Part shown: positions 1-55,569 of the stretch, one piece after another | Position numbering within the stretch: position 1 is the first letter of the stretch | How the letters are laid out: the number at the start of each line of letters is the position of its first letter | DNA from: Prevotella sp. | GTDB lineage: Bacteria > Bacteroidota > Bacteroidia > Bacteroidales > Bacteroidaceae | Reading direction: 5' to 3' | Assembly: GCA_017554105.1 (NCBI GenBank) | Contig: JAFZIY010000029.1 | Location: forward strand, 113,504-169,072 | DNA length: 55,569 nucleotides | Position numbers and translations under genes: made by a program | Notes under the pieces: model-generated | Told to the model about the DNA's origin: nothing | Databases searched by the model: none | The model's input: only the letters and a program-made list of their open reading frames with translations

Positions 1-2407
1 GCATGCCCTGACCAATCATTCGCAATCCCTTCTGCAGCGACTCCTCGAACGTACGTCCTATTGCCATTACCTCGCCTACGCTTTTCATTGACGACCCGAG
101 CAGGTGGTTTACGCCATGGAACTTCGAGAGGTCCCAGCGTGGTATCTTACATACCACATAGTCGAGTGCTGGCTCGAAGAATGCGCTGGTGGTCTTTGTC
201 ACCGAGTTCTTCAGTTCAAACAGTCCGTAGCCTATTCCGAGTTTGGCGGCGACGAATGCCAGAGGATAGCCGGTGGCCTTCGATGCCAGTGCTGACGAGC
301 GCGACAGTCGGGCATTTACCTCGATGACGCGATAGTCCTCCGACTGTGGGTCGAGGGCATACTGTACATTACACTCACCGACAATGCCGATGTGACGTAT
401 TATCTTTATTGCAAGTGCACGCAACTTATGATATTCGGTATTCGATAGCGTCTGACTCGGAGCCACCACGATGCTCTCTCCGGTGTGGATGCCCAGAGGG
501 TCAAGGTTCTCCATGTTGCAGACGGTGATGCAGTTGTCGTAGCGGTCGCGCACCACCTCATATTCAATCTCCTTCCAACCCTTCAGCGACTTCTCTACCA
601 GTACCTGTGGCGAGAAGGAGAAAGCCTCCTCGGCCTGCGCCAGCAGTTCCTCCTCGTTGTCACAGAAGCCGGAACCCAGACCGCCCAGTGCGTATGCGGC
701 ACGCAGTATGACGGGGAATCCCAGTCGTGCCGCCGCTTCCCTCACCTCGTCGATGGTCTCGCATGCGTGGCTCTTTATGGTTTTCACGCCAATCTCATCG
801 AGTCGTTGAACAAAAAGGTCACGGTCTTCGGTGTCGATGATAGCCTGTACGGGTGTGCCTAGTACCTTCACTCCGTACTTCTCGAGTACTCCCCGATGGT
901 AGAGTTCCACTCCGCAGTTCAATGCCGTCTGTCCGCCAAAGGACAGCAGTATGCCGTCGGGACGTTCCTTTTCGATGACACGTTCCACGAAATCCGCCTT
1001 TACAGGCTGGAAATAAACAACGTCCGCAACGTCTTTTGATGTCTGCACGGTAGCGATGTTGGGGTTGATGAGGACGGTCTCGATGCCCTCTTCCTTCAAT
1101 GCCTTCAGCGCCTGTGAACCGCTATAGTCGAACTCTCCCGCCTGTCCTATCTTCAGTGCACCGCTGCCCAGAAGCAGAACTTTTTTTGGTCGTTTGGGGG
1201 ATTGGTCATCTAGTGGTTTAGTGGTTTGGTCGTTTAGGGAAGTCACTACTGCGTAATTTGTTCCCAAACGACTAAACGACGAGTCTCCCAGTTTCCCAAT
1301 CTCATCACCAAGCATCCCTACAAACTCATCAAACATAAACTCGGTGTCGGTAGGTCCGCTGCATGCTTCAGGATGGAACTGTGCCGACATCCAAGGCTTT
1401 GTCTTGTGTCGTATGCCCTCGTTGGAACCATCGTTCATGTTGACGAAAAGCGGTTCCCAGTCGTCAGGCAGAGACTTGTCGTCAACAGCATATCCGTGGT
1501 TCTGCGATGTGATGAAGCACTGTGTCGTACCCACCAGTCGCACGGGTTGGTTATGGCTTCGGTGACCATATTTCAGTTTATATGTCTTTGCTCCCGCAGC
1601 CCTTGCCAGTAGTTGGTTGCCAAGGCATATTCCCATGCAAGGTCTGACGTTGTCGCTATTCAGGAATTTCCTGATATTCTCTACGGTTTTCTCGCATAGT
1701 TCAGGGTCGCCGGGGCCGTTGGCGAGGAATAGTCCGTCAAACTCCATCTGGTTGAAGTCATAGTCCCAGGGGACACGCACCACGTCGATGCCACGGCGAA
1801 GAAGACATCGTATGATGTTGGCCTTTACGCCACAGTCGACGAGAACCACTTTCTTTAGTTTAGAGTTTGCTACCGCTGTGGCATCTGGCTTGTAGGTAAT
1901 GACATCCTTGCAACTTACCTTCTCTACCCAGTTCACGCTTCCGTAGTCCTCGGTGTTTTTCTCGTCTCTTTCCTCTCCTGTCACCTCTATTCTTCCCATC
2001 ATCACGCCATTCTCTCTCAGCAGTTTGGTAAGACGTCGTGTGTCGATGCCTGTGATTGCGGGCACCTTCTCTCTCTTCAGCCATTCGCTAAGGCTCTCGC
2101 GTGCGTTCCAGTGCGAGTATGTCACGCTATAGTCGGCTACTACCAGTGCCTTCACATGTATGTGTTCGCTCTCCATCAGACTGGGCAGTCCGTTGGTTCC
2201 TATGTCGTCTGTCGGTACCCCGTAGTTGCCTACGAGCGGATACGTCATTGTCAGTATCTGTCCTGCGTAACTCGGGTCGGTAAGACTCTCGGGATATCCA
2301 GACAACGCGGTGCTGAATACCACTTCTCCTACCACATTCTTTTCATATCCGAATGACCATCCGGTGAATTTGCTGCCATCATTTAAAATAAGTGTTGCTT
2401 GTCTCAT
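1..2407 (-). CDS. carAB: Fused carbamoyl-phosphate synthase CarA-CarB (partial, runs off left edge)
   Basis: Makes carbamoyl phosphate from glutamine, bicarbonate and ATP for pyrimidine and arginine synthesis. The start at 2407 ([16 protein letters not shown]) lies two bases after the purF stop. Residues 1 to about 365 are the CarA glutaminase, with Cys261 in GICLGNQ and His345 and Glu347 in FHPE. From about residue 409 ([21 protein letters not shown], cut here) the same frame is the first ATP-grasp half of CarB, with about 394 CarB residues before the window edge; a whole CarB has about 1070. I read positions 1181-1345 codon by codon and found no stop between the two parts, so they form one polypeptide. 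CarA and CarB are normally separate proteins in bacteria, while the fused form is typical of eukaryotes. The linker, about residues 366-408, is largely repeat-derived ([19 protein letters not shown]). It is probably the last gene of a pyrG-purF-carAB operon. Confidence 0.93.
1188..1300. repeat. GGTCGTTTGG-type oligonucleotide repeat forming the CarA-CarB linker
   Basis: The stretch is built from variants of GGTCGTTTGGGG, GATTGGTC and CTAGTGGTTTAG. The 13-mer TCTAGTGGTTTAG here is the exact reverse complement of CTAAACCACTAGA in the pyrG insert near 4590, so both belong to one repeat family. It lies where the carA stop and carB start would be expected and is read through in frame. Confidence 0.8.
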
Positions 2408-2409
2408 TC

Positions 2410-4155
2410 TTATAATTGCATTTTTAATACATTTTCTACGAAGTTTACGAAAGCCTGGTTTACCATGCGTATTCCACCAGGAGTGGGGTAGTGCCCCGTG
2501 AAGTACCAGTCGCCAGGGTGGTTCGGACATGCCTCATGCAGTCCTTCAATGCTTTGGAACACCAGTTCCACAGCGGTCGTCATACCCTCAGGGCGAAGCA
2601 TGGAGACTATCTTCTGGTTGATTTCCTCCACGGAGAAAGGTGCGTATATGGCACGTACGTAGTTTTGCTCGTCGCCCTTCTCTGTTTGCTTGCATGCCCT
2701 GTATGTGTCGGCGATGAGCTGCTGCATGTTACGTTCCTTTATAAGTGCTATGGCAGCGCGGAAGGCGCACAGTTCCTCAAGTCTTGACATGTCGATGCCG
2801 TAGTAGTCGGGATATCTGATTTGTGGAGAACTGGACACCATAACTATCTTTTTTGGTTTCAGTCGGTCAAGAATCTTGAAGATGCTTTCCTTGAGCGTTG
2901 TACCTCTCACTATACTATCATCGATGATTACGAGGTTGTCTTTGTGTGGTCTGAGCGAGCCGTATGTGATGTCATAGACATGTGCCGCCAGGTCGTTTCT
3001 CTCGTTACCTTCCGCGATGAATGTCCTCAGTTTGATGTCCTTCCACACCACCTTTTCCATTCTCACGTCGTGGTTCAGTCGTCTTAGTCCGTCGGTCATG
3101 CCCCAGAATGCCACCTCCGCGGTGTTAGGAATGTATGAGAACACTGTGTTTTCGACATCACCGTCTATTGCCTTTATTATGGCTGGTGTGAGTTGTTCTC
3201 CCAGTCGTTTTCGTTCGATATAGATATCCCTGTCCGACCCTCTGCTAAAGTATATCCTCTCGAAAGAGCAGGCGCTGTAGTTCTTGGGCTCTATTATCTG
3301 CTGCAGAGTGACCGTTCCATTCTTCCTTACCATGAGGGCCTTGCCGGGTTGTAACTCGTGCACCTGCTGTGCCTCGATGTTGAATGTCGTTTGTATTACC
3401 GGTCTCTCAGATGCCAGAACCGCCACCTCGTCGTCGTAATAGTAGAAAGCGGGTCTTATTCCCCATGGGTCTCTGACGGCGAACATCTCACCGCTTCCTG
3501 TCATTCCGCACATGACGTATCCGCCGTCGAAGTGTGGCATGGTGGTTCTCAACACGTTGCCCATGTCAATGTTGTCCTCGATATACTGTGTGATGTCAGT
3601 GCCTTGCAGTCCATCCTGCTTTGCCATGCTGAACAGCCTTTCTGCCTCACGGTCGAGTCGGTGTCCCATCAGTTCGAGGGTGATGTAAGTATCGGCAAAG
3701 ATACGTGGCGACTGTCCCTGTGCCGTGATGAACTGGAACACCTCGTCGATGTTCGTCATGTTGAAGTTACCGCACAGACACAGGTTTTTCGCTCTCCAGT
3801 TGTTTCTTCTCAGGAAAGGATGAACGAAGGTCAGTCCACTTTTGCCTGTGGTGGAGTATCTCAGGTGTCCCATCAGCAACTCGCCAGTCATCGACGGGTT
3901 GACACGTGAGAAAATCTCGGTGATGGCATTCTTTCCTTCTGCCTTCTCACGAAACATATATTCGTGGCCAGGAGCCGTGGTAAGACTTACAGTAGCCAGT
4001 CCTGCCCCTTCCTGTCCACGATTGTGCTGCTTCTCCATCATGAGATAGAGTTTGTTGAATCCATAGCGCCATGTGCCGTACTTCCTCTCGTAGTATTCCA
4101 ACGGTTTGAGGAGTCGTATCATGGCCACGCCACACTCATGTTTCAGTTGTTCCAT
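2410..4155 (-). CDS. purF: Amidophosphoribosyltransferase (PurF family, long form)
   Basis: A glutamine PRPP amidotransferase family enzyme, catalysing the first step of purine synthesis. A seven-residue propeptide precedes Cys8 (HECGVAMI), the expected N-terminal nucleophile of the Ntn glutaminase domain. GHLRYSTTG (arginine loop), CGNFN and ADTY follow the glutaminase pattern. The C-terminal phosphoribosyltransferase domain carries the PRPP loop [12 protein letters not shown]. At 581 residues it is about 80-100 longer than standard PurF (near 470-510), and CGNFN replaces the usual HNGN. It may therefore be the long Bacteroidetes paralogue rather than the only PurF of the cell. It starts one base after the pyrG stop and ends two bases before carAB, so translation of the three is probably coupled. 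Confidence 0.88.
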
Positions 4156-4156
4156 A

Positions 4157-5818
4157 TCAGATGCAGGCTTTAATAAACGACATGAACAATGGGTGTGGAT
4201 GCAGTACGTTAGAGGAATACTCGGGGTGGAACTGCGTGCCGATGTACCAGCGCTTCTCAGGTATCTCTACTATCTCGACAAGGTTTGCGGCGGGGTTGAT
4301 ACCCACGCACTTCATACCCGCCTTTTCGTATTCGTCGAGGTAGGCGTTGTTGAACTCATAGCGGTGGCGGTGTCTTTCCTTAATCAGCGACACCTTGCCA
4401 TAGGCATCGTATGCGCGGCTGTCTTTTGCCAACTCGCACTCGTAGGCACCCAGTCGCATGGTGCCGCCCATCTGGGTGATGCTCTTCTGTTCCTCCATGA
4501 TGTCGATGACGTAGGTTGGTCGTTTTGGGGATTGGTCGTTTTGGGGATTGGTCGTTTGGTCGTTTGGTCGTTTGGGGGAGTTTCCTAAACCACTAGAAAA
4601 CTCTGCACTATTCGCATCCTTATACCCCAGCACGTTGCGAGCGAACTCAATCACCATCATCTGCATGCCCAGGCATATTCCGAAGGTGGGGATGTCGTTG
4701 TTCCGGGCATGTTCCGCGGCGATGATCTTACCCTCGATGCCTCGCTTGCCGAATCCGGGACAGATTACGATGCCCGCCATACCCTCGAGTTTTTCCGCTA
4801 CGTTCTCGCGTGTTATATTCTCGCTATTGATGAAATGTAGTCTCGCTTTCACGTCGTTGTAGATGCCAGCGAGGTTCAGACTCTCGCGGATGCTCTTGTA
4901 GGCATCCTGCAGGTCGTACTTACCTACCAGTCCGATGTGTACCTCGCGCTTGGCATTACGCTGCTTGTCAAGGAAGTCGTGCCATGACTTCATGGCGGGT
5001 GTCTCGCCGACAGGAATGCCTATCTTACGCATGATGGCAGCGTCAAGTCCCTGATGCTGCATGCTCACAGGCACCTCGTAGATACTCGGCATGTCCTCGC
5101 TCTGCACCACGCACTCCAGGTCAACGTTACAGAACGATGCCACTTTCATGCGCAGGGCATCTTCGAGATGCCGCTCAGTACGCAAAACGAGGATGTCGGG
5201 CTGGATACCCATCGACTGCAATTCCTTCACGCTGTGCTGCGTGGGTTTCGTCTTCAGTTCGTCGGCGGCTTTCAGGTAAGGCACGTATGTTAGGTGCACA
5301 CACACCGCATTACGGCCCAACTGCCACCGCAACTGTCGGATGGCCTCCATGAACGGTGCACTCTCGATGTCGCCGATGGTGCCGCCTACCTCGGTGATGA
5401 CGAAGTCCAACTGCTCGTTTTTCTCCTCCTCTCTCAGCATGCGACGCTTTATCTCGTCCGTGATGTGCGGCACCACCTGAATCGTCTTACCCAGATAGTC
5501 GCCGTGGCGCTCGCGGTCGATGACGGTCTTATAGATACGACCTGTGGTTATCGAGTTGTTGCGCGTGGTGTGTATGCCCGTAAAACGCTCGTAGTGACCC
5601 AGGTCGAGGTCGGTCTCCATGCCATCGATGGTGACATAGCACTCGCCGTGCTCGTAGGGGTTCAACGTCCCCGGGTCGATGTTGATGTAGGGGTCGAACT
5701 TCTGAATGGTCACTTTGTAGCCGCGTGCTTGCAGCAACATACCGATGCTGGCTGAGATGATACCCTTGCCCAAGGAAGATACCACGCCGCCTGTAACGAA
5801 GATGTATTTTGTGTTCAT
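4157..5818 (-). CDS. pyrG: CTP synthase with in-frame repeat insertion
   Basis: Converts UTP to CTP using glutamine and ATP. I place the start at 5818 (MNTKYIFVTGGVVSSLGKG), because the frame upstream adds 36 residues that overlap the amt gene and resemble nothing. The synthetase domain fills the first half. The C-terminal glutaminase has Cys382 in GICLGMQ and a late FHPEYSS. Length is 553 residues against the usual 535-540. The excess is residues 407-435, where NSPKRPNDQTTNPQNDQSPK is inserted between the expected KDANSAEF and YVIDIM segments, outside the recognisable catalytic motifs. The inserted DNA belongs to the same repeat family as the carAB linker. It lies 34 bases after amt1 and one base before purF, so it may be co-transcribed with the ammonium genes. 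Confidence 0.95.
   Translation of the reverse strand: MNTKYIFVTGGVVSSLGKGIISASIGMLLQARGYKVTIQKFDPYINIDPGTLNPYEHGECYVTIDGMETDLDLGHYERFTGIHTTRNNSITTGRIYKTVIDRERHGDYLGKTIQVVPHITDEIKRRMLREEEKNEQLDFVITEVGGTIGDIESAPFMEAIRQLRWQLGRNAVCVHLTYVPYLKAADELKTKPTQHSVKELQSMGIQPDILVLRTERHLEDALRMKVASFCNVDLECVVQSEDMPSIYEVPVSMQHQGLDAAIMRKIGIPVGETPAMKSWHDFLDKQRNAKREVHIGLVGKYDLQDAYKSIRESLNLAGIYNDVKARLHFINSENITRENVAEKLEGMAGIVICPGFGKRGIEGKIIAAEHARNNDIPTFGICLGMQMMVIEFARNVLGYKDANSAEFSSGLGNSPKRPNDQTTNPQNDQSPKRPTYVIDIMEEQKSITQMGGTMRLGAYECELAKDSRAYDAYGKVSLIKERHRHRYEFNNAYLDEYEKAGMKCVGINPAANLVEIVEIPEKRWYIGTQFHPEYSSNVLHPHPLFMSFIKACI
4514..4605. repeat. GGTCGTTTGG-type repeat inserted in pyrG
   Basis: About five degenerate copies of TTGGTCGTTT(T)GGGG(A) are followed by CCTAAACCACTAGA. 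The block is in frame with pyrG and encodes a proline-, asparagine- and glutamine-rich loop. It is related to the 1188-1300 repeat. Confidence 0.82.
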
Positions 5819-5852
5819 TTTCTTGTTGTTTGAAAGTTTGCGTATATTGTAT

Positions 5853-7241
5853 TTATTTCTTTTCCTTTTCCTTGATATGTTCCTCGTATTCAGCCAACTC
5901 GCGCTCACCGATATGTGCCAGTCCATAGTGCTCGTCGTGCTGTGAGAAGTCGAGTCCTACTTTCTCACTAAATGCCGATACGCGCATTGGGATGAGGCTG
6001 TCGATGAGTTTGTAGCCCAGCCAACTCATGGCGAAGGTATAGACGAAAACCATGACTATTGCCAGCAGGTGGAAGAGGAAGATAACGAAACCGTCCCACG
6101 TACCTGCGATGAGTCCCTCCTGGATAAAGATACCTGTCAGAATGGTACCTACTATACCGCCAGTACCGTGGGTTGGGAATACGTCGAGGGCATCGTCGAT
6201 ACTCGAACGTGAACGCCAGTAAACGGCAATGTTACATATCAGTGTGGTGACGAAGGCGATGAATATGCTCTGTCCCACGGTAACATAGCCTGCCGACGGT
6301 GTGATGGCCACAAGACCAACCACACATCCTACGGCAGCACCCATTGCAGAGGGCTTGCGTCCGCGCAGACAGTCAAAGAATATCCACGTCATCATGGCCG
6401 TTGCCGAAGCGGTGTTCGTGTTAAGGAATGCCTTAATGGCCTGTCCGTCGGCATGGAGTGAGGAACCCGCATTGAAACCGAACCACCCCAGCCACAGCAT
6501 GGCAGCACCCAGAAGTACAAAGGGGATGTTGGCTGGTTCGCTCTTACGGGTGTCCGCCTTGCGCCGCCCTAAGTATATGGCTCCGGCAAGGGCAGCCACA
6601 CCACTCGATGCATGTACCACGATACCACCTGCGAAGTCGATGACACCCCAGCGGCAGAATAGTCCCTCGGGATGCCACGTCATGTGAGCCAGTGGACAAT
6701 AGATGACGAAGAAGAAAAACATCATGAAGAACATATATGCCGAGAAGCGTACACGCTCGGCAAACGAACCCGTGATGAGTGACGGTGTGATGATAGCAAA
6801 CTTCATCTGGAAGAGAGCGAACAGTGCCAGCGGGATAGTGGCACCGCCCAGCACATTGCCTGCAGGAGTGGTATAAACTGCTCCACCCACATTGTGGAAC
6901 ATCGGGAAAGTAAAGGGATTACCTATTACACCACCGATGTCGTCGCCAAAGCACAGCGAGAAACCAATGACCACCCATAGTACTGAGATCAGTCCCATTG
7001 CGATGAACGACTGGAGCATCGTCGAGATGACATTCTTCGCTCCCACCATGCCACCATAGAAAAACGACAGTCCAGGTGTCATCATTAACACGAAAATCGT
7101 GGCCGTAATCAGCCAGGCTACATCAGCAGCGGAGATTACCGACCAGTCACACTCAAACGCAGGCTCTCCTACGAAAACTCCTGCGAGGGCAATGAGTGTC
7201 ATTGCCGTCATCAGGATTATCCAACGTTTTTTTACATGCAT
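5853..7241 (-). CDS. amt: Ammonium transporter (Amt family), copy 1
   Basis: An inner-membrane ammonium channel of 462 residues. A cleavable-looking hydrophobic N-terminus is followed by about eleven membrane segments. Family landmarks are present: MMTPGLSFFYGGMV, DFAGGIVVHASSG with the channel Asp and first His, and FPTHGTGGIVGT with the second His of the twin-His pore. The cytoplasmic tail is long and charged (GERELAEYEEHIKEKEKK) and lacks the compact HGE ending of the second Amt. It follows the porin gene after a 79-base gap containing a hairpin. The partner regulator glnK lies upstream in the same run of genes. It differs strongly from the Amt at 8082-9335, so the two are paralogues rather than a recent duplication. 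Confidence 0.95.
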   Translation of the reverse strand: MHVKKRWIILMTAMTLIALAGVFVGEPAFECDWSVISAADVAWLITATIFVLMMTPGLSFFYGGMVGAKNVISTMLQSFIAMGLISVLWVVIGFSLCFGDDIGGVIGNPFTFPMFHNVGGAVYTTPAGNVLGGATIPLALFALFQMKFAIITPSLITGSFAERVRFSAYMFFMMFFFFVIYCPLAHMTWHPEGLFCRWGVIDFAGGIVVHASSGVAALAGAIYLGRRKADTRKSEPANIPFVLLGAAMLWLGWFGFNAGSSLHADGQAIKAFLNTNTASATAMMTWIFFDCLRGRKPSAMGAAVGCVVGLVAITPSAGYVTVGQSIFIAFVTTLICNIAVYWRSRSSIDDALDVFPTHGTGGIVGTILTGIFIQEGLIAGTWDGFVIFLFHLLAIVMVFVYTFAMSWLGYKLIDSLIPMRVSAFSEKVGLDFSQHDEHYGLAHIGERELAEYEEHIKEKEKK

Positions 7242-7274
7242 ATCTCTTATTTTTTAGAAGTTTGCTATAAAAGG

Positions 7275-7309
7275 TTCTCTCTCCTGCCGGCTAAGGCAGA
7301 AGAGAGGAA
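7275..7309. other. Imperfect hairpin between the porin gene and amt copy 1
   Basis: TGCC(GGCTAA)GGCA is extended by CTCTCTC and GAGAG arms inside the 79-base gap. There is no U-tract on either strand, so it is more likely a processing or stability element than a terminator. Its function is unknown. Confidence 0.4.
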
Positions 7310-7320
7310 GTCTGGAAATA

Positions 7321-8025
7321 CTACGGTTGCAGCGTGAAACCGAAAACCAGATAGGCCTTTTGTGAACACGGGTTTCCCACAATCTGTCCGAAGATAGGAA
7401 TGGAGAACGAATCCGTGATCTTGATATCTTTCGTGGCTTTCAGCGACAGGTTTGTTACTGCAAAACCGGTAGTACCATAGTAATCGGTGGCGTAAGGGAC
7501 GGCACCGACCGTAGCAGTCCAATCTATGGCAGATAGCTTGAATGGAACAACAATCTCCGCGTAACTGCTATAGGCCCGCTTGCCGTCCTTGTTAGTACCA
7601 TCGTTGCCTGCGAAGTTGGTGAACCACTGTATGCTGGCGACACCGAAGTCGTAGCCGATGTTTGCCTCGAAGACGTGGTTCGTGCTGTGGGCAGAATACT
7701 TAAAGTATCGCGCCTTGGGATCGAGTCCTTCGCTGAGCCAATAGTCTGTGATGCCGACGTTGAAGCCACCTATGGTGTAGGCCAGTGTCAGGTCGAACTC
7801 CTTCGGGTCGTCAGGCTCAGACAATCCCACACTGCCCCAGGCCGTCAGTGACAGACCCTTGTAGCCGATACCTAACGTAGGCTGCAGTGATACATTGCCC
7901 AGATCCTGACCACGCCAGATATATTGGTTGACAATATCTCCACTAATTGTCGTTTCTATCTCATCCTGTGCAAAGGTTGCCATACTCATGATCAACCCTA
8001 TTGCGAATAAAACAATCTTCTTCAT
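7321..8025 (-). CDS. TorF-like putative outer-membrane porin
   Basis: A 234-residue protein with a clear signal peptide (MKKIVLFAIGLIMSMATFAQ) and alternating hydrophobic and polar strands ending in an aromatic-rich C-terminus (AYLVFGFTLQP), as in small outer-membrane beta-barrels. The segment GDIVNQYIWRGQDLGNVSLQ resembles the N-terminal strand of the TorF/Gcw_chp putative porin family. The family assignment is from memory and its transported substrate is not established. It sits between two ammonium transporter genes and downstream of glnK, which suggests a role in passing ammonium or another small nitrogen compound across the outer membrane. That role is inference. Confidence 0.7.
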   Translation of the reverse strand: MKKIVLFAIGLIMSMATFAQDEIETTISGDIVNQYIWRGQDLGNVSLQPTLGIGYKGLSLTAWGSVGLSEPDDPKEFDLTLAYTIGGFNVGITDYWLSEGLDPKARYFKYSAHSTNHVFEANIGYDFGVASIQWFTNFAGNDGTNKDGKRAYSSYAEIVVPFKLSAIDWTATVGAVPYATDYYGTTGFAVTNLSLKATKDIKITDSFSIPIFGQIVGNPCSQKAYLVFGFTLQP

Positions 8026-8040
8026 AACCTTCTAATTATC

Positions 8041-8083
8041 TTTAACTCCTAAACTCCTAAACTCTTTAACTCCTAAACTCCTT
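8041..8083. repeat. TAACTCCTAAACTCC oligonucleotide repeat after amt copy 2
   Basis: Four to five degenerate copies of AACTCCTAA fill the gap between the amt stop codon (8082-8084) and the porin start. The same family occurs at 29388-29447 and, inside argD, at 34416-34449. Confidence 0.8.
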
Positions 8084-9335
8084 AATTATAACACATTTCT
8101 CCATGTTCGTAAACATCGAGACCTTCTTCTTCAATGCGCTTGTCAACGCGCAGGCCATGCAGTTTCTTGATGCCATAGAACAGGGCGAAACCACAGGCGG
8201 CAGCCCAGAGGTCGATGATGAGGATGCCAAAGCACTCGGCACCGAAGAAACCCCAGCCGTGGCCATAGAAGGCACCATTGGAGGTAGAGAGTAATCCTGT
8301 CATCAGGGTGCCGAGGATACCGCAGACACCATGTACTGATGACGCACCTACTGGATCGTCGATATGGAGCTTATGGTCGATGAACTCGATGGCGAAGACC
8401 AGTACGATACCGCAGGCGAGACCGATGATTACGGCTCCGACGGGTGATACAAGGTCGCAGCCAGCGGTGATACCTACCAGTCCGGCCAGTACACCGTTGA
8501 GTGTCAGTGAGAGTGATGGCTTACCATACTTAAACCATGTGAGGAACATCGTTGCCGTACCACCGGCAGCAGCTGCGAGGTTGGTGGTCAGGAACACGTG
8601 GCTGATGGCGATGCGGTTTACCTCACCGCTTGCTGCCAACTGTGATCCTGGGTTGAAACCGAACCATCCCAGCCAGAGGATGAATACACCGAGGGCAGCC
8701 ATTGTCAGGTTGTGACCAGGAATGGCACGGCTATTGCCGTCCTTGGCATACTTGCCGATACGTGGACCAAGGGCCATGGCACCAATCAGGGCCAGCACAC
8801 CACCTACGCTATGTACAATGGCAGAACCAGCGAAGTCGTGGAACACGGCACCGAAAGTACTCATCATGAAACTATCGGCAGCATCGTTGCAGAGCCAGCC
8901 ACCGCCCCATGTCCAGTGACCTTCGATGGGGTAGATGAACAGTGAGATGACAGCACTATAGACGAGGTACATCGAGAACTTCGTGCGCTCGGCCATGGCA
9001 CCACTTACAATCGTGGCACTGGTGGCACAGAAGACAGTCTCGAAAATCAAGAATCCCTCTACGGGCAGGTCGCCCTTATAGAAAGTGAGGTCGCCCCAGT
9101 TAGGCGCTCCGATAAAACCAGCGCCCTCGCTGCCGAACATAAAGCCGAAGCCGAGGAAGAAGAACAACAATGAGCCGAACATAAAATCAACGAAGTTCTT
9201 CATCAAGATGTTGGCCGTGTTCTTACTACGTGTGAAACCAGCCTCACACAGTGCGAAGCCCGGCTGCATCCAGAAAACCAACATGGCTGCCAATAGCATC
9301 CATACAGTATCGAGTGATATTCCTATTTCGTTCAT
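8082..9335 (-). CDS. amt: Ammonium transporter (Amt family), copy 2
   Basis: A second ammonium channel of 417 residues. It starts MNEIGISLDTVWMLLAAMLV and, like other Amt proteins that lack a cleaved signal, enters the membrane directly. Motifs include MQPGFALCEAGFTRSKN, DFAGSAIVHSVGG (pore Asp and first His) and SSVHGVCGILGT (second His). It ends EEGLDVYEHGEMCYN, the usual Amt C-terminal GLD..EHGE tail that contacts the channel and PII. It is the first transporter after glnK, separated only by a 129-base gap filled by a paired palindromic repeat. Confidence 0.95.
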   Translation of the reverse strand: MNEIGISLDTVWMLLAAMLVFWMQPGFALCEAGFTRSKNTANILMKNFVDFMFGSLLFFFLGFGFMFGSEGAGFIGAPNWGDLTFYKGDLPVEGFLIFETVFCATSATIVSGAMAERTKFSMYLVYSAVISLFIYPIEGHWTWGGGWLCNDAADSFMMSTFGAVFHDFAGSAIVHSVGGVLALIGAMALGPRIGKYAKDGNSRAIPGHNLTMAALGVFILWLGWFGFNPGSQLAASGEVNRIAISHVFLTTNLAAAAGGTATMFLTWFKYGKPSLSLTLNGVLAGLVGITAGCDLVSPVGAVIIGLACGIVLVFAIEFIDHKLHIDDPVGASSVHGVCGILGTLMTGLLSTSNGAFYGHGWGFFGAECFGILIIDLWAAACGFALFYGIKKLHGLRVDKRIEEEGLDVYEHGEMCYN

Positions 9336-9350
9336 AATAATTTGTATTTA

Positions 9351-9460
9351 TGCCCCCTAAGTTAAGGGGATGGGGGTCTGAACGACCACCCTGGTTAATA
9401 ATGTTATCCTTTTGGAGTCTGCGATTATTCAGACCCCTGTCGCCCCCTACTTAGGGGGCA
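9351..9460. repeat. Paired REP palindrome (BIME-like), copy 1
   Basis: Two outward arms of the form TGCCCCCTAAG...GGGGTCTGAA and TTCAGACCCC...CTTAGGGGGCA form a long inverted repeat of about 110 bases. Each arm end is itself palindromic (CCCCCTAA/TTAGGGGG). A second copy lies at 33284-33410 and shares the inner GGAGTCTGCG. It fills the glnK-amt gap. Confidence 0.85.
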
Positions 9461-9464
9461 TACT

Positions 9465-9812
9465 CTATTTCTTATCTCTTAATACGGTGTCGCCGTTCTC
9501 ACCTGTGCGGATGCTCCATGTGTCAATCATGTCGCTTACGAAGATTCGGCCGTCGCCAACCTCGCCCGTATGGGCTACTTCGAGTATCACCTTGACCGTA
9601 GGCTCCACAAACTGGTCGCGGCAAACTATTGTTATCTGAACGCGCTCTATCACGTCCGTTGAATACTGAACGCCACGATATATCCTTTCCTGTCGGCTCT
9701 GTCCGATGCCATGTACGTTGTGATACTCGAACCAGTCGATGTCCGACTGTAACAGCGCTTCCTTCACATCCTCGAACTTTGTCTTGCGGATGATTGCTTC
9801 TATCCTTTTCAT
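9465..9812 (-). CDS. glnK: Nitrogen regulatory protein PII
   Basis: A small trimeric signal protein of 115 residues that binds ATP, ADP and 2-oxoglutarate and controls ammonium channels. The start MKRIEAIIRKTKFEDVKEAL matches the PII N-terminus, TGEVGDGRIFV is the B-loop, and IRTGENGD is near the C-loop. The T-loop GIGQSRQERIYRGVQYSTDV keeps a tyrosine at residue 50, the position uridylylated in enteric PII. It is first in the minus-strand unit with amt, porin, amt, which supports the name glnK, although sequence alone does not separate GlnB from GlnK. It is divergent from gltB. Confidence 0.93.
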   Translation of the reverse strand: MKRIEAIIRKTKFEDVKEALLQSDIDWFEYHNVHGIGQSRQERIYRGVQYSTDVIERVQITIVCRDQFVEPTVKVILEVAHTGEVGDGRIFVSDMIDTWSIRTGENGDTVLRDKK

Positions 9813-9841
9813 ACCTTTTACCTTTTAATTATTATACATAT

Positions 9842-9865
9842 CGAAACGTTTCGAGGGCAAAATTA
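9842..9865 (-). promoter_or_regulatory. glnK promoter -7 element with overlapping palindrome
   Basis: CAAAATTA at 9858-9865 reads TAATTTTG on the minus strand, matching TAnnTTTG. The -33 element is weak (TGTTG near 9886). The perfect 12-base palindrome CGAAACGTTTCG at 9842-9853 lies at the expected transcription start, a possible operator. Confidence 0.55.
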
Positions 9866-10042
9866 GTACATTTTGGTAAAATATTCAACATATTTGTGTC
9901 ATTTTGAGTATCAGTTTTAGTGTATTGTGACAAATTGAAAGAAAAGCATATTTAATATGTATTGGTTTGAAAGTAAAACATATAAAATATATCCAAAATG
10001 AAAGTTTGCGTATAAAAAGTAGATAAAATAGAAAGCAAAAGA

Positions 10043-10073
10043 TTTGTTTTTCTTACTTTTTGTTATATCTTTG
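10043..10073 (+). promoter_or_regulatory. gltB promoter (Bacteroidetes type)
   Basis: TTTG at 10043-10046, 19 bases, then TATCTTTG at 10066-10073 match the TTTG/TAnnTTTG consensus. The leader to the gltB start is about 100 bases. The rest of the 371-base gap from 9813 is AT-rich and shows no gene. Confidence 0.8.
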
Positions 10074-10183
10074 CACTCGAAATCGTTCTTTTTCTCTTAC
10101 AACCGAGAGTGGAACTGACAATTTGTAATGTTAGGGTAGGGAAAAGATTGAATATAGAATATAAGGAATCTACAAAGGATAAT

Positions 10184-13100
10184 ATGGTTAGAAAAAAGCA
10201 AACTCAAACAAGAAATGGGCTTTACAGTGCCGATTATGAGCACGACGCTTGCGGTGTGGGTATGGTTGTTAACATTCATGGTAGTAAGAGTCATGAACTG
10301 GTGAACAACGCCCTTCATGTGTTGGAGAATATGCGTCACCGTGGTGCCGAGGTAGGTAAGGACGGTGACGGAGCGGGTATTATGCTCCAGATTCCCCATG
10401 AGTTTATTTTGTTGCAGGGTATTCCTGTTCCCGAGAAGGGGAAATATGGCACGGGCATCGTGTTTTTGCCAAAAGACGAAAAGGCACAGCAGGAGATCCT
10501 GAGTATCATGATGGAAGAGATAGAGCGTGTTGGACTGCAACTGATGCACCTGCGCACTGTCCCTACCAATCCTGAGTGTCTCGGAGAGTCGGCATTGAGC
10601 ACTGAGCCGGCAATCAAGCAGGTGTTCATCACTGGTGTCAGTGACGACGACGTGGAGAATTTCCCTCGCACATTATATATAATAAGGAAAAGGATTGAGT
10701 CAAGGGTAAATAATAAGGATTTCTATATCTGCTCACTCTCGAACACCAGCATCGTATACAAGGGAATGTTGTCGAGCGTGCAGTTGAGGCAGTATTACCC
10801 GGACCTGACAAATCAATACTTCACGAGTGGTCTGGCACTGGTTCACTCGCGTTTCTCGACCAACACCTTCCCAACATGGTCGTTGGCACAGCCTTTCCGC
10901 TTGCTGGCACACAATGGTGAGATAAACACCATACGTGGAAACCGTGGTTGGATGAAGGCACGTGAGAGTGTGCTGCTGGCCCCTCTCTCATCCTCACTAG
11001 GAAAGACGGATACCAATACTGTCCAGAGGGGACTTCTGGGAACCGACATCTCACCTATCGTGGAACCAGGTATGTCCGACTCGGCGTCTCTTGACAATGT
11101 ATTGGAGTTTTTCGTAATGTCGGGACTCTCGCTGCCCCATGCCATGAGTGTGTTGGTTCCCGAGTCGTTCAATGACAAGAACCCTATCTCGGAAGACTTG
11201 AAGGCGTTTTATGAGTATCACTCAATCCTCATGGAGCCCTGGGACGGTCCTGCCGCACTTCTTTTCAGCGACGGTCGCTTTGCAGGTGGTATGCTTGACC
11301 GTAACGGATTGCGTCCTGCACGCTATACCATTACGAAGAACGACATGATGGTAGTGGCCTCTGAGGTTGGTGTTATGGACTTCGATCCTACTGAGATTGC
11401 CGAGAAGGGCCGACTTCAGCCGGGTAAGATACTTCTCATAGATACGAAAGAAGGGAAAATATACTATGATGGTGAGATAAAGCAGCAACTGGCTGCGGAG
11501 CACCCATACCGTCAGTGGCTTAGCACAAACCGTATTCAGCTTGAGAAACTGAAGAGCGGACGCCATGTCGAGAATGGTGTGACAGGTCTCCTTGAGAAAG
11601 AACAGTTGTTTGGCTATGGTGCCGAGGATATCGACAACACCATTATACCTATGGCAATCAATGGTCAGGAACCTACTGCGGCGATGGGTAACGATACACC
11701 GCTGGCTGTTCTCTCCGACCGTCCTCAGGTATTCTTCAACTATTTCCGTCAGCAGTTCGCACAGGTAACCAATCCTGCCATTGACTCGATTCGTGAGGAG
11801 TTGGTTATGTCATTGACGGAGTATATCGGTCGTGTGGGATCAGGAATACTGAATCCAGATGAATCGAACTGTAAGATGGTACGTCTGCCACATCCGATAT
11901 TGAACAACACTCAGTTGGATATCCTATGTAACATAAGATACAAGGGATTCAACACGATAAAGCTGCCAATGACGTTCGAGACACACCCACAGACACTTAT
12001 GAAGGGTGGTGAGGTTGATTACCCTCAGGCAGGTGAGGACTTGCGGAACGCCTTGGATAAACTCTGCAAGGATGCGGAACAGGCAGTGGACGATGGATAC
12101 AACTACATCATCCTGACAGACAAGTGTGACTTGACTCCCAAATCCTCGGGAGTGGTAGGGTATATCCCTTCGTTGCTTGCCGTCTCGGCAGTACACCATT
12201 ACCTTATAAGTGTTGGTAAGCGTGTTCAGACCGCCCTGATAGTTGAGTCGGGAGAGATACGTGAGACTATGCACGCCGCATTGCTTCTGGGCTATGGTGC
12301 GAGTGCCCTGTGTCCATGGATGACTTTTGCCATTCTCGACGACTTGGTGAAGCGTCATAAGATACAGGAGGACTACCCGACGGCAGAGGCTAACTACATA
12401 AAGGCCGTAAAGAAAGGTCTTTTCAAGATTATGGCAAAGATGGGTATATCGACCATCCGCTCGTATCGCGGTGCGAAGATTTTTGAGAGCATCGGACTGA
12501 GCGAGGACCTGTTGCGCCACTACTTTGGCACGGAGGTGAGCACCATCGGAGGCATAGGATTAACCAAGATCGCACGTGATGCCATCGCTTTCAAGGAGGC
12601 TTCGCTCACGAGTGGTCCTACAACCCCTGACACTCTGCGCAACAATGGACAGTTCCGCTGGCGTAAGGATGGCATCAGTCATGCCTGGAACCCGGAGACC
12701 ATCACTACGTTGCAGCGAGCCACAAGGACGGGCGACTATGCGATGTTCAAGAAATACAGCGGTCTTGTAGATGAAAAAGAAAAGAAAATCTTCATCCGTG
12801 ATTTCCTTGGTTTCCGCAAGAACCCCATAAGCATCGATGAGGTAGAGCCTGTTGAGAACATTGTAAAGCACTTCGTGGCAGGAGCCATGAGTTTCGGTGC
12901 ATTGAGCAAGGAAGCCCATGAGGCCATATGTCTTGCCATGAACAAGTTAGGCGCCAGGTCGAACACTGGTGAGGGCGGCGAGGATTCGGAGCGCTTCCAT
13001 TCCAGTGTCGATGGCATCTCGTTGTCGAGCAAAACCAAGCAGGTTGCGAGTGGTCGTTTTGGTGTAACGACAGAATATCTTGTAAATGCTGAGGAGATAC

Positions 13101-14782
13101 AGATAAAGGTGGCACAGGGTGCTAAGCCTGGTGAGGGTGGTCAGTTGCCTGGTTTCAAGGTTAACGAGGTGATAGCAAAGACGCGTCACTCCATTCCAGG
13201 CATCTCGCTCATCTCCCCGCCTCCACATCATGACATATACAGTATAGAGGATTTGGCACAACTTATCTTCGACCTTAAGAACGTGAACCCCTCAGCATCG
13301 GTTTCAGTGAAACTCGTGGCAGAGAGTGGTGTTGGAACAATCGCCGCAGGTGTGGCCAAGGCCAAGGCAGACGTCATCGTAATAAGTGGTGCCGAAGGAG
13401 GTACGGGAGCCAGTCCTGCATCAAGTATGCGCTTTGCCGGTATCTCGCCTGAGATAGGTTTGAGCGAGACGCAGCAGACCCTTGTTAGAAATGGTCTGCG
13501 TGGCAACGTCCGCTTGCAGGTGGATGGACAGATGAAGACCGGTCGCGATGTAGTCCTCATGGCATTGTTAGGCGCAGAGGAGTTTGGCTTTGGTACTGCC
13601 GCCCTCATTGTACTCGGCTGTGTTATGATGCGTAAGTGCAACCTGAACACCTGTCCGATGGGTGTGGCCACTCAGAACCCGGAACTGCGTAAGCATTTCA
13701 TGGGACGTTATGAGTATCTGGTTAACTATTTCACCTTCATCGCACAGGAGGTGCGGGAATATCTGTCAGAGATGGGCTTCAAGAGTCTTGATGATATCGT
13801 AGGACGTACGGATTTGATTGAGGTGATGAAAGATGAATCAGTGGCAAAGAGTGATACCCAACTGGATTTTGGACGTTTGCTGCATAAGGAGGAGGGCTCA
13901 CTTCATTTCACTGGTGATATCAGTAAACCCAGTGTTCCTCTGGGAATGCAGAATACTATCATCGATGAGCGGTTGATTGCTGCTGGTGTGGTGGATAATG
14001 AGGGTAGTGTGAACCTCGACTATACCATTAGTAATACAGACCGTGCCGTCGGCTCTATGTTGTCGGGTGCCATTGCCAGGAAGTATGGTGCTGCTGGACT
14101 GCCCACAGATACTGTCAATGTGAAGTTCAAGGGCTCTGCAGGTCAGTCGTTTGGTGCATTCCTCGTGCATGGTGTCAACTTCAAGTTGGAAGGCGAGACC
14201 AATGACTATTTCGCAAAGGGACTCAGTGGTGGTCGCATTGCGATACTTCCACCCACTCGTGCTAACTTCGCTGCAGAGGATAATATCATTGCCGGCAATA
14301 CAGGACTGTATGGTGCCACCAGTGGTGAGTTATATATCAACGGTAAGGTAGGTGAGCGCTTTGGTGTGCGCAACTCAGGTGCCATTGCCGTTATCGAAGG
14401 CGCAGGTGACCATTGCTGTGAATACATGACAGGAGGTCGTGTGGTTGTTCTTGGTGAGACGGGCCGTAACTTCGCTGCAGGAATGTCGGGTGGTGTGGCC
14501 TACGTATGGGACAAAAACCATACATTCGACTATTTCTGTAATATGGATATGGTGGAGATAGACCTCGTGGAAGACAGTGCTTCGCGAAAGGAACTACAGG
14601 AACTTATACGTAAGCATTACCTCTATACAGGTTCAAAACTCGCACGTGCAATGCTCGACGACTGGCAGCACTATGTTGACGATTTCATTCGTGTAATACC
14701 GATAGAGTATAAGAGTGTGTTGCAAGAGGAACAGATGAAGAAACTGCGTAAGAAAATAGCAGACGTGCAACGAGACTATTAA
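10184..14782 (+). CDS. gltB: Glutamate synthase large subunit
   Basis: The GOGAT alpha subunit, which moves the glutamine amide to 2-oxoglutarate to give two glutamates. I choose 10184 (MVRKKQTQTRNGLYSADYEHDAC) over the ATG at 10109, because it leaves a normal 22-residue propeptide before Cys23, the nucleophile in DACGVG. The protein is 1532 residues, the usual size. Order: class II glutaminase, central domain, FMN-binding synthase domain (GAEGGTGASPASS), the 3Fe-4S motif C-x5-C-x4-C in CVMMRKCNLNTC, then the glycine-rich beta-helix (GDHCCEYMTGGRVVVLGETG). It is first of gltB-gltD-dapL-glnA and divergent from the glnK-amt unit, which places glutamate synthesis with ammonium uptake. Confidence 0.97.
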   Translation: MVRKKQTQTRNGLYSADYEHDACGVGMVVNIHGSKSHELVNNALHVLENMRHRGAEVGKDGDGAGIMLQIPHEFILLQGIPVPEKGKYGTGIVFLPKDEKAQQEILSIMMEEIERVGLQLMHLRTVPTNPECLGESALSTEPAIKQVFITGVSDDDVENFPRTLYIIRKRIESRVNNKDFYICSLSNTSIVYKGMLSSVQLRQYYPDLTNQYFTSGLALVHSRFSTNTFPTWSLAQPFRLLAHNGEINTIRGNRGWMKARESVLLAPLSSSLGKTDTNTVQRGLLGTDISPIVEPGMSDSASLDNVLEFFVMSGLSLPHAMSVLVPESFNDKNPISEDLKAFYEYHSILMEPWDGPAALLFSDGRFAGGMLDRNGLRPARYTITKNDMMVVASEVGVMDFDPTEIAEKGRLQPGKILLIDTKEGKIYYDGEIKQQLAAEHPYRQWLSTNRIQLEKLKSGRHVENGVTGLLEKEQLFGYGAEDIDNTIIPMAINGQEPTAAMGNDTPLAVLSDRPQVFFNYFRQQFAQVTNPAIDSIREELVMSLTEYIGRVGSGILNPDESNCKMVRLPHPILNNTQLDILCNIRYKGFNTIKLPMTFETHPQTLMKGGEVDYPQAGEDLRNALDKLCKDAEQAVDDGYNYIILTDKCDLTPKSSGVVGYIPSLLAVSAVHHYLISVGKRVQTALIVESGEIRETMHAALLLGYGASALCPWMTFAILDDLVKRHKIQEDYPTAEANYIKAVKKGLFKIMAKMGISTIRSYRGAKIFESIGLSEDLLRHYFGTEVSTIGGIGLTKIARDAIAFKEASLTSGPTTPDTLRNNGQFRWRKDGISHAWNPETITTLQRATRTGDYAMFKKYSGLVDEKEKKIFIRDFLGFRKNPISIDEVEPVENIVKHFVAGAMSFGALSKEAHEAICLAMNKLGARSNTGEGGEDSERFHSSVDGISLSSKTKQVASGRFGVTTEYLVNAEEIQIKVAQGAKPGEGGQLPGFKVNEVIAKTRHSIPGISLISPPPHHDIYSIEDLAQLIFDLKNVNPSASVSVKLVAESGVGTIAAGVAKAKADVIVISGAEGGTGASPASSMRFAGISPEIGLSETQQTLVRNGLRGNVRLQVDGQMKTGRDVVLMALLGAEEFGFGTAALIVLGCVMMRKCNLNTCPMGVATQNPELRKHFMGRYEYLVNYFTFIAQEVREYLSEMGFKSLDDIVGRTDLIEVMKDESVAKSDTQLDFGRLLHKEEGSLHFTGDISKPSVPLGMQNTIIDERLIAAGVVDNEGSVNLDYTISNTDRAVGSMLSGAIARKYGAAGLPTDTVNVKFKGSAGQSFGAFLVHGVNFKLEGETNDYFAKGLSGGRIAILPPTRANFAAEDNIIAGNTGLYGATSGELYINGKVGERFGVRNSGAIAVIEGAGDHCCEYMTGGRVVVLGETGRNFAAGMSGGVAYVWDKNHTFDYFCNMDMVEIDLVEDSASRKELQELIRKHYLYTGSKLARAMLDDWQHYVDDFIRVIPIEYKSVLQEEQMKKLRKKIADVQRDY

Positions 14783-14812
14783 TAGTTATTGGTTATAGAT
14801 TATAGGTTATTG
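14783..14812. repeat. TTATTGGTTATAG oligonucleotide repeat between gltB and gltD
   Basis: The segment GTTATTGGTTATAGATTATAGGTTATTG (28 bases; first half GTTATTGGTTATAG) starts directly after the gltB stop and fills the gap. A comparable AT-rich repeat lies between proA and argF'. Confidence 0.6.
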
Positions 14813-14818
14813 AATAAT

Positions 14819-16162
14819 ATGGGAAATCCTAAAGCATTTTTAGAAATACACCGTCAGGAAGCTGGTCATCGTCCAATCCATGATAGGATTCACGACTTTG
14901 GTGAGGTGGAGCAAACTTTAAACACTCATGAACGCAGATTGCAGGCATCACGCTGCATGGATTGTGGAGTTCCTTTCTGTCATTGGGCATGTCCTCTGGG
15001 TAACAAGGCACCGGAATGGAACGAGGCATTATATCGTGGTGAATGGGAACAGGCTTATCGACTGCTCTCGTCAACAAACCCATTCCCGGAGTTCACGGGA
15101 CGCATCTGTCCTGCATTGTGTGAGAAAGCCTGTGTGTTGAACCTATACAACCATGAGCCAACTACCAACCGTGAGGATGAGGCTGCCATTACTGAAGCAG
15201 CCTTCCGTGAGAACTATATCCAACCACGTACCAACATACAGCGCAATGGAAAGCGTGTAGCCGTTATTGGAGCTGGTCCTGCTGGTCTGACTGCCGCCAA
15301 CGACCTCAACCTTATGGGGTATCAGGTTACCGTTTTTGAAAAGAACGAGGCCGCAGGAGGTCTGTTGCGCTATGGAATCCCTAATTTCAAACTCAACAAG
15401 GCCATCATCGACCGAAGGCTGTCGTTATTGGAAGCCGAAGGGATAGAGTTCTGTTATGGAAAAGAAATAAGCGATGTCTCGAAACTGACAGGGTATGATG
15501 CCATTGTCATAGCCACGGGCACACCGACGGCTCGCGATCTCAATATACCGGGAAGAGACCTGAAGGGCGTTCATTTTGCCCTCGAACTACTCTCCCAGCA
15601 GAACCGTGTCCTCGCAGGCATGGAATTCGCTAAGGACAAGCGCATCACCGCCAAAGGAAAGGATGTGTTGGTCATCGGTGGTGGAGACACTGGCAGCGAC
15701 TGCATAGGTACTGCTCATCGCCAGGGATGTAAGAGCGTCACTCAGATAGAGATTATGCCGCGTCCTGTGGATGGTCCTGACGACCCGGCCAATCCGTGGC
15801 CAAACTACCCACGCACTCTCAAGACCACTACAAGTCATGAGGAGGGTTGCACCCGTCGTTGGAACATCAATACCCTTGAGTTCCTCGGAGAAGACGGAAA
15901 ACTCACCGGTGTGCGTGTCCAGGAGATTGACTGGAAGCCGAATCCGGAAGGTGGACGACCATTAATGGTGACGAAAGGCAAGCCTGAAATTATCAAGGCA
16001 GAACTGGTGTTGCTGGCAATGGGATTCCTGAAACCAGAACATCCGCAATATCCAGAGAATGTCTTTGTATGTGGTGACGCTGCCAATGGCGCCTCGCTCG
16101 TAGTCAGGGCAATGGCCAGTGGCAGAAACACCGCTAAGAAGGTAAATGAGTGGTTGAAGTGA
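14819..16162 (+). CDS. gltD: Glutamate synthase small subunit
   Basis: The FAD- and NAD(P)H-binding beta subunit of GOGAT, which feeds electrons to GltB. I start at ATG 14819 (MGNPKAFLEIHRQEAGHRP), as in the family; a TTG at 14789 would add ten residues encoded by the intergenic repeat. The protein is 447 residues. Cysteine motifs for 4Fe-4S clusters are CMDCGVPFCHWACPLGN and CPALCEKAC. VIGAGPAGLTAAN is the FAD Rossmann motif and VIGGGDTGSD the NAD(P)H one. GDAANGASLVVRAMASGR near the end is the usual conserved FAD-binding tail. It forms a unit with gltB and is followed by dapL after 34 bases. Confidence 0.96.
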   Translation: MGNPKAFLEIHRQEAGHRPIHDRIHDFGEVEQTLNTHERRLQASRCMDCGVPFCHWACPLGNKAPEWNEALYRGEWEQAYRLLSSTNPFPEFTGRICPALCEKACVLNLYNHEPTTNREDEAAITEAAFRENYIQPRTNIQRNGKRVAVIGAGPAGLTAANDLNLMGYQVTVFEKNEAAGGLLRYGIPNFKLNKAIIDRRLSLLEAEGIEFCYGKEISDVSKLTGYDAIVIATGTPTARDLNIPGRDLKGVHFALELLSQQNRVLAGMEFAKDKRITAKGKDVLVIGGGDTGSDCIGTAHRQGCKSVTQIEIMPRPVDGPDDPANPWPNYPRTLKTTTSHEEGCTRRWNINTLEFLGEDGKLTGVRVQEIDWKPNPEGGRPLMVTKGKPEIIKAELVLLAMGFLKPEHPQYPENVFVCGDAANGASLVVRAMASGRNTAKKVNEWLK

Positions 16163-16196
16163 GAGATAAGACAATAGGAAATAAATAATTGATAAT

Positions 16197-17456
16197 ATGG
16201 CATTAGTAAACGAACATTTCCTGAAACTGCCGAACAACTATTTATTCGCTGACATTGCAAAGAAAGTTAATGCATTCAAGGCGATACACCCCAAGGCAGA
16301 CGTCATCAGCTTAGGTATCGGCGATGTGACGCAACCGCTTTGCCCTGCAGTGACAGAGGCGATGCACAGGGCAGTGGACGAGATGGCTACCACACAGGGT
16401 TTCCGTGGCTATGGACCAGAGCAGGGTTACGACTTCCTAAGAGAGGCAATCCTGAAGAACGACTTCCTGCCACGTGGCATTCACCTTGACATTGATGAGA
16501 TATTCGTCAACGATGGTGCAAAGAGCGACACGGGAAACATACAGGAACTAATCCGCTGGGACAACTCCATTGGTGTTACAGACCCTATCTATCCTGTCTA
16601 TATTGACTCAAACGTGATGATTGGACGTGCGGGAATACTTATAAACGGGAGATGGTCGAATGTAGTATATATGCCATGTGTGGCAGAGAATGGCTTTGTA
16701 CCACGAATGCCGGAGAACAGCCATGTCGATGTCATCTACCTCTGTTATCCCAACAACCCTACGGGAATGGTGATATCGAAAGAGGAGTTGCGCCGATGGG
16801 TGAACTATGCCCTGCGCAACGACATACTGATATTCTATGACGCTGCTTACGAGGCATATATCACAGACCCCAAGATACCACATAGTATTTATGAGATAAA
16901 AGGTGCGCGCAAGTGTGCCATTGAGTTCCATTCATACTCGAAGACGGCAGGCTTCACGGGAGTGCGTTGTGGATATACCGTAGTGCCAAAAGACCTTACG
17001 GCTGGCACACTCGATGGCAAGCGCGTTGCCCTGAACCCGCTTTGGAACAGAAGGCAGTCGACGAAGTTCAATGGTACCAGTTACATCTCTCAGCGTGCCG
17101 CAGAGGCAATATATACGCCAGAGGGGAAAGAGCAGGTGAGGAAAACGATCGACTACTATATGCACAATGCCCACACGATGCTCAGTAGGTTGCGTGCACT
17201 GGGCTACGAGGTATATGGTGGAGAGAACGCACCCTATATATGGATGAAAACACCACGGTCCATGGAAAAGGGAAAGCAGGAAAATGCCAGTCCTTCATGG
17301 AGATTCTTCGAGGAACTGCTTTATGGTGCCCATGTGGTATGTACGCCGGGAGTAGGGTTCGGTCCTGCAGGCGAGGGATATGTCCGCTTCACTGCTTTCG
17401 GAAGTCGCGAAGCCACGGAAGCGGCTCTTGACCGCATCGAGAAGTGGCATAAGTAG
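16197..17456 (+). CDS. dapL: LL-diaminopimelate aminotransferase
   Basis: A PLP enzyme converting tetrahydrodipicolinate and glutamate directly to LL-diaminopimelate, for lysine and cell wall synthesis. The start MALVNEHFLKLPNNYLFADI and the DVISLGIGDVTQPL segment are typical of DapL. The PLP lysine lies in SYSKTAGFTG. Length (419) is close to the family size of about 410. Use of glutamate as amino donor fits its position between gltBD and glnA. The other aspartate-to-lysine steps are not in this window. Assignment by remembered family sequence is strong; a different fold-type I aminotransferase is unlikely. Confidence 0.93.
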   Translation: MALVNEHFLKLPNNYLFADIAKKVNAFKAIHPKADVISLGIGDVTQPLCPAVTEAMHRAVDEMATTQGFRGYGPEQGYDFLREAILKNDFLPRGIHLDIDEIFVNDGAKSDTGNIQELIRWDNSIGVTDPIYPVYIDSNVMIGRAGILINGRWSNVVYMPCVAENGFVPRMPENSHVDVIYLCYPNNPTGMVISKEELRRWVNYALRNDILIFYDAAYEAYITDPKIPHSIYEIKGARKCAIEFHSYSKTAGFTGVRCGYTVVPKDLTAGTLDGKRVALNPLWNRRQSTKFNGTSYISQRAAEAIYTPEGKEQVRKTIDYYMHNAHTMLSRLRALGYEVYGGENAPYIWMKTPRSMEKGKQENASPSWRFFEELLYGAHVVCTPGVGFGPAGEGYVRFTAFGSREATEAALDRIEKWHK

Positions 17457-17539
17457 TGAGTTGTTTCATAGCAAGGCGCCGCAGGCGTCGACTGATAAGT
17501 GAGAATATATTTTAAAGGTTTAATAAAAAACGATTAAAG

Positions 17540-19756
17540 ATGGAAGCATTAAGATTTCAGGTTGTCGGTGAGGCATTTAAGAAAAAGCCTCTCGACGTGA
17601 CAGCACCTATTGAGACCCCCGCAAAGTATTTTGGACGGAAGGTTTTCAACAGAGAGAAGATGTACAAGTATTTGTCTAAGGATGTTTATGAGAAAATGAT
17701 AAACGTCATTGACAATGGCGCACAACTTGATCGTGAGGTTGCTGATGCCGTGGCTGCAGGAATGAAGCAGTGGGCAACGGACAACGGCGTGACTCACTAT
17801 ACTCACTGGTTCCAGCCGCTTACCGAGGGAACTGCAGAGAAACACGACTCTTTCATCGAGCACGACGGAAAGGGTGGAATGGTTGAGGAGTTCACAGGCA
17901 AGCTGCTTGTACAGCAGGAACCCGATGCTTCTTCATTCCCCTCAGGAGGTATTCGTAGTACTTTCGAGGCTCGTGGATACTCTGCATGGGATCCAACAAG
18001 TCCTGTGTTCATAATAGATGATACGCTTTGTATTCCAACGGTATTCATTAGCTATAGCGGTGAGGCCCTTGACTATAAGGCTCCGCTTCTGCGTGCCCTG
18101 CATGCAGTGAATGTGGCTGCAACAGACGTGTGCCACTACTTTGACCCGACAGTGAAAAAAGTGAAGTCGAACCTCGGTTGGGAACAGGAGTATTTCCTCG
18201 TTGACGAGGGATTGTATGCCGCACGTCCCGACCTGCTCCTCACAGGACGCACACTGATGGGACATGACTCGGCAAAGAACCAGCAGATGGACGACCACTA
18301 CTTCGGTTCTATTCCTGAGCGTGTTGCCGCCTTCATGCGCGAACTGGAAATCGATGCTCTCGAACTGGGCATCCCTTGCAAGACTCGTCACAATGAAGTT
18401 GCTCCTAACCAGTTTGAGTTGGCACCTATCTTCGAGGAAACGAACCTGGCAGTCGACCACAATATGCTGTTGATGTCAGTGATGAAACGTGTAGCCCGCA
18501 AGCATGGTTTCCGCGTGCTGCTTCACGAAAAGCCTTTCGCAGGCATTAATGGATCAGGTAAGCACAACAACTGGTCGCTGAGCACGGACAATGGCGTGCT
18601 GTTGCATGCGCCAGGCAAGACACCTGAGCAGAACCTGCGCTTTGCCACATTCATCGTGGAGACACTGATGGGCGTGTATCGTCATAACGGACTCCTCAAG
18701 GCAAGTATCATGAGTGCTACCAATGCACATCGTCTAGGTGCAAACGAAGCACCACCAGCCATCATCTCAAGTTTCCTTGGCAAGCAGGTGTCTGAAATGC
18801 TTGACCATATTGAGAAGGCCGACCGTGAGAATATCTTCGCCATGGATGGCAAGCAGGGAATGAAGATGGATATACCTGAGATACCAGAGTTGTTTATCGA
18901 TAATACTGACCGTAACAGAACGAGTCCTTTTGCTTTCACAGGTAACCGCTTTGAGTTCCGTGCCGTGGGTAGCGAAGCCAACTGTGCATCTGCAATGATA
19001 ACTCTGAACAGTGCCGTTGCCGAGGCTCTTGTGTCATTCAAGAAACGTGTTGATGCGAAGATTCCAGAACTGGAGAAGAAACTCGAAGGGACAGGCCATA
19101 ACGCGGTGTTCCACGCCATAATCGATGTGCTGCGTGACGACATCAAGACATGTAAGCCAATACGCTTTGATGGTAACGGTTACAGTGATGAGTGGGTTGT
19201 TGAGGCAGAGAAGCGCGGACTTGATGTGGAGAAGTCGTGTCCGGTAATCTTCGAGCGTTACCTTGACCCCGAGAGCATCCAGTTGTTCGAGAGTCTTGGA
19301 GTGATGACAAAGAAGGAACTTGAGGCACGCAACGAGGTGAAGTGGGAAACCTACACCAAGAAGATTCAGATTGAAGCACGTGTCTTGGGCGACATATCAA
19401 TGAACCACATCATTCCTGTTGCCACCCGCTATCAGTCACAGTTGCTCAAGAACGTCGAAAACATGGCTGCCATCTTCCCGGCTGAGAAAGCGGAGAAACT
19501 CTCAGCCCGCAACATTAAGTTGATTGAGGAGATTGCAGAGCGCACTTTGGCGATAGAACAGCAGGTTGAAGAACTGGTAAATGCACGCAAGTTGGCCAAC
19601 AAGATAGAGGATGAGCACCAAAAGGCAATTGCCTATCACGATACCGTAGAACCAAAACTGGAGGACATACGTTATCAGATAGACAAGTTGGAACTTATTG
19701 TTGACGACAGCCTCTGGCCACTTCCAAAATATCGAGAGCTGCTATTCATAAGATAA
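17540..19756 (+). CDS. glnA: Glutamine synthetase type III
   Basis: Makes glutamine from glutamate, ammonia and ATP. With 738 residues it is the large GSIII (GlnN) type common in Bacteroidetes rather than the 470-residue GSI. Landmarks include GGIRSTFEARGYSAWDPTSP, KTRHNEVAPNQFELAP (glutamate-binding region), GINGSGKHNNWSLST (nucleotide loop) and NRTSPFAFTGNRFEFRAVGS. The C-terminal 150 residues are helical and charged, as in GSIII. It is last in gltB-gltD-dapL-glnA, separated from dapL by 83 bases with a small GGCGCCGCAGGCGTC inverted repeat. Transcription ends at a strong hairpin just after the stop. Confidence 0.96.
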   Translation: MEALRFQVVGEAFKKKPLDVTAPIETPAKYFGRKVFNREKMYKYLSKDVYEKMINVIDNGAQLDREVADAVAAGMKQWATDNGVTHYTHWFQPLTEGTAEKHDSFIEHDGKGGMVEEFTGKLLVQQEPDASSFPSGGIRSTFEARGYSAWDPTSPVFIIDDTLCIPTVFISYSGEALDYKAPLLRALHAVNVAATDVCHYFDPTVKKVKSNLGWEQEYFLVDEGLYAARPDLLLTGRTLMGHDSAKNQQMDDHYFGSIPERVAAFMRELEIDALELGIPCKTRHNEVAPNQFELAPIFEETNLAVDHNMLLMSVMKRVARKHGFRVLLHEKPFAGINGSGKHNNWSLSTDNGVLLHAPGKTPEQNLRFATFIVETLMGVYRHNGLLKASIMSATNAHRLGANEAPPAIISSFLGKQVSEMLDHIEKADRENIFAMDGKQGMKMDIPEIPELFIDNTDRNRTSPFAFTGNRFEFRAVGSEANCASAMITLNSAVAEALVSFKKRVDAKIPELEKKLEGTGHNAVFHAIIDVLRDDIKTCKPIRFDGNGYSDEWVVEAEKRGLDVEKSCPVIFERYLDPESIQLFESLGVMTKKELEARNEVKWETYTKKIQIEARVLGDISMNHIIPVATRYQSQLLKNVENMAAIFPAEKAEKLSARNIKLIEEIAERTLAIEQQVEELVNARKLANKIEDEHQKAIAYHDTVEPKLEDIRYQIDKLELIVDDSLWPLPKYRELLFIR

Positions 19757-19824
19757 CCACACCGTTTCGGTGGTTTGAAGTTTGCGTAGGGCTCGGTGCT
19801 GCGATAGCACTGAGTCCTTTTTTT
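19755..19824 (+). terminator. glnA terminator (two hairpins)
   Basis: A first hairpin AACCAC/GTGGTT (19755-19775) overlaps the stop codon. A second, GGGCTCGGTGCT/AGCACTGAGTCC (19789-19817, with G-U pairs), is followed by seven T (19818-19824). Confidence 0.85.
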
Positions 19825-19845
19825 GCTTGCTTAAATGTTTTGTGC

Positions 19846-20808
19846 TTAATGCTTAACACCCAACTTGATCTCTAGGTGCTCAATCATGTCGATGGTCATG
19901 CGGCGAAGGTCGTAGTTAGGAGCCCATCCCCATTCGCGACGGGCACAGGTATCGTCCATCTTGTCGGGCCAACTCTCAGCGATGCTTTGCTTAAGAGGGT
20001 CAACGTCATAGACCATCTCGAACTCCGGCTTCAGTTTCTTAATCTCTGCGTAGATTGTTTCTGGTGCAAAACTCATAGCTGTGATGTTGAAGCCATTGTG
20101 GTGGACAAGGCGCGAGGGGTCTGCTTCCATAATAGTGATGGCTGCCCTCAACGCGTCGGGCATATACATCATGTCCATCATTGTTCCTTTCTTTATCGGA
20201 CAAACGAACTTCTCTCCCTTGACTGCCGAGTAGTAGATGTCAACGGCATAGTCGGTAGTGCCGCCGCCAGGAGGTGTGACGTATGAGATGATTCCCGGGA
20301 AACGCACCGAACGGGTGTCCGTTCCGTATTTCTTCTGATAGTAGTCGCTAAGCAGTTCAGTTGTCACTTTAGATACTCCGTAGATTGTGAGTGGTCGTTG
20401 TATGGTGTCTTGTGGAGTCTTCATGTGCGGGGTGCTGAGTCCGAAAGAGCCGATGCTGCTGGGAGTGAACACCTGACAGTTGTTCTCTCGCGCCACTTCA
20501 AGAACGTTCCATAGACCGTCGACACCTATCTTCCATGCCAGTTTCGGTTTCGATTCCGCCACCACCGAGAGCAGTGCCGCAAGGTTATAGATGGCATCGA
20601 TGTTATGTTTCTTCACAACGCTGGCTATCATCTCACCGTCGGTGACATCGGCAATCTCTGACGGTCCGCCTTCCTTGAGTTCTCCCTTCGGTTCTGCACC
20701 GACGATATATCCTGCCACGACGTTTTCGTTGCCATATTGCCTACGCAACTCTCTTGTGAGTTCCGAGCCTATCTGCCCCGTTGACCCAATAACAAGTATC
20801 TTTTTCAT
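19846..20808 (-). CDS. tdh: SDR-type L-threonine 3-dehydrogenase (NAD-dependent epimerase family)
   Basis: Oxidises L-threonine to 2-amino-3-ketobutyrate with NAD. At 320 residues it is an extended short-chain dehydrogenase, with GSTGQIGSEL as the nucleotide-binding motif and YGVSK as the catalytic Tyr-Lys pair. The segments PSSIGSFGLSTP and RFPGIISYVTPPGGGTTDYAV are typical of the SDR-type threonine dehydrogenase. The zinc-dependent enteric Tdh is unrelated. The divergent neighbour kbl encodes the enzyme that uses the unstable product, which supports the substrate assignment. Confidence 0.88.
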   Translation of the reverse strand: MKKILVIGSTGQIGSELTRELRRQYGNENVVAGYIVGAEPKGELKEGGPSEIADVTDGEMIASVVKKHNIDAIYNLAALLSVVAESKPKLAWKIGVDGLWNVLEVARENNCQVFTPSSIGSFGLSTPHMKTPQDTIQRPLTIYGVSKVTTELLSDYYQKKYGTDTRSVRFPGIISYVTPPGGGTTDYAVDIYYSAVKGEKFVCPIKKGTMMDMMYMPDALRAAITIMEADPSRLVHHNGFNITAMSFAPETIYAEIKKLKPEFEMVYDVDPLKQSIAESWPDKMDDTCARREWGWAPNYDLRRMTIDMIEHLEIKLGVKH

Positions 20809-21003
20809 TATTAAAAGCGGTATGTTGTTGATAGTATAGATTTACAAGTGCAAAATAACCAAAAAAAATCGACATGGCATTACTTTTTATAATAAAAATG
20901 CATATTTTTTTCGTCCCGTGGTGTTTTTTTTCATAGGAAAGGGTGTTTTCTCGTTTTTTTTTACTTACTTTGTGCGGAAGTTTTAACCATAAATCAACAG
21001 ACT
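20809..21003. promoter_or_regulatory. Divergent tdh/kbl promoter region
   Basis: A 195-base AT-rich gap with long T tracts. Near-consensus -7 elements point both ways: TTATTTTG for tdh (CAAAATAA near 20852) and TTACTTTG for kbl (near 20965). Neither is a perfect TAnnTTTG and no clear operator was seen. Confidence 0.4.
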
Positions 21004-22191
21004 ATGTACGGAAAGATGAAAGAACATCTCCAGAAGACTTTATCGGAGATTAGGGATGCAGGACTCTATAAGGAAGAACGCCTTATCGAGAGTCCGCAGA
21101 GGGCTGCCATACAGGTGGGCGGCAAAGAGGTGCTGAACTTCTGTGCCAATAACTATTTGGGACTGTCTGACAATCCGCGCATCATCGAGGCATCAAAGAA
21201 GATGATGGACCGCAGAGGTTTCGGAATGTCGTCGGTGCGCTTCATTTGTGGAACGCAGGATGTGCATAAGGAACTGGAGGCTGCTATCAGCGACTATTTC
21301 AAGACCGAGGATACCATCCTCTATGCCGCGTGCTTCGATGCCAACGGAGGAGTGTTTGAACCGTTGTTCACTGATGAGGACGCTATCATCAGCGATGCGC
21401 TCAACCACGCGTCGATTATCGACGGAGTGCGTCTTTGCAAGGCAAAACGCTATCGCTATGCCAATGCCGACATGGCAGAACTGGAGAAATGTTTGCAGGA
21501 GGCACAGGCACAGCGCTTCCGCATCATCGTTACTGACGGTGTCTTCTCTATGGACGGTAATGTCGCTCCTGTTGACAAGATATGCGACTTGGCAGAGAAG
21601 TACGACGCATTGGTGATGGTCGATGAGAGCCATTCGGCAGGAGTGGTCGGCAAGACGGGACATGGCGTGAGCGAATTCTACAACACCTATGGACGTGTTG
21701 ATATCTATACCGGCACACTGGGTAAGTCGTTCGGCGGTGCTCTCGGAGGATTCACCACGGGACGCAAGGAGATTATCGAGCTGCTGCGCCAGAGGTCAAG
21801 ACCATACCTGTTCTCCAACTCACTTGCACCAAGCATAATAGGTGCCTCTATCGAGGTGTTCAAGATGCTGAAGGAGAACAATGATATTCACGACAGGCTC
21901 GTCGAGAACGTGAACTACTTCCGCGACAAGATGATGGCAGCAGGTTTCGACATCAAGCCGACGCAAAGTGCCATCTGCGCTGTGATGCTATACGATGCGA
22001 AACTCTCACAGGTGTACGCGGTGAAGATGCAGGAAGAGGGAATATATGTCACGGGATTCTACTATCCTGTAGTACCGAAGGAGCAGGCTCGCATTCGTGT
22101 CCAGATCTCGGCAGGTCACAACCGTGAGCAACTCGACCGTTGCATCACAGCCTTTATAAAGGTAGGAAAGGAACTCGGTGTACTGAAATAG
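21004..22191 (+). CDS. kbl: Glycine C-acetyltransferase (2-amino-3-ketobutyrate CoA ligase)
   Basis: A PLP enzyme that cleaves 2-amino-3-ketobutyrate with CoA to glycine and acetyl-CoA, completing threonine degradation. It has 395 residues, the family length. The start MYGKMKEHLQKTLSEIRDAG is typical. FCANNYLGLSDNP, DALNHASIIDGVRLC and VDESHSAGVVGKTGHG match alpha-oxoamine synthases, and the PLP lysine is in TGTLGKSFGGALGG. Its divergent placement with tdh makes Kbl more likely than serine palmitoyltransferase or 8-amino-7-oxononanoate synthase. It is followed by a 22-base tandem repeat and a two-way terminator. Confidence 0.95.
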   Translation: MYGKMKEHLQKTLSEIRDAGLYKEERLIESPQRAAIQVGGKEVLNFCANNYLGLSDNPRIIEASKKMMDRRGFGMSSVRFICGTQDVHKELEAAISDYFKTEDTILYAACFDANGGVFEPLFTDEDAIISDALNHASIIDGVRLCKAKRYRYANADMAELEKCLQEAQAQRFRIIVTDGVFSMDGNVAPVDKICDLAEKYDALVMVDESHSAGVVGKTGHGVSEFYNTYGRVDIYTGTLGKSFGGALGGFTTGRKEIIELLRQRSRPYLFSNSLAPSIIGASIEVFKMLKENNDIHDRLVENVNYFRDKMMAAGFDIKPTQSAICAVMLYDAKLSQVYAVKMQEEGIYVTGFYYPVVPKEQARIRVQISAGHNREQLDRCITAFIKVGKELGVLK

Positions 22192-22203
22192 TTCATCCGT
22201 TTA

Positions 22204-22269
22204 TGTCCTTTTGCATTGCGAATTGTGTCCTTTCGCATTGCAAATCATGTCCTTTCGGACCCCGAAACA
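22204..22269. repeat. 22-base tandem repeat after kbl
   Basis: Three units of exactly 22 bases start at 22204, 22226 and 22248, each beginning TGTCCTTT. Units one and two share GCATTGC(A/G)AAT, and the third diverges after TGTCCTTTCG. There are no spacers, so it is not a CRISPR. Confidence 0.8.
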
Positions 22270-22287
22270 TATCATATTGCATAACAA

Positions 22288-22320
22288 AAAGAGGGTGTGT
22301 CAAATAGACACACCCTCTTT
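22288..22320. terminator. Bidirectional terminator between kbl and the 22338 gene
   Basis: A 14-base perfect stem AAAGAGGGTGTGTC/GACACACCCTCTTT with loop AAATA. It sits between convergent genes, with A and T tracts on both sides. Confidence 0.88.
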
Positions 22321-22337
22321 CTATAAATTGAATCAGT

Positions 22338-22538
22338 TTAGAAGTTGAATCGTCTTCCATTCCATTTTAATACCTTCTTATTAGTGGTACCGTCATCATT
22401 CCATTTAGTGTAAATGATGTCCTTGCCAATACGTGGCAATTCATATATGCCATCGTATTTAATTTCGAACCCTGGAGGGTCACACTGCACCATGCGTTTC
22501 GTGGCATTGTCGTAACGATAGAAATCAACGCCACTCAT
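22338..22538 (-). CDS. Small protein of unknown function (66 aa)
   Basis: The sequence starts MSGVDFYRYDNATKRMVQCD and ends KKVLKWNGRRFNF. It has no signal peptide and no recognised domain, and is rich in aromatic and charged residues with short beta-like stretches (FYRYDN, IKYDGIYELP, KVLKWNG). It starts one base after the stop of the gene at 22540, so the two are probably translated together. It might be the detached C-terminal part of a larger secreted protein. Ends at a strong two-way terminator. Confidence 0.6.
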   Translation of the reverse strand: MSGVDFYRYDNATKRMVQCDPPGFEIKYDGIYELPRIGKDIIYTKWNDDGTTNKKVLKWNGRRFNF

Positions 22539-22539
22539 T

Positions 22540-22980
22540 TCAGTTATGCATGGCCGTTAATTGTGTTGCTGGAAATTCATAATTAATAGATTCTTTGTTT
22601 GAATCAGAAACAGTTACTTTAATACTATAATTACCATCTACTAGATATTTTAGTAAAAGTATATTGCCAAGCTGATTTTTAGAAATACCATATGCAGATG
22701 TTATAATTGCAACAGGAATAAGTTCAGGCATAATGGTAAACATCTGAAGTGTTTCTTCTTTTGATGCGGGAAAAGGCTTGTTCCTGTTTAAAAATAAATT
22801 AAGAATATGGTTATTCTCATCTAAAGAAAAAGAAACCTGAAGACCATCTGTTAGTTTGGTATTCTTCTTAATGATTTCATTAAGAGTTGTAATTTCTTTC
22901 TGTAATGAACTTGCTTGCTGAGCCTTAGCAGAAGACATGAAGCTAAGAATGACGATGAATAATAATAAACCCCTTTTCAT
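22540..22980 (-). CDS. Secreted protein of unknown function (146 aa)
   Basis: A signal peptide (MKRGLLLFIVILSFMSSAKAQ) is followed by about 125 residues with no family I recognise. The first part after the signal is helical (SSLQKEITTLNEIIKKNTKL) and the rest alternates strands (ISKNQLGNILLLKYLVDGNYSIKVTVSDS). Base composition is more AT-rich than the metabolic genes around it, which may point to acquisition. It forms a two-gene unit with the 66-residue gene downstream. Confidence 0.65.
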   Translation of the reverse strand: MKRGLLLFIVILSFMSSAKAQQASSLQKEITTLNEIIKKNTKLTDGLQVSFSLDENNHILNLFLNRNKPFPASKEETLQMFTIMPELIPVAIITSAYGISKNQLGNILLLKYLVDGNYSIKVTVSDSNKESINYEFPATQLTAMHN

Positions 22981-23122
22981 ACAATTAAATTTTTAATCAC
23001 TGCAAAAATACAAAAAAATACAATACCAGAAAGTTTTTCCCCTAAAAAAAACATTTATGCATTCTATTAAAGATACAAATTAAGTTTGGTGCCACTCTCA
23101 CAGTTCCGTCAATTCGGTACCG

Positions 23123-23250
23123 CTACAAAACACCACTCACTACGATGGGATATACATTATGTTGTGGGAACTTCTCGCATTCGATATAAAGGGTGTCGAA
23201 AGCATCTGTGCCGTCGTACTTGATAACGTGGAGCTTTTTGAATCCTCGTA
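23123..23250 (-). pseudogene. Possible remnant of a C-terminal coding region
   Basis: A minus-strand open frame without a start codon ends at TAG (23123-23125) and reads GFKKLHVIKYDGTDAF, then DTLYIECEKFPQHNVYP. It has coding-like composition inside a gap of 281 bases (22981-23261) that otherwise holds nothing. It may be the tail of a decayed gene. I do not recognise the family. Confidence 0.35.
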
Positions 23251-23261
23251 TTTTTTTATGG

Positions 23262-24281
23262 TTAGTATTTAATTGCGGAACATTCCATTTCCACGAGCCA
23301 TTCTGGTCGACACACCTTAGCGTGTACTATGATGTAGGGCTTTTCGGGGAATGCCTCCTGCATGAACTTCTCCAATGGGAGATAGTCGCTGAAGTCACGC
23401 AGATATACAATGAAATACTGTACGTCGTTCATCGTTGCTCCACCATCTTTAAGCAGTGCTCCGATGTTCTCAAGGAGTCGTCCAGTCTGTCGCAACACGT
23501 CACCGACATAGACCACGTTACCGTGCTTGTCGATGCTTGCTGTTCCAGAGATAAAGAACTGCTGTTTGTCACCGGTGTCAAGTCGTGTGCCGCGCTCGAA
23601 AGCCACACCATACTCGTGGGTAGGGTTGAGGTAGTCGAGGGCTTTGAGATAGGTCTTGTTGGCTTCGGTGATATTGGGGTACGTGAGGAAATCCATCGCC
23701 ACGCATGCCGAGCGTGAGTGTGAGTTGCCTCCGATTCCGGTACTTGCTATGAAGTGAGTATCGATGGTCAGTCCGTAACTTGCAAATATCTGGTTACGTG
23801 CCTTTACCACTCCTTGATAGTTGTTGTCGATGTCAGATACGTAAAGCCATGTGCGCACGCAGTTCTCTGTCAGTGTGAGTCCCTGTTCCTTGATGAGTCG
23901 CAGATACTTCTCAAAGAGCATGATGGTCTGTGTGTACGAATTCATGCCGTTTGTCTCATCGTTGGTGAGACGTATGCTGTGGAAGAGGAAGTCAGGCTCT
24001 TGGTCGCTCGTCTTTAATAGTATTGCTATCTTGCTGCCGTCGGCTGGAGCCTGCTCCACCACTGTCGTAGCAGCCTTTGACAACTGTTCCTGATAGAGGT
24101 CGGAGTCAATGAGCTTCTGATACTGGTTCTGTGCATCGCTGAGGAATATCTTTGAGAATTGTATCTTTCTTCCTTCCAGTTTTTCAGAGTCAAGATAGTT
24201 GCCCACCTTCATGTATAACTGCATGAGGCGTTCTTTGAAAGTGCCTTTACACTCGGCTTTAATTATGGTGTAATTATCCAT
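23262..24281 (-). CDS. RidA/YjgF-like two-domain protein
   Basis: A cytoplasmic protein of 339 residues with no signal peptide. The C-terminal third (GTRLDTGDKQQFFISGTASI, VGDVLRQTGRLLENIGALL, DVQYFIVYLRDF, KVCRPEWLVEMECSA) follows the RidA fold and keeps an arginine where RidA binds carboxylates. The middle region (ENCVRTWLYVSDIDNNYQGV) looks like a second, diverged RidA-like unit, an arrangement also seen in chorismatase-type enzymes. Substrate unknown: enamine/imine deaminase or a chorismate-type hydrolase are both possible. It has its own promoter (24300-24307) and is not clearly in an operon. Confidence 0.72.
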   Translation of the reverse strand: MDNYTIIKAECKGTFKERLMQLYMKVGNYLDSEKLEGRKIQFSKIFLSDAQNQYQKLIDSDLYQEQLSKAATTVVEQAPADGSKIAILLKTSDQEPDFLFHSIRLTNDETNGMNSYTQTIMLFEKYLRLIKEQGLTLTENCVRTWLYVSDIDNNYQGVVKARNQIFASYGLTIDTHFIASTGIGGNSHSRSACVAMDFLTYPNITEANKTYLKALDYLNPTHEYGVAFERGTRLDTGDKQQFFISGTASIDKHGNVVYVGDVLRQTGRLLENIGALLKDGGATMNDVQYFIVYLRDFSDYLPLEKFMQEAFPEKPYIIVHAKVCRPEWLVEMECSAIKY

Positions 24282-24299
24282 TGTTTTTTAATTTGCCTG

Positions 24300-24307
24300 C
24301 AAAGATA
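24300..24307 (-). promoter_or_regulatory. -7 element for the RidA-like gene
   Basis: CAAAGATA reads TATCTTTG on the minus strand, a perfect TAnnTTTG, 19 bases before the start codon. No clear -33 TTTG is present. Confidence 0.5.
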
Positions 24308-24357
24308 ATGCTTTTTCTTGAGATTGAGAAAAAAAAAGGAATTAATTGATTCCTTCC

Positions 24358-25521
24358 TTAATCAACTGTCAGAGCTTGAATCAGTTCGTTAATCTGCTGG
24401 CTGCTCATGCCGTGAGAGAGCAGATAGTTGGAGAATGCTTCTGCGTAGTCAACGTTCGGCAGTTGTGCCTCGTCGTCAATACCGGCATAATACATCAGGC
24501 ACGGGTTGAGTCTCAATGACACCAATGCATTGCATATATCTCCGTTTTCTTCTGGGGTAATCTGATAATAGTTGTTGTATGTAATCAGATAATCGGCCAC
24601 CATTTCCTCATACGTTGCTCCGCATAATCCTTCAAGCAGTGCGCACACATATCCGGTGCGGTCCTTTCCCTCCATGCAATGCACGACATAGGGGGCTGGG
24701 TGCGATGGGAGTTCCTTCAGTGCCGCTATCAGTCGGTTGTTGTAGTCGTCTGCCGTAGGGTCTGCCTTCAGGGGGCACAGTATCACGTTGCCTCCCTCCC
24801 AGAGTGTGCGGCTGTAGGGTGGCATATCGTAGGTCAGCATATTCTCTTCGGTGTCGGCGAGGTTGAGCACAGTCTTTACCTTTTCGCTTTCCAGATAAGC
24901 CGATACGTAGTAGGCGCGGTTGATATCGTTGCAGAACGGTGATGAACTGCGGTGCAGTATGCCGCTTGCAATGTTACCGGCACTCACGGCGCGGGCATTG
25001 GCGAACATCGCATCGGAGTGAGTGGGATATTCGCTGCGGTCGTTGACGTATCTCATACTCAGCGCTGTTTGTACGTCGAGTTTGCCACCCTTTTCTTTCA
25101 TCCTGACAGTGACGGCATGTCCTTCCAGTCCTGTGAGTTCTTCAGGCAGTCCAACGTTGTTGGCTGTGAAGCAGATGCTGGGATAGGTGGGGTAGGCCAC
25201 GCACAGGTATTCTCCATTGCGGGTGTAGAAGCCGTCGTAGTAAGGCATGACAATTTCCTTTCCGTCGATGGTAATACTGATGACGTCGCCTAGTGTGAAT
25301 CCTGCCTTCGTCATGTCTTCTTCCGTGAAGTCCAGCATGGCTGCGCCGAACTCGTTGTATGATGAGATCTTGCCTTTCAGCATCGGCTCGTGGCCAGTGT
25401 CGTCATCATCGGAGCAAGAGGTCGTCAGAGTTAGTAAACTTACAAGAACCAAGAGGAGGCTCGATCTCCAACTGGTAAACAATAATGCTGAGGTCGGTTT
25501 TTGGTAGATTATATTACCCAT
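24358..25521 (-). CDS. Lipoprotein tyrosine phosphatase
   Basis: A 387-residue protein. An N-terminal hydrophobic stretch ends in a lipobox (LLTLTTSC) followed by acidic SDDDD, the pattern of Bacteroidetes lipoproteins, so it is probably membrane-anchored outside the cytoplasm. Residues about 45-150 form a separate beta-rich domain (GDVISITIDGKEIVMPYYDG) that I cannot name with confidence. The rest is a tyrosine phosphatase of the LipA/Y_phosphatase3 type: HRSSSPFCND, then the P-loop HCMEGKDRTGY with Cys and Arg in the C-x5-R arrangement. Substrates could be phosphotyrosine proteins or phosphoinositides; context does not say. The N-terminus may start at a later methionine-less position, since MGNIIYQ gives an unusually long lead before the lipobox. 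Confidence 0.8.
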   Translation of the reverse strand: MGNIIYQKPTSALLFTSWRSSLLLVLVSLLTLTTSCSDDDDTGHEPMLKGKISSYNEFGAAMLDFTEEDMTKAGFTLGDVISITIDGKEIVMPYYDGFYTRNGEYLCVAYPTYPSICFTANNVGLPEELTGLEGHAVTVRMKEKGGKLDVQTALSMRYVNDRSEYPTHSDAMFANARAVSAGNIASGILHRSSSPFCNDINRAYYVSAYLESEKVKTVLNLADTEENMLTYDMPPYSRTLWEGGNVILCPLKADPTADDYNNRLIAALKELPSHPAPYVVHCMEGKDRTGYVCALLEGLCGATYEEMVADYLITYNNYYQITPEENGDICNALVSLRLNPCLMYYAGIDDEAQLPNVDYAEAFSNYLLSHGMSSQQINELIQALTVD

Positions 25522-25548
25522 ATTGTTAGTTTTGTGCTATTTCTGAAC

Positions 25549-26136
25549 TCAGTTATTTATACGTTCCTTCATTAGTTTCTCCAAATCCGAATCAGATTTC
25601 TCTAATAGTTCGTCGGGTTTGTAGAATTTTGTCAACATAGTGGCAAAGACCTTGTTGTTGTAGATGAAAACAAAATCGTAGTAGCCGGGCTCAACCTCTT
25701 CGGGATGCATGTAGAAGGAGCCCCAATGAGCGTTTTCCTCTGCATCGGGGTCTTTGTTCAGGTCAAGTTCTTGAACATAACCTGGGGTTTCATCGTTCAA
25801 AGCGTTTTTCTGGTAAAGACCCTGGTCTGCTTTATGTTTGAAAACCATCACTTTGATGCCTGTACCTGCTTTTGTTTCCGGATAGAACTCTATCCATTCA
25901 TCAAGTTCGAAAACCGAACGGATACCTTCGGTGGCGGCGGGTTTGCTGTTGAAAGCATTTGTGCCGCAACGGTTGCCGGCAAGGCTCAAGCCAGTCATGA
26001 CAGGTTGCTCACCTTCTTTAAGATTCACGTAGTTGAGTCTGCCAAGTTCCATTGATTCTTCCGTAGCATTAGCGGAATAGCCATTACTGGTGGTCAAAAA
26101 GGCAAGTACTGCGGTTAGTAATAATAATTTCTTCAT
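25549..26136 (-). CDS. Secreted protein of unknown function
   Basis: I start at 26136 (MKKLLLLTAVLAFLTTSNGYSA), an obvious signal peptide; the longer frame adds eleven residues without one. The mature part of about 175 residues has strands around GIKVMVFKHKADQGL and GYYDFVFIYNNKVFATML and a charged helical end (SDSDLEKLMKERINN). No family recognised. It lies 65 bases downstream of the 26202 gene and 27 bases upstream of the phosphatase gene, so the three may be one unit. Confidence 0.7.
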   Translation of the reverse strand: MKKLLLLTAVLAFLTTSNGYSANATEESMELGRLNYVNLKEGEQPVMTGLSLAGNRCGTNAFNSKPAATEGIRSVFELDEWIEFYPETKAGTGIKVMVFKHKADQGLYQKNALNDETPGYVQELDLNKDPDAEENAHWGSFYMHPEEVEPGYYDFVFIYNNKVFATMLTKFYKPDELLEKSDSDLEKLMKERINN

Positions 26137-26201
26137 TCTGTGATTATTTAAGTTGATTGTACAATTCATCGTTCCAGTTTTTTCTTGAAGGGAATAAAAA
26201 G

Positions 26202-27116
26202 TTATTCTGTTTGTTTTTCATGAATTATAGTTGGTTCTTCTCTTTCTGGAACGATATTTGAAATAATACGGTCTGACTCCTCAATAGTCATCTTGCGTTT
26301 ATCCAGCCCCGCTGCAGCACGGCATCCGTCAAGGAAATCTGCTTTCGAAAGATGAAATGGCAATGGTTGCATTAAAATATATGTGCTCATTGAAACGCCA
26401 ATGTCATAAGGACTCAGTTCTACTCCTGATTCTTGCTTTACGCCTAATGCCATTCCTTTTGTCATCATAGCAAATCCAGCAGCATAAGCCTCATAATCAG
26501 CAGGGATTTCATCTTCGTGTTTCCCCGTCATCTCAAATATATATTGCTGTAATCCAGGCTGCAATCCCTTCATAATGCCGAAATAAGTGAAAAAGTTACA
26601 TTTCTCCTCATCTGGCATATCTATAGGATTCTTGTCCTTGGGCAGACTCTTCATGAATTCATTTATCTTGATGGTGTCCTGAGGTAGTGTCAACTCATGG
26701 TTGACCACTTTATTCAACCCCGCCAAGATACAATCGTATGGTATGGAGTCTCTTTGGGATCGGATGCCATCTGATAAGAATATAGCTTGCATCGCACCCA
26801 AACTAAAAGATTTGTTCTTGATGGTATCCTGAGAATACTTCATATAGGCAAGATTCTCTTCAAAACCGCGGATCACTCCAGCCCAATACTCCTTGCTGAT
26901 TCCAAAAGGGTTAGTAGAATCTGGAATTACTATATTAGATATAGATCTGGTAATCATGTCACCATAGGCATACGATACCGAGTCAAAGTTTTCGGTGGTG
27001 TTGTCCGCCCTTTCGTATTTCATTTGGCCAAATTCCGCCCATGCTTCCTGCGCAAACATGCACAGGAAGACGAATGTCATGACGGAACTCATCAAATGAA
27101 ATAGAATCTTCTTCAT
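26202..27116 (-). CDS. Secreted protein resembling FKBP N-terminal region
   Basis: A 304-residue protein with signal peptide (MKKILFHLMSSVMTFVFLC, ending near EAWA). The segment FDSVSYAYGDMITRSI recalls the DSVSYALG-type start of the dimerisation domain that precedes FKBP isomerase domains in Bacteroidetes. Here no FKBP catalytic domain follows. The region instead seems to occur twice, around residues 45-120 and 170-260 (YFGIMKGLQPGLQQY, PYDIGVSMSTYIL). The function is unknown and the family link is tentative. It starts 11 bases after argF' and could be read through from that operon. Confidence 0.6.
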   Translation of the reverse strand: MKKILFHLMSSVMTFVFLCMFAQEAWAEFGQMKYERADNTTENFDSVSYAYGDMITRSISNIVIPDSTNPFGISKEYWAGVIRGFEENLAYMKYSQDTIKNKSFSLGAMQAIFLSDGIRSQRDSIPYDCILAGLNKVVNHELTLPQDTIKINEFMKSLPKDKNPIDMPDEEKCNFFTYFGIMKGLQPGLQQYIFEMTGKHEDEIPADYEAYAAGFAMMTKGMALGVKQESGVELSPYDIGVSMSTYILMQPLPFHLSKADFLDGCRAAAGLDKRKMTIEESDRIISNIVPEREEPTIIHEKQTE

Positions 27117-27127
27117 AGTGTTTCTTT

Positions 27128-28111
27128 TTATAGCGACTCCAGCATGCGCTTTATCACCACCGAAGCACTTATCTCACGGTTGGCAGCCTCTGGGATGACG
27201 AGCGAGTTGGCGCTTTCTATCACATCATCGGTGACGATGAGACCGCGGCGAACGGGCAGGCAGTGCATGAACTTACCGTTGTTGGTCCATGACATGTGCT
27301 CTGCATCCACTGTCCACGACATGTCCTTGCTGGTTATCTTACCATAGTCAGCGGGGTTGGTAACGCCTGGATTGCTCCAGTTCTTGGCATAGATGAAGTC
27401 TGCTCCCTCGAATGCCTCACGCTGGTTGTAGGTCACTTTAGCGTTGCCAATGAACTTCGGGTCGAGTTCATAGCCTTCAGGATGAGTGATGACGAGGTCG
27501 ATGTCCTCAGCGGCATTCATCCACTGAGCGAATGAGTTAGGCACGGCCTGTGGCAAAGCGCGGCAATGTGGAGCCCAGGTTAGGACGACCTTTGGTCGAG
27601 CCCCCACCAAACCTCCCCCCGTAGGGGAGGCTTCTTTTATCGTAATCAAATCGGCAAAAGCCTGAAGAGGGTGCACTGTGGCGGTCTCCATTGCAAAGAC
27701 GGGCTTGCCACTGTATTTTATGAACTGGTGCAGAACGGTCTCGGCATAGTCATACTCGCGGTCGGTAAGTCCAGCAAATGAACGCACTCCGATGAGGTCG
27801 CAGTAGCATCCCATCACGGGGATAGCCTCAAGCAGGTGCTCACTCTTGTCACCGTCCATTATCACTCCGCGCTCCGTCTCCAGTTTCCATGCCCCGGCAT
27901 TGACGTCAAGCACTATGACATTCATTCCAAGATTCATCGCTGCTTTCTGTGTCGAGAGTCGTGTGCGCAGCGAGTTGTTGAAGAATATCATCATCAGCGT
28001 CTTGTTCTTTCCAAGATGCTGGTATTTAAACCTGTCGTTCTTTATCTCTTGTGCTTCGGCGAGTGCTTTGCGGAGGTCGCCGATATCCTCTACGTTAATA
28101 AAACTCTTCAT
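27128..28111 (-). CDS. argF': N-succinylornithine carbamoyltransferase (SOTCase type)
   Basis: Transfers the carbamoyl group to an N-acylated ornithine in the arginine pathway of Bacteroidetes. Start at 28111 (MKSFINVEDIGDLRKALAEA); the longer frame uses a TTG in the upstream repeat. It has 327 residues against about 318 for the Bacteroides fragilis enzyme, which it resembles closely throughout as I recall that sequence. The carbamoyl phosphate motif is SLRTRLST, with HPLQ, HCLPVRR and MDGDKSEHLLEAIP also present. Residue 90 is Ser where B. fragilis SOTCase has Pro and acetylornithine enzymes have Glu. Residues 161-171 (ASPTGGGLVGA) are encoded by a GC-rich palindromic repeat replacing a shorter loop. 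It is last of the argD-to-argF' run, 31 bases after proA. Confidence 0.92.
   Translation of the reverse strand: MKSFINVEDIGDLRKALAEAQEIKNDRFKYQHLGKNKTLMMIFFNNSLRTRLSTQKAAMNLGMNVIVLDVNAGAWKLETERGVIMDGDKSEHLLEAIPVMGCYCDLIGVRSFAGLTDREYDYAETVLHQFIKYSGKPVFAMETATVHPLQAFADLITIKEASPTGGGLVGARPKVVLTWAPHCRALPQAVPNSFAQWMNAAEDIDLVITHPEGYELDPKFIGNAKVTYNQREAFEGADFIYAKNWSNPGVTNPADYGKITSKDMSWTVDAEHMSWTNNGKFMHCLPVRRGLIVTDDVIESANSLVIPEAANREISASVVIKRMLESL
27599..27632. repeat. GC-rich REP palindrome inside argF'
   Basis: On the coding strand GCCTCCCCTACGGGGGGAGG is followed by TTTGGTGGGGGCTC, the same architecture as the REP at 40989-41020. It is in frame and encodes SPTGGGLVG between KEA and ARPKVV. Confidence 0.8.
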
Positions 28112-28136
28112 AATTATCAATTTTCAATTATCAATT
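28112..28136. repeat. AATTATCAATTTTC repeat between proA and argF'
   Basis: Two copies of AATTATCAATT separated by TTC fill the 31-base gap between the proA stop and the argF' start and leave no other signal. Confidence 0.6.
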
Positions 28137-28142
28137 AGCGAG

Positions 28143-29387
28143 TTATGCTCGCACTTGTCCTTCTCCCTCAATGAGCCACTTGTAGGTGGTAATCTCTTCA
28201 AGTCCCATCGGCCCGCGTGCACCCAATTTCTGAGTAGAGATGCCTATCTCTGCACCGAGTCCGAACTGTGCCCCGTCGGTGAAACTTGTAGGAGCGTTCC
28301 AATAGACGCAGGCGGCGTCAACACGCTGCTGGAATTGCCGTGCCACACTCTCGTCGCTTGTTATGATACTCTCGCTATGTCCCGAACCATAACGGTTGAT
28401 ATGGTCGAGGGCTTCAGCAAGATTGTCAACAGTCTTTATCGCCATCTTATAATCCATGAACTCTGTTCCGAAACTCTCTTCGGTGGCATGTTGTAACAGC
28501 GTTTCAGGGTATGAGCCGTCGAGAGCCTTAAATGCACGTTCGTCAGCATATATGATGACGTTCTTCTCTGCCAGTGGCTTACATACCTTATTTATATTTG
28601 TAAGTTGCTGAGCATTGACGATGAGGCAGTCGAGAGCATTGCATACGCTGACGCGTCTTGTCTTGGCATTGCATACGATGGCTGTTGCCATCTCAATGTC
28701 AGCGTCTTTGTCAAGATATGTGTTCACAACGCCTGCTCCCGTCTCTATGACAGGCACCTTTGCAGTGTCGCGAACGAAGGTTATCAGTCGCTTGCTACCA
28801 CGCGGAATGCACAGATCGATATATCCTACGGCTGCCAGCATCTCGCCTGTGGCTTCATGAGTGGCTGGTAGCAGTTGTATTGCTTCCTCCAAACCATATT
28901 CCCGAAGGATATTCTTGATGAGTGCCACACCGGCACGGTTGCTGTCGTCGGCATCCTTGCCGCCTTTCAGCACACAGGCATTGCCTGTCTTGAAACAGAG
29001 GGAGAAGACGTCATAGGTGACGTTGGGACGTGCCTCATAGACAACACCGATTACTCCGAACGGCACACTGATGCGACGCAGTCGTAATCCGTTTGGCAGT
29101 GTCGACTGTCTCAGCGTCTTGCCGAGCGGACTCTCTAATGCCGCCACATGACGCATGTCTGATGCTATGTCTTCAAGGCGTTTCTCTGTCAGTTGCAGAC
29201 GGTCGTACAGCGGATTCTGTCTGTCCATGCGCTCAAGGTCCTTAGCGTTCTCACGCAACAGCAGTTCCTTGTTTCCCACGATGGCATCAGCCACCTTCAG
29301 AAGAATCTCTTTCTTCTGCTCATCACTGACGAGAGCCAGTTCGTGACTCGCCGCCTTCGCCTTTATCAATAATCCTTCTATTTCCAT
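28143..29387 (-). CDS. proA: Gamma-glutamyl phosphate reductase
   Basis: Reduces glutamyl phosphate to glutamate semialdehyde with NADPH, the second step of proline synthesis. It has 414 residues, the family length. FGVIGVVYEARPNVT is the cofactor-binding region, GGKDADDSN follows it, and the catalytic cysteine is in RRVSVCNALD. The C-terminal LGARGPMGLEEITTYKW is highly typical. It lies 55 bases after proB, the gap being entirely a repeat, and 31 bases before argF'. It is co-directional with proB and proC, so the whole proline pathway is present in this cluster. Confidence 0.96.
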   Translation of the reverse strand: MEIEGLLIKAKAASHELALVSDEQKKEILLKVADAIVGNKELLLRENAKDLERMDRQNPLYDRLQLTEKRLEDIASDMRHVAALESPLGKTLRQSTLPNGLRLRRISVPFGVIGVVYEARPNVTYDVFSLCFKTGNACVLKGGKDADDSNRAGVALIKNILREYGLEEAIQLLPATHEATGEMLAAVGYIDLCIPRGSKRLITFVRDTAKVPVIETGAGVVNTYLDKDADIEMATAIVCNAKTRRVSVCNALDCLIVNAQQLTNINKVCKPLAEKNVIIYADERAFKALDGSYPETLLQHATEESFGTEFMDYKMAIKTVDNLAEALDHINRYGSGHSESIITSDESVARQFQQRVDAACVYWNAPTSFTDGAQFGLGAEIGISTQKLGARGPMGLEEITTYKWLIEGEGQVRA

Positions 29388-29447
29388 AACTTCTAACTTC
29401 TCGCTCGGCTATGCCGCTTTGCTTGCAAAGAACTCCTAACTCCTAAC
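29388..29447. repeat. CTCCTAACTCCTAACTC repeat between proB and proA
   Basis: The gap is composed of TTCTAACTTCTCGCTC, the palindromes CGGCTATGCCG and CTTTGCTTGCAAAG, and AACTCCTAACTCCTAACTC. It provides the last codon and stop of proB (AGT TAG). Same family as 8041-8083 and 34416-34449. Confidence 0.78.
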
Positions 29448-30519
29448 TCATACAAAGATAGTCGTAGTGAACTAGTGGCTTTTGGTTGTGTTTCCCTATC
29501 AGTGCCAGTGCGCTGTCGGCATTGAAACTGCTCCTGCCCACTGCTATCTCGTTGTCTTGTTTGTCGCGAATGCTTATAATGTCACCCTCCTCGAAGTCGC
29601 CTTCTATGGATTCCACGCCGACAAAGAGCAGGCTAACTGCCTGTTTCTTCTCATGCAATGCTTCAACGGCACGGTCGTTTATTCTTACTATGCCCTTGGC
29701 AAAACTGCCGCTGTGCGCAAGCCATTTCTTCATCTGCGATGCGTTGCGGTCGCTGGGAATAAACTCAGAGTGTACAACGTTCTCTGGTTCTTCGGCAAGT
29801 TGGATGAGAATGTTCTCACGCTTGCCGTTAGCGATAATCACGCGGATGCCTTCTTCTGCCACCTTGCGGGCTATGGCACATTTGGTGAGCATGCCGCCGC
29901 GTCCAAATCCGCTCTTTTCTGTCTGTATGTGGTCGGCAAGATCGCTCTCAGGCTCCACAATCTCAATAACTCGAGACTCGGGATCATCAGGCGCTCCATT
30001 GTATATACCGTCGATGTTGCTTAGTATCACCAGAGTGTCGGCGTCCATCATTGCTGCTATCAGACCCGACAACTCATCGTTGTCGGTGAACATCAGTTCG
30101 GTGATGCTCACGGTGTCGTTCTCGTTGACGATAGGAATCACGCCGTTCTCAAGCATCACACTGATGCATGCACGCTGGTTAAGATACTCCTGACGGGAAG
30201 AGAAGTTCTCCTTCATAGTAAGCACCTGACCGATGCAGATGCCATGTTCGCGGAAAAGGTCATAGTAGAGTCCCATGAGTTTCACCTGACCAATGGCGGA
30301 GAACAACTGTCTCTGTTCCACTGAGTCGAGATGCTGCTGTGTTTGCAGTTCGCCCTTTCCCGATGCCACAGCACCCGAGGATACCAATATCACCTCATAG
30401 TCCATCTTGCGCAATGCCGCAACCTGGTCAACCAGTGACGACATCCGTGTCACGTCAAGTTTTCCATCCTGACGCGTCAGCACGTTGGAGCCTATCTTAA
30501 CAACGATTCTTTGTCTCAT
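29443..30519 (-). CDS. proB: Glutamate 5-kinase
   Basis: Phosphorylates glutamate at the gamma carboxylate, the first and usually proline-inhibited step of proline synthesis. It has 358 residues. An amino-acid kinase domain starts RIVVKIGSNVLTRQDGKLDV and includes IPIVNENDTVS and GRGGMLTK. A PUA domain (KGIVRINDRAVEALHEKKQA) fills the last 90 residues, as in enteric ProB. The final residues MS and the stop codon are provided by the downstream repeat, so the native C-terminus may have been slightly altered. It follows the small membrane protein gene by six bases. Confidence 0.96.
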   Translation of the reverse strand: MRQRIVVKIGSNVLTRQDGKLDVTRMSSLVDQVAALRKMDYEVILVSSGAVASGKGELQTQQHLDSVEQRQLFSAIGQVKLMGLYYDLFREHGICIGQVLTMKENFSSRQEYLNQRACISVMLENGVIPIVNENDTVSITELMFTDNDELSGLIAAMMDADTLVILSNIDGIYNGAPDDPESRVIEIVEPESDLADHIQTEKSGFGRGGMLTKCAIARKVAEEGIRVIIANGKRENILIQLAEEPENVVHSEFIPSDRNASQMKKWLAHSGSFAKGIVRINDRAVEALHEKKQAVSLLFVGVESIEGDFEEGDIISIRDKQDNEIAVGRSSFNADSALALIGKHNQKPLVHYDYLCMS

Positions 30520-30525
30520 ATTATT

Positions 30526-31023
30526 CTATCTGTTCAGATTTCTGTTTAATTGGATAGTTATATCGCTTGCCCATTTGGCATCGTTGCCAACATTGATATT
30601 TATGATTTCTTTATGTGGCTTTTTTGTGACTATTACGACCTGATACTCGCGTGGAGCCCATGGATCGCTACTGTTGTAGAATGTCACGTCTTTGATGTCG
30701 CTTTTGTAGATGCGGCGCCCTCCAATGATAAAGAAGTCCTTATATGCCAGTATTACGCCGTTAACCTCATTGGCAAGTGTGGCATTCATAATTATAACAT
30801 CTTCTGGCTGGCCATATTCTGCTGTTAGTTCGTCAACTGTACTCCCCGTTTTCTTTATTTTTTCCTCTTTGTTGTTTCCCTGTGATTTCCTTGAAAATAT
30901 ATAATAGAACAGGAGGATTGTTAATATAACACCAGTGACAATGAGCGCTTCAGCGCAGTAGAATATTCCGAAAAGCAGCAATAATATAACCGCAATGATA
31001 CTGAGAATAACTTTTCTTCTCAT
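30526..31023 (-). CDS. Small membrane protein with C-terminal PH-like domain
   Basis: A 165-residue protein. Two adjacent membrane helices occupy residues 5-45 (VILSIIAVILLLLFGIFYC and IVTGVILTILLFYYIF). The cytoplasmic part has strands resembling a PH-like fold (ANEVNGVILAYKDFFIIGGRRIYKSDIKDVTFYNSS). No function known. It is wedged between the acyl-CoA synthetase gene (nine-base gap) and proB (six-base gap), so it is translated in the same operon. Confidence 0.7.
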   Translation of the reverse strand: MRRKVILSIIAVILLLLFGIFYCAEALIVTGVILTILLFYYIFSRKSQGNNKEEKIKKTGSTVDELTAEYGQPEDVIIMNATLANEVNGVILAYKDFFIIGGRRIYKSDIKDVTFYNSSDPWAPREYQVVIVTKKPHKEIININVGNDAKWASDITIQLNRNLNR

Positions 31024-31032
31024 TTCGTCATT

Positions 31033-32712
31033 TTACTTTTCTGCATCCTTTTTGCGTATCTCCACACGGCGTATCTTACCGCTGATGGTCTTTGGCAGTT
31101 CGTCAACGAACTCTATGATGCGCGGATACTTGTAGGGTGCGGTCTCACGCTTCACGTGATTTTGCAGTTCCTTGATGAGGTCGTCGCCAACCTTGTCCTT
31201 CCATTCCTTGCCCAGCACTACGGTAGCCTTCACCACCATGCCACGGATGTCATCGGGTACACCGGTGATGGCGCACTCAACAACGGCGGGGTGGGTCATC
31301 AGAGCCGACTCCACCTCAAACGGACCGATGCGGTAGCCACTTGATTTTATCACGTCGTCGATACGTCCTTCAAACCAGTAGTAGCCATCTTCGTCACGCC
31401 ATGCCACGTCGCCAGTGTGGTAAACACCGTCGTGCCATGCGTCATGTGTCTTCTCTTCGTCAAGGTAATAGCCCTTGAACAGACCGACAGGTTTGTTATT
31501 ACCAACCCTGACTACTATTTCTCCCTTCTCGCCATCCTCGCATGATGTGCCGTCTGGGCGCAGCAGGTCGATGTCGTATTGCGCGTTGGGGATGCCCATA
31601 GAACCCGGCTTCGGTGTCATCCATGGGAATGTACCCAGTGTCATCGTCGTCTCTGTCTGTCCGAAACCTTCCATCATCTGTATGCCGGTCTTCTCCTTGA
31701 ACTTGTCAAAGACGGCTGGGTTAAGTGCCTCGCCGGCGGTGGTGCAGTACTCAAGTGAAGACAGGTCGTAATTCGACAGGTCTTCTCTAATCATGAAACG
31801 ATAGATGGTGGGTGGTGCACAGAATGATGTAACACGGTATTTCTCTATCTGGCGTAGCAGGGTGTCGGCGTTGAACTTCTCATGGTCGAACACGAACACG
31901 CATGCACCGGCGAACCATTGCCCGTAGAACTTGCCCCATACCGCCTTGCCCCATCCTGTGTCAGCCACGGTGAGATGCAGTGAGTGTGGTTTCAAATTGT
32001 GCCAGAACACTCCCGTAGTGAGGTGCCCCATGGCATACAGATAGTCGTGGGCAACCATCTTCGGCTCACCACTCGTACCGCTGGTGAAGTACATCAGCAT
32101 CGTGTCGTCATTATCGTTTACATGCTCAGGACGCTGGAATGCCGGTGTTTTCTTCCATTCGTTCTCCCAGTCATGGAATCCATCAGGAACGGGACGGCTC
32201 TTTCCTTGTGATGCCTCGTTGACAGCCACCAGCAGTTCCACTGTAGGGCTCTCGGGCATTGCCGCCTTCACTTGCGTCGTGACATATTCATCATCCACAC
32301 AGATGATTGCTTTCACTGATGCCCGTGTGTTGCGATATACTATGTCGTGCTTAGTCAGCATGTGCGTGGCGGGAATCACCACAGCACCCAACTTGCACAA
32401 TGCCAGCATGCAGAGCCACCATTCGTAGCGGCGTTTCAGTATGAGCATCACCTTGTCGTCCTTGCCGATACCCAGACTTTGCAGGTAACTGGCTGCCTGA
32501 TCGCTTTGCTCTTTCAGTTCGGCGAAGGTGGTGCGTATCTCCGCTCCTTCGTCGTTGGTCCATAGTAGCGCCAGTTTCTCAGGTGCTTCCTTCGCCCATT
32601 CGTCCATTACGTCGTAGGCAAAGTTGAAATGGTCTGGAATGATGAACTCCAGATTCTTATTGTAGTCCTCCACCGATGTGAAGGTAGTCTGCTTTAAAAA
32701 ACGCTCAATCAT
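31033..32712 (-). CDS. AMP-forming acyl-CoA synthetase
   Basis: Activates a carboxylic acid with ATP and CoA. It has 559 residues. The ATP loop is YFTSGTSGEPK, motif A5 is EGFGQTETTM, the hinge lies around YHTGDVAWRDEDGY, and the catalytic lysine is in LPKTISGKIRRVEIR. The overall pattern fits the medium-chain or branched-chain acyl-CoA synthetase group better than acetyl-CoA synthetase (Acs), which is about 90 residues longer. Substrate unknown: a short branched or aromatic acid from amino acid fermentation would be plausible. Seven bases separate it from the upstream XRE-cupin regulator gene, which probably controls it or senses a related compound. Confidence 0.88.
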   Translation of the reverse strand: MIERFLKQTTFTSVEDYNKNLEFIIPDHFNFAYDVMDEWAKEAPEKLALLWTNDEGAEIRTTFAELKEQSDQAASYLQSLGIGKDDKVMLILKRRYEWWLCMLALCKLGAVVIPATHMLTKHDIVYRNTRASVKAIICVDDEYVTTQVKAAMPESPTVELLVAVNEASQGKSRPVPDGFHDWENEWKKTPAFQRPEHVNDNDDTMLMYFTSGTSGEPKMVAHDYLYAMGHLTTGVFWHNLKPHSLHLTVADTGWGKAVWGKFYGQWFAGACVFVFDHEKFNADTLLRQIEKYRVTSFCAPPTIYRFMIREDLSNYDLSSLEYCTTAGEALNPAVFDKFKEKTGIQMMEGFGQTETTMTLGTFPWMTPKPGSMGIPNAQYDIDLLRPDGTSCEDGEKGEIVVRVGNNKPVGLFKGYYLDEEKTHDAWHDGVYHTGDVAWRDEDGYYWFEGRIDDVIKSSGYRIGPFEVESALMTHPAVVECAITGVPDDIRGMVVKATVVLGKEWKDKVGDDLIKELQNHVKRETAPYKYPRIIEFVDELPKTISGKIRRVEIRKKDAEK

Positions 32713-32719
32713 AATGTTT

Positions 32720-33277
32720 TTAATCCATAATCATTGCTAACATCCTTGCGGGCTTGTCTCCTATTGCCATCATTCCGTGTGGCTTGGTGGAGTCGAAGTA
32801 TATGCTGTCTCCCTCTTCCAGGATTATTGTCTTATCGCCTACAAGCAGTTTCATCGTACCCTCCAGGATGTAGTTGAACTCCTGTCCGTCGTGGGTGTTC
32901 TTGTATATCTTGTGGGCATTGGGCTTCGGTTCCACAGTCACGATGAACACATCGGCATTGCGTTTCTGGAAACCACTGGTAAGGCTCTGGTACTTGTATG
33001 CCTTGGTGCGTTCCACACTCATACCGTGTCCTTTGCGTACGACATAGTAGGAATGCATCTTAGGTTCCTCGGCGAACATCAGCGCATCGGCTGAGACACC
33101 ATATTTCTTGGCAATCTTCATGATGTTCGAAATGGTGATGTCAACCTCGCCACTCTCAATCTTCTCGTACTTTTCGAGTGTTATGCCGCAAGTATCGGCA
33201 AGGTCCTGCATGCTCAGGTCGAGCGCGTCGCGCAGTCCTTTCAGCCTTTCGCCTATTTGCTTTATTGCTTCTTCCAT
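32720..33277 (-). CDS. XRE-family regulator with cupin sensor domain
   Basis: A 185-residue protein. Residues about 5-65 are a helix-turn-helix of the XRE type (IGERLKGLRDALDLSMQDLA...SGEVDITISNIMKIAKKYGVS). Residues about 105-185 are a cupin barrel (HDGQEFNYILEGTMKLLVGDKTIILEEGDSIYFDSTKPHGM) that normally binds a small ligand or metal. It is paired with the acyl-CoA synthetase gene, a common arrangement in which the regulator controls or reads out that enzyme's pathway. It is separated from proC by a paired REP element, so it may be the first gene of a sub-operon. Confidence 0.9.
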   Translation of the reverse strand: MEEAIKQIGERLKGLRDALDLSMQDLADTCGITLEKYEKIESGEVDITISNIMKIAKKYGVSADALMFAEEPKMHSYYVVRKGHGMSVERTKAYKYQSLTSGFQKRNADVFIVTVEPKPNAHKIYKNTHDGQEFNYILEGTMKLLVGDKTIILEEGDSIYFDSTKPHGMMAIGDKPARMLAMIMD

Positions 33278-33283
33278 ATTTTC

Positions 33284-33410
33284 TAGCCCCCTAAGTTAGG
33301 GGGGTGGGGGTCTGAACAAGCGAAAACCAGACTGTATTTTAGATTGTGAATAATTTATAGACAAGGAGTCTGCGCCTGTTCAGACCCCCAACCCCCTGAC
33401 TCAGGGGGCT
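33284..33410. repeat. Paired REP palindrome (BIME-like), copy 2
   Basis: AGCCCCCTAAGTTAGGGGGG...GTCTGAAC and GTTCAGAC...CCCCTGACTCAGGGGGCT form a long inverted repeat with a 60-base interior. Related to 9351-9460 in both arms and in the inner GGAGTCTGCG, but the central loops differ. It fills the proC-regulator gap. Confidence 0.85.
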
Positions 33411-33423
33411 ATTGGACTCGTGA

Positions 33424-34212
33424 CTATTTAGCACCTGCCTTCAGTCCTCGGATAACAGCCGAGGTGAATCCGGCATGTTCCATCTCGTTAAGTCCTTTGA
33501 TGGTAACGCCGCCAGGTGTGGCGACAAGGTCGATAGCCTGTTCTGGGTGCATGCCGCTCGACTGAAGCAGTTTCACTGCTCCCATCATGGTCTGCAGCAC
33601 GATGTCCTTTGCATCGTCAGCCTTAAAGCCAAGTTCCACACCGCCTTCGGACGAGGCGCGTACGTAACGCATGGCATAGGCAATGCCACACGAGGCGAGG
33701 GTAGTGCCTGCCGCTAGATGCTTCTCGTCGGTTATCTGGGTCTTGCCCATAAGGTCGAAGAGACCTGTTATCGTCGCTGTCTGTTCGTTGGTTGCCTTGT
33801 CGGGAACAATGAATGTCATAGATGCAAGTTCTGCTATGGCAATGTTCGGAATGGCAAGGAACAACGGGAAATCTTCCGGCTGGGAACCGGCAAGGATAGC
33901 GCGTATCTTTTCTGATGACACTCCTGCCGCTATGACAACGAGGAGTTGCTTGCTGAGGTCCAGACTGTCCTTAATCTCGTTCAGTACGGATTCCACCAAC
34001 CAAGGCTTAACCACAATCATCACCACGTCGGCACCCTCGGCAGCGATGCTGTTGTCGTTGGTCACACTGGCACCTTGCTCGGCAAATCGGTCGAGTGTTG
34101 TCTGTACGGGGTCTGCCACGGTGATGTCCGCAGGCTTAATGACATTTGTCTTTAGCAATCCCTCAACGGTGGAGCCGCCCATGGCACCTGCTCCGATAAC
34201 TGATATTTTCAT
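33424..34212 (-). CDS. proC: Pyrroline-5-carboxylate reductase
   Basis: Last step of proline synthesis: reduces pyrroline-5-carboxylate with NAD(P)H. It has 262 residues, the family size. The Rossmann start is MKISVIGAGAMGGSTVEGLL, VIVKPWLV-like MIVVKPWLVESVLNEI follows, and the C-terminal signature DLVATPGGVTIKGLNEMEHAGF is typical. The start overlaps the argD stop by four bases (ATGA), indicating translational coupling. With proB and proA downstream, all three proline enzymes are in one run. Confidence 0.95.
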   Translation of the reverse strand: MKISVIGAGAMGGSTVEGLLKTNVIKPADITVADPVQTTLDRFAEQGASVTNDNSIAAEGADVVMIVVKPWLVESVLNEIKDSLDLSKQLLVVIAAGVSSEKIRAILAGSQPEDFPLFLAIPNIAIAELASMTFIVPDKATNEQTATITGLFDLMGKTQITDEKHLAAGTTLASCGIAYAMRYVRASSEGGVELGFKADDAKDIVLQTMMGAVKLLQSSGMHPEQAIDLVATPGGVTIKGLNEMEHAGFTSAVIRGLKAGAK

Positions 34213-35357
34213 TTCATTACCTTTTTAAGTTTCTCAATAAACTCGTCCACATCGTCCTTCGACAGGCAGAGTGGCGGCAGCAGACGCAGTACGTTGGTAC
34301 CGGCACAACCCGTGAAGCAATGCTGCTCATAGACGAGGCGCTGGCGCACTTCCTTATGTGGCACCGACAGGTCAACACCTATCATCATTCCGCGACCGCG
34401 AACATCCAGTATTTTAACTCCAAACTCCTCACTTCTCGCTCCTAACTCCTTCAGTTGTTCGATAAGATACTCACCTACGAGATGGGCATTCTCAACGAGT
34501 CCTTCCTCCTCAAACACATCAAGAACGGCAAGGGCTGCAGCACAAGCGAGGTGATTTCCACCAAACGTTGTACCCAGTTGTCCGTACTCAGGCTTGAACT
34601 CTGGTGATATGAGCACTCCACCCATAGGGAATCCGTTGGCGATACCTTTGGCAACAGTGATAATGTCGGGACGTATGTCGAGCCACTGGTGGGCGAAGAA
34701 CTTACCGCTACGACCATATCCGCACTGTATCTCATCACAAATCAATATCGTGCCGTATTGCCTGCAAAGTCTTTCCAGACCTTGTGCAAACTCCTTTGTC
34801 GCCATCTTGATGCCACCGACACCCTGGATGCACTCCAGGATAACAGCGCACACATCGCCTTTCTGCAGTTCTGCCTCCCATGCCGCAAGGTCGTTAAGCG
34901 GCAGATATGTCACGTGACCGTTGGCATTTATCGGTGCGATAATCTTAGGGTTGTTGGTAACCTCCACTGCAAGTGATGTCCTGCCATGGAACGCTTTCTC
35001 GGCAGAGAGCACACGGGTACGGCCATTTGTGAACGAAGCCAGTTTGAGAGCATTCTCGTTTGCCTCTGCTCCGGAATTGATGAGGAACAACTGGTAGTCG
35101 TCATAACCGCTGATTCTCCCTAATCTTTCGGCAAGACGCACCTGCAAATCGTTCTTCACTGAGTTGCTGTAGAACCCTATCTTGTTCAGTTGTTCACTGA
35201 CTGTCTCTACATAATGGGGATGGCAGTGGCCGATGCTTATCACCGCATGACCGCCATAGAGGTCAAGATATTCCTGCCCCTTGTCGTCCCATACCTTACA
35301 ACCTTTTCCCTCTACGATGTTAACATCAAATAGGGGATAAACGTCGAATAACTTCAT
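34209..35357 (-). CDS. argD: N-acylornithine aminotransferase with in-frame repeat
   Basis: A PLP enzyme exchanging amino groups between glutamate and N-acylglutamate semialdehyde in arginine synthesis. Because argF' is of the succinylornithine type, the substrate is probably N-succinylornithine. It has 382 residues. GGHAVISIGHCHPHYV, FINSGAEANENALKLA-like LINSGAEANENALKLA and the PLP lysine in ITVAKGIANGFPMGG are all present. Residues about 304-314 (LGARSEEFGV) come from a TAGGAGCGAGAAGTGAGGAG repeat in the loop before VRGRGMMIG. It has its own promoter within a block duplicated upstream of cotH, and probably starts the long argD-proC-...-argF' operon. Confidence 0.94.
   Translation of the reverse strand: MKLFDVYPLFDVNIVEGKGCKVWDDKGQEYLDLYGGHAVISIGHCHPHYVETVSEQLNKIGFYSNSVKNDLQVRLAERLGRISGYDDYQLFLINSGAEANENALKLASFTNGRTRVLSAEKAFHGRTSLAVEVTNNPKIIAPINANGHVTYLPLNDLAAWEAELQKGDVCAVILECIQGVGGIKMATKEFAQGLERLCRQYGTILICDEIQCGYGRSGKFFAHQWLDIRPDIITVAKGIANGFPMGGVLISPEFKPEYGQLGTTFGGNHLACAAALAVLDVFEEEGLVENAHLVGEYLIEQLKELGARSEEFGVKILDVRGRGMMIGVDLSVPHKEVRQRLVYEQHCFTGCAGTNVLRLLPPLCLSKDDVDEFIEKLKKVMK
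34416..34449. repeat. CTCCTAACTCC-type repeat inside argD
   Basis: AACTCCAAACTCC, TCACTTCTCGC and TCCTAACTCC read as GGAGTTAGGAGCGAGAAGTG and so on on the coding strand. In frame, giving ELGARSEEFGV. Same family as the intergenic copies at 8041 and 29388. Confidence 0.78.
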
Positions 35358-35384
35358 GATGATTGCTTGAAAAGTTAATTACAC

Positions 35385-35513
35385 GGTGCAAAATTACCGT
35401 AAAAATCTGAGAATGTGTAACTAATTGTCTATTTTTTTACTCTTTGTCTGCCTTTGTGCCCATTTCTAACATCCATATGCGACATTTATTCATTTGCATC
35501 TGTTAGAATCAGC
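35385..35513 (-). promoter_or_regulatory. argD promoter within a 130-base duplicated block
   Basis: CAAAATTA at 35389-35396 is TAATTTTG on the minus strand (TAnnTTTG), 31 bases before argD. The whole block from GGTGCAAAATTACC to TTAGAATCA aligns with 38209-38338 upstream of cotH at roughly 85 percent identity by eye with one gap. Conserved inner parts include GTGTAACTA and TTTTTTTACTCTTTGT. Confidence 0.72.
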
Positions 35514-35541
35514 AGATTTTTACCAAAATCTCGTTGACATT

Positions 35542-35651
35542 TGGTAATCGTATTACCACTGCCTGGTAACAAGATTACCAGATAGTGGTGACGTCCTTAC
35601 CAGATACGGGTAACAGCCTTACCAGTGTCTGGTAACGGCATTACAAGATAC
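35542..35651. repeat. Five-unit 22-base tandem array with internal dyads
   Basis: Units of exactly 22 bases start at 35542, 35564, 35586, 35608 and 35630. Core: TGGTAAC, 3-4 variable bases, TTACCA, then GATA. Each unit is a small inverted repeat. A degenerate sixth unit reaches 35673. There are no spacers. The rest of the 321-base gap 35358-35678 is the argD promoter block. Confidence 0.85.
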
Positions 35652-35678
35652 ATGTGACAAAAACGTTAAGCCGTTATC

Positions 35679-36305
35679 TTATCCTTTCTTCGCGTTCACG
35701 CAGTGTTGGCAAAGGAAGTCATAGACGAAATCGAAGTCCTCGTCGTTTACGTAAACGCGGTTCTTCGCCAGCAGTTGGTTCACTTTGATAAGATTCATTC
35801 GGCGGGATGGAATAAGCCGTTTGACGTTGGCAAGGGTTGAGGTCATGGAACTGCGCGACTGTGAGAGGATGCCTGTGCCAATCACTCCTGGACGTCCTGA
35901 TGCCAATCCGGCAAGTATCGTCAGCGCTCCGATGATTTGTCCTTTCTTCACCTCACGGGGCATCTGCTGATGAGTCACTTCCTTCTCATCCATAATGAAA
36001 AGCGCGACGTATTTCCATCCGGATATCGCGGCATAGAGCAGATAGCCCAGGATGCTAAGCACAGCCAGTATAGCAGCAGAAAAAAACACTCCCTTGCCCA
36101 TGCCGATGAAGATGTCTAAGGATAGTTCGCCAGTGAAGAGGAAGATGATGGTGAAAAGAATGATAATGATAACTATGCTGATGCCAAACACTTTCCACAC
36201 ATCGAACAGAATGGAATAGTTGGTGAGCATATTCACTTCATATACCCAACGGTATTTACCATCTTGGCATAGGGTTACCCTATTGCCGATTTCTTCTTTC
36301 TTCAT
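35679..36305 (-). CDS. Membrane protein of unknown function (208 aa)
   Basis: The N-terminal ~35 residues are cytoplasmic-looking (MKKEEIGNRVTLCQDGKYRW). Two membrane helices follow (VFGISIVIIIILFTIIFLF and VFFSAAILAVLSILGYLLYA), then a charged C-terminal half with QSRSSMTSTLANVKRLIPS and a short motif near the end, FLCQHCVNAKK. Similar proteins of unknown function occur in many gut bacteria, as far as I recall. It lies 17 bases downstream of cotH, so it is probably co-transcribed with it, and the 22-base array lies just beyond its stop. Confidence 0.7.
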   Translation of the reverse strand: MKKEEIGNRVTLCQDGKYRWVYEVNMLTNYSILFDVWKVFGISIVIIIILFTIIFLFTGELSLDIFIGMGKGVFFSAAILAVLSILGYLLYAAISGWKYVALFIMDEKEVTHQQMPREVKKGQIIGALTILAGLASGRPGVIGTGILSQSRSSMTSTLANVKRLIPSRRMNLIKVNQLLAKNRVYVNDEDFDFVYDFLCQHCVNAKKG

Positions 36306-36322
36306 ATGACAATAGTTTATGT

Positions 36323-38191
36323 TTACCTTTTCGTGTTCAGCGTCATACGGGTGGTGTCACCCTGACGCACGATGTATATGCCGGTAGGCAGGGAGTTGAT
36401 GTCGTTGCCCAGGAACACGCCTGAGATGGAATAGACCTTGACAGTCTGGTCATTGTCAACTGATGCCGAACTGATGCCCGAGGGATCGTCTGGCACAAAA
36501 GTGTATCCGAGTTTGTTGTCTATCCACGCAATGCGGTCCTTGATATAGTTCTTCACGTTGTTGACCTCTGCCTGATAACTGCCCCATATCACCGGATTCT
36601 GGTGGATATACTCGTTCATGATAGGCCAACGCGTGAAGTTGAGTTCCTGTGACCTGTTCAACTGTTGGCTCAGGTCATCGACGTATGCCAGCAGGCTCTC
36701 TTCATCAAGACCGTTGTGTCGTGCCTTGTCCCAGATGCTAATCAGTTTTGCCTTTGCGTTGCTGTCATTGGTGATGTTGTTGGTCAGCGTACGCATATAG
36801 CCCTCATAACTACCATACTGGAACACCCATTGCGAGTGGTTGTTGATAGGGTAGGTGCGGTTGTCGTTCTCGAACGCAAGGTCGAAGTCCCATACGGGAC
36901 CGGTATATATTTTGTCATCGCCGCGTTGCTTATACATATAAACGCTCCAATAGGTGTCGGTATTGCCGGACATCTCGCCCACAATGAAATGGCGAAGATA
37001 GGTGTCAGTGTCCAGATATGTCCGCCAGGACTTCTCCATTTTGCTGTAATGGTTGCGTATGTAGTTCTTCTGCTGTGTCGTTATCTCGTCCTCGTCAGGC
37101 GACTTAATGGTAACGCGGGTGTTATAGTCCGACGTAAACCATGACAGCTCCTGGTCGGCATAGGCATCGACCTCAATGAGATAACCGCCGGTAAGGGCTT
37201 CTCCGCTATTGTCCTCAGGAGTCATCTCTGTGATGTTGACGCGTTTCTTATGTACCTGTATCTGGTCGCACAACTGATAGCATCCCTTATACTCGCCGTT
37301 CAGGAAGACATCGACGGCCGTTCCGTAGGGAGTGTAGGGCATTTCCAGAATACGGCTCAGATGGAATGCCAGCAGGTTGCGCATAAGAGTCTTGTCACCG
37401 TAGTTGTTGATAAGCGTCCATTTCTTTGCCTTTGCAGGTGCGTCAAGTACGTTCTGTTTTGCATCGAACTTAATGCGATATGGACGTTTGGGGAAGGTTC
37501 GCGAGAAATTGCCTCGCTCTCGTGTACTTCCTGCCTCAGAGAGTAACTTCGTACCATCGTCGGAGATAATGGTCAGTTGTGACGGAATCTCTGTTTCTTT
37601 GTCGAAAGGTTCCACATTGTTCTCTGTGTGAATACTTACCGTGGGGAGGTTGGTCAACTGATACAGATGACTGTCGTCACCCTCTCCTTCGTGGCCATAG
37701 AACTCTATCTCAGCGATGTTGCACCGGGCATCATTAGGACCGACATAACGTACGTAGCGGAATCCGCGAGAACAGGAGACGTCGGCATAGGATATCCTTC
37801 CTATGGTACCGCGCTGGTCGATGACATACAAGGGTAGGGCATCCATGAAGTCGCTGCGGTTCGCCCCTTCGAAGACTCCGAGTATAACGCGCTGCTCACC
37901 GTGGACATCATCACGAGGCGACCATCCCACACGTGTTATGACATGTGGTGTGCCAAGGTCAAGACCTGTCCAGGTGTAACTGCGTTCCCAAGAGGCAAAG
38001 AAAGTGTCAAGATTACCGTCGAAAGCCATCTCGCGGGTGTTCACAGTAGTCGATAACTGCCATGTGTTATAGTCAACAGACTCTGTCGTTCCGATGACAT
38101 TACCTGTGAGACGGTCGTCAGCCATAGTCACAGCAGCCTGTAACCACAGAACGAGAAATAATAACCACTTGAATCTAAATGTCATAGCCAT
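36323..38191 (-). CDS. Secreted CotH-family protein with discoidin-like domain
   Basis: A 622-residue protein. A signal peptide (FKWLLFLVLWLQAAVTMA) is followed by a discoidin-like domain at about 35-165 (AFDGNLDTFFASWERSYTWTG). A CotH kinase-like domain spans about 200-520, with RERGNFSRTFPKRPYRIKFD, GYLIEVDAYAD and the metal-binding GPVWDFDLAFEND. The last ~70 residues (VYSISGVFLGNDINSLPTGIYIV) resemble a type A sorting domain of the type IX secretion system, so it is likely exported to the surface. CotH proteins phosphorylate protein partners in spores, but roles in Bacteroidetes are unknown. Its promoter block is a near copy of that of argD. Confidence 0.86.
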   Translation of the reverse strand: MAMTFRFKWLLFLVLWLQAAVTMADDRLTGNVIGTTESVDYNTWQLSTTVNTREMAFDGNLDTFFASWERSYTWTGLDLGTPHVITRVGWSPRDDVHGEQRVILGVFEGANRSDFMDALPLYVIDQRGTIGRISYADVSCSRGFRYVRYVGPNDARCNIAEIEFYGHEGEGDDSHLYQLTNLPTVSIHTENNVEPFDKETEIPSQLTIISDDGTKLLSEAGSTRERGNFSRTFPKRPYRIKFDAKQNVLDAPAKAKKWTLINNYGDKTLMRNLLAFHLSRILEMPYTPYGTAVDVFLNGEYKGCYQLCDQIQVHKKRVNITEMTPEDNSGEALTGGYLIEVDAYADQELSWFTSDYNTRVTIKSPDEDEITTQQKNYIRNHYSKMEKSWRTYLDTDTYLRHFIVGEMSGNTDTYWSVYMYKQRGDDKIYTGPVWDFDLAFENDNRTYPINNHSQWVFQYGSYEGYMRTLTNNITNDSNAKAKLISIWDKARHNGLDEESLLAYVDDLSQQLNRSQELNFTRWPIMNEYIHQNPVIWGSYQAEVNNVKNYIKDRIAWIDNKLGYTFVPDDPSGISSASVDNDQTVKVYSISGVFLGNDINSLPTGIYIVRQGDTTRMTLNTKR

Positions 38192-38208
38192 AATCCTAAT
38201 CGAATGTT

Positions 38209-38338
38209 CGGTGCAAAATTACCTTAAAAAACCGAGAAAGTGTAACTATTTGCCATTTTTTTACTCTTTGTATGCCGTTGTGTCCATTTCCAGCATTGAT
38301 ATGACACATTTATTCGCTTGCATCTGATAGAATCAATA
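38209..38338 (-). promoter_or_regulatory. cotH promoter, second copy of the 130-base block
   Basis: CAAAATTA at 38213-38220 (TAATTTTG on the minus strand) lies 21 bases before the cotH start. The block is homologous to 35385-35513, from GGTGCAAAATTACC to ATAGAATCA. Confidence 0.72.
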
Positions 38339-38347
38339 TAAAGACAA

Positions 38348-38389
38348 AACCAACACCTTCCATACTATTCGACGTATGGAAGGGTTGGT
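38348..38389 (-). terminator. Hairpin downstream of the small secreted protein genes
   Basis: An inverted repeat of ACCAAC, CCTTCCATAC and the matching GTATGGAAGG, GTTGGT, with a short loop. On the minus strand it is followed by TTTTG. A second, interrupted dyad lies at 38450-38494 (GATGTC...GCTGA...TCAGC...GACATC) right after the 38497 stop. The 305-base gap 38192-38496 holds no gene. Confidence 0.6.
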
Positions 38390-38496
38390 CAATAAGTTTA
38401 CCTCATACGGTCAACGGTATTTCACGTCCTGCGCAAGATTATTCACTCCGATGTCTTTTTGCTGACTTAAAGCTTTTCTCAGCATCCCGACATCTT

Positions 38497-38871
38497 TTAA
38501 TTGTCGCTGTATGATTTGTTGCTTTTTTTCTTTTTCTTTGTGCTAATGTTTGTTGAGTTGTCATTGTACACAGGTTCTTTTTTGCGCCCCTCCTCTTCTA
38601 GAATTTTCTCTTCAGATTTGGTAATAGCCTCGTCATACCATGCGAGGAAACTGCCTCCCAGTCCAAACCATGCTTTCTTCCCGTCCTTCCATTTAAGGGT
38701 TACGTCATAGCTCTGGTCGTTGATGACGCTATTGTATTTCTCTGCCCTTTGATCGAGTGTGTTACGATCTACATAGCTCTTGCCAGTGGCACCATTGTAA
38801 ATTGTAGTTTGTGCGTTAACATTTATGGTCATGGCTGCGAAAGCCACGAGTGTCAATAATAACTTTTTCAT
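38497..38871 (-). CDS. Small secreted lysine-rich protein (124 aa)
   Basis: Signal peptide MKKLLLTLVAFAAMTINVNAQ, then a mature part of about 100 residues. It ends in a very basic, asparagine- and serine-rich tail (STKKKKKSNKSYSDN). The middle (DVTLKWKDGKKAWFGLGGSFLAWYDEAI) could form a small beta domain. Not recognised. It is third in a row of three secreted genes with nearly the same signal peptide pattern (MKK-LLTL-A---V-AQ), 14 bases after the previous one, which suggests one unit and perhaps old duplication. Confidence 0.68.
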   Translation of the reverse strand: MKKLLLTLVAFAAMTINVNAQTTIYNGATGKSYVDRNTLDQRAEKYNSVINDQSYDVTLKWKDGKKAWFGLGGSFLAWYDEAITKSEEKILEEEGRKKEPVYNDNSTNISTKKKKKSNKSYSDN

Positions 38872-38885
38872 AATTATAATATATA

Positions 38886-39323
38886 TTAATGAGTAAAATT
38901 GCCCGAATAGAGCCTAACATTTGAAATTAGAATCTTTGCTAAACGAGAAGGAACGTGCTCCTTAAAATGTGTATATACGTATTTCCTATCGTGTGAGAAA
39001 TAGCTGGAACGCTCTTCCCACTTTTGTATCGTGTTTGACCCGTCTGCTTTCTTGTGCCGCTTGGGATATACTTCGAAATAGATGTCAATGTTGTACTTGG
39101 AGTCAGTGGTGAACTCTATCGTCTTGTCTTCCTTCACCTTAACCCATAGGTTGCCGATTTTATTGTTGTCATAATAAAGCTCATAATACTGATCCGAGCC
39201 AGCTCCCCATGAAAACGTAACTTCCTTGTTCGTTCTCAGCAACGCTTTGTATGAGTGTGATTGGGCTTGCACGCTGACTGTTATTGCTACAAGTGCAATG
39301 AGTGTTAATAAATACTTCTTCAT
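38886..39323 (-). CDS. Small secreted protein (145 aa)
   Basis: Signal peptide MKKYLLTLIALVAITVSVQAQ. The mature part is strand-rich (EVTFSWGAGSDQYYELYYDNNKIGNLWVKVKED, cut here) with an IEFTTDSKYNIDIYFEVYP segment, then a charged stretch and a final hydrophobic strand (ILISNVRLYSGNF). Possibly a small beta-sandwich. No family recognised. Middle gene of the three-gene secreted cluster. Confidence 0.68.
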   Translation of the reverse strand: MKKYLLTLIALVAITVSVQAQSHSYKALLRTNKEVTFSWGAGSDQYYELYYDNNKIGNLWVKVKEDKTIEFTTDSKYNIDIYFEVYPKRHKKADGSNTIQKWEERSSYFSHDRKYVYTHFKEHVPSRLAKILISNVRLYSGNFTH

Positions 39324-39364
39324 AATCGTAATAATTTTAGTCTATAAAAATAAAAACAAAAGCA

Positions 39365-39769
39365 TTAGTTGCCCCATCCTACTTCTATAACATAAGATGC
39401 ATTGTCCGCAATTTTTCGAGCGTTGTAGTTAGGCAGCGTACCTTTGGGGAGACGTGGATAAATCTTATGTTCCTGTCCCTTCTTGTCAACATACTTCACA
39501 TACACAACGATGTTGTCAACGTCTGTAACGTTGTGTCCCCAAAGTGTGGCGTCACGGTCGTCAACCCACGCTTTCACTTTACGCCCTGCAGCTACCACAC
39601 CGCCTGGTTTGTAATAACAGAATTTGGCATCGACCTTATGGAAGGCTCTATTTCCTTCTCCTACACAAAGCTGACGCACACTACCACTACCTACCTGTAC
39701 AATGTTTTGTGCACTGGTAGTAATTGAAAATGCCACGAGGGCAATGAATAAAACAAAAATCTTTTTCAT
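39365..39769 (-). CDS. Small secreted protein (134 aa)
   Basis: I start at 39769 (MKKIFVLFIALVAFSITTSAQ) to match the signal peptides of the two genes after it; an ATG two codons earlier (39775) is also possible. The mature part contains VGSGSVRQLCVGEGNRAFHKVD and DNIVVYVKYVDKKGQEHKIYPRLP, ending VIEVGWGN. No family recognised. It is the first gene of the secreted cluster and has a consensus promoter. It is followed at a 41-base distance by the next. Confidence 0.66.
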   Translation of the reverse strand: MKKIFVLFIALVAFSITTSAQNIVQVGSGSVRQLCVGEGNRAFHKVDAKFCYYKPGGVVAAGRKVKAWVDDRDATLWGHNVTDVDNIVVYVKYVDKKGQEHKIYPRLPKGTLPNYNARKIADNASYVIEVGWGN

Positions 39770-39828
39770 AGTCATATGTTATTGGTAAAAAACTTGATTT
39801 ATATAGTATAGACAATGTCTTACTTTTG

Positions 39829-39836
39829 CAAAAATA
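39829..39836 (-). promoter_or_regulatory. -7 element for the small secreted gene cluster
   Basis: CAAAAATA reads TATTTTTG on the minus strand (TAnnTTTG). A TTTG-like -33 (CAAA at 39862) is 25 bases away, longer than usual. Confidence 0.5.
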
Positions 39837-39870
39837 AACAAATAATTGACATTAGGACTCTCAAAAAAAG

Positions 39871-39909
39871 AAAATCGGCTATCAATTTCCGAAATTGATA
39901 GCCGATTTT
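39871..39909 (-). terminator. Terminator of the argR-argC operon
   Basis: A perfect 18-base stem (AAAATCGGCTATCAATTT and its complement, loop CCG) lies about 80 bases after the argC stop. On the minus strand it is followed by TTTTCTTTTTTT. It could also act on the plus strand. Confidence 0.88.
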
Positions 39910-39988
39910 TAATTTTGACAGTTAAATTATCTTTTTTATTGGAGAATCATCAGTGTTGATACGGGTATCGGGAGATTAAAATAATAAA

Positions 39989-41044
39989 TCAGAATGCGGA
40001 AGCTTTCAGTCTCAATCCTGTGTCTTCAGGTAGAGAGAACATGATGTTCATATTCTGTACCGCCTGTCCTACAGCACCCTTCAGTAGGTTGTCGATAACG
40101 GAAGTCACCACCAGTTTGTTGCCGAATTTATCGCAGTGGACAAGACACTTGTTGGTGTTCACCACCTGTTTCAGGTCTATCGGCTTGTCAACATAATGTG
40201 TGAATGCCGCATCTTTATAGAATTCCTTATAAGCATTGATGATATCCTCGATTTCCACATCAGTCTTTATCACGCTTGTCACATAGATTCCGCGTGCGAA
40301 ATCGCCACGATATGGTATGAAATCGATGCTCACGTTACCACCGTCATCTATTGGGGAGCCTATAATGGGACTGCCATCTGGGCGCACCTCATTAAGACTT
40401 TGACAGATTTCGTGCAGATGCTGATGGGTGAATAGCTTGTATGTACTCATGTTGTTGTTGCGCCAGGAGAAGTGGGTTGTTGCGCCAGGCTTCTGACCAG
40501 CACCCGTGCTTCCCGTGATACCGTTCACCGCGATGTCGTCATTGATAATACCCATCTTTGCCGCAGGCAGCAATCCAAGTTGGATGCATGTTGCGAAGCA
40601 TCCGGGATTTGCAACGTGCATGGCATGGGCAGTCTGCTCTTTGTGAATCTCCGGGAGTCCATAAACATAGTCGTGATTACCCTTGATGCGGAAATCCTGC
40701 GCCAAGTCTATAATCTTGACGTTGGCAGGGATAGTGTGCTCTTTAAGGAAAGCCTCGCTCTTTCCATGCCCGAAGCAGAAGAACACCACGTCAACCTCGT
40801 CGAAAGGCATGTCGGAAGTGAACCTCAGGTCGGTGTCGCCATAAAGACCTTCATGCACTTCGGTGACAGGATTGCCAGCATTGCTCTCACTGTTGGCAAA
40901 CACAATCTTTGCCTTGGGATGGTTCAGCAGCAGGCGAATCAACTCACCTCCAGTGTAACCTGCGGCACCGAGAATGCCTACTCGAACCGACCCCCTCCCA
41001 GCCTCCCCAAAGGGGAGGTGAGTGCTGTTGTCATTGTTGGTCAT
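39989..41044 (-). CDS. argC: N-acyl-gamma-glutamyl-phosphate reductase with repeat-derived N-terminus
   Basis: Reduces N-acylglutamyl phosphate to the semialdehyde with NADPH. It has 351 residues. The family start should be about M-KVGILGAAGYTGGELIRLL. Here that segment is preceded by MTNNDNSTHLPFGEAGRGSV, of which THLPFGEAGRGS is encoded by a GC-rich REP palindrome and MTNN overlaps the last codons of the DUF559 gene. No ATG lies at the usual position, so the inserted element provides the start. Catalytic Cys is in NPGCFATCIQLGL, and GSTGAGQKPG also fits. It is last of argR-GNAT-argG-DUF559-argC. Confidence 0.93.
   Translation of the reverse strand: MTNNDNSTHLPFGEAGRGSVRVGILGAAGYTGGELIRLLLNHPKAKIVFANSESNAGNPVTEVHEGLYGDTDLRFTSDMPFDEVDVVFFCFGHGKSEAFLKEHTIPANVKIIDLAQDFRIKGNHDYVYGLPEIHKEQTAHAMHVANPGCFATCIQLGLLPAAKMGIINDDIAVNGITGSTGAGQKPGATTHFSWRNNNMSTYKLFTHQHLHEICQSLNEVRPDGSPIIGSPIDDGGNVSIDFIPYRGDFARGIYVTSVIKTDVEIEDIINAYKEFYKDAAFTHYVDKPIDLKQVVNTNKCLVHCDKFGNKLVVTSVIDNLLKGAVGQAVQNMNIMFSLPEDTGLRLKASAF
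40989..41020. repeat. REP palindrome at the argC N-terminus (right arm of the DUF559 unit)
   Basis: ACCCCCTCCCAGCCTCCCC, AAA, GGGGAGGTG on the plus strand. Inverted relative to the TGACCCCACCCCAACCCTCC-type REP on the other side of the DUF559 gene. Confidence 0.82.
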
Positions 41045-41420
41045 TTTTTAATAGTTGTTGTATATTGTTTAATACGACATCAATGTCAGTAAATAATTCT
41101 TCGTTTGTATATCGAACGACTTTAAAACCCATAGCCTCCAGATTTTCTGTGCGTTGTTCATCCTTCTGTATTTGTTCATACTCAGAATGATATCCACCAT
41201 CTATTTCAATAATGAGTCTTTTCTCTAAACATACGAAGTCAACAATATAGTCTCCTATTATATACTGTCTGTTAAATTTTACTCCTGAATTACTGTTTCG
41301 TATGTGTTTCCAAATCAAACTTTCCGCATCAGTCTGGAATTGCCTGTTTTTCTTCGCAAACTCCTTTAACATCCTATACCTATCAGGCGATGCGTAATTG
41401 TATTTGTACTTAAAACTCAT
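41031..41420 (-). CDS. DUF559 (Vsr-fold) endonuclease-like protein
   Basis: A 129-residue protein of the DUF559 family, which has the restriction-endonuclease fold related to Vsr. Motif-like residues Asp61 (YIVDFVC), Glu72 and Asp74 (IIEIDGGYH) and His78 fit a PD-(D/E)xK-type site. AESLIWKHIRN and GVKFNRQYIIGDY are typical of the family. Biochemical function is not established. It interrupts the argG-argC junction, is more AT-rich than its neighbours, and is flanked by inverted REP sequences. Its 3' end overlaps the argC start by 14 bases (41031-41044), so argC initiates inside it. It could be a mobilising nuclease for the repeats or a passenger. Confidence 0.88.
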   Translation of the reverse strand: MSFKYKYNYASPDRYRMLKEFAKKNRQFQTDAESLIWKHIRNSNSGVKFNRQYIIGDYIVDFVCLEKRLIIEIDGGYHSEYEQIQKDEQRTENLEAMGFKVVRYTNEELFTDIDVVLNNIQQLLKNDQQ

Positions 41421-41427
41421 TTGTTGA

Positions 41428-41503
41428 TTCTTTCTCCCTCCCTTTGGGAGGGTTGGGGTGGGGTCACTCTCCCCTCCCTCGCAGGGAGGGGTTGGGGGAG
41501 AGT
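41428..41503. repeat. Double REP palindrome upstream of the DUF559 gene
   Basis: Two neighbouring palindromes: CTCCCTCCCTTTGGGAGGG with TTGGGGTGGGG, and CCCCTCCCTCGCAGGGAGGGG with TTGGGGGAGAG. They fill the gap from the argG stop to the DUF559 start. Confidence 0.85.
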
Positions 41504-41507
41504 CTTT

Positions 41508-42710
41508 TTATCTCTTCTCGTCCTTATGTATTCCGTAATATACGCGAAGCGGGGTACTTGAGACTTTGATGAAGCCCTTTGCCTCGTCACTTGTCCACCC
41601 GTGCTGCATCTCGCCATATTCACCGAGTTTCGACTTCGTGAGGTCATTCTCGCTGTCCACGCCTACTGTCTGGAATCCATATGGACGCAGTTCGAGGATA
41701 GCGGTGCCTGTAACGTTGCGCTGACTGCTGGTGAGCATTGCCTCTATATCTGGCATCACAGGCTCCAGATACTGGCTCTCATGCAGGAACATGCCGTACC
41801 AGTTGGCAACTTGGTCTTTCCAATACTGCTGCCATTTGGAGAGGGTTGACTTCTCCAGAAGTCGGTGAGCCTCGATGATAAGTTTCGGTGCAGCAGCCTC
41901 GAAAGCCACACGTCCCTTGATACCGATGATAGTATCGCCGACATTGCAGTCGCGGCCGATGGCATAAGACGCGCCAATCTCCTCAATCTTCTGTATCGCC
42001 TTTACCTTATCGTCAAACTTCTCGTCGTTCACTGCTACGATCTCTCCCTTGTCGAAGGTTATCTTCAGTTGTGACGGTTCCTGCTTAGTGACGTGCTTCA
42101 GATATGCCTCTTCGGGGAGTCCCTGTGTGGGGTCGAGAATCTCGCCACCGCAGATGCTGGTTCCCCAGATACCCACATTGTAACTGTATTTCAGTTTTGT
42201 GAAGTCTGCAAAGAAACCGTTCTCGTTCAGATAGTCCACTTCTTCCTTGCGGCTCAGTGCGTGGTCGCGTGTAAGTGTTATGATTTCTACGCCTGGAGCC
42301 ATAACAAGGAAAGTCATGTCGAAGCGTATCTGATCGTTGCCGGCACCTGTTGAGCCGTGTGCTATGGCATCTGCACCTATCTCGTTGGCATAGCGTGCTA
42401 TGGCAATAGCCTGGAAGATGCGCTCTGAACTAACTGATATGGGATAGCAGTTGTTGCGCAGCACATTTCCGAAAATCATATATTTCAATGACTTCTCGTA
42501 ATATTCATGTGTAACGTCGAGCGTAACATATTTCGTAGCGCCCAGTTTATAGGCGTTCTCCTCGTTCTTCTTCAGTTGCTCTTCGCTGAATCCACCGGTG
42601 TTGGCGCATGCAGCATATACATCGTATCCGTCATTCTTCAGCTTCATCACGGTGTAACTGGTATCCAGTCCGCCTGAAAAAGCAACTACCACCTTCTTTT
42701 TGTCACTCAT
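41508..42710 (-). CDS. argG: Argininosuccinate synthase
   Basis: Joins citrulline and aspartate with ATP. It has 400 residues, and the start MSDKKKVVVAFSGGLDTSYTV carries the PP-loop. IAHGSTGAGNDQIRFD and YSYNVGIWGTSICGGEI are family motifs. In organisms with acylated intermediates, the acyl group must be removed from acylcitrulline before this step; the deacylase is not in this window. It lies 57 bases after the GNAT gene and before the DUF559 element. Confidence 0.95.
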   Translation of the reverse strand: MSDKKKVVVAFSGGLDTSYTVMKLKNDGYDVYAACANTGGFSEEQLKKNEENAYKLGATKYVTLDVTHEYYEKSLKYMIFGNVLRNNCYPISVSSERIFQAIAIARYANEIGADAIAHGSTGAGNDQIRFDMTFLVMAPGVEIITLTRDHALSRKEEVDYLNENGFFADFTKLKYSYNVGIWGTSICGGEILDPTQGLPEEAYLKHVTKQEPSQLKITFDKGEIVAVNDEKFDDKVKAIQKIEEIGASYAIGRDCNVGDTIIGIKGRVAFEAAAPKLIIEAHRLLEKSTLSKWQQYWKDQVANWYGMFLHESQYLEPVMPDIEAMLTSSQRNVTGTAILELRPYGFQTVGVDSENDLTKSKLGEYGEMQHGWTSDEAKGFIKVSSTPLRVYYGIHKDEKR

Positions 42711-42767
42711 AATTATATTATGTTTTATGTTTTTTGAGAACTATTCTTTTCTTGTTGCTATTGTAAC

Positions 42768-43370
42768 TTAACTCTCCTGTCCTGCCTCCAGTTTCTTGAT
42801 TCTCTCAAGTACTTCATTGGGAATTTTGGCGGGTAGATGCTCCTCAGGATCGAACAGCATGCCTGTGCAGATGCAGTATTTGCGCTCTGTGCGCTTCAGC
42901 ACATCCACGTTGACACATCCCTCGCAACCACGCCAAAACGCCTCGTCATCGGTGAGGTCGGCGAAAGTCACGGGTTTGTATCCCAACTGGGTGTTCATCT
43001 GCATCACTGCCGCACCACTGGTGAGCGAGAATATCTTGGCTTTGGGCCATCGTATTCGCGCCAGTGTGAATGTCATGTCCTTTATACGCTTCGCCAGTCC
43101 TAAGCCGCGATAGTCGGGATGCACAATAAGTCCAGACGTGGTGACATACTGTTTATTGCCCCACGTCTCGATGTAACTGAATCCCGCAAATTTGTCTCCG
43201 TCGAGAGCTATTACCGCTTTTGCTTCGCGCATCTTCGTAGTAAGATACTCATGTGTGCGCTTTGCTATTCCGGTGCCGCGTACCTTAGCGGCTTCAGTGA
43301 TAGTTTCAAGAATGGTGTCCACATACTTCTCGTGCGTGGCATCAGCCACCATTACTTCAATCTCTTTCAT
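42768..43370 (-). CDS. GNAT acyltransferase, candidate N-acylglutamate synthase
   Basis: A GNAT-fold protein of about 200 residues. I start at 43370 (MKEIEVMVADATHEKYVDTI); an ATG five codons earlier is encoded by a REP palindrome. Acyl-CoA binding region is VHPDYRGLGLAKRIKDM (R/Q-x-x-G-x-G/A type), followed by LGYKPV. The cysteine-rich C-terminus (FWRGCEGCVNVDVLKRTERKYCICTGML) is unusual for GNATs. It lies directly between argR and argG, in the position expected for the glutamate N-acyltransferase that opens the pathway, and no argA or argJ is visible. That function is inference. Confidence 0.75.
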   Translation of the reverse strand: MKEIEVMVADATHEKYVDTILETITEAAKVRGTGIAKRTHEYLTTKMREAKAVIALDGDKFAGFSYIETWGNKQYVTTSGLIVHPDYRGLGLAKRIKDMTFTLARIRWPKAKIFSLTSGAAVMQMNTQLGYKPVTFADLTDDEAFWRGCEGCVNVDVLKRTERKYCICTGMLFDPEEHLPAKIPNEVLERIKKLEAGQES

Positions 43371-43376
43371 TACTAC

Positions 43377-43424
43377 TCCCCCCATTATCCCTTTGTTGAA
43401 AGGGAAGCCATGCGGGGGTATGGG
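43377..43424. repeat. REP-like palindrome between argR and the GNAT gene
   Basis: Nested arms CCCCCCATTATCCCTTT and AAAGGGAAGCCATGCGGGGG around TGTTG fill the 57-base gap. It also supplies an in-frame ATG (MGGVV) upstream of the GNAT start. Confidence 0.7.
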
Positions 43425-43427
43425 CTT

Positions 43428-43904
43428 TTATCTGATGTTTGGAATCACAGCACTCAGTGCCTCAATCACTTCCTCGTGCTCTACACCTTCCTTTATCACG
43501 ATGATAATGGTGTCGTCGCCGGCAATAGTACCTATGATTTGTGGTATGTCACTTGCGTCAATGTTGTATGCTATGCTTGAAGCGTAGCCCGGACGGGTCT
43601 TTATCACACCGATGTTCATGGAAAAGTTTATCGATACAAATCCGCTCGACTGTAACATTTCCATCGCCGACTGTGGCTTGGTGATGCGCTTATACATAGT
43701 GTCATTGGGCAAGACATAAACATACTTGCCGTTCATAGACGCTGCTTTAGCTACTTTCAACTGCTTCAGGTCACGGCTCAGCGTTGCCTGAGTGAGTTTG
43801 AATCCTTCTTTCTCAAGTGCCCTAAGCACTTCTTCCTGCGAGCCCAGTTCCATGCTCGAAATGAGCATCTTAAGGGCTTCCATTCTACTGTTTTTTACTT
43901 TCAT
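43428..43904 (-). CDS. argR: Arginine repressor
   Basis: A hexameric arginine-responsive regulator of 158 residues. The N-terminal winged helix has QATLSRDLKQLKVAKA, with the SRD motif of the recognition helix. The C-terminal arginine-binding domain has IPQIIGTIAGDDTIIIVIKEG. It is first in argR-GNAT-argG-DUF559-argC and has a near-perfect promoter overlapped by an ARG-box-like sequence, so it probably represses its own operon when arginine is plentiful. Confidence 0.94.
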   Translation of the reverse strand: MKVKNSRMEALKMLISSMELGSQEEVLRALEKEGFKLTQATLSRDLKQLKVAKAASMNGKYVYVLPNDTMYKRITKPQSAMEMLQSSGFVSINFSMNIGVIKTRPGYASSIAYNIDASDIPQIIGTIAGDDTIIIVIKEGVEHEEVIEALSAVIPNIR

Positions 43905-43932
43905 TGTTCAAGAGATGTTACCGATTCGAGTG

Positions 43933-43964
43933 CAAAATTATACAATAATTCATTTTCGCCCAAA
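43933..43964 (-). promoter_or_regulatory. argR operon promoter with overlapping ARG-box-like site
   Basis: Minus-strand -7 TAATTTTG (43933-43940) and -33 TTTG (43961-43964) with 20 bases between, a very good match. ATTATACAATAATTCA (43937-43952) resembles an ARG box (TGAAT-AT-rich-ATTCA) and overlaps the -7 element, as expected for repression. Confidence 0.68.
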
Positions 43965-44002
43965 TGTTTTTGCATATTTTTTTCGTTAATATTGTATAAC
44001 GG

Positions 44003-44018
44003 TGTAACAATTGTTACA
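44003..44018. promoter_or_regulatory. 16-base perfect palindrome upstream of argR
   Basis: TGTAACAATTGTTACA, 40 bases upstream of the argR -33 element. It could be an operator for ArgR or another dimeric regulator. The neighbouring GTTAATATTGTATAAC is also dyad-like. Confidence 0.45.
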
Positions 44019-44102
44019 AATAGACTATGTAAAAACACTGAAAAGCCTTATAAAATGCATTAGTTGCAAGAATATTCTCTTTTCCATTATATGCAGAAAG
44101 GC

Positions 44103-44135
44103 AAAAAAAGCACAGGCTTCGTATGAAGCCTGTGC
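44103..44135 (-). terminator. Terminator of the BI-1 family gene
   Basis: An 11-base perfect stem GCACAGGCTTC/GAAGCCTGTGC with loop GTAT, followed on the minus strand by seven T. Confidence 0.9.
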
Positions 44136-44170
44136 AAGAATGTGTAGTCTATATAAAGGTGTTCTTGTGG

Positions 44171-44887
44171 TCAATTGCGGTTGCCGCCAAAGATGCGCAG
44201 CAGATAGAGGAACATGTTGATGAAGTCCAGATAGAGGCTCAGGGCACCCATCAGCGCAATCTTCTGTGTCGTTGCCTCGGGATAGTCCGCCTCCATGAGC
44301 ATGTTCTTTATGCGCTGGGTGTCATAGATGGTCAGTCCGGCGAAGATTGCCACACCAATCCAACTTATCACAAGGTCCATGAACCCGTTCTTGATGAAGA
44401 AGATGTTCACCAGCGAAGCGATGATAAGTCCCACCACTCCCATTAGGAGTATCGGGCCAATCTTCGAAAGGTTAATCTTCAGTACGGCACCGATAATACC
44501 CATCACTGCGAACATTCCAGCCGTAATGAAGAACACAGCGGCGATGCTCTTAAGGTCATATACTAGGAATATCGATGCCATGGTGACGCCGTTGATCACC
44601 GAATAGATTGCGAAAAGCAGCGTGGCAACGGGCACCGACAACTTGTTTATGCCGGCACTGATGCCGAACACCAGTCCAAGTTCCACAATAATCAGTCCCC
44701 AGAACAACAGACGGTTGCTGGCGATGGTATACCAGATGCCGGTGTCTGCCACTGCCCATGCTGTGAAGCCAGTGATGCAGAGCGCTAAAGTCATCCACAG
44801 GTAAACCTTGCGCATCGTCGCAGGCATTGCCAGTGATGCGCGTTTCTCCTTCTCCTGTATTAGTTCGTAAAGTCTTTCTTCTGTCAT
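44171..44887 (-). CDS. Bax inhibitor-1 family membrane protein
   Basis: A 238-residue protein with seven predicted membrane helices: VYLWMTLALCITGFTAWAVA, LLFWGLIIVELGLVFGISAG and so on to the last helix near SLYLDFINMFLYLLRIFG. The family signature of the BI-1/YccA/YbhL type is visible in the C-terminal part (DTQRIKNML and LMGALSLYLDFINMF). Members are proposed calcium-leak channels or modulators of FtsH; the bacterial role is not settled. It follows the 44894 gene by six bases, so they form a two-gene unit. Confidence 0.92.
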   Translation of the reverse strand: MTEERLYELIQEKEKRASLAMPATMRKVYLWMTLALCITGFTAWAVADTGIWYTIASNRLLFWGLIIVELGLVFGISAGINKLSVPVATLLFAIYSVINGVTMASIFLVYDLKSIAAVFFITAGMFAVMGIIGAVLKINLSKIGPILLMGVVGLIIASLVNIFFIKNGFMDLVISWIGVAIFAGLTIYDTQRIKNMLMEADYPEATTQKIALMGALSLYLDFINMFLYLLRIFGGNRN

Positions 44888-44893
44888 TTCTTC

Positions 44894-45679
44894 TTATTTT
44901 TTAGTTTTCTTCGATTTCTTCTCGATGCTCAGTTCCTTGTCAGTATAGTAGGTTATGACACGGCGTTCCAGATTCTCGCTGTGTGTTTTGGTGCGTGTGC
45001 TTTCGTCGTCGGCAATCATTTCGTAACCATTTGTGGTAATGTATCGTTCCGTCCAGTTGCCTTGCTCGTCGAATTTTGTGTATCTGTATTCCGTGACATA
45101 CTCATAAGATTCTGCCTCGGCAGCACCGCTGGTAAAGCACTTCACGGGATATATCTTGTCGCCGTCATATACCAGTGAGTCTTGATTTATTGCTTCCCAG
45201 TATCCGGATTCCTCTGTCAGCGGTCGTCCCTGGGCGTCGTATGTGAAAGACCGTGACTCCATATCGCGGTCGTTGAGCCCGTCTTGTTTCAGGAAACTTT
45301 CTATTCTTCCCTTGTTGTCGAGTTTTATCTCTTTTACTGCGGTGTTGCCATACAGAAGCATGCTTATGTTTCCGTTGTCGTCATATTTGTAAAGATTGCC
45401 TTGGACATCGGTGGTGATGCGTCCGAAACGGTCGAATGCATATTCCAGTTTATCGCTTTCCACCCACGGGTCTTCCGCTGGATCCACATCGCTAAGTTTG
45501 CATAACGACATCCTTACCTCCTTGACATTACCGTAGAGTCCGTATGCAAGGGCATACCCGCTTTTGTTATCCACCTTCTTCTCGTTGCCGTCAATTTTGT
45601 TATCGGCAGCCTTTGTGTCGATGGGGCAGGAAGCTAGCATCAGAAGTGCGGCTATTGCCATCAACCATGTCTGTTTCAT
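44894..45679 (-). CDS. Lipoprotein of unknown function with YD-like repeats
   Basis: A 261-residue protein. A signal with lipobox (MLASC) suggests a lipid anchor. The mature part has repeated short units that resemble RHS/YD repeats: YAFDRFGRITTDVQGNLYKYDDNGNI, LDNKGRIESF, FTYDAQGRPLTE and FDEQGNWTERYI. They should build a small beta structure. The C-terminus is a basic tail (SIEKKSKKTKK). The function is unknown. It has its own -7 promoter element at 45722 and is co-directional with the BI-1 gene. Confidence 0.75.
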   Translation of the reverse strand: MKQTWLMAIAALLMLASCPIDTKAADNKIDGNEKKVDNKSGYALAYGLYGNVKEVRMSLCKLSDVDPAEDPWVESDKLEYAFDRFGRITTDVQGNLYKYDDNGNISMLLYGNTAVKEIKLDNKGRIESFLKQDGLNDRDMESRSFTYDAQGRPLTEESGYWEAINQDSLVYDGDKIYPVKCFTSGAAEAESYEYVTEYRYTKFDEQGNWTERYITTNGYEMIADDESTRTKTHSENLERRVITYYTDKELSIEKKSKKTKK

Positions 45680-45721
45680 AATCTAAATAGTATTTGTACT
45701 TGTTCAATCGTTGTGATGTTG

Positions 45722-45729
45722 CAAAGGTA
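45722..45729 (-). promoter_or_regulatory. -7 element for the YD-repeat lipoprotein gene
   Basis: CAAAGGTA reads TACCTTTG on the minus strand, a perfect TAnnTTTG. Confidence 0.5.
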
Positions 45730-45827
45730 GTGCTTTATTTCCAAACTTCCAAATATTTCTTTCTTCCTTCTGGCGCATGACACACCTGTATTGGACTTGA
45801 TGTCATCAACACGAGAATCTACTACGT

Positions 45828-46574
45828 TCAACGCCTGTCGAAAACAATCTTCCCGAACTTATCCGTCTGGTGGAAGTTGGGCTTCCCTGTCTGTCCTACC
45901 TCGTTCCATGAGAGGAAATGACGCTTGGGCAGACGGCTGCCGTATTTGAAGAAATTACCCGTTGCTGTCAGTCCGTCGAGACTCTTCACGTTGCTCTTGA
46001 ACAGTGCTGAGGCGGGGATTATCAGCGTCAGCCACCATTCCTGCTCGCCAACGCGAGTGTCAAAGGTCTCTTTACCCAGTGAACCCCATCGTTTGATGCT
46101 TTTCAACACCTCGTCAGAGGCCTCCGTACGGACTCCGTTTTGTCTGCCGCCCTGCATTAGTATCGCCCCGATGCAGTTGCTCTCTATATTATAATAGGTG
46201 TCCTCGCCGTCCATCATCAGGAAGAACTCGCAGCACGCATCCTGGAACACCGCGCTCTGGTCGGTGCCGTTCATTGCCCTTACTGCACCCTCCTTGACAT
46301 GGTACTCCACGTAGATGTCCTGCCCGTCGTGTGCCATTCGGAACTGTGCGATGGGCTTGTACGGATAGTCGCGTTGCCAGTTGCTGCAACCTATCTCGTT
46401 CCATTTCACGCCATGAGAGTCGAAGGACGAGTGTATCTCCTCCGCCTCCGCGATGCCTTGTGGCAGCCGTTGTACAATGAGAGATTTCCTCTCGTTTTTT
46501 CCTGCGTTGTCGCCGTTGGCCAATGCCGTGCCTGTCATCATTGCAATCAGCATAACAGTCAGTATCTTTATCAT
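45828..46574 (-). CDS. Secreted CBM9-like (DOMON-type) protein
   Basis: I choose the start at 46574 (MIKILTVMLIAMMTGTALA), which opens a signal peptide; upstream ATGs at 46586 and 46604 add residues before it. The mature part of about 230 residues fits the carbohydrate-binding family 9-like proteins of Bacteroidetes: AQFRMAHDGQDIYVEYHVKE, DACCEFFLMMD, YYNIESNCIGA and WWLTLIIPASAL. These are usually secreted single-domain proteins with unproven sugar or cofactor binding. It ends HQTDKFGKIVFDRR. It is divergent from the SPFH gene. Confidence 0.82.
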   Translation of the reverse strand: MIKILTVMLIAMMTGTALANGDNAGKNERKSLIVQRLPQGIAEAEEIHSSFDSHGVKWNEIGCSNWQRDYPYKPIAQFRMAHDGQDIYVEYHVKEGAVRAMNGTDQSAVFQDACCEFFLMMDGEDTYYNIESNCIGAILMQGGRQNGVRTEASDEVLKSIKRWGSLGKETFDTRVGEQEWWLTLIIPASALFKSNVKSLDGLTATGNFFKYGSRLPKRHFLSWNEVGQTGKPNFHQTDKFGKIVFDRR

Positions 46575-46647
46575 ATTAGATTCCATGCTATAAAAACGTG
46601 ACAAAACAGCATTTATTATGCTATTGGAATGTAATACATATCAAACC

Positions 46648-46694
46648 GTCGAACAATGTTATTAACTTTGTCGAACAAAGTTAATAACATTGTT
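46648..46694. repeat. Two 22-base units forming a 19-base perfect inverted repeat
   Basis: GTCGAACAA starts at 46648 and again at 46670, exactly 22 bases apart. The arms 46652-46670 and 46676-46694 are perfect complements of 19 bases, loop TCGAA. There is no T-tract and the flanking genes diverge, so it is unlikely to be a terminator. Confidence 0.85.
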
Positions 46695-46802
46695 AAGCCA
46701 TTCGATACCTTTCGCAAACTGATTGATGTCCAGTCATTTGCCAAGTCGTCATTTTTCGACTCGGAAAAGGGTGTTAAATAATGCTAAATAACTGATGAAA
46801 TG

Positions 46803-46835
46803 TTTGGAAGTTTCATTCTTTTTGTGTTATCTTTG
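46803..46835 (+). promoter_or_regulatory. Promoter of the SPFH gene
   Basis: TTTG at 46803-46806, 21 bases, TATCTTTG at 46828-46835. It places the start of transcription inside the longest open frame and therefore supports the start codon at 46872. Confidence 0.8.
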
Positions 46836-46871
46836 CAATATCAAAATGATATCACTTTAATTTTAACTGTC

Positions 46872-47825
46872 ATGGAAAATAAAGAAATTGTATTCAAGGG
46901 AGTGGTACTGAACGGAATCATGATGCTGATTCTTGTCATCCTGTCATTCCTGGTGTCTGTCGGTTTGTTCGTTATGGGATGCATCTATCTCGATTGGTGG
47001 TGGTTTGCTGCCGGTGCCTTGCTGTTTTTGGCGTCGATTATTGCTGCCTGTGGTTTCTTCCAGTTGGAACCGGGTGAGGCTCGCGTGATAATGTTCTTCG
47101 GTAAGTATCGCGGAACATTCTCAAAGGCTGGATTCCATTGGGTGAATCCTTTCTACAACACCAAGAAACTATCGCTGCGTGCGCGCAACCTCGATGCAGA
47201 TCCTATTAAGGTTAATGACAAGTCGGGAAATCCCGTCATGATAGGTCTTGTGCTGGTGTGGCGACTGAAAGATACATATAAGGCAATGTTCGAGGTTGAC
47301 ACCCAGACCATGGCTGCAGCACGCATGGGTGCTACTGAGGTGGGTGGCGCATCGGCTGCGGTGATAATGAATGCACTTCAGAATTTCGTGCGCATTCAGG
47401 CTGATGCCGCACTGCGACAGGTGGCAGGACAGTATGCATACGATAACGAGGAGAACGAAAAGGAAATCACCTTGCGTGATGGCTCCGACGAGATAAACAG
47501 GGAACTGGAGACGAAGATTGACGAGCGACTCGCCATGGCGGGTATCGAAGTGGTGGAGGCGCGCATCAACTATCTTGCATACGCACCGGAGATTGCCGCT
47601 GTCATGCTACGTCGTCAGCAGGCATCAGCCATCATCTCTGCTCGTGAGAAGATAGTTGAGGGAGCCGTTTCTATGGTGAAGATGGCTCTCGACAAACTCA
47701 AGGATGAGGGTGTCGTTGACCTCGACGAGGAGCGCAAGGCTGCAATGGTGAGCAACCTGCTCGTAGTGCTCTGTGGAGAAGACAATGCACAGCCTGTTGT
47801 AAACACAGGTAGTTTGTATCAATGA
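46872..47825 (+). CDS. SPFH (band 7) domain membrane protein
   Basis: A stomatin/prohibitin-type protein of 317 residues. I start at 46872 ([20 protein letters not shown]), because the ATG at 46800 lies in the promoter. Two N-terminal membrane helices ([20 protein letters not shown] and [20 protein letters not shown]) precede the SPFH domain ([20 protein letters not shown] to about residue 250). The C-terminal coiled coil is short ([20 protein letters not shown]). Such proteins organise membrane microdomains. The gene is followed by a ribbon-helix-helix gene after 17 bases. Confidence 0.9.
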
Positions 47826-47842
47826 CCTGACAACCTCCCCCT

Positions 47843-48001
47843 ATGCCTAAGGAAGATAAGAAGACAAAGAGTTTCGTGCTGCGCATAGACAGCGACACGA
47901 TGGATGCAATAGAGCGTTGGGCGGCCGACGAGTTCCGTTCGACCAACGGTCAATTGCAATGGATTATCAACGAGGCATTGAAAAAACACAAGAGAAAATA
48001 A
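47843..48001 (+). CDS. Small ribbon-helix-helix (Arc-like) DNA-binding protein (52 aa)
   Basis: A 52-residue gene starting MPKEDKKTKSFVLRIDSDTM and ending NEALKKHKRK. The strand KSFVLRID followed by two helices (DTMDAIERWAADEFR and NGQLQWIINEALKKH) is the Arc/MetJ ribbon-helix-helix pattern, with FVLRID as the DNA-contacting strand. It is probably co-transcribed with the SPFH gene, with a terminator 17 bases after the stop. A DNA target or partner toxin is not visible. Confidence 0.8.
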   Translation: MPKEDKKTKSFVLRIDSDTMDAIERWAADEFRSTNGQLQWIINEALKKHKRK

Positions 48002-48017
48002 CACTCAGTAAAAAAAT

Positions 48018-48050
48018 CCCCGTCTTGCTATCTCAGCAAAACGGGGTTTT
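48018..48050 (+). terminator. Terminator of the SPFH-RHH unit
   Basis: Stem CCCCGT/ACGGGG with inner TTGCT/AGCAA, followed by TTTT. Upstream A residues allow minus-strand use too. Confidence 0.85.
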
Positions 48051-48183
48051 GATTTGTAATTTTACAATAATAAACTTACTACAAATAGCTAAATAATAAC
48101 TAATATTCTTATTCTATATTTATATTTTAGCGTGGTTTAAACAATGGTCTCCGCAGGAGACAGAGTTGCTACAAGTCAATGGG

Positions 48184-48405
48184 TTAGAAGTCATCGTCAT
48201 CCCAAACCTCATCGTTGATCTTGGCAGTGATAGCCGGTTCCCAATCAGGATATTGATCATCTATTTTCTCATTAATTGGCTTGTCACTTACCTCCTCAAA
48301 GGTATTATCTGCGATATGGGCTCCTACGGGAGTTGTTGCACAAAGATCGCTTTCTATATTTAAGTTGAGAACTGTAGCACTGGGTTCAATATATATCTTT
48401 TTCAT
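48184..48405 (-). CDS. Small acidic protein of unknown function
   Basis: I start at 48405 (MKKIYIEPSATVLNLNIESDL); the longer frame adds seven residues. About 73 residues. The N-terminus MKK-YIEP----L-----L is a recurring pattern of small genes of unknown role in Prevotella, as I recall. The C-terminal half is strongly acidic (ITAKINDEVWDDDDF) with no signal peptide of normal form. It lies 21 bases after the BspA-like gene. It may be a leader-type peptide or a partner of the surface protein. Confidence 0.6.
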   Translation of the reverse strand: MKKIYIEPSATVLNLNIESDLCATTPVGAHIADNTFEEVSDKPINEKIDDQYPDWEPAITAKINDEVWDDDDF

Positions 48406-48426
48406 AATTCTAATACTCTCCTTCAA

Positions 48427-50736
48427 TTATTTGATTACAACTTTCTTACCACCCACGATATAAATTCCCTTCAGACCATTGAGATCCTTAGCGTTGTCAC
48501 GAACCACCTGTCCGTTGAGGTTGTAAACCTTGTTGTCGGTGTTCATTACAGGTATCTGGATGGTTGGTGCACCGATACCGCTCACGATGTTGTCGTCAGA
48601 CAATCCGTTGAAGTCGATATCAAGCACGTCAAATGCTTTTGCACCGCTGGTACTGCTTGAACCTATGTTCTCTATAAGTGCGCAATAAGGTGACCATATT
48701 GCAATACCTCTTGACTTGAAGAATTTTGGCGTGGTGATGCCGTGGTCTGGATCATATCCCAGATAGTATGCACCAACAGGGAGTGTCGGAGAAGTTCCCA
48801 CATATACCTTATGTCCACCGATATCTCCAGGACCATAGATTTCTGCACCTAAATAACTGCCTTTGAAGTTGAAGTCTGCCGGTTGTATGTTATCGGGATT
48901 GGAATCGGAGATTACTAACGATTTAGTTACTGAGTTCATGTCAAGAGCAAGCGTTGTATTATTAGCAAGTGCGTCCATTGCATCGCCTAAAGGCTCACCG
49001 CCAGCCAGCAAAACGTCCCATCTTACAAAGAGATCGTTATCCACATCATAGGTTGCAATAACATCTTTTGTAACATACTGTTCCTGTCCATCAACAGTCT
49101 CTTTTACGAACTCCACCCCGCCAGCAGTACGTGTAATTTCTTTTCTCTTAGACATCTTAATCTTTGCAGGGTGTATCATATAAGGCACATTCTTCTTGAG
49201 CAAATAACCGTTTGCGTCAACTTGTGCGTCCTTATCGAAATTAAGAACAATCATTTTCTCATTCTCGTCATAGACAGCACCAGAGAACTCTTTCAGTGCA
49301 GCACCTACACCATAGGCATTCATAAACTGTGCCTCAGTCATGTTAATAGGCAGACAGATAGAATACCAGCGGCTTTCCTTAATGCGCTCGTCATAGAATA
49401 CCCTCTGCTCCTTGAAGGTATTGCTGCCAAGTAAGAACTGTCTCCAACCTGCATAATCGGTGTTATCTACGTCTTCTGCATACGAATAGGCTCTATAAGT
49501 AACACCGTCAACTGTGATTGGAACATAAGCATTAATCTCTGTTTTAGTTGGCCATGTTGTACCCGTTTCTGGATCCACATTAGAATAATGCAAATACTTA
49601 GGTACGCGATAGTTTTCGATAGCAGTCTCTGTTCCAGGATAATGGAAAACAGGCACAGTATATTGTTGGTTATTAAAAGGACAGTCAGGGTAAGTACTAT
49701 GCCATGCTTCATTACCAGAACCAACATAGTCGTTAACGGAATATGTTGGGTCGTCTTCTGGCACATTAGGATTCCATTTGAAATTCATTGTCTGGCCATT
49801 TTCCATCACACCTTGAATATCACAAGGGATATTGTCTGCATTAACAAAAATGTTTCTCAGCCAGACACAGCCTTGGAAAATCTGTGGGCTGCTCGTTGCA
49901 CCAGTAAGAACAGCATGGTCTGGAATTGTTACTGTCCTAAGCGCACTCTCCTTAAAACAAAGAGGCCCCATGTGTATTAATTCTTCAGGCAAAACAATAT
50001 ACTCGAGCGAGAACGTTGCTTGAAAAGCCTTTTCTCCTAAATTTATGATGCTATTATCTAAAACAACGTTCTTTAATTGTGCACAGTGCTCAAAAATACT
50101 TGTTCCAGACCCTGTAGCAGACATCCATTGTCCACTACCGTTTTGTGCCATATCAGGAATCGAATAGCCTTTACCCATACTGAGTGTCTGAATGTGACAA
50201 TTCCTGAAGGCATAACTCATTATTTGGTAAGACCCTTTATTATCAGGGAATATCACTGTTTCCAGGGTTGTGTTCTCGCCGCCGTTAACTTTATCACTAC
50301 CAAAAGCATGTGTGGGAATAACCATTCCGTCGGTATTCGGGAACACAAGGGTCTTGAGTTGGGTCATGCCCTTGAATGATGTTAGCGGGTTATTGGTATT
50401 ATTTAGGTTAATGTTTTCTAAAGAACAATTCTCAAGGTCTAAGTAAGAAAGACTCGTGCAGTTACTTACCAACTTCTGACACTTGTTCTTGTTTAATTTG
50501 TGAGGGTCTTTTGTCACGATAATCAATTTCTTGATATCGCTGACTTTAATCTCTGTACCATCATCTTCAGTGTAGAAGACATTGTCTGCATTGTTGAAAA
50601 TGTCGAAGTCAGCAGGTTCGTTAATGGTAATCCTGTACGCATTTTCCTCTCCTGCGATGGGCGTGATAGTAAGTTCTGCCTTTGCCAATATAGCAAAAAG
50701 CATACTCATTGTAAATAGTAAAACTCTTTTCATCAT
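48427..50736 (-). CDS. BspA-like leucine-rich repeat surface protein
   Basis: I start at 50736 (MMKRVLLFTMSMLFAILAKA), which opens a signal peptide; the frame extends 21 residues further without one. About 770 residues. Residues 60-330 hold BspA-type LRR_5 repeats: NCTSLSYLDLENCSLENI, TTLETVIFPDNKGSYQIMSYAFRNC, LKNVVLDNSIINLGEKAF and SLEYIVLPEELIHMGPLCF (each cut here). The middle part is an unknown beta-rich region. The end (KVYNLNGQVV...GLKGIYIVGGKKVVIK) resembles a type IX secretion sorting domain. Such proteins bind host or bacterial surfaces. It is the first gene of a unit with the small acidic protein. Confidence 0.88.
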   Translation of the reverse strand: MMKRVLLFTMSMLFAILAKAELTITPIAGEENAYRITINEPADFDIFNNADNVFYTEDDGTEIKVSDIKKLIIVTKDPHKLNKNKCQKLVSNCTSLSYLDLENCSLENINLNNTNNPLTSFKGMTQLKTLVFPNTDGMVIPTHAFGSDKVNGGENTTLETVIFPDNKGSYQIMSYAFRNCHIQTLSMGKGYSIPDMAQNGSGQWMSATGSGTSIFEHCAQLKNVVLDNSIINLGEKAFQATFSLEYIVLPEELIHMGPLCFKESALRTVTIPDHAVLTGATSSPQIFQGCVWLRNIFVNADNIPCDIQGVMENGQTMNFKWNPNVPEDDPTYSVNDYVGSGNEAWHSTYPDCPFNNQQYTVPVFHYPGTETAIENYRVPKYLHYSNVDPETGTTWPTKTEINAYVPITVDGVTYRAYSYAEDVDNTDYAGWRQFLLGSNTFKEQRVFYDERIKESRWYSICLPINMTEAQFMNAYGVGAALKEFSGAVYDENEKMIVLNFDKDAQVDANGYLLKKNVPYMIHPAKIKMSKRKEITRTAGGVEFVKETVDGQEQYVTKDVIATYDVDNDLFVRWDVLLAGGEPLGDAMDALANNTTLALDMNSVTKSLVISDSNPDNIQPADFNFKGSYLGAEIYGPGDIGGHKVYVGTSPTLPVGAYYLGYDPDHGITTPKFFKSRGIAIWSPYCALIENIGSSSTSGAKAFDVLDIDFNGLSDDNIVSGIGAPTIQIPVMNTDNKVYNLNGQVVRDNAKDLNGLKGIYIVGGKKVVIK

Positions 50737-50853
50737 TTGTTTAATTAACAGATTATTGCTATAAAAATAAATCCAAAGTAAGTGTAAAAATGGGTGCAAA
50801 AAACATCATTATTATTTGTTGTAAGTCAAATGCAAAGGCATCTTTTGGCGGTA

Positions 50854-50861
50854 CAAAGGTA
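50854..50861 (-). promoter_or_regulatory. -7 element for the BspA-like gene
   Basis: CAAAGGTA reads TACCTTTG on the minus strand. The -33 element is not convincing (CTTG at 17 bases). Confidence 0.45.
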
Positions 50862-50944
50862 TTGTATAAACTATGAAACAAGGGAATAAAAAAGAGGGAA
50901 AAAACGTGGTTTCGTCAAACGATACCCTATTTTTCTTCAAATGG

Positions 50945-51002
50945 AACCCTAGCCCAACGACTCCTCGCTTCTGTAGGGGAGGGGAGTCGTTGGAAATAGG
51001 GT
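50945..51002. repeat. Long inverted repeat between the HTCS and BspA-like genes
   Basis: ACCCTA-CCAACGACTCC and GGAGTCGTTGG-AAATAGGGT pair across a loop containing TGTAGGGGAGGGG, a REP-like core. It follows the HTCS stop by about 40 bases. No T-tract, so a terminator role is uncertain. The 305-base gap 50737-51041 has no gene. Confidence 0.7.
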
Positions 51003-51041
51003 CTGAAAAGTTTATAATTGCGGGTGTCTTTTTCTGTGTAA

Positions 51042-54000
51042 TTATCCGTTGTCAGTATTCTTCTCGTTCCTTACATATTCGCTTGGCTTGCAGCCAAACT
51101 CCTCGGAGAAGTAACGGGAGAATATCTTTGGATTGTTGAAGCCCACTTTGTATGCCACCTGTGAGACGGGGAGTGCCGGGTCGGCTTCCATAATCTTACG
51201 TGCACGTTTCAGACGCATCGTACGGATGAAAATAATGGGCGACTGACCTGTGATGAACTTCAACTTGCGGTTGAGGCCTGTGCGATGGAGACCAATGATG
51301 GAGGCAAGTTGGTCGACATTGAAGTCGGGCTCGTGCATGTGGTCGTTGATTACGCTTATCACGTTTTGCAGCAGTTGCTGGTCGATGGTGGTGATACCTA
51401 ATGCTTCCGGGTCCTCATCAGACTGGCTGCTGAAGACTTCTCGCGCCGACTGTCGCCGTTGCATCCATGAATTGATGCGCAGTCGTAGGATGTCGATATT
51501 GAAGGGCTTCGTGATATAGTCGTTGGCTCCCATCTGCAAGCCTTTCAACTCGTCTTCCTCAAGAGCCTTGGCCGTGAGCAGGATAACAGGGATATGGCAG
51601 AGGTTAACGTCTTCTTTGATGCGTCGTGTCAGTTCAAGTCCGTCGATGCCCGTCATCATGACGTCGCTCACCACCACGTCGATGTCGGTTTGTTCATTGT
51701 AGAGTATCTCAAGAGCCTCTTCTCCGCTTGATGCCGTGAGGACGTTATGTTCTGATTGCAATGAACTGGTCATGAAACTGAGCAGGTCGGTGTTGTCGTC
51801 GACGATGAGGATGGTGGCGGGATTAGTGTGCTGGGTGTTGGGGGCTGGGTGTTGTGAGCTAGGTGTTCTTTCTCCGCTTTCCTTTGAAAGCGCCCCTTCG
51901 GGTCGAGCGGGGTGTTGGATGTTGGTGACTGGAGATGGAACAGCCTTCTCTACGGGTATGCTTATGGTGAATACTGCGCCATGGGGTTGGTTGTTGGTAG
52001 CTGTGACGGTCCCGCCCATTAGTTCGGTGTATTGCTTGACGATGCTCAGTCCTATCCCGCTGCTCTCGTGGCTGCTGTGCAGTTGTTGTGAGTAGTAGAA
52101 GCGCTCGAAGATGTGTGGGAGGTCTTTCTCGCTGATTCCATTGCCGGAGTCGGCCACGCGAAGGGTGAGCCGGTTGCCGTTGTCGGTGGCCTTCAGAGTG
52201 CATGCAAGGCTGATGGAACCATTGTCGGGAGTGAACTTGAACGAGTTAGACAGCAGGTTGTTGACGATTTTGCTTAACTTGTCGTTGTCGATATTCACGA
52301 TGTGTTGTTCGTCGGGCAGACAGACGCTGAAGTCGATACCGCGTTTTTCGGCCTGTGCCGTATATGCCTCGGTCAACTGACGGAGCATCTCGCCGATGTC
52401 GGTAGGTGAGGTCTGGAGTTTCTCGTAGGGCGCCTCGAGCAGTCGCACGTCAAGCATCTGATTGACCAGCGAAAGCAGGCGTGTGGCGTTCTTCTTCACG
52501 ATGGAGAGCGTTTTGAGTGTGTCGTCTTCGGTGCGGCGCTTGCTGAAACGGCTGATGAGATCGTCAACGGGTGCAATGATGAGGGTGAGCGGAGTGCGCA
52601 GGTCGTGGTTCACGTTGGTGAAGAACTGTGTCTTCATCTTGTTGAGTTCTTCTTCCTGTTTCTTCTGTTGTTCGATACGACGGATTTCACGTCGGTAGTT
52701 CCGCTTGTTTCGGAAATAGCGATAGAGTCCGGCACAGAGCAGTGCACCAAGGACCGTCCAGATGGCTATGCCCCATAGCGAGCGCCAGAATGGGGGTCTT
52801 ATGTGGATGTTGAGCAAATGGAACTGCTCGGCAGTATCGTCACCCGTGGGCGATGTGCTCACCATCAGTTCGTATTTGCCAGGAGGAAGGTTGGAGAGGA
52901 CGATTCGCTCGTTGGCTACGGGTAGCCATTCTTTCGAGTATCCTTTCAGGTTGTAGTAGTAAGGATCTGCTGTCTCGGTCATGAAGCCTCGCGGACGGCA
53001 TCCTACGACGAGGTTTTTCTCTTCGTGGCTGAGATTCAGTTCCTTGATATATATAATGTCGCCCTCGATGCCGTTTTCATGTTTGTTGTCTTCCGAATAG
53101 GGTTGTTGTATGACTCCGTTGATGCGCAGCATCGTGATAATCGGTGACTGTGATGGCGTATCGCGCTCGGTGTCTTCGGCAAGCAACTGTGGGTTGAACC
53201 TGATGAAGCCGCCGTCGGTGCCTGCCACCATGTTCCCGTCGGGTAGGGCATAGAGGGCGCGGACGTTGTAATGGAATCCGTTCTGGATGTTGGTCAGATA
53301 TTTGCTGTAGCTGAAATGGCTGCCGTCGGTGGTGATACGCACCAGTCCCTGGTCGGTGGTGCACCATATGTTGTCGTTCTTGTCGGCACAGATGGAAGAG
53401 ACGATGTATTTCTCCATCTCTTTGAGGGTGTGTGTCTTTCCTGTGGTTGTCTCATAGATGTAAATAGGCGAGTGGTTGATGTTACTGAGAGCCCAGAGCC
53501 ACCCATGTTTGTCAACGAAGTTCCTGCGTTGTCCTTCCAGCATCTTGTTTTTCGGTCCGAGTGCTGATAAAGGTATGTGTTTTTGCGCGAGTGTGGCGGC
53601 GTTTATCTCATAGATATAGTCGTTGGTTACGGCATAGAGCAGTCCATTATGTGATGCAAGGTTGTTGATCCATGGGTGGTCGGTCGGTATGTTTTCTGTC
53701 TTACCTGTCTGCGGGTCAATGGATACGATGCCTTTGCCGAGCAGAGCCACGAACAAACGTCCTCCGGCAATAGGCTGCACGATGGAGTAGGGCGAGTCGC
53801 CAGGGAACAGCCGGCGTCCGTCGTCGGTAAGCAGTCCCTCGTTATAGATGCCTGTCCACAGGCGTTTCTGGCTGTCGGTGAATATTGATACGACGGAACT
53901 ACCACGGTGCCGGTTCTCCAGAATGGACATGTCGGCTGAGTTCTCGACGAGGAACATGCCTCCGTCTTCAGAGCCGGCCCAGAAAGAGTGTTCATCTTTG

Positions 54001-55115
54001 GCCAGCGAGAACGAGATGATGTCTTCGGGATGATATTGGTTGGCAACGGTTGCAAGGCTGTATATGTCGTATTTCTCGCCTTTCGGCGTGGCGATGCTTA
54101 TGTTGCCTTTGTTGTAGCCAATCACAATGGCATGGAGATTCTCATTATAGTAAAGACTTTCGATGTGGTTACTCAGCAGTCCGTCGATGTTGGGCGGTGC
54201 TTGCGTGAGGTGTTGGAAAGTGCCTCGCTCTCCTGCATGGGATGATTTAGTGGGGTCAAAGATATAGAGACCGTAGTTGCTTGTTGCCACGACGGTTTGT
54301 CCCGACTGGGTGGCGACGATGCCCTTCACATGGTGTACGTCACTGATATCGGTCCACTGGCTGCTACCTTCAGATAGTTGGAAGAGTTTATTGTCGGTGG
54401 CTATCCATAGGTTCCGCAGTTTGTCGCGCACCATAATAATCTGATGGGTGGTGATAGTTTGTGGTGTCGGTCCGATGTGTTCTATGCGTAACGACGGTTC
54501 GGTAATCCTGTAGACATGATTGGCGGTAGCAGCGATAATTCCATCTCCGCTGTACTGCAGTGCCATGATGTTCCCACTATTGGCGGGCATGGAGGTTTTT
54601 CGGAGTTCTTTCTTGCTGAAATCGTAGCGGCATATGATTTTCCCGTTGCTCGTCCATAGCTTGCCCTGTGGGTCGACAATAGTCAGTCGTTCGTTGATGC
54701 CTGGCATTCCGAGTCGTTCCAGATAGCGGGGCACGTCAGTGATAACCTTGTTCTGTTGAGCGTTGTATACCAGGAGATGGTCTGTGTGGGTGGTAAGCCA
54801 AAGCCTTTTCGTATTGTCCTGACGGATGCTATGTATGATTTGGCTGAGTGCCTCATGGCGTGTATAGATGAAAGGGAAACTGCCTTGCAGTTGCGCGAGG
54901 GTGGTCAGGCCGTTGGATGTACCCACCCACACCACATCATCGGCATCTCGGCACATGCAATACACAGTGTGTCCGCGAGTGTCTATCTGTTCAAAGTGAA
55001 TCCCTGCTGCTGTCGCTGCAATTGAGCATAGCATGGTGATGCATAACAGCAAAAGTCGTCTTATTGTTCCTAAAACGTTATTAAGATGCTTGTAGTATAG
55101 TTTTCTTAAAATCAT
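51042..55115 (-). CDS. Hybrid two-component system regulator (HTCS)
   Basis: A 1357-residue one-protein signal system. An N-terminal signal or anchor is followed by about 650 residues of periplasmic beta-propeller repeats (RQDNTKRLWLTTHTDHLLVY, KDENIWCTT-type DKNDNIWCTTDQGLV) and a Y_Y_Y domain (DPYYYNLKGYSKEWLPV). A membrane helix lies near 775-800 (SLWGIAIWTVLGALLCAGLY). HisKA has His837 in NHDLRTPLTLI, then an ATPase domain (DSGNGISEKDLPHIFERFYY, GIGLSIV). A repeat-encoded linker covers 1060-1098, and the receiver has Asp1151 (VVSDVMMTGIDG). AraC-type HTH is at the end. HTCS usually sense glycan fragments and control adjacent polysaccharide genes; none is visible here. Confidence 0.95.
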   Translation of the reverse strand: MILRKLYYKHLNNVLGTIRRLLLLCITMLCSIAATAAGIHFEQIDTRGHTVYCMCRDADDVVWVGTSNGLTTLAQLQGSFPFIYTRHEALSQIIHSIRQDNTKRLWLTTHTDHLLVYNAQQNKVITDVPRYLERLGMPGINERLTIVDPQGKLWTSNGKIICRYDFSKKELRKTSMPANSGNIMALQYSGDGIIAATANHVYRITEPSLRIEHIGPTPQTITTHQIIMVRDKLRNLWIATDNKLFQLSEGSSQWTDISDVHHVKGIVATQSGQTVVATSNYGLYIFDPTKSSHAGERGTFQHLTQAPPNIDGLLSNHIESLYYNENLHAIVIGYNKGNISIATPKGEKYDIYSLATVANQYHPEDIISFSLAKDEHSFWAGSEDGGMFLVENSADMSILENRHRGSSVVSIFTDSQKRLWTGIYNEGLLTDDGRRLFPGDSPYSIVQPIAGGRLFVALLGKGIVSIDPQTGKTENIPTDHPWINNLASHNGLLYAVTNDYIYEINAATLAQKHIPLSALGPKNKMLEGQRRNFVDKHGWLWALSNINHSPIYIYETTTGKTHTLKEMEKYIVSSICADKNDNIWCTTDQGLVRITTDGSHFSYSKYLTNIQNGFHYNVRALYALPDGNMVAGTDGGFIRFNPQLLAEDTERDTPSQSPIITMLRINGVIQQPYSEDNKHENGIEGDIIYIKELNLSHEEKNLVVGCRPRGFMTETADPYYYNLKGYSKEWLPVANERIVLSNLPPGKYELMVSTSPTGDDTAEQFHLLNIHIRPPFWRSLWGIAIWTVLGALLCAGLYRYFRNKRNYRREIRRIEQQKKQEEELNKMKTQFFTNVNHDLRTPLTLIIAPVDDLISRFSKRRTEDDTLKTLSIVKKNATRLLSLVNQMLDVRLLEAPYEKLQTSPTDIGEMLRQLTEAYTAQAEKRGIDFSVCLPDEQHIVNIDNDKLSKIVNNLLSNSFKFTPDNGSISLACTLKATDNGNRLTLRVADSGNGISEKDLPHIFERFYYSQQLHSSHESSGIGLSIVKQYTELMGGTVTATNNQPHGAVFTISIPVEKAVPSPVTNIQHPARPEGALSKESGERTPSSQHPAPNTQHTNPATILIVDDNTDLLSFMTSSLQSEHNVLTASSGEEALEILYNEQTDIDVVVSDVMMTGIDGLELTRRIKEDVNLCHIPVILLTAKALEEDELKGLQMGANDYITKPFNIDILRLRINSWMQRRQSAREVFSSQSDEDPEALGITTIDQQLLQNVISVINDHMHEPDFNVDQLASIIGLHRTGLNRKLKFITGQSPIIFIRTMRLKRARKIMEADPALPVSQVAYKVGFNNPKIFSRYFSEEFGCKPSEYVRNEKNTDNG
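51815..51935. repeat. AACACCCAGC-type repeat and palindrome inside the HTCS gene
   Basis: GTGCTGGGTGTTGGGGGCTG and related units are followed by the palindrome CGCTTTCCTTTGAAAGCG and CCCCTTCGGGTCGAGCGGGG. In frame, giving a proline-, serine- and glutamine-rich linker (SSQHPAPNTQHTNPA) between the kinase and receiver domains. Confidence 0.8.
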
Positions 55116-55164
55116 GAGTTAATATATAGATAGATATTTGGTTATTGAATACATGTATTCTCTG

Positions 55165-55197
55165 CAAAATTAGAAATATAATACTTAATATGACAAA
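55165..55197 (-). promoter_or_regulatory. HTCS promoter
   Basis: Minus-strand -7 TAATTTTG (55165-55172) and -33 TTTG (55194-55197) with 21 bases between. A 15-base palindrome TGTATCAATGATACA lies upstream at 55223-55237. Confidence 0.75.
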
Positions 55198-55457
55198 TAG
55201 GTGTATTAATTGAGTGCCGATTTGTATCAATGATACATTCGGCCTGTAAAAATAATTTATTTGGGACGTTCCAAGGTTGAAACAGTAGTGTTCTTTAGGT
55301 ATCAGTCCCAATATTGGTGGTAGCAACATACGACATGTTCATCATTAATTGCTCTCCCTTATATATAATATAATAATGTATAGCCTGTATTTTCCTTTTC
55401 CTGTTTTGTTGTGATTTTCAAAAAATCGATTTTTTCTGAAAAAATATCCTGAAATAT

Positions 55458-55488
55458 TTTGCTGTTTCGGATATTATCAGTACCTTTG
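55458..55488 (+). promoter_or_regulatory. Strong promoter at the right edge
   Basis: TTTG at 55458-55461, 19 bases, TACCTTTG at 55481-55488. Full consensus match. It drives transcription out of the window. The preceding 55240-55457 shows no gene. Confidence 0.85.
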
Positions 55489-55569
55489 CACTCGCTTTCC
55501 GAAAAACGGGCGTCCGCCCGGTCGCTTCGGTAGCGTTTGAGAAGGAGTTCTTTGAAAGATTTCTATAAG
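55489..55569 (+). ncRNA. Probable rRNA operon leader (partial)
   Basis: After the promoter there is a hairpin CGGGCG/CGCCCG (55507-55520), then GAGAAGGAGTTCTTTGAAAG, which resembles the boxA-type sequence (TTCTTTGA) that precedes 16S rRNA in Bacteroidetes. No open frame is visible. The 16S gene itself would lie just beyond the window. Confidence 0.5.

Follow-up and report, generated by a model that had tools for sequence, protein, structure and literature searches.

In-frame copies of interspersed repeats at probable loops, linkers and ends of conserved genes in the Prevotella group

Several unrelated families of short repeats that lie between genes in Prevotella also occur within conserved genes, where the reading frame stays open and the inserts are probably read, as judged from the sequences, as extra protein stretches that differ between species. 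The presence of the inserts is lineage-specific, different families repeatedly use the same loops, and repeat arrays are depleted in genes. We consider it very likely that small interspersed elements insert often and that selection keeps genic copies only if they are in frame at tolerant places. The window referred to below is the whole stretch of DNA that was analysed (55,569 nucleotides), from a rumen-type Prevotella sp.; the named relatives belong to Prevotella or Xylanibacter.

The original prediction held that repeats are in frame in at least six genes of the window. The reading frame is indeed free of stops through the tract in all six that it named (carA–carB linker, pyrG, argF', argD, argC and the HTCS, all on the minus strand), and the phenomenon is wider than these genes. 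Gene names assigned by eye rest on motifs. The tract attributed to carAB is in frame as stated, but the gene is carA fused to the first 560 residues of carB. The carA and N-terminal carB portions are connected by a 49-residue linker (positions 1184–1330), which carries inverted octamer arms of the AAACGACC family (1194–1229 and 1264–1299, 72% complementary). It is highly variable among 30 aligned sequences, many of which look repeat-like by eye. The insert in pyrG, SSGLGNSPKRPNDQTTNPQNDQSPKRPT, is an octamer array (4514–4597); the corresponding stretch is about 8 residues long in most relatives. In argF', which we take to be an N-succinylornithine-type carbamoyltransferase, the loop tract ASPTGGGLVGA (27599–27631; alignment of 11 sequences) has 10-nt arms that are 90% complementary and belongs by eye to the G-rich palindrome family, as does the N-terminal tract of argC, NSTHLPFGEAGRGS (40988–41029); the argC alignment of many relatives starts only at residue 18–20. 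The argD tract, KELGARSEEFGVK (34413–34451), is of the heptamer (AACTCCT) family and matches four intergenic stretches, the best with E 1e-5. Between the kinase and receiver parts of the HTCS, the linker (51816–51941) consists of CAACACCC-type units and a nested element, PARPEGALSKESGERT, which matches one intergenic stretch with E 8e-11. Inverted arms were sought around the argD, argC and HTCS linker tracts and none were found.

The alignments suggest that the tracts are located in loops. An AlphaFold2 model of pyrG with the insert, based on 25 sequences, was too poor to place loops (mean pLDDT 40.7). A further tract, absent from the original list, is found in carA on the minus strand (1853–1879), where the residues TAVANSKLK probably represent a worn GCGGNAGCAAATT arm; in two relatives, L034 and L081, this place is occupied by AAANSSLFTLHSS.

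Between the genes of the window, we observe two GGGGGTCTGAAC palindrome pairs (9352–9463 and 33284–33411, the second with 44-nt arms that are 86% complementary), G-rich palindromes (CCCTCCC/GGGAGGG; 41433–41503), a AACTCCTA octamer array (8039–8085) and a heptamer tract (AACTTCT/AACTCCT; 29387–29449). Allowing up to two mismatches, the octamer AAACGACCAAACGACC is matched 54 times in the 3.12-Mb genome and its reversed pattern 4 times; a version with N at two positions occurs 8 times in the window versus 0.34 expected. In a 449-kb sample of the genome that contains the window, 28 coding segments have matches in the sample's own intergenic DNA, compared with 1 when codons are shuffled. Inspection by eye classed 12 of these segments, including those of argD and the HTCS, as repeats and 9 as apparent pieces of related genes, with the other 7 unclear. 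The tracts of pyrG, carA–carB, argF' and argC missed the E 1e-3 threshold in this comparison. The predicted membership of all six tracts in intergenic families is thus borne out by E-value matches for argD and the HTCS; for pyrG and carA–carB the repeat status rests on octamer counts and arrays, and the assignment of argF' and argC is based on alignments and on recognition by eye of a G-rich palindrome. In agreement with the original prediction, several unrelated families are present in one genus, with in-frame copies of each. Per base, genes contain about 27-fold fewer 7- and 8-mer arrays than intergenic DNA does (4 arrays in genes and 19 in intergenic DNA, with 7 arrays at gene edges excluded from the count). 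In Rfam searches at gathering scores, the only match in five sources was a tRNA.

One of the families forms hairpins and has a defined end: GCGGNAGCAAATT(CTTCACT)n is paired with an inverted partner, with a spacer between the arms. This element gives 36 distinct matches in 2.6 Mb, versus 0 for the reversed pattern. Within the genus, 52 of 120 genomes carry it (reversed control, 0/120), with up to 63 arm matches per genome. Outside the genus, it occurs in 1 of 197 genomes of the order. In genome G058, 10 of 56 arms lie within open coding frames, which we read as six in-frame elements in five genes. Arm matches in genes hold one phase (21/24 sense, 29/30 antisense); in-gene and other matches stand at 54 to 88, which is not a genome rate, as some loci were fetched with the same pattern. 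The four out-of-phase matches look like chance, and at least three in-phase ones (the first L100 entry, L053 and the first L076 entry) may also be chance. The octamer unit is hydrophilic in one direction. Since in-gene octamers are found in both orientations (10 sense, 10 antisense), we make no claim of a preferred one.

The closest relative, G028, has an argC 88% identical to that of the window. The original prediction proposed a check against orthologues, and in G028 the pyrG tract is absent, while the carA–carB, argF' and argD tracts have a different sequence. The argC and HTCS tracts are partly shared in family: that of argC is similar in kind and differs in sequence, and the HTCS of G028 has the octamer part in another form and lacks the second element. 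Identical residues in all orthologues, with no similar repeats elsewhere, were not found.

Across the genus, 45 of 117 pyrG genes have extra residues at a few loops and 72 do not. The gap at 167–170 has 28 carriers and 20 Fitch changes (a minimum), and that at 512–514 has 17 carriers and 14 changes, as counted on a midpoint-rooted FastTree tree of the pyrG core columns. Close pairs differ at one pyrG loop (L011/L092, 93.2% identical; L111/L112, 93.0%). Different families occupy the same loops in different genomes; in a GH2-type gene, the loop between WDWVDQGL and LYGGDFGD holds unrelated elements in the window's genome and in G058. Among 123 inserts from pyrG, carA, gat (an amidotransferase-type gene at 2413–4155) and proC, about half are related at the nucleotide level to intergenic DNA: 60 have matches there at other loci, compared with 0 of 615 control segments, which for inserts outside pyrG were taken from randomly chosen pyrG sequences. 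The intergenic library (239 kb) was built with a simple in-house gene caller. Matches are found for just 5 of the 21 gat inserts. The count of 123 omits amtB (48 inserts, in an alignment that probably mixes paralogues) and the single argR insert. No inserts are observed in argG (0/19), proA (0/15) or the GNAT gene (0/18), so the pattern is uneven between genes; proC has 1/18, and proB is represented by 3 sequences only.

Inserts of at least 45 nt fold more strongly than controls, with z < -2 in 18 of 54 versus 5 of 80 (p 1.3e-5). The carA frame continues into carB in 28 of 44 cases, with 28 distinct linkers, and 13 of the 44 are unfused. A comparison of these linkers with intergenic DNA (12/28 matching, versus 20/140 controls) was dropped because the controls had been cut from carA; by eye, most control matches overlap carA inserts.

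We propose that several element families, namely G-rich palindromes and arrays of 7- or 8-base units, often as inverted pairs, would have spread through genomes of the Prevotella group, with intergenic copies being mostly harmless. Genic copies would be lost unless they keep the frame, are stop-free in it and sit where the protein tolerates them, in a loop, in a linker or at an end. Those that survive would contribute extra residues and may later shrink, wear down or change unit number. Hairpins might be copied through a process resembling transposition or through template switching, and arm length may change by slippage. From the alignments, the insert sites are predicted to be surface loops. 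The original prediction had left two options, and the ~27-fold depletion, together with the different families at the same loops, favors strong selection after frequent insertion; insertion biased to tolerated sites is less favored. The shared loops are also more readily explained by protein tolerance than by a sequence-specific target. Replacement of the native loop, and not simple splitting, is the appearance at several sites, and no target-site duplication of the kind expected for MITEs was seen by eye in 16 site comparisons, where the nearest sequences are 7–17% diverged. Stepwise insertion therefore stays a proposal.

The tracts could alternatively be products of local slippage in loose linkers, their likeness to intergenic repeats being one of composition. 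Two relatives 97.1% identical in pyrG (L091 and L109) differ in the carA tract by 7 residues, a whole-unit change of 21 nt or three 7-mers, and a 66-nt tandem duplication in the GH2-type gene of G058, as read here, fits slippage, as do the 63 of 123 inserts that lack an intergenic match. Slippage is nevertheless very improbable given the matches of the other inserts to intergenic DNA elsewhere, the conserved non-repetitive end GCGGNAGCAAATT adjoining the arrays and the 54 occurrences of one octamer in the genome. Selection for a use of the inserts, as protein linkers (the carA–carB fusion), spacers or RNA hairpins tuning expression, would agree with the many fused carA frames, each with its own linker, and with hairpins stronger than in controls. 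Sequence, family and length vary between relatives at the same site, however, and most pyrG genes lack an insert, as 13 carA frames lack the fusion, which makes this explanation very improbable.

It is conceivable in principle that the tracts lie in genes but are bypassed in expression, as has been reported for palindromes of a yeast mitochondrion (PMC6649704). Bypassed DNA would need neither an open frame nor a phase, so the stop-free genic copies and the one phase kept by their arms leave this account scarcely any likelihood. An assembly or binning artefact, which might be suspected because many relatives are MAGs, is exceedingly improbable as well: genome G116 is one 3.45-Mb contig, 99% complete, and its pyrG (L042) has inserts at two loops, while G058 and the window's genome are ~99% complete, the latter with one pyrG match.

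Frequent insertion followed by selection, the reading we prefer, can be compared with known systems. Rickettsia palindromic elements (RPE; Ogata et al. 2000/2002) are interspersed palindromes found in frame in conserved protein genes and in intergenic DNA (PMC2229807, PMC3733652). The likeness drawn in the original prediction is apt as a way of working, with no membership claimed: in-frame copies in conserved enzyme genes accompany intergenic ones, and at least one family, the heptamer element, has inverted arms with a spacer. Some G-rich pairs are palindromic too, but not every tract is. Unlike RPE, the present repeats comprise several unrelated families, 7- and 8-mer arrays included, in a rumen and gut genus of Bacteroidota; different families use the same loops, and repeat-like DNA forms the linker of a gene fusion. 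REP/REPIN sequences with RAYT (Y1) transposases, including intragenic REPs in O. terrae and R. conorii (PMC3733652), are likewise short palindromes, often inverted pairs, mostly intergenic and sometimes genic. In the window's genome, no Y1 transposase linked to the repeat families was found, both Y1_Tnp genes being flanked by other palindromes. The heptamer direct repeat TAACTGA of Beggiatoaceae, Cyanobacteria and five Bacteroidetes (PMC4679880) is similar in its chiefly intergenic tandem 7-mers and patchy distribution; the repeats described here differ in their units, include 8-mers and inverted pairs, and also occur in frame. Coding palindromes of Nematomorpha mitochondria, perfect repeats that their authors set apart from other coding structures (PMC6649704), share the location of inverted repeats in functional genes and gain and loss between species, whereas here interspersed families are common to genes and intergenic DNA. 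Palindromic candidates overlapping cas genes have also been described (PMC9067536). The present families do not behave as simple sequence repeats: unit number varies, but the families are dispersed. Among titles and abstract openings of the open-licence literature, we found no report of in-frame repeats in Prevotella.

Most known cases of in-frame selfish repeats come from Rickettsia and a few other bacteria. Here, one large genus with cultured members displays many stages simultaneously: filled and unfilled loops in one enzyme, mixed families per loop, whole hairpins, worn remnants and a fusion with a repeat-like linker. The tolerance of protein sites to insertions and the origin of new linkers thereby become measurable. 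Caution is warranted with Prevotella protein alignments and annotations, which probably include translated repeats. Tentatively, and less likely than not, the elements may themselves have become adapted to translation, unrelated families having come to be readable from end to end without a stop in a usable register; such a register is seen for the heptamer hairpin and supposed for the other families. If so, the elements would be able to survive in essential genes and would provide an ongoing source of loops, linkers and fusions like that of carA and carB.

The original prediction held that repeat-like tracts are read in frame as protein in at least six genes, namely the fused carA-carB, pyrG, argF' (an N-succinylornithine-type carbamoyltransferase), argD, argC and HTCS. 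Conceptual translation agrees: the reading frame crosses the tract without a stop in all six genes. Octamer arrays account for the pyrG insert and for parts of the carA-carB linker. The octamer is dispersed in the window's genome (G000; 3.12 Mb in 32 contigs, window at G000:C27:113504-169072), with 54 matches versus 4 for the reversed pattern. At up to one mismatch it is present in 22/120 genomes of the genus and is strongly amplified in a few of them, for example with 75 matches in genome G058.

Relatives retrieved with the window's pyrG comprise 80 named loci from rumen and gut Prevotella and kin, many of them MAGs, with best-segment identities to the window of 81-87%. Sources include P. communis E15-14, P. 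ruminicola KHT3 and Xylanibacter ruminicola. One genome (G117) has two pyrG genes, on contigs C36 and C21, sharing 85% and 79% identity with the pyrG of the window. The pyrG insert at residues 444-471 is unique to the window among 46 aligned sequences; most of the others show ~8 ordinary residues at this position, a few showing different inserts. Alignment with orthologues from the closest relative judged by argC (G028) likewise upholds the prediction: the tract is absent from pyrG, where an ordinary loop is found, and argF', argD and the linker between carA and carB have other sequences at the corresponding place. The argC start resembles the window's yet is not the same sequence, and in HTCS, at 58% identity, the octamer-like part is present and the nested element, a second repeat inside the linker, is missing.

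In a set of 117 non-identical full-length pyrG sequences, drawn from loci L002-L130 plus the window, we observe 55 inserts of at least 8 residues in sparse columns, spread over 40 sequences; a gap-length rule gives 45 carriers. The inserts are confined to a small number of positions: 28 sequences carry extra residues behind ITDEIKRRMLR, with a minimum of 20 changes along the tree; L044 and L047 have them near 302-311; others lie at 443-470 and in the turn preceding ERHRHRYEFNN, at 512-514 (17 carriers, 14 changes) and 509-510 (5 carriers, 5 changes). What occupies this turn depends on the genome: heptamers (AAANSSLFTLHSSL) in some, G-rich palindromes (SELSTPLPHREGQG) in others, and different sequences again elsewhere. 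A GH2-type gene of G000 (C27:1111-4185) contains G-rich elements between WDWVDQGL and LYGGDFGD, and its G058 homologue has the heptamer element described below at the same junction, with, by our reading, a 66-nt tandem duplication.

Inserts are also found in gat, an amidotransferase-type gene at 2413-4155 (19/81), in carA (25/44), proC (1/18) and argR (1/17), and in none of the argG (0/19), proA (0/15) and GNAT (0/18) genes. A second argC loop has extra residues in L144, L149 and L150. In-frame G-rich tracts were noticed in genes resembling glutamate synthase gltB (L113, L118) and diaminopimelate epimerase dapF (L100, L130), named by eye; another lies in a TonB-receptor-like gene (L171, 721-790), seemingly in frame (name and frame by eye).

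Through a 49-residue linker, the window's carA continues into carB (window 1-1183; G000:C27:113010-116033), whose part of the fused frame stops after 560 residues, near the middle of the usual large subunit. No lower-identity homologue that might represent the other half was found among ORFs of the loci examined. Among fetched loci, 28/44 carA frames continue into carB; of the remaining 16, L109 and L121 hit a contig end, L034 is fused by another alignment and 13 are unfused, so the fusion varies within the genus.

We compared 123 inserts (pyrG 64, carA 37, gat 21, proC 1) with a 239-kb intergenic library. For sixty of them, intergenic sequence from another locus gives a hit at E ≤ 1e-3 (pyrG 33, carA 22, gat 5, proC 0), versus 0/615 same-length control segments from conserved pyrG columns; 63 have no match in this library. 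Folding is stronger than expected in inserts of 45 nt or longer: the median z is -1.16 versus -0.24 in controls, with z < -2 in 18/54 versus 5/80. By our reading, L043 and L044 contain a complete inverted pair of G-rich palindromes as some 32-34 residues. A separate intergenic family, the inverted 12-mer CAAAGTTAATAA with a ~22-base period, occurs at window 46639-46707 and in intergenic DNA of C27 and C15. It is the commonest family in the intergenic sample (22 copies, versus 0 in genes), and by eye carries stops in its frames. Window stretches 35384-35511 and 38209-38335, each upstream of a different gene, are 83-85% identical and are perhaps a shared promoter region.

One family, the heptamer element, has inverted arms and an end that is constant; we read it as (AGTGAAG)n-AATTTGCTNCCGC - spacer - GCGGNAGCAAATT-(CTTCACT)n. 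Allowing up to 2 mismatches, the right arm is present in 52/120 genus genomes, including G000 (3 matches), with at most 63 matches per genome; the reversed control is found in 0/120. Outside the genus, it occurs in 1/197 other genomes of the order (G230, one match). Arms frequently form inverted pairs, for example spaced 47 to 83 nt. In G058, 10/56 arms lie inside genes, with coding sequence to either side, and by our reading make up six elements in five genes (names by eye): two elements in a GH2-type enzyme and one each in a protein with DNA polymerase IV motifs, a membrane protein, one further gene, and pyrG. In the loci examined, 21/24 sense and 29/30 antisense in-gene arm matches share a single phase. 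Antisense arms have stops in most other frames. Since sense arms are, by our reading, open in 3/3 frames, their single phase fits either insertion of the complete hairpin in the only frame that it leaves open or selection acting on the encoded peptide.

In close filled and unfilled pairs (L011/L092, L111/L112), the native loop appears replaced, and no target duplication was seen. A difference of 21 nt separates the versions of one carA tract in L091 and L109 (pyrG 97.1% identical); arrays therefore also change by whole units. G000 has two Y1 transposase genes (L171, about 1400-2030, adjoining the TonB-receptor-like gene; L172, about 1300-2090), flanked by inverted palindromes, GCCCTTTCAGGGC and TAGGGGCGAACCCC pairs, in a REPIN-like layout by eye. 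The window's families are not among the palindromes beside either gene; because both adjoin other palindromes, these families are tied to no mover.

In-frame palindromes in conserved genes are described for Rickettsia, with a Wolbachia report among the references (PMC2229807), REPs within genes are recorded in a few species (PMC3733652), and heptamer repeats are known in some Bacteroidetes (PMC4679880). As far as our literature searches show, what is new is how many families there are, that they recur at the same loops of basic enzymes, and the group of hosts.

The prediction had left two options, strong selection after frequent insertion or an insertion process biased to tolerated sites. In 449 kb of G000 (14%), 7-mer tandem arrays number 12 intergenic, 7 at gene edges and 2 in genes, and 8-mer arrays 7 intergenic and 2 in genes; three shuffles gave none. 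Excluding edges, arrays are ~27-fold rarer per base within genes than between them. Site targeting may be compatible with this depletion yet is not needed for it; purifying selection acting after frequent insertion suffices to account for it.
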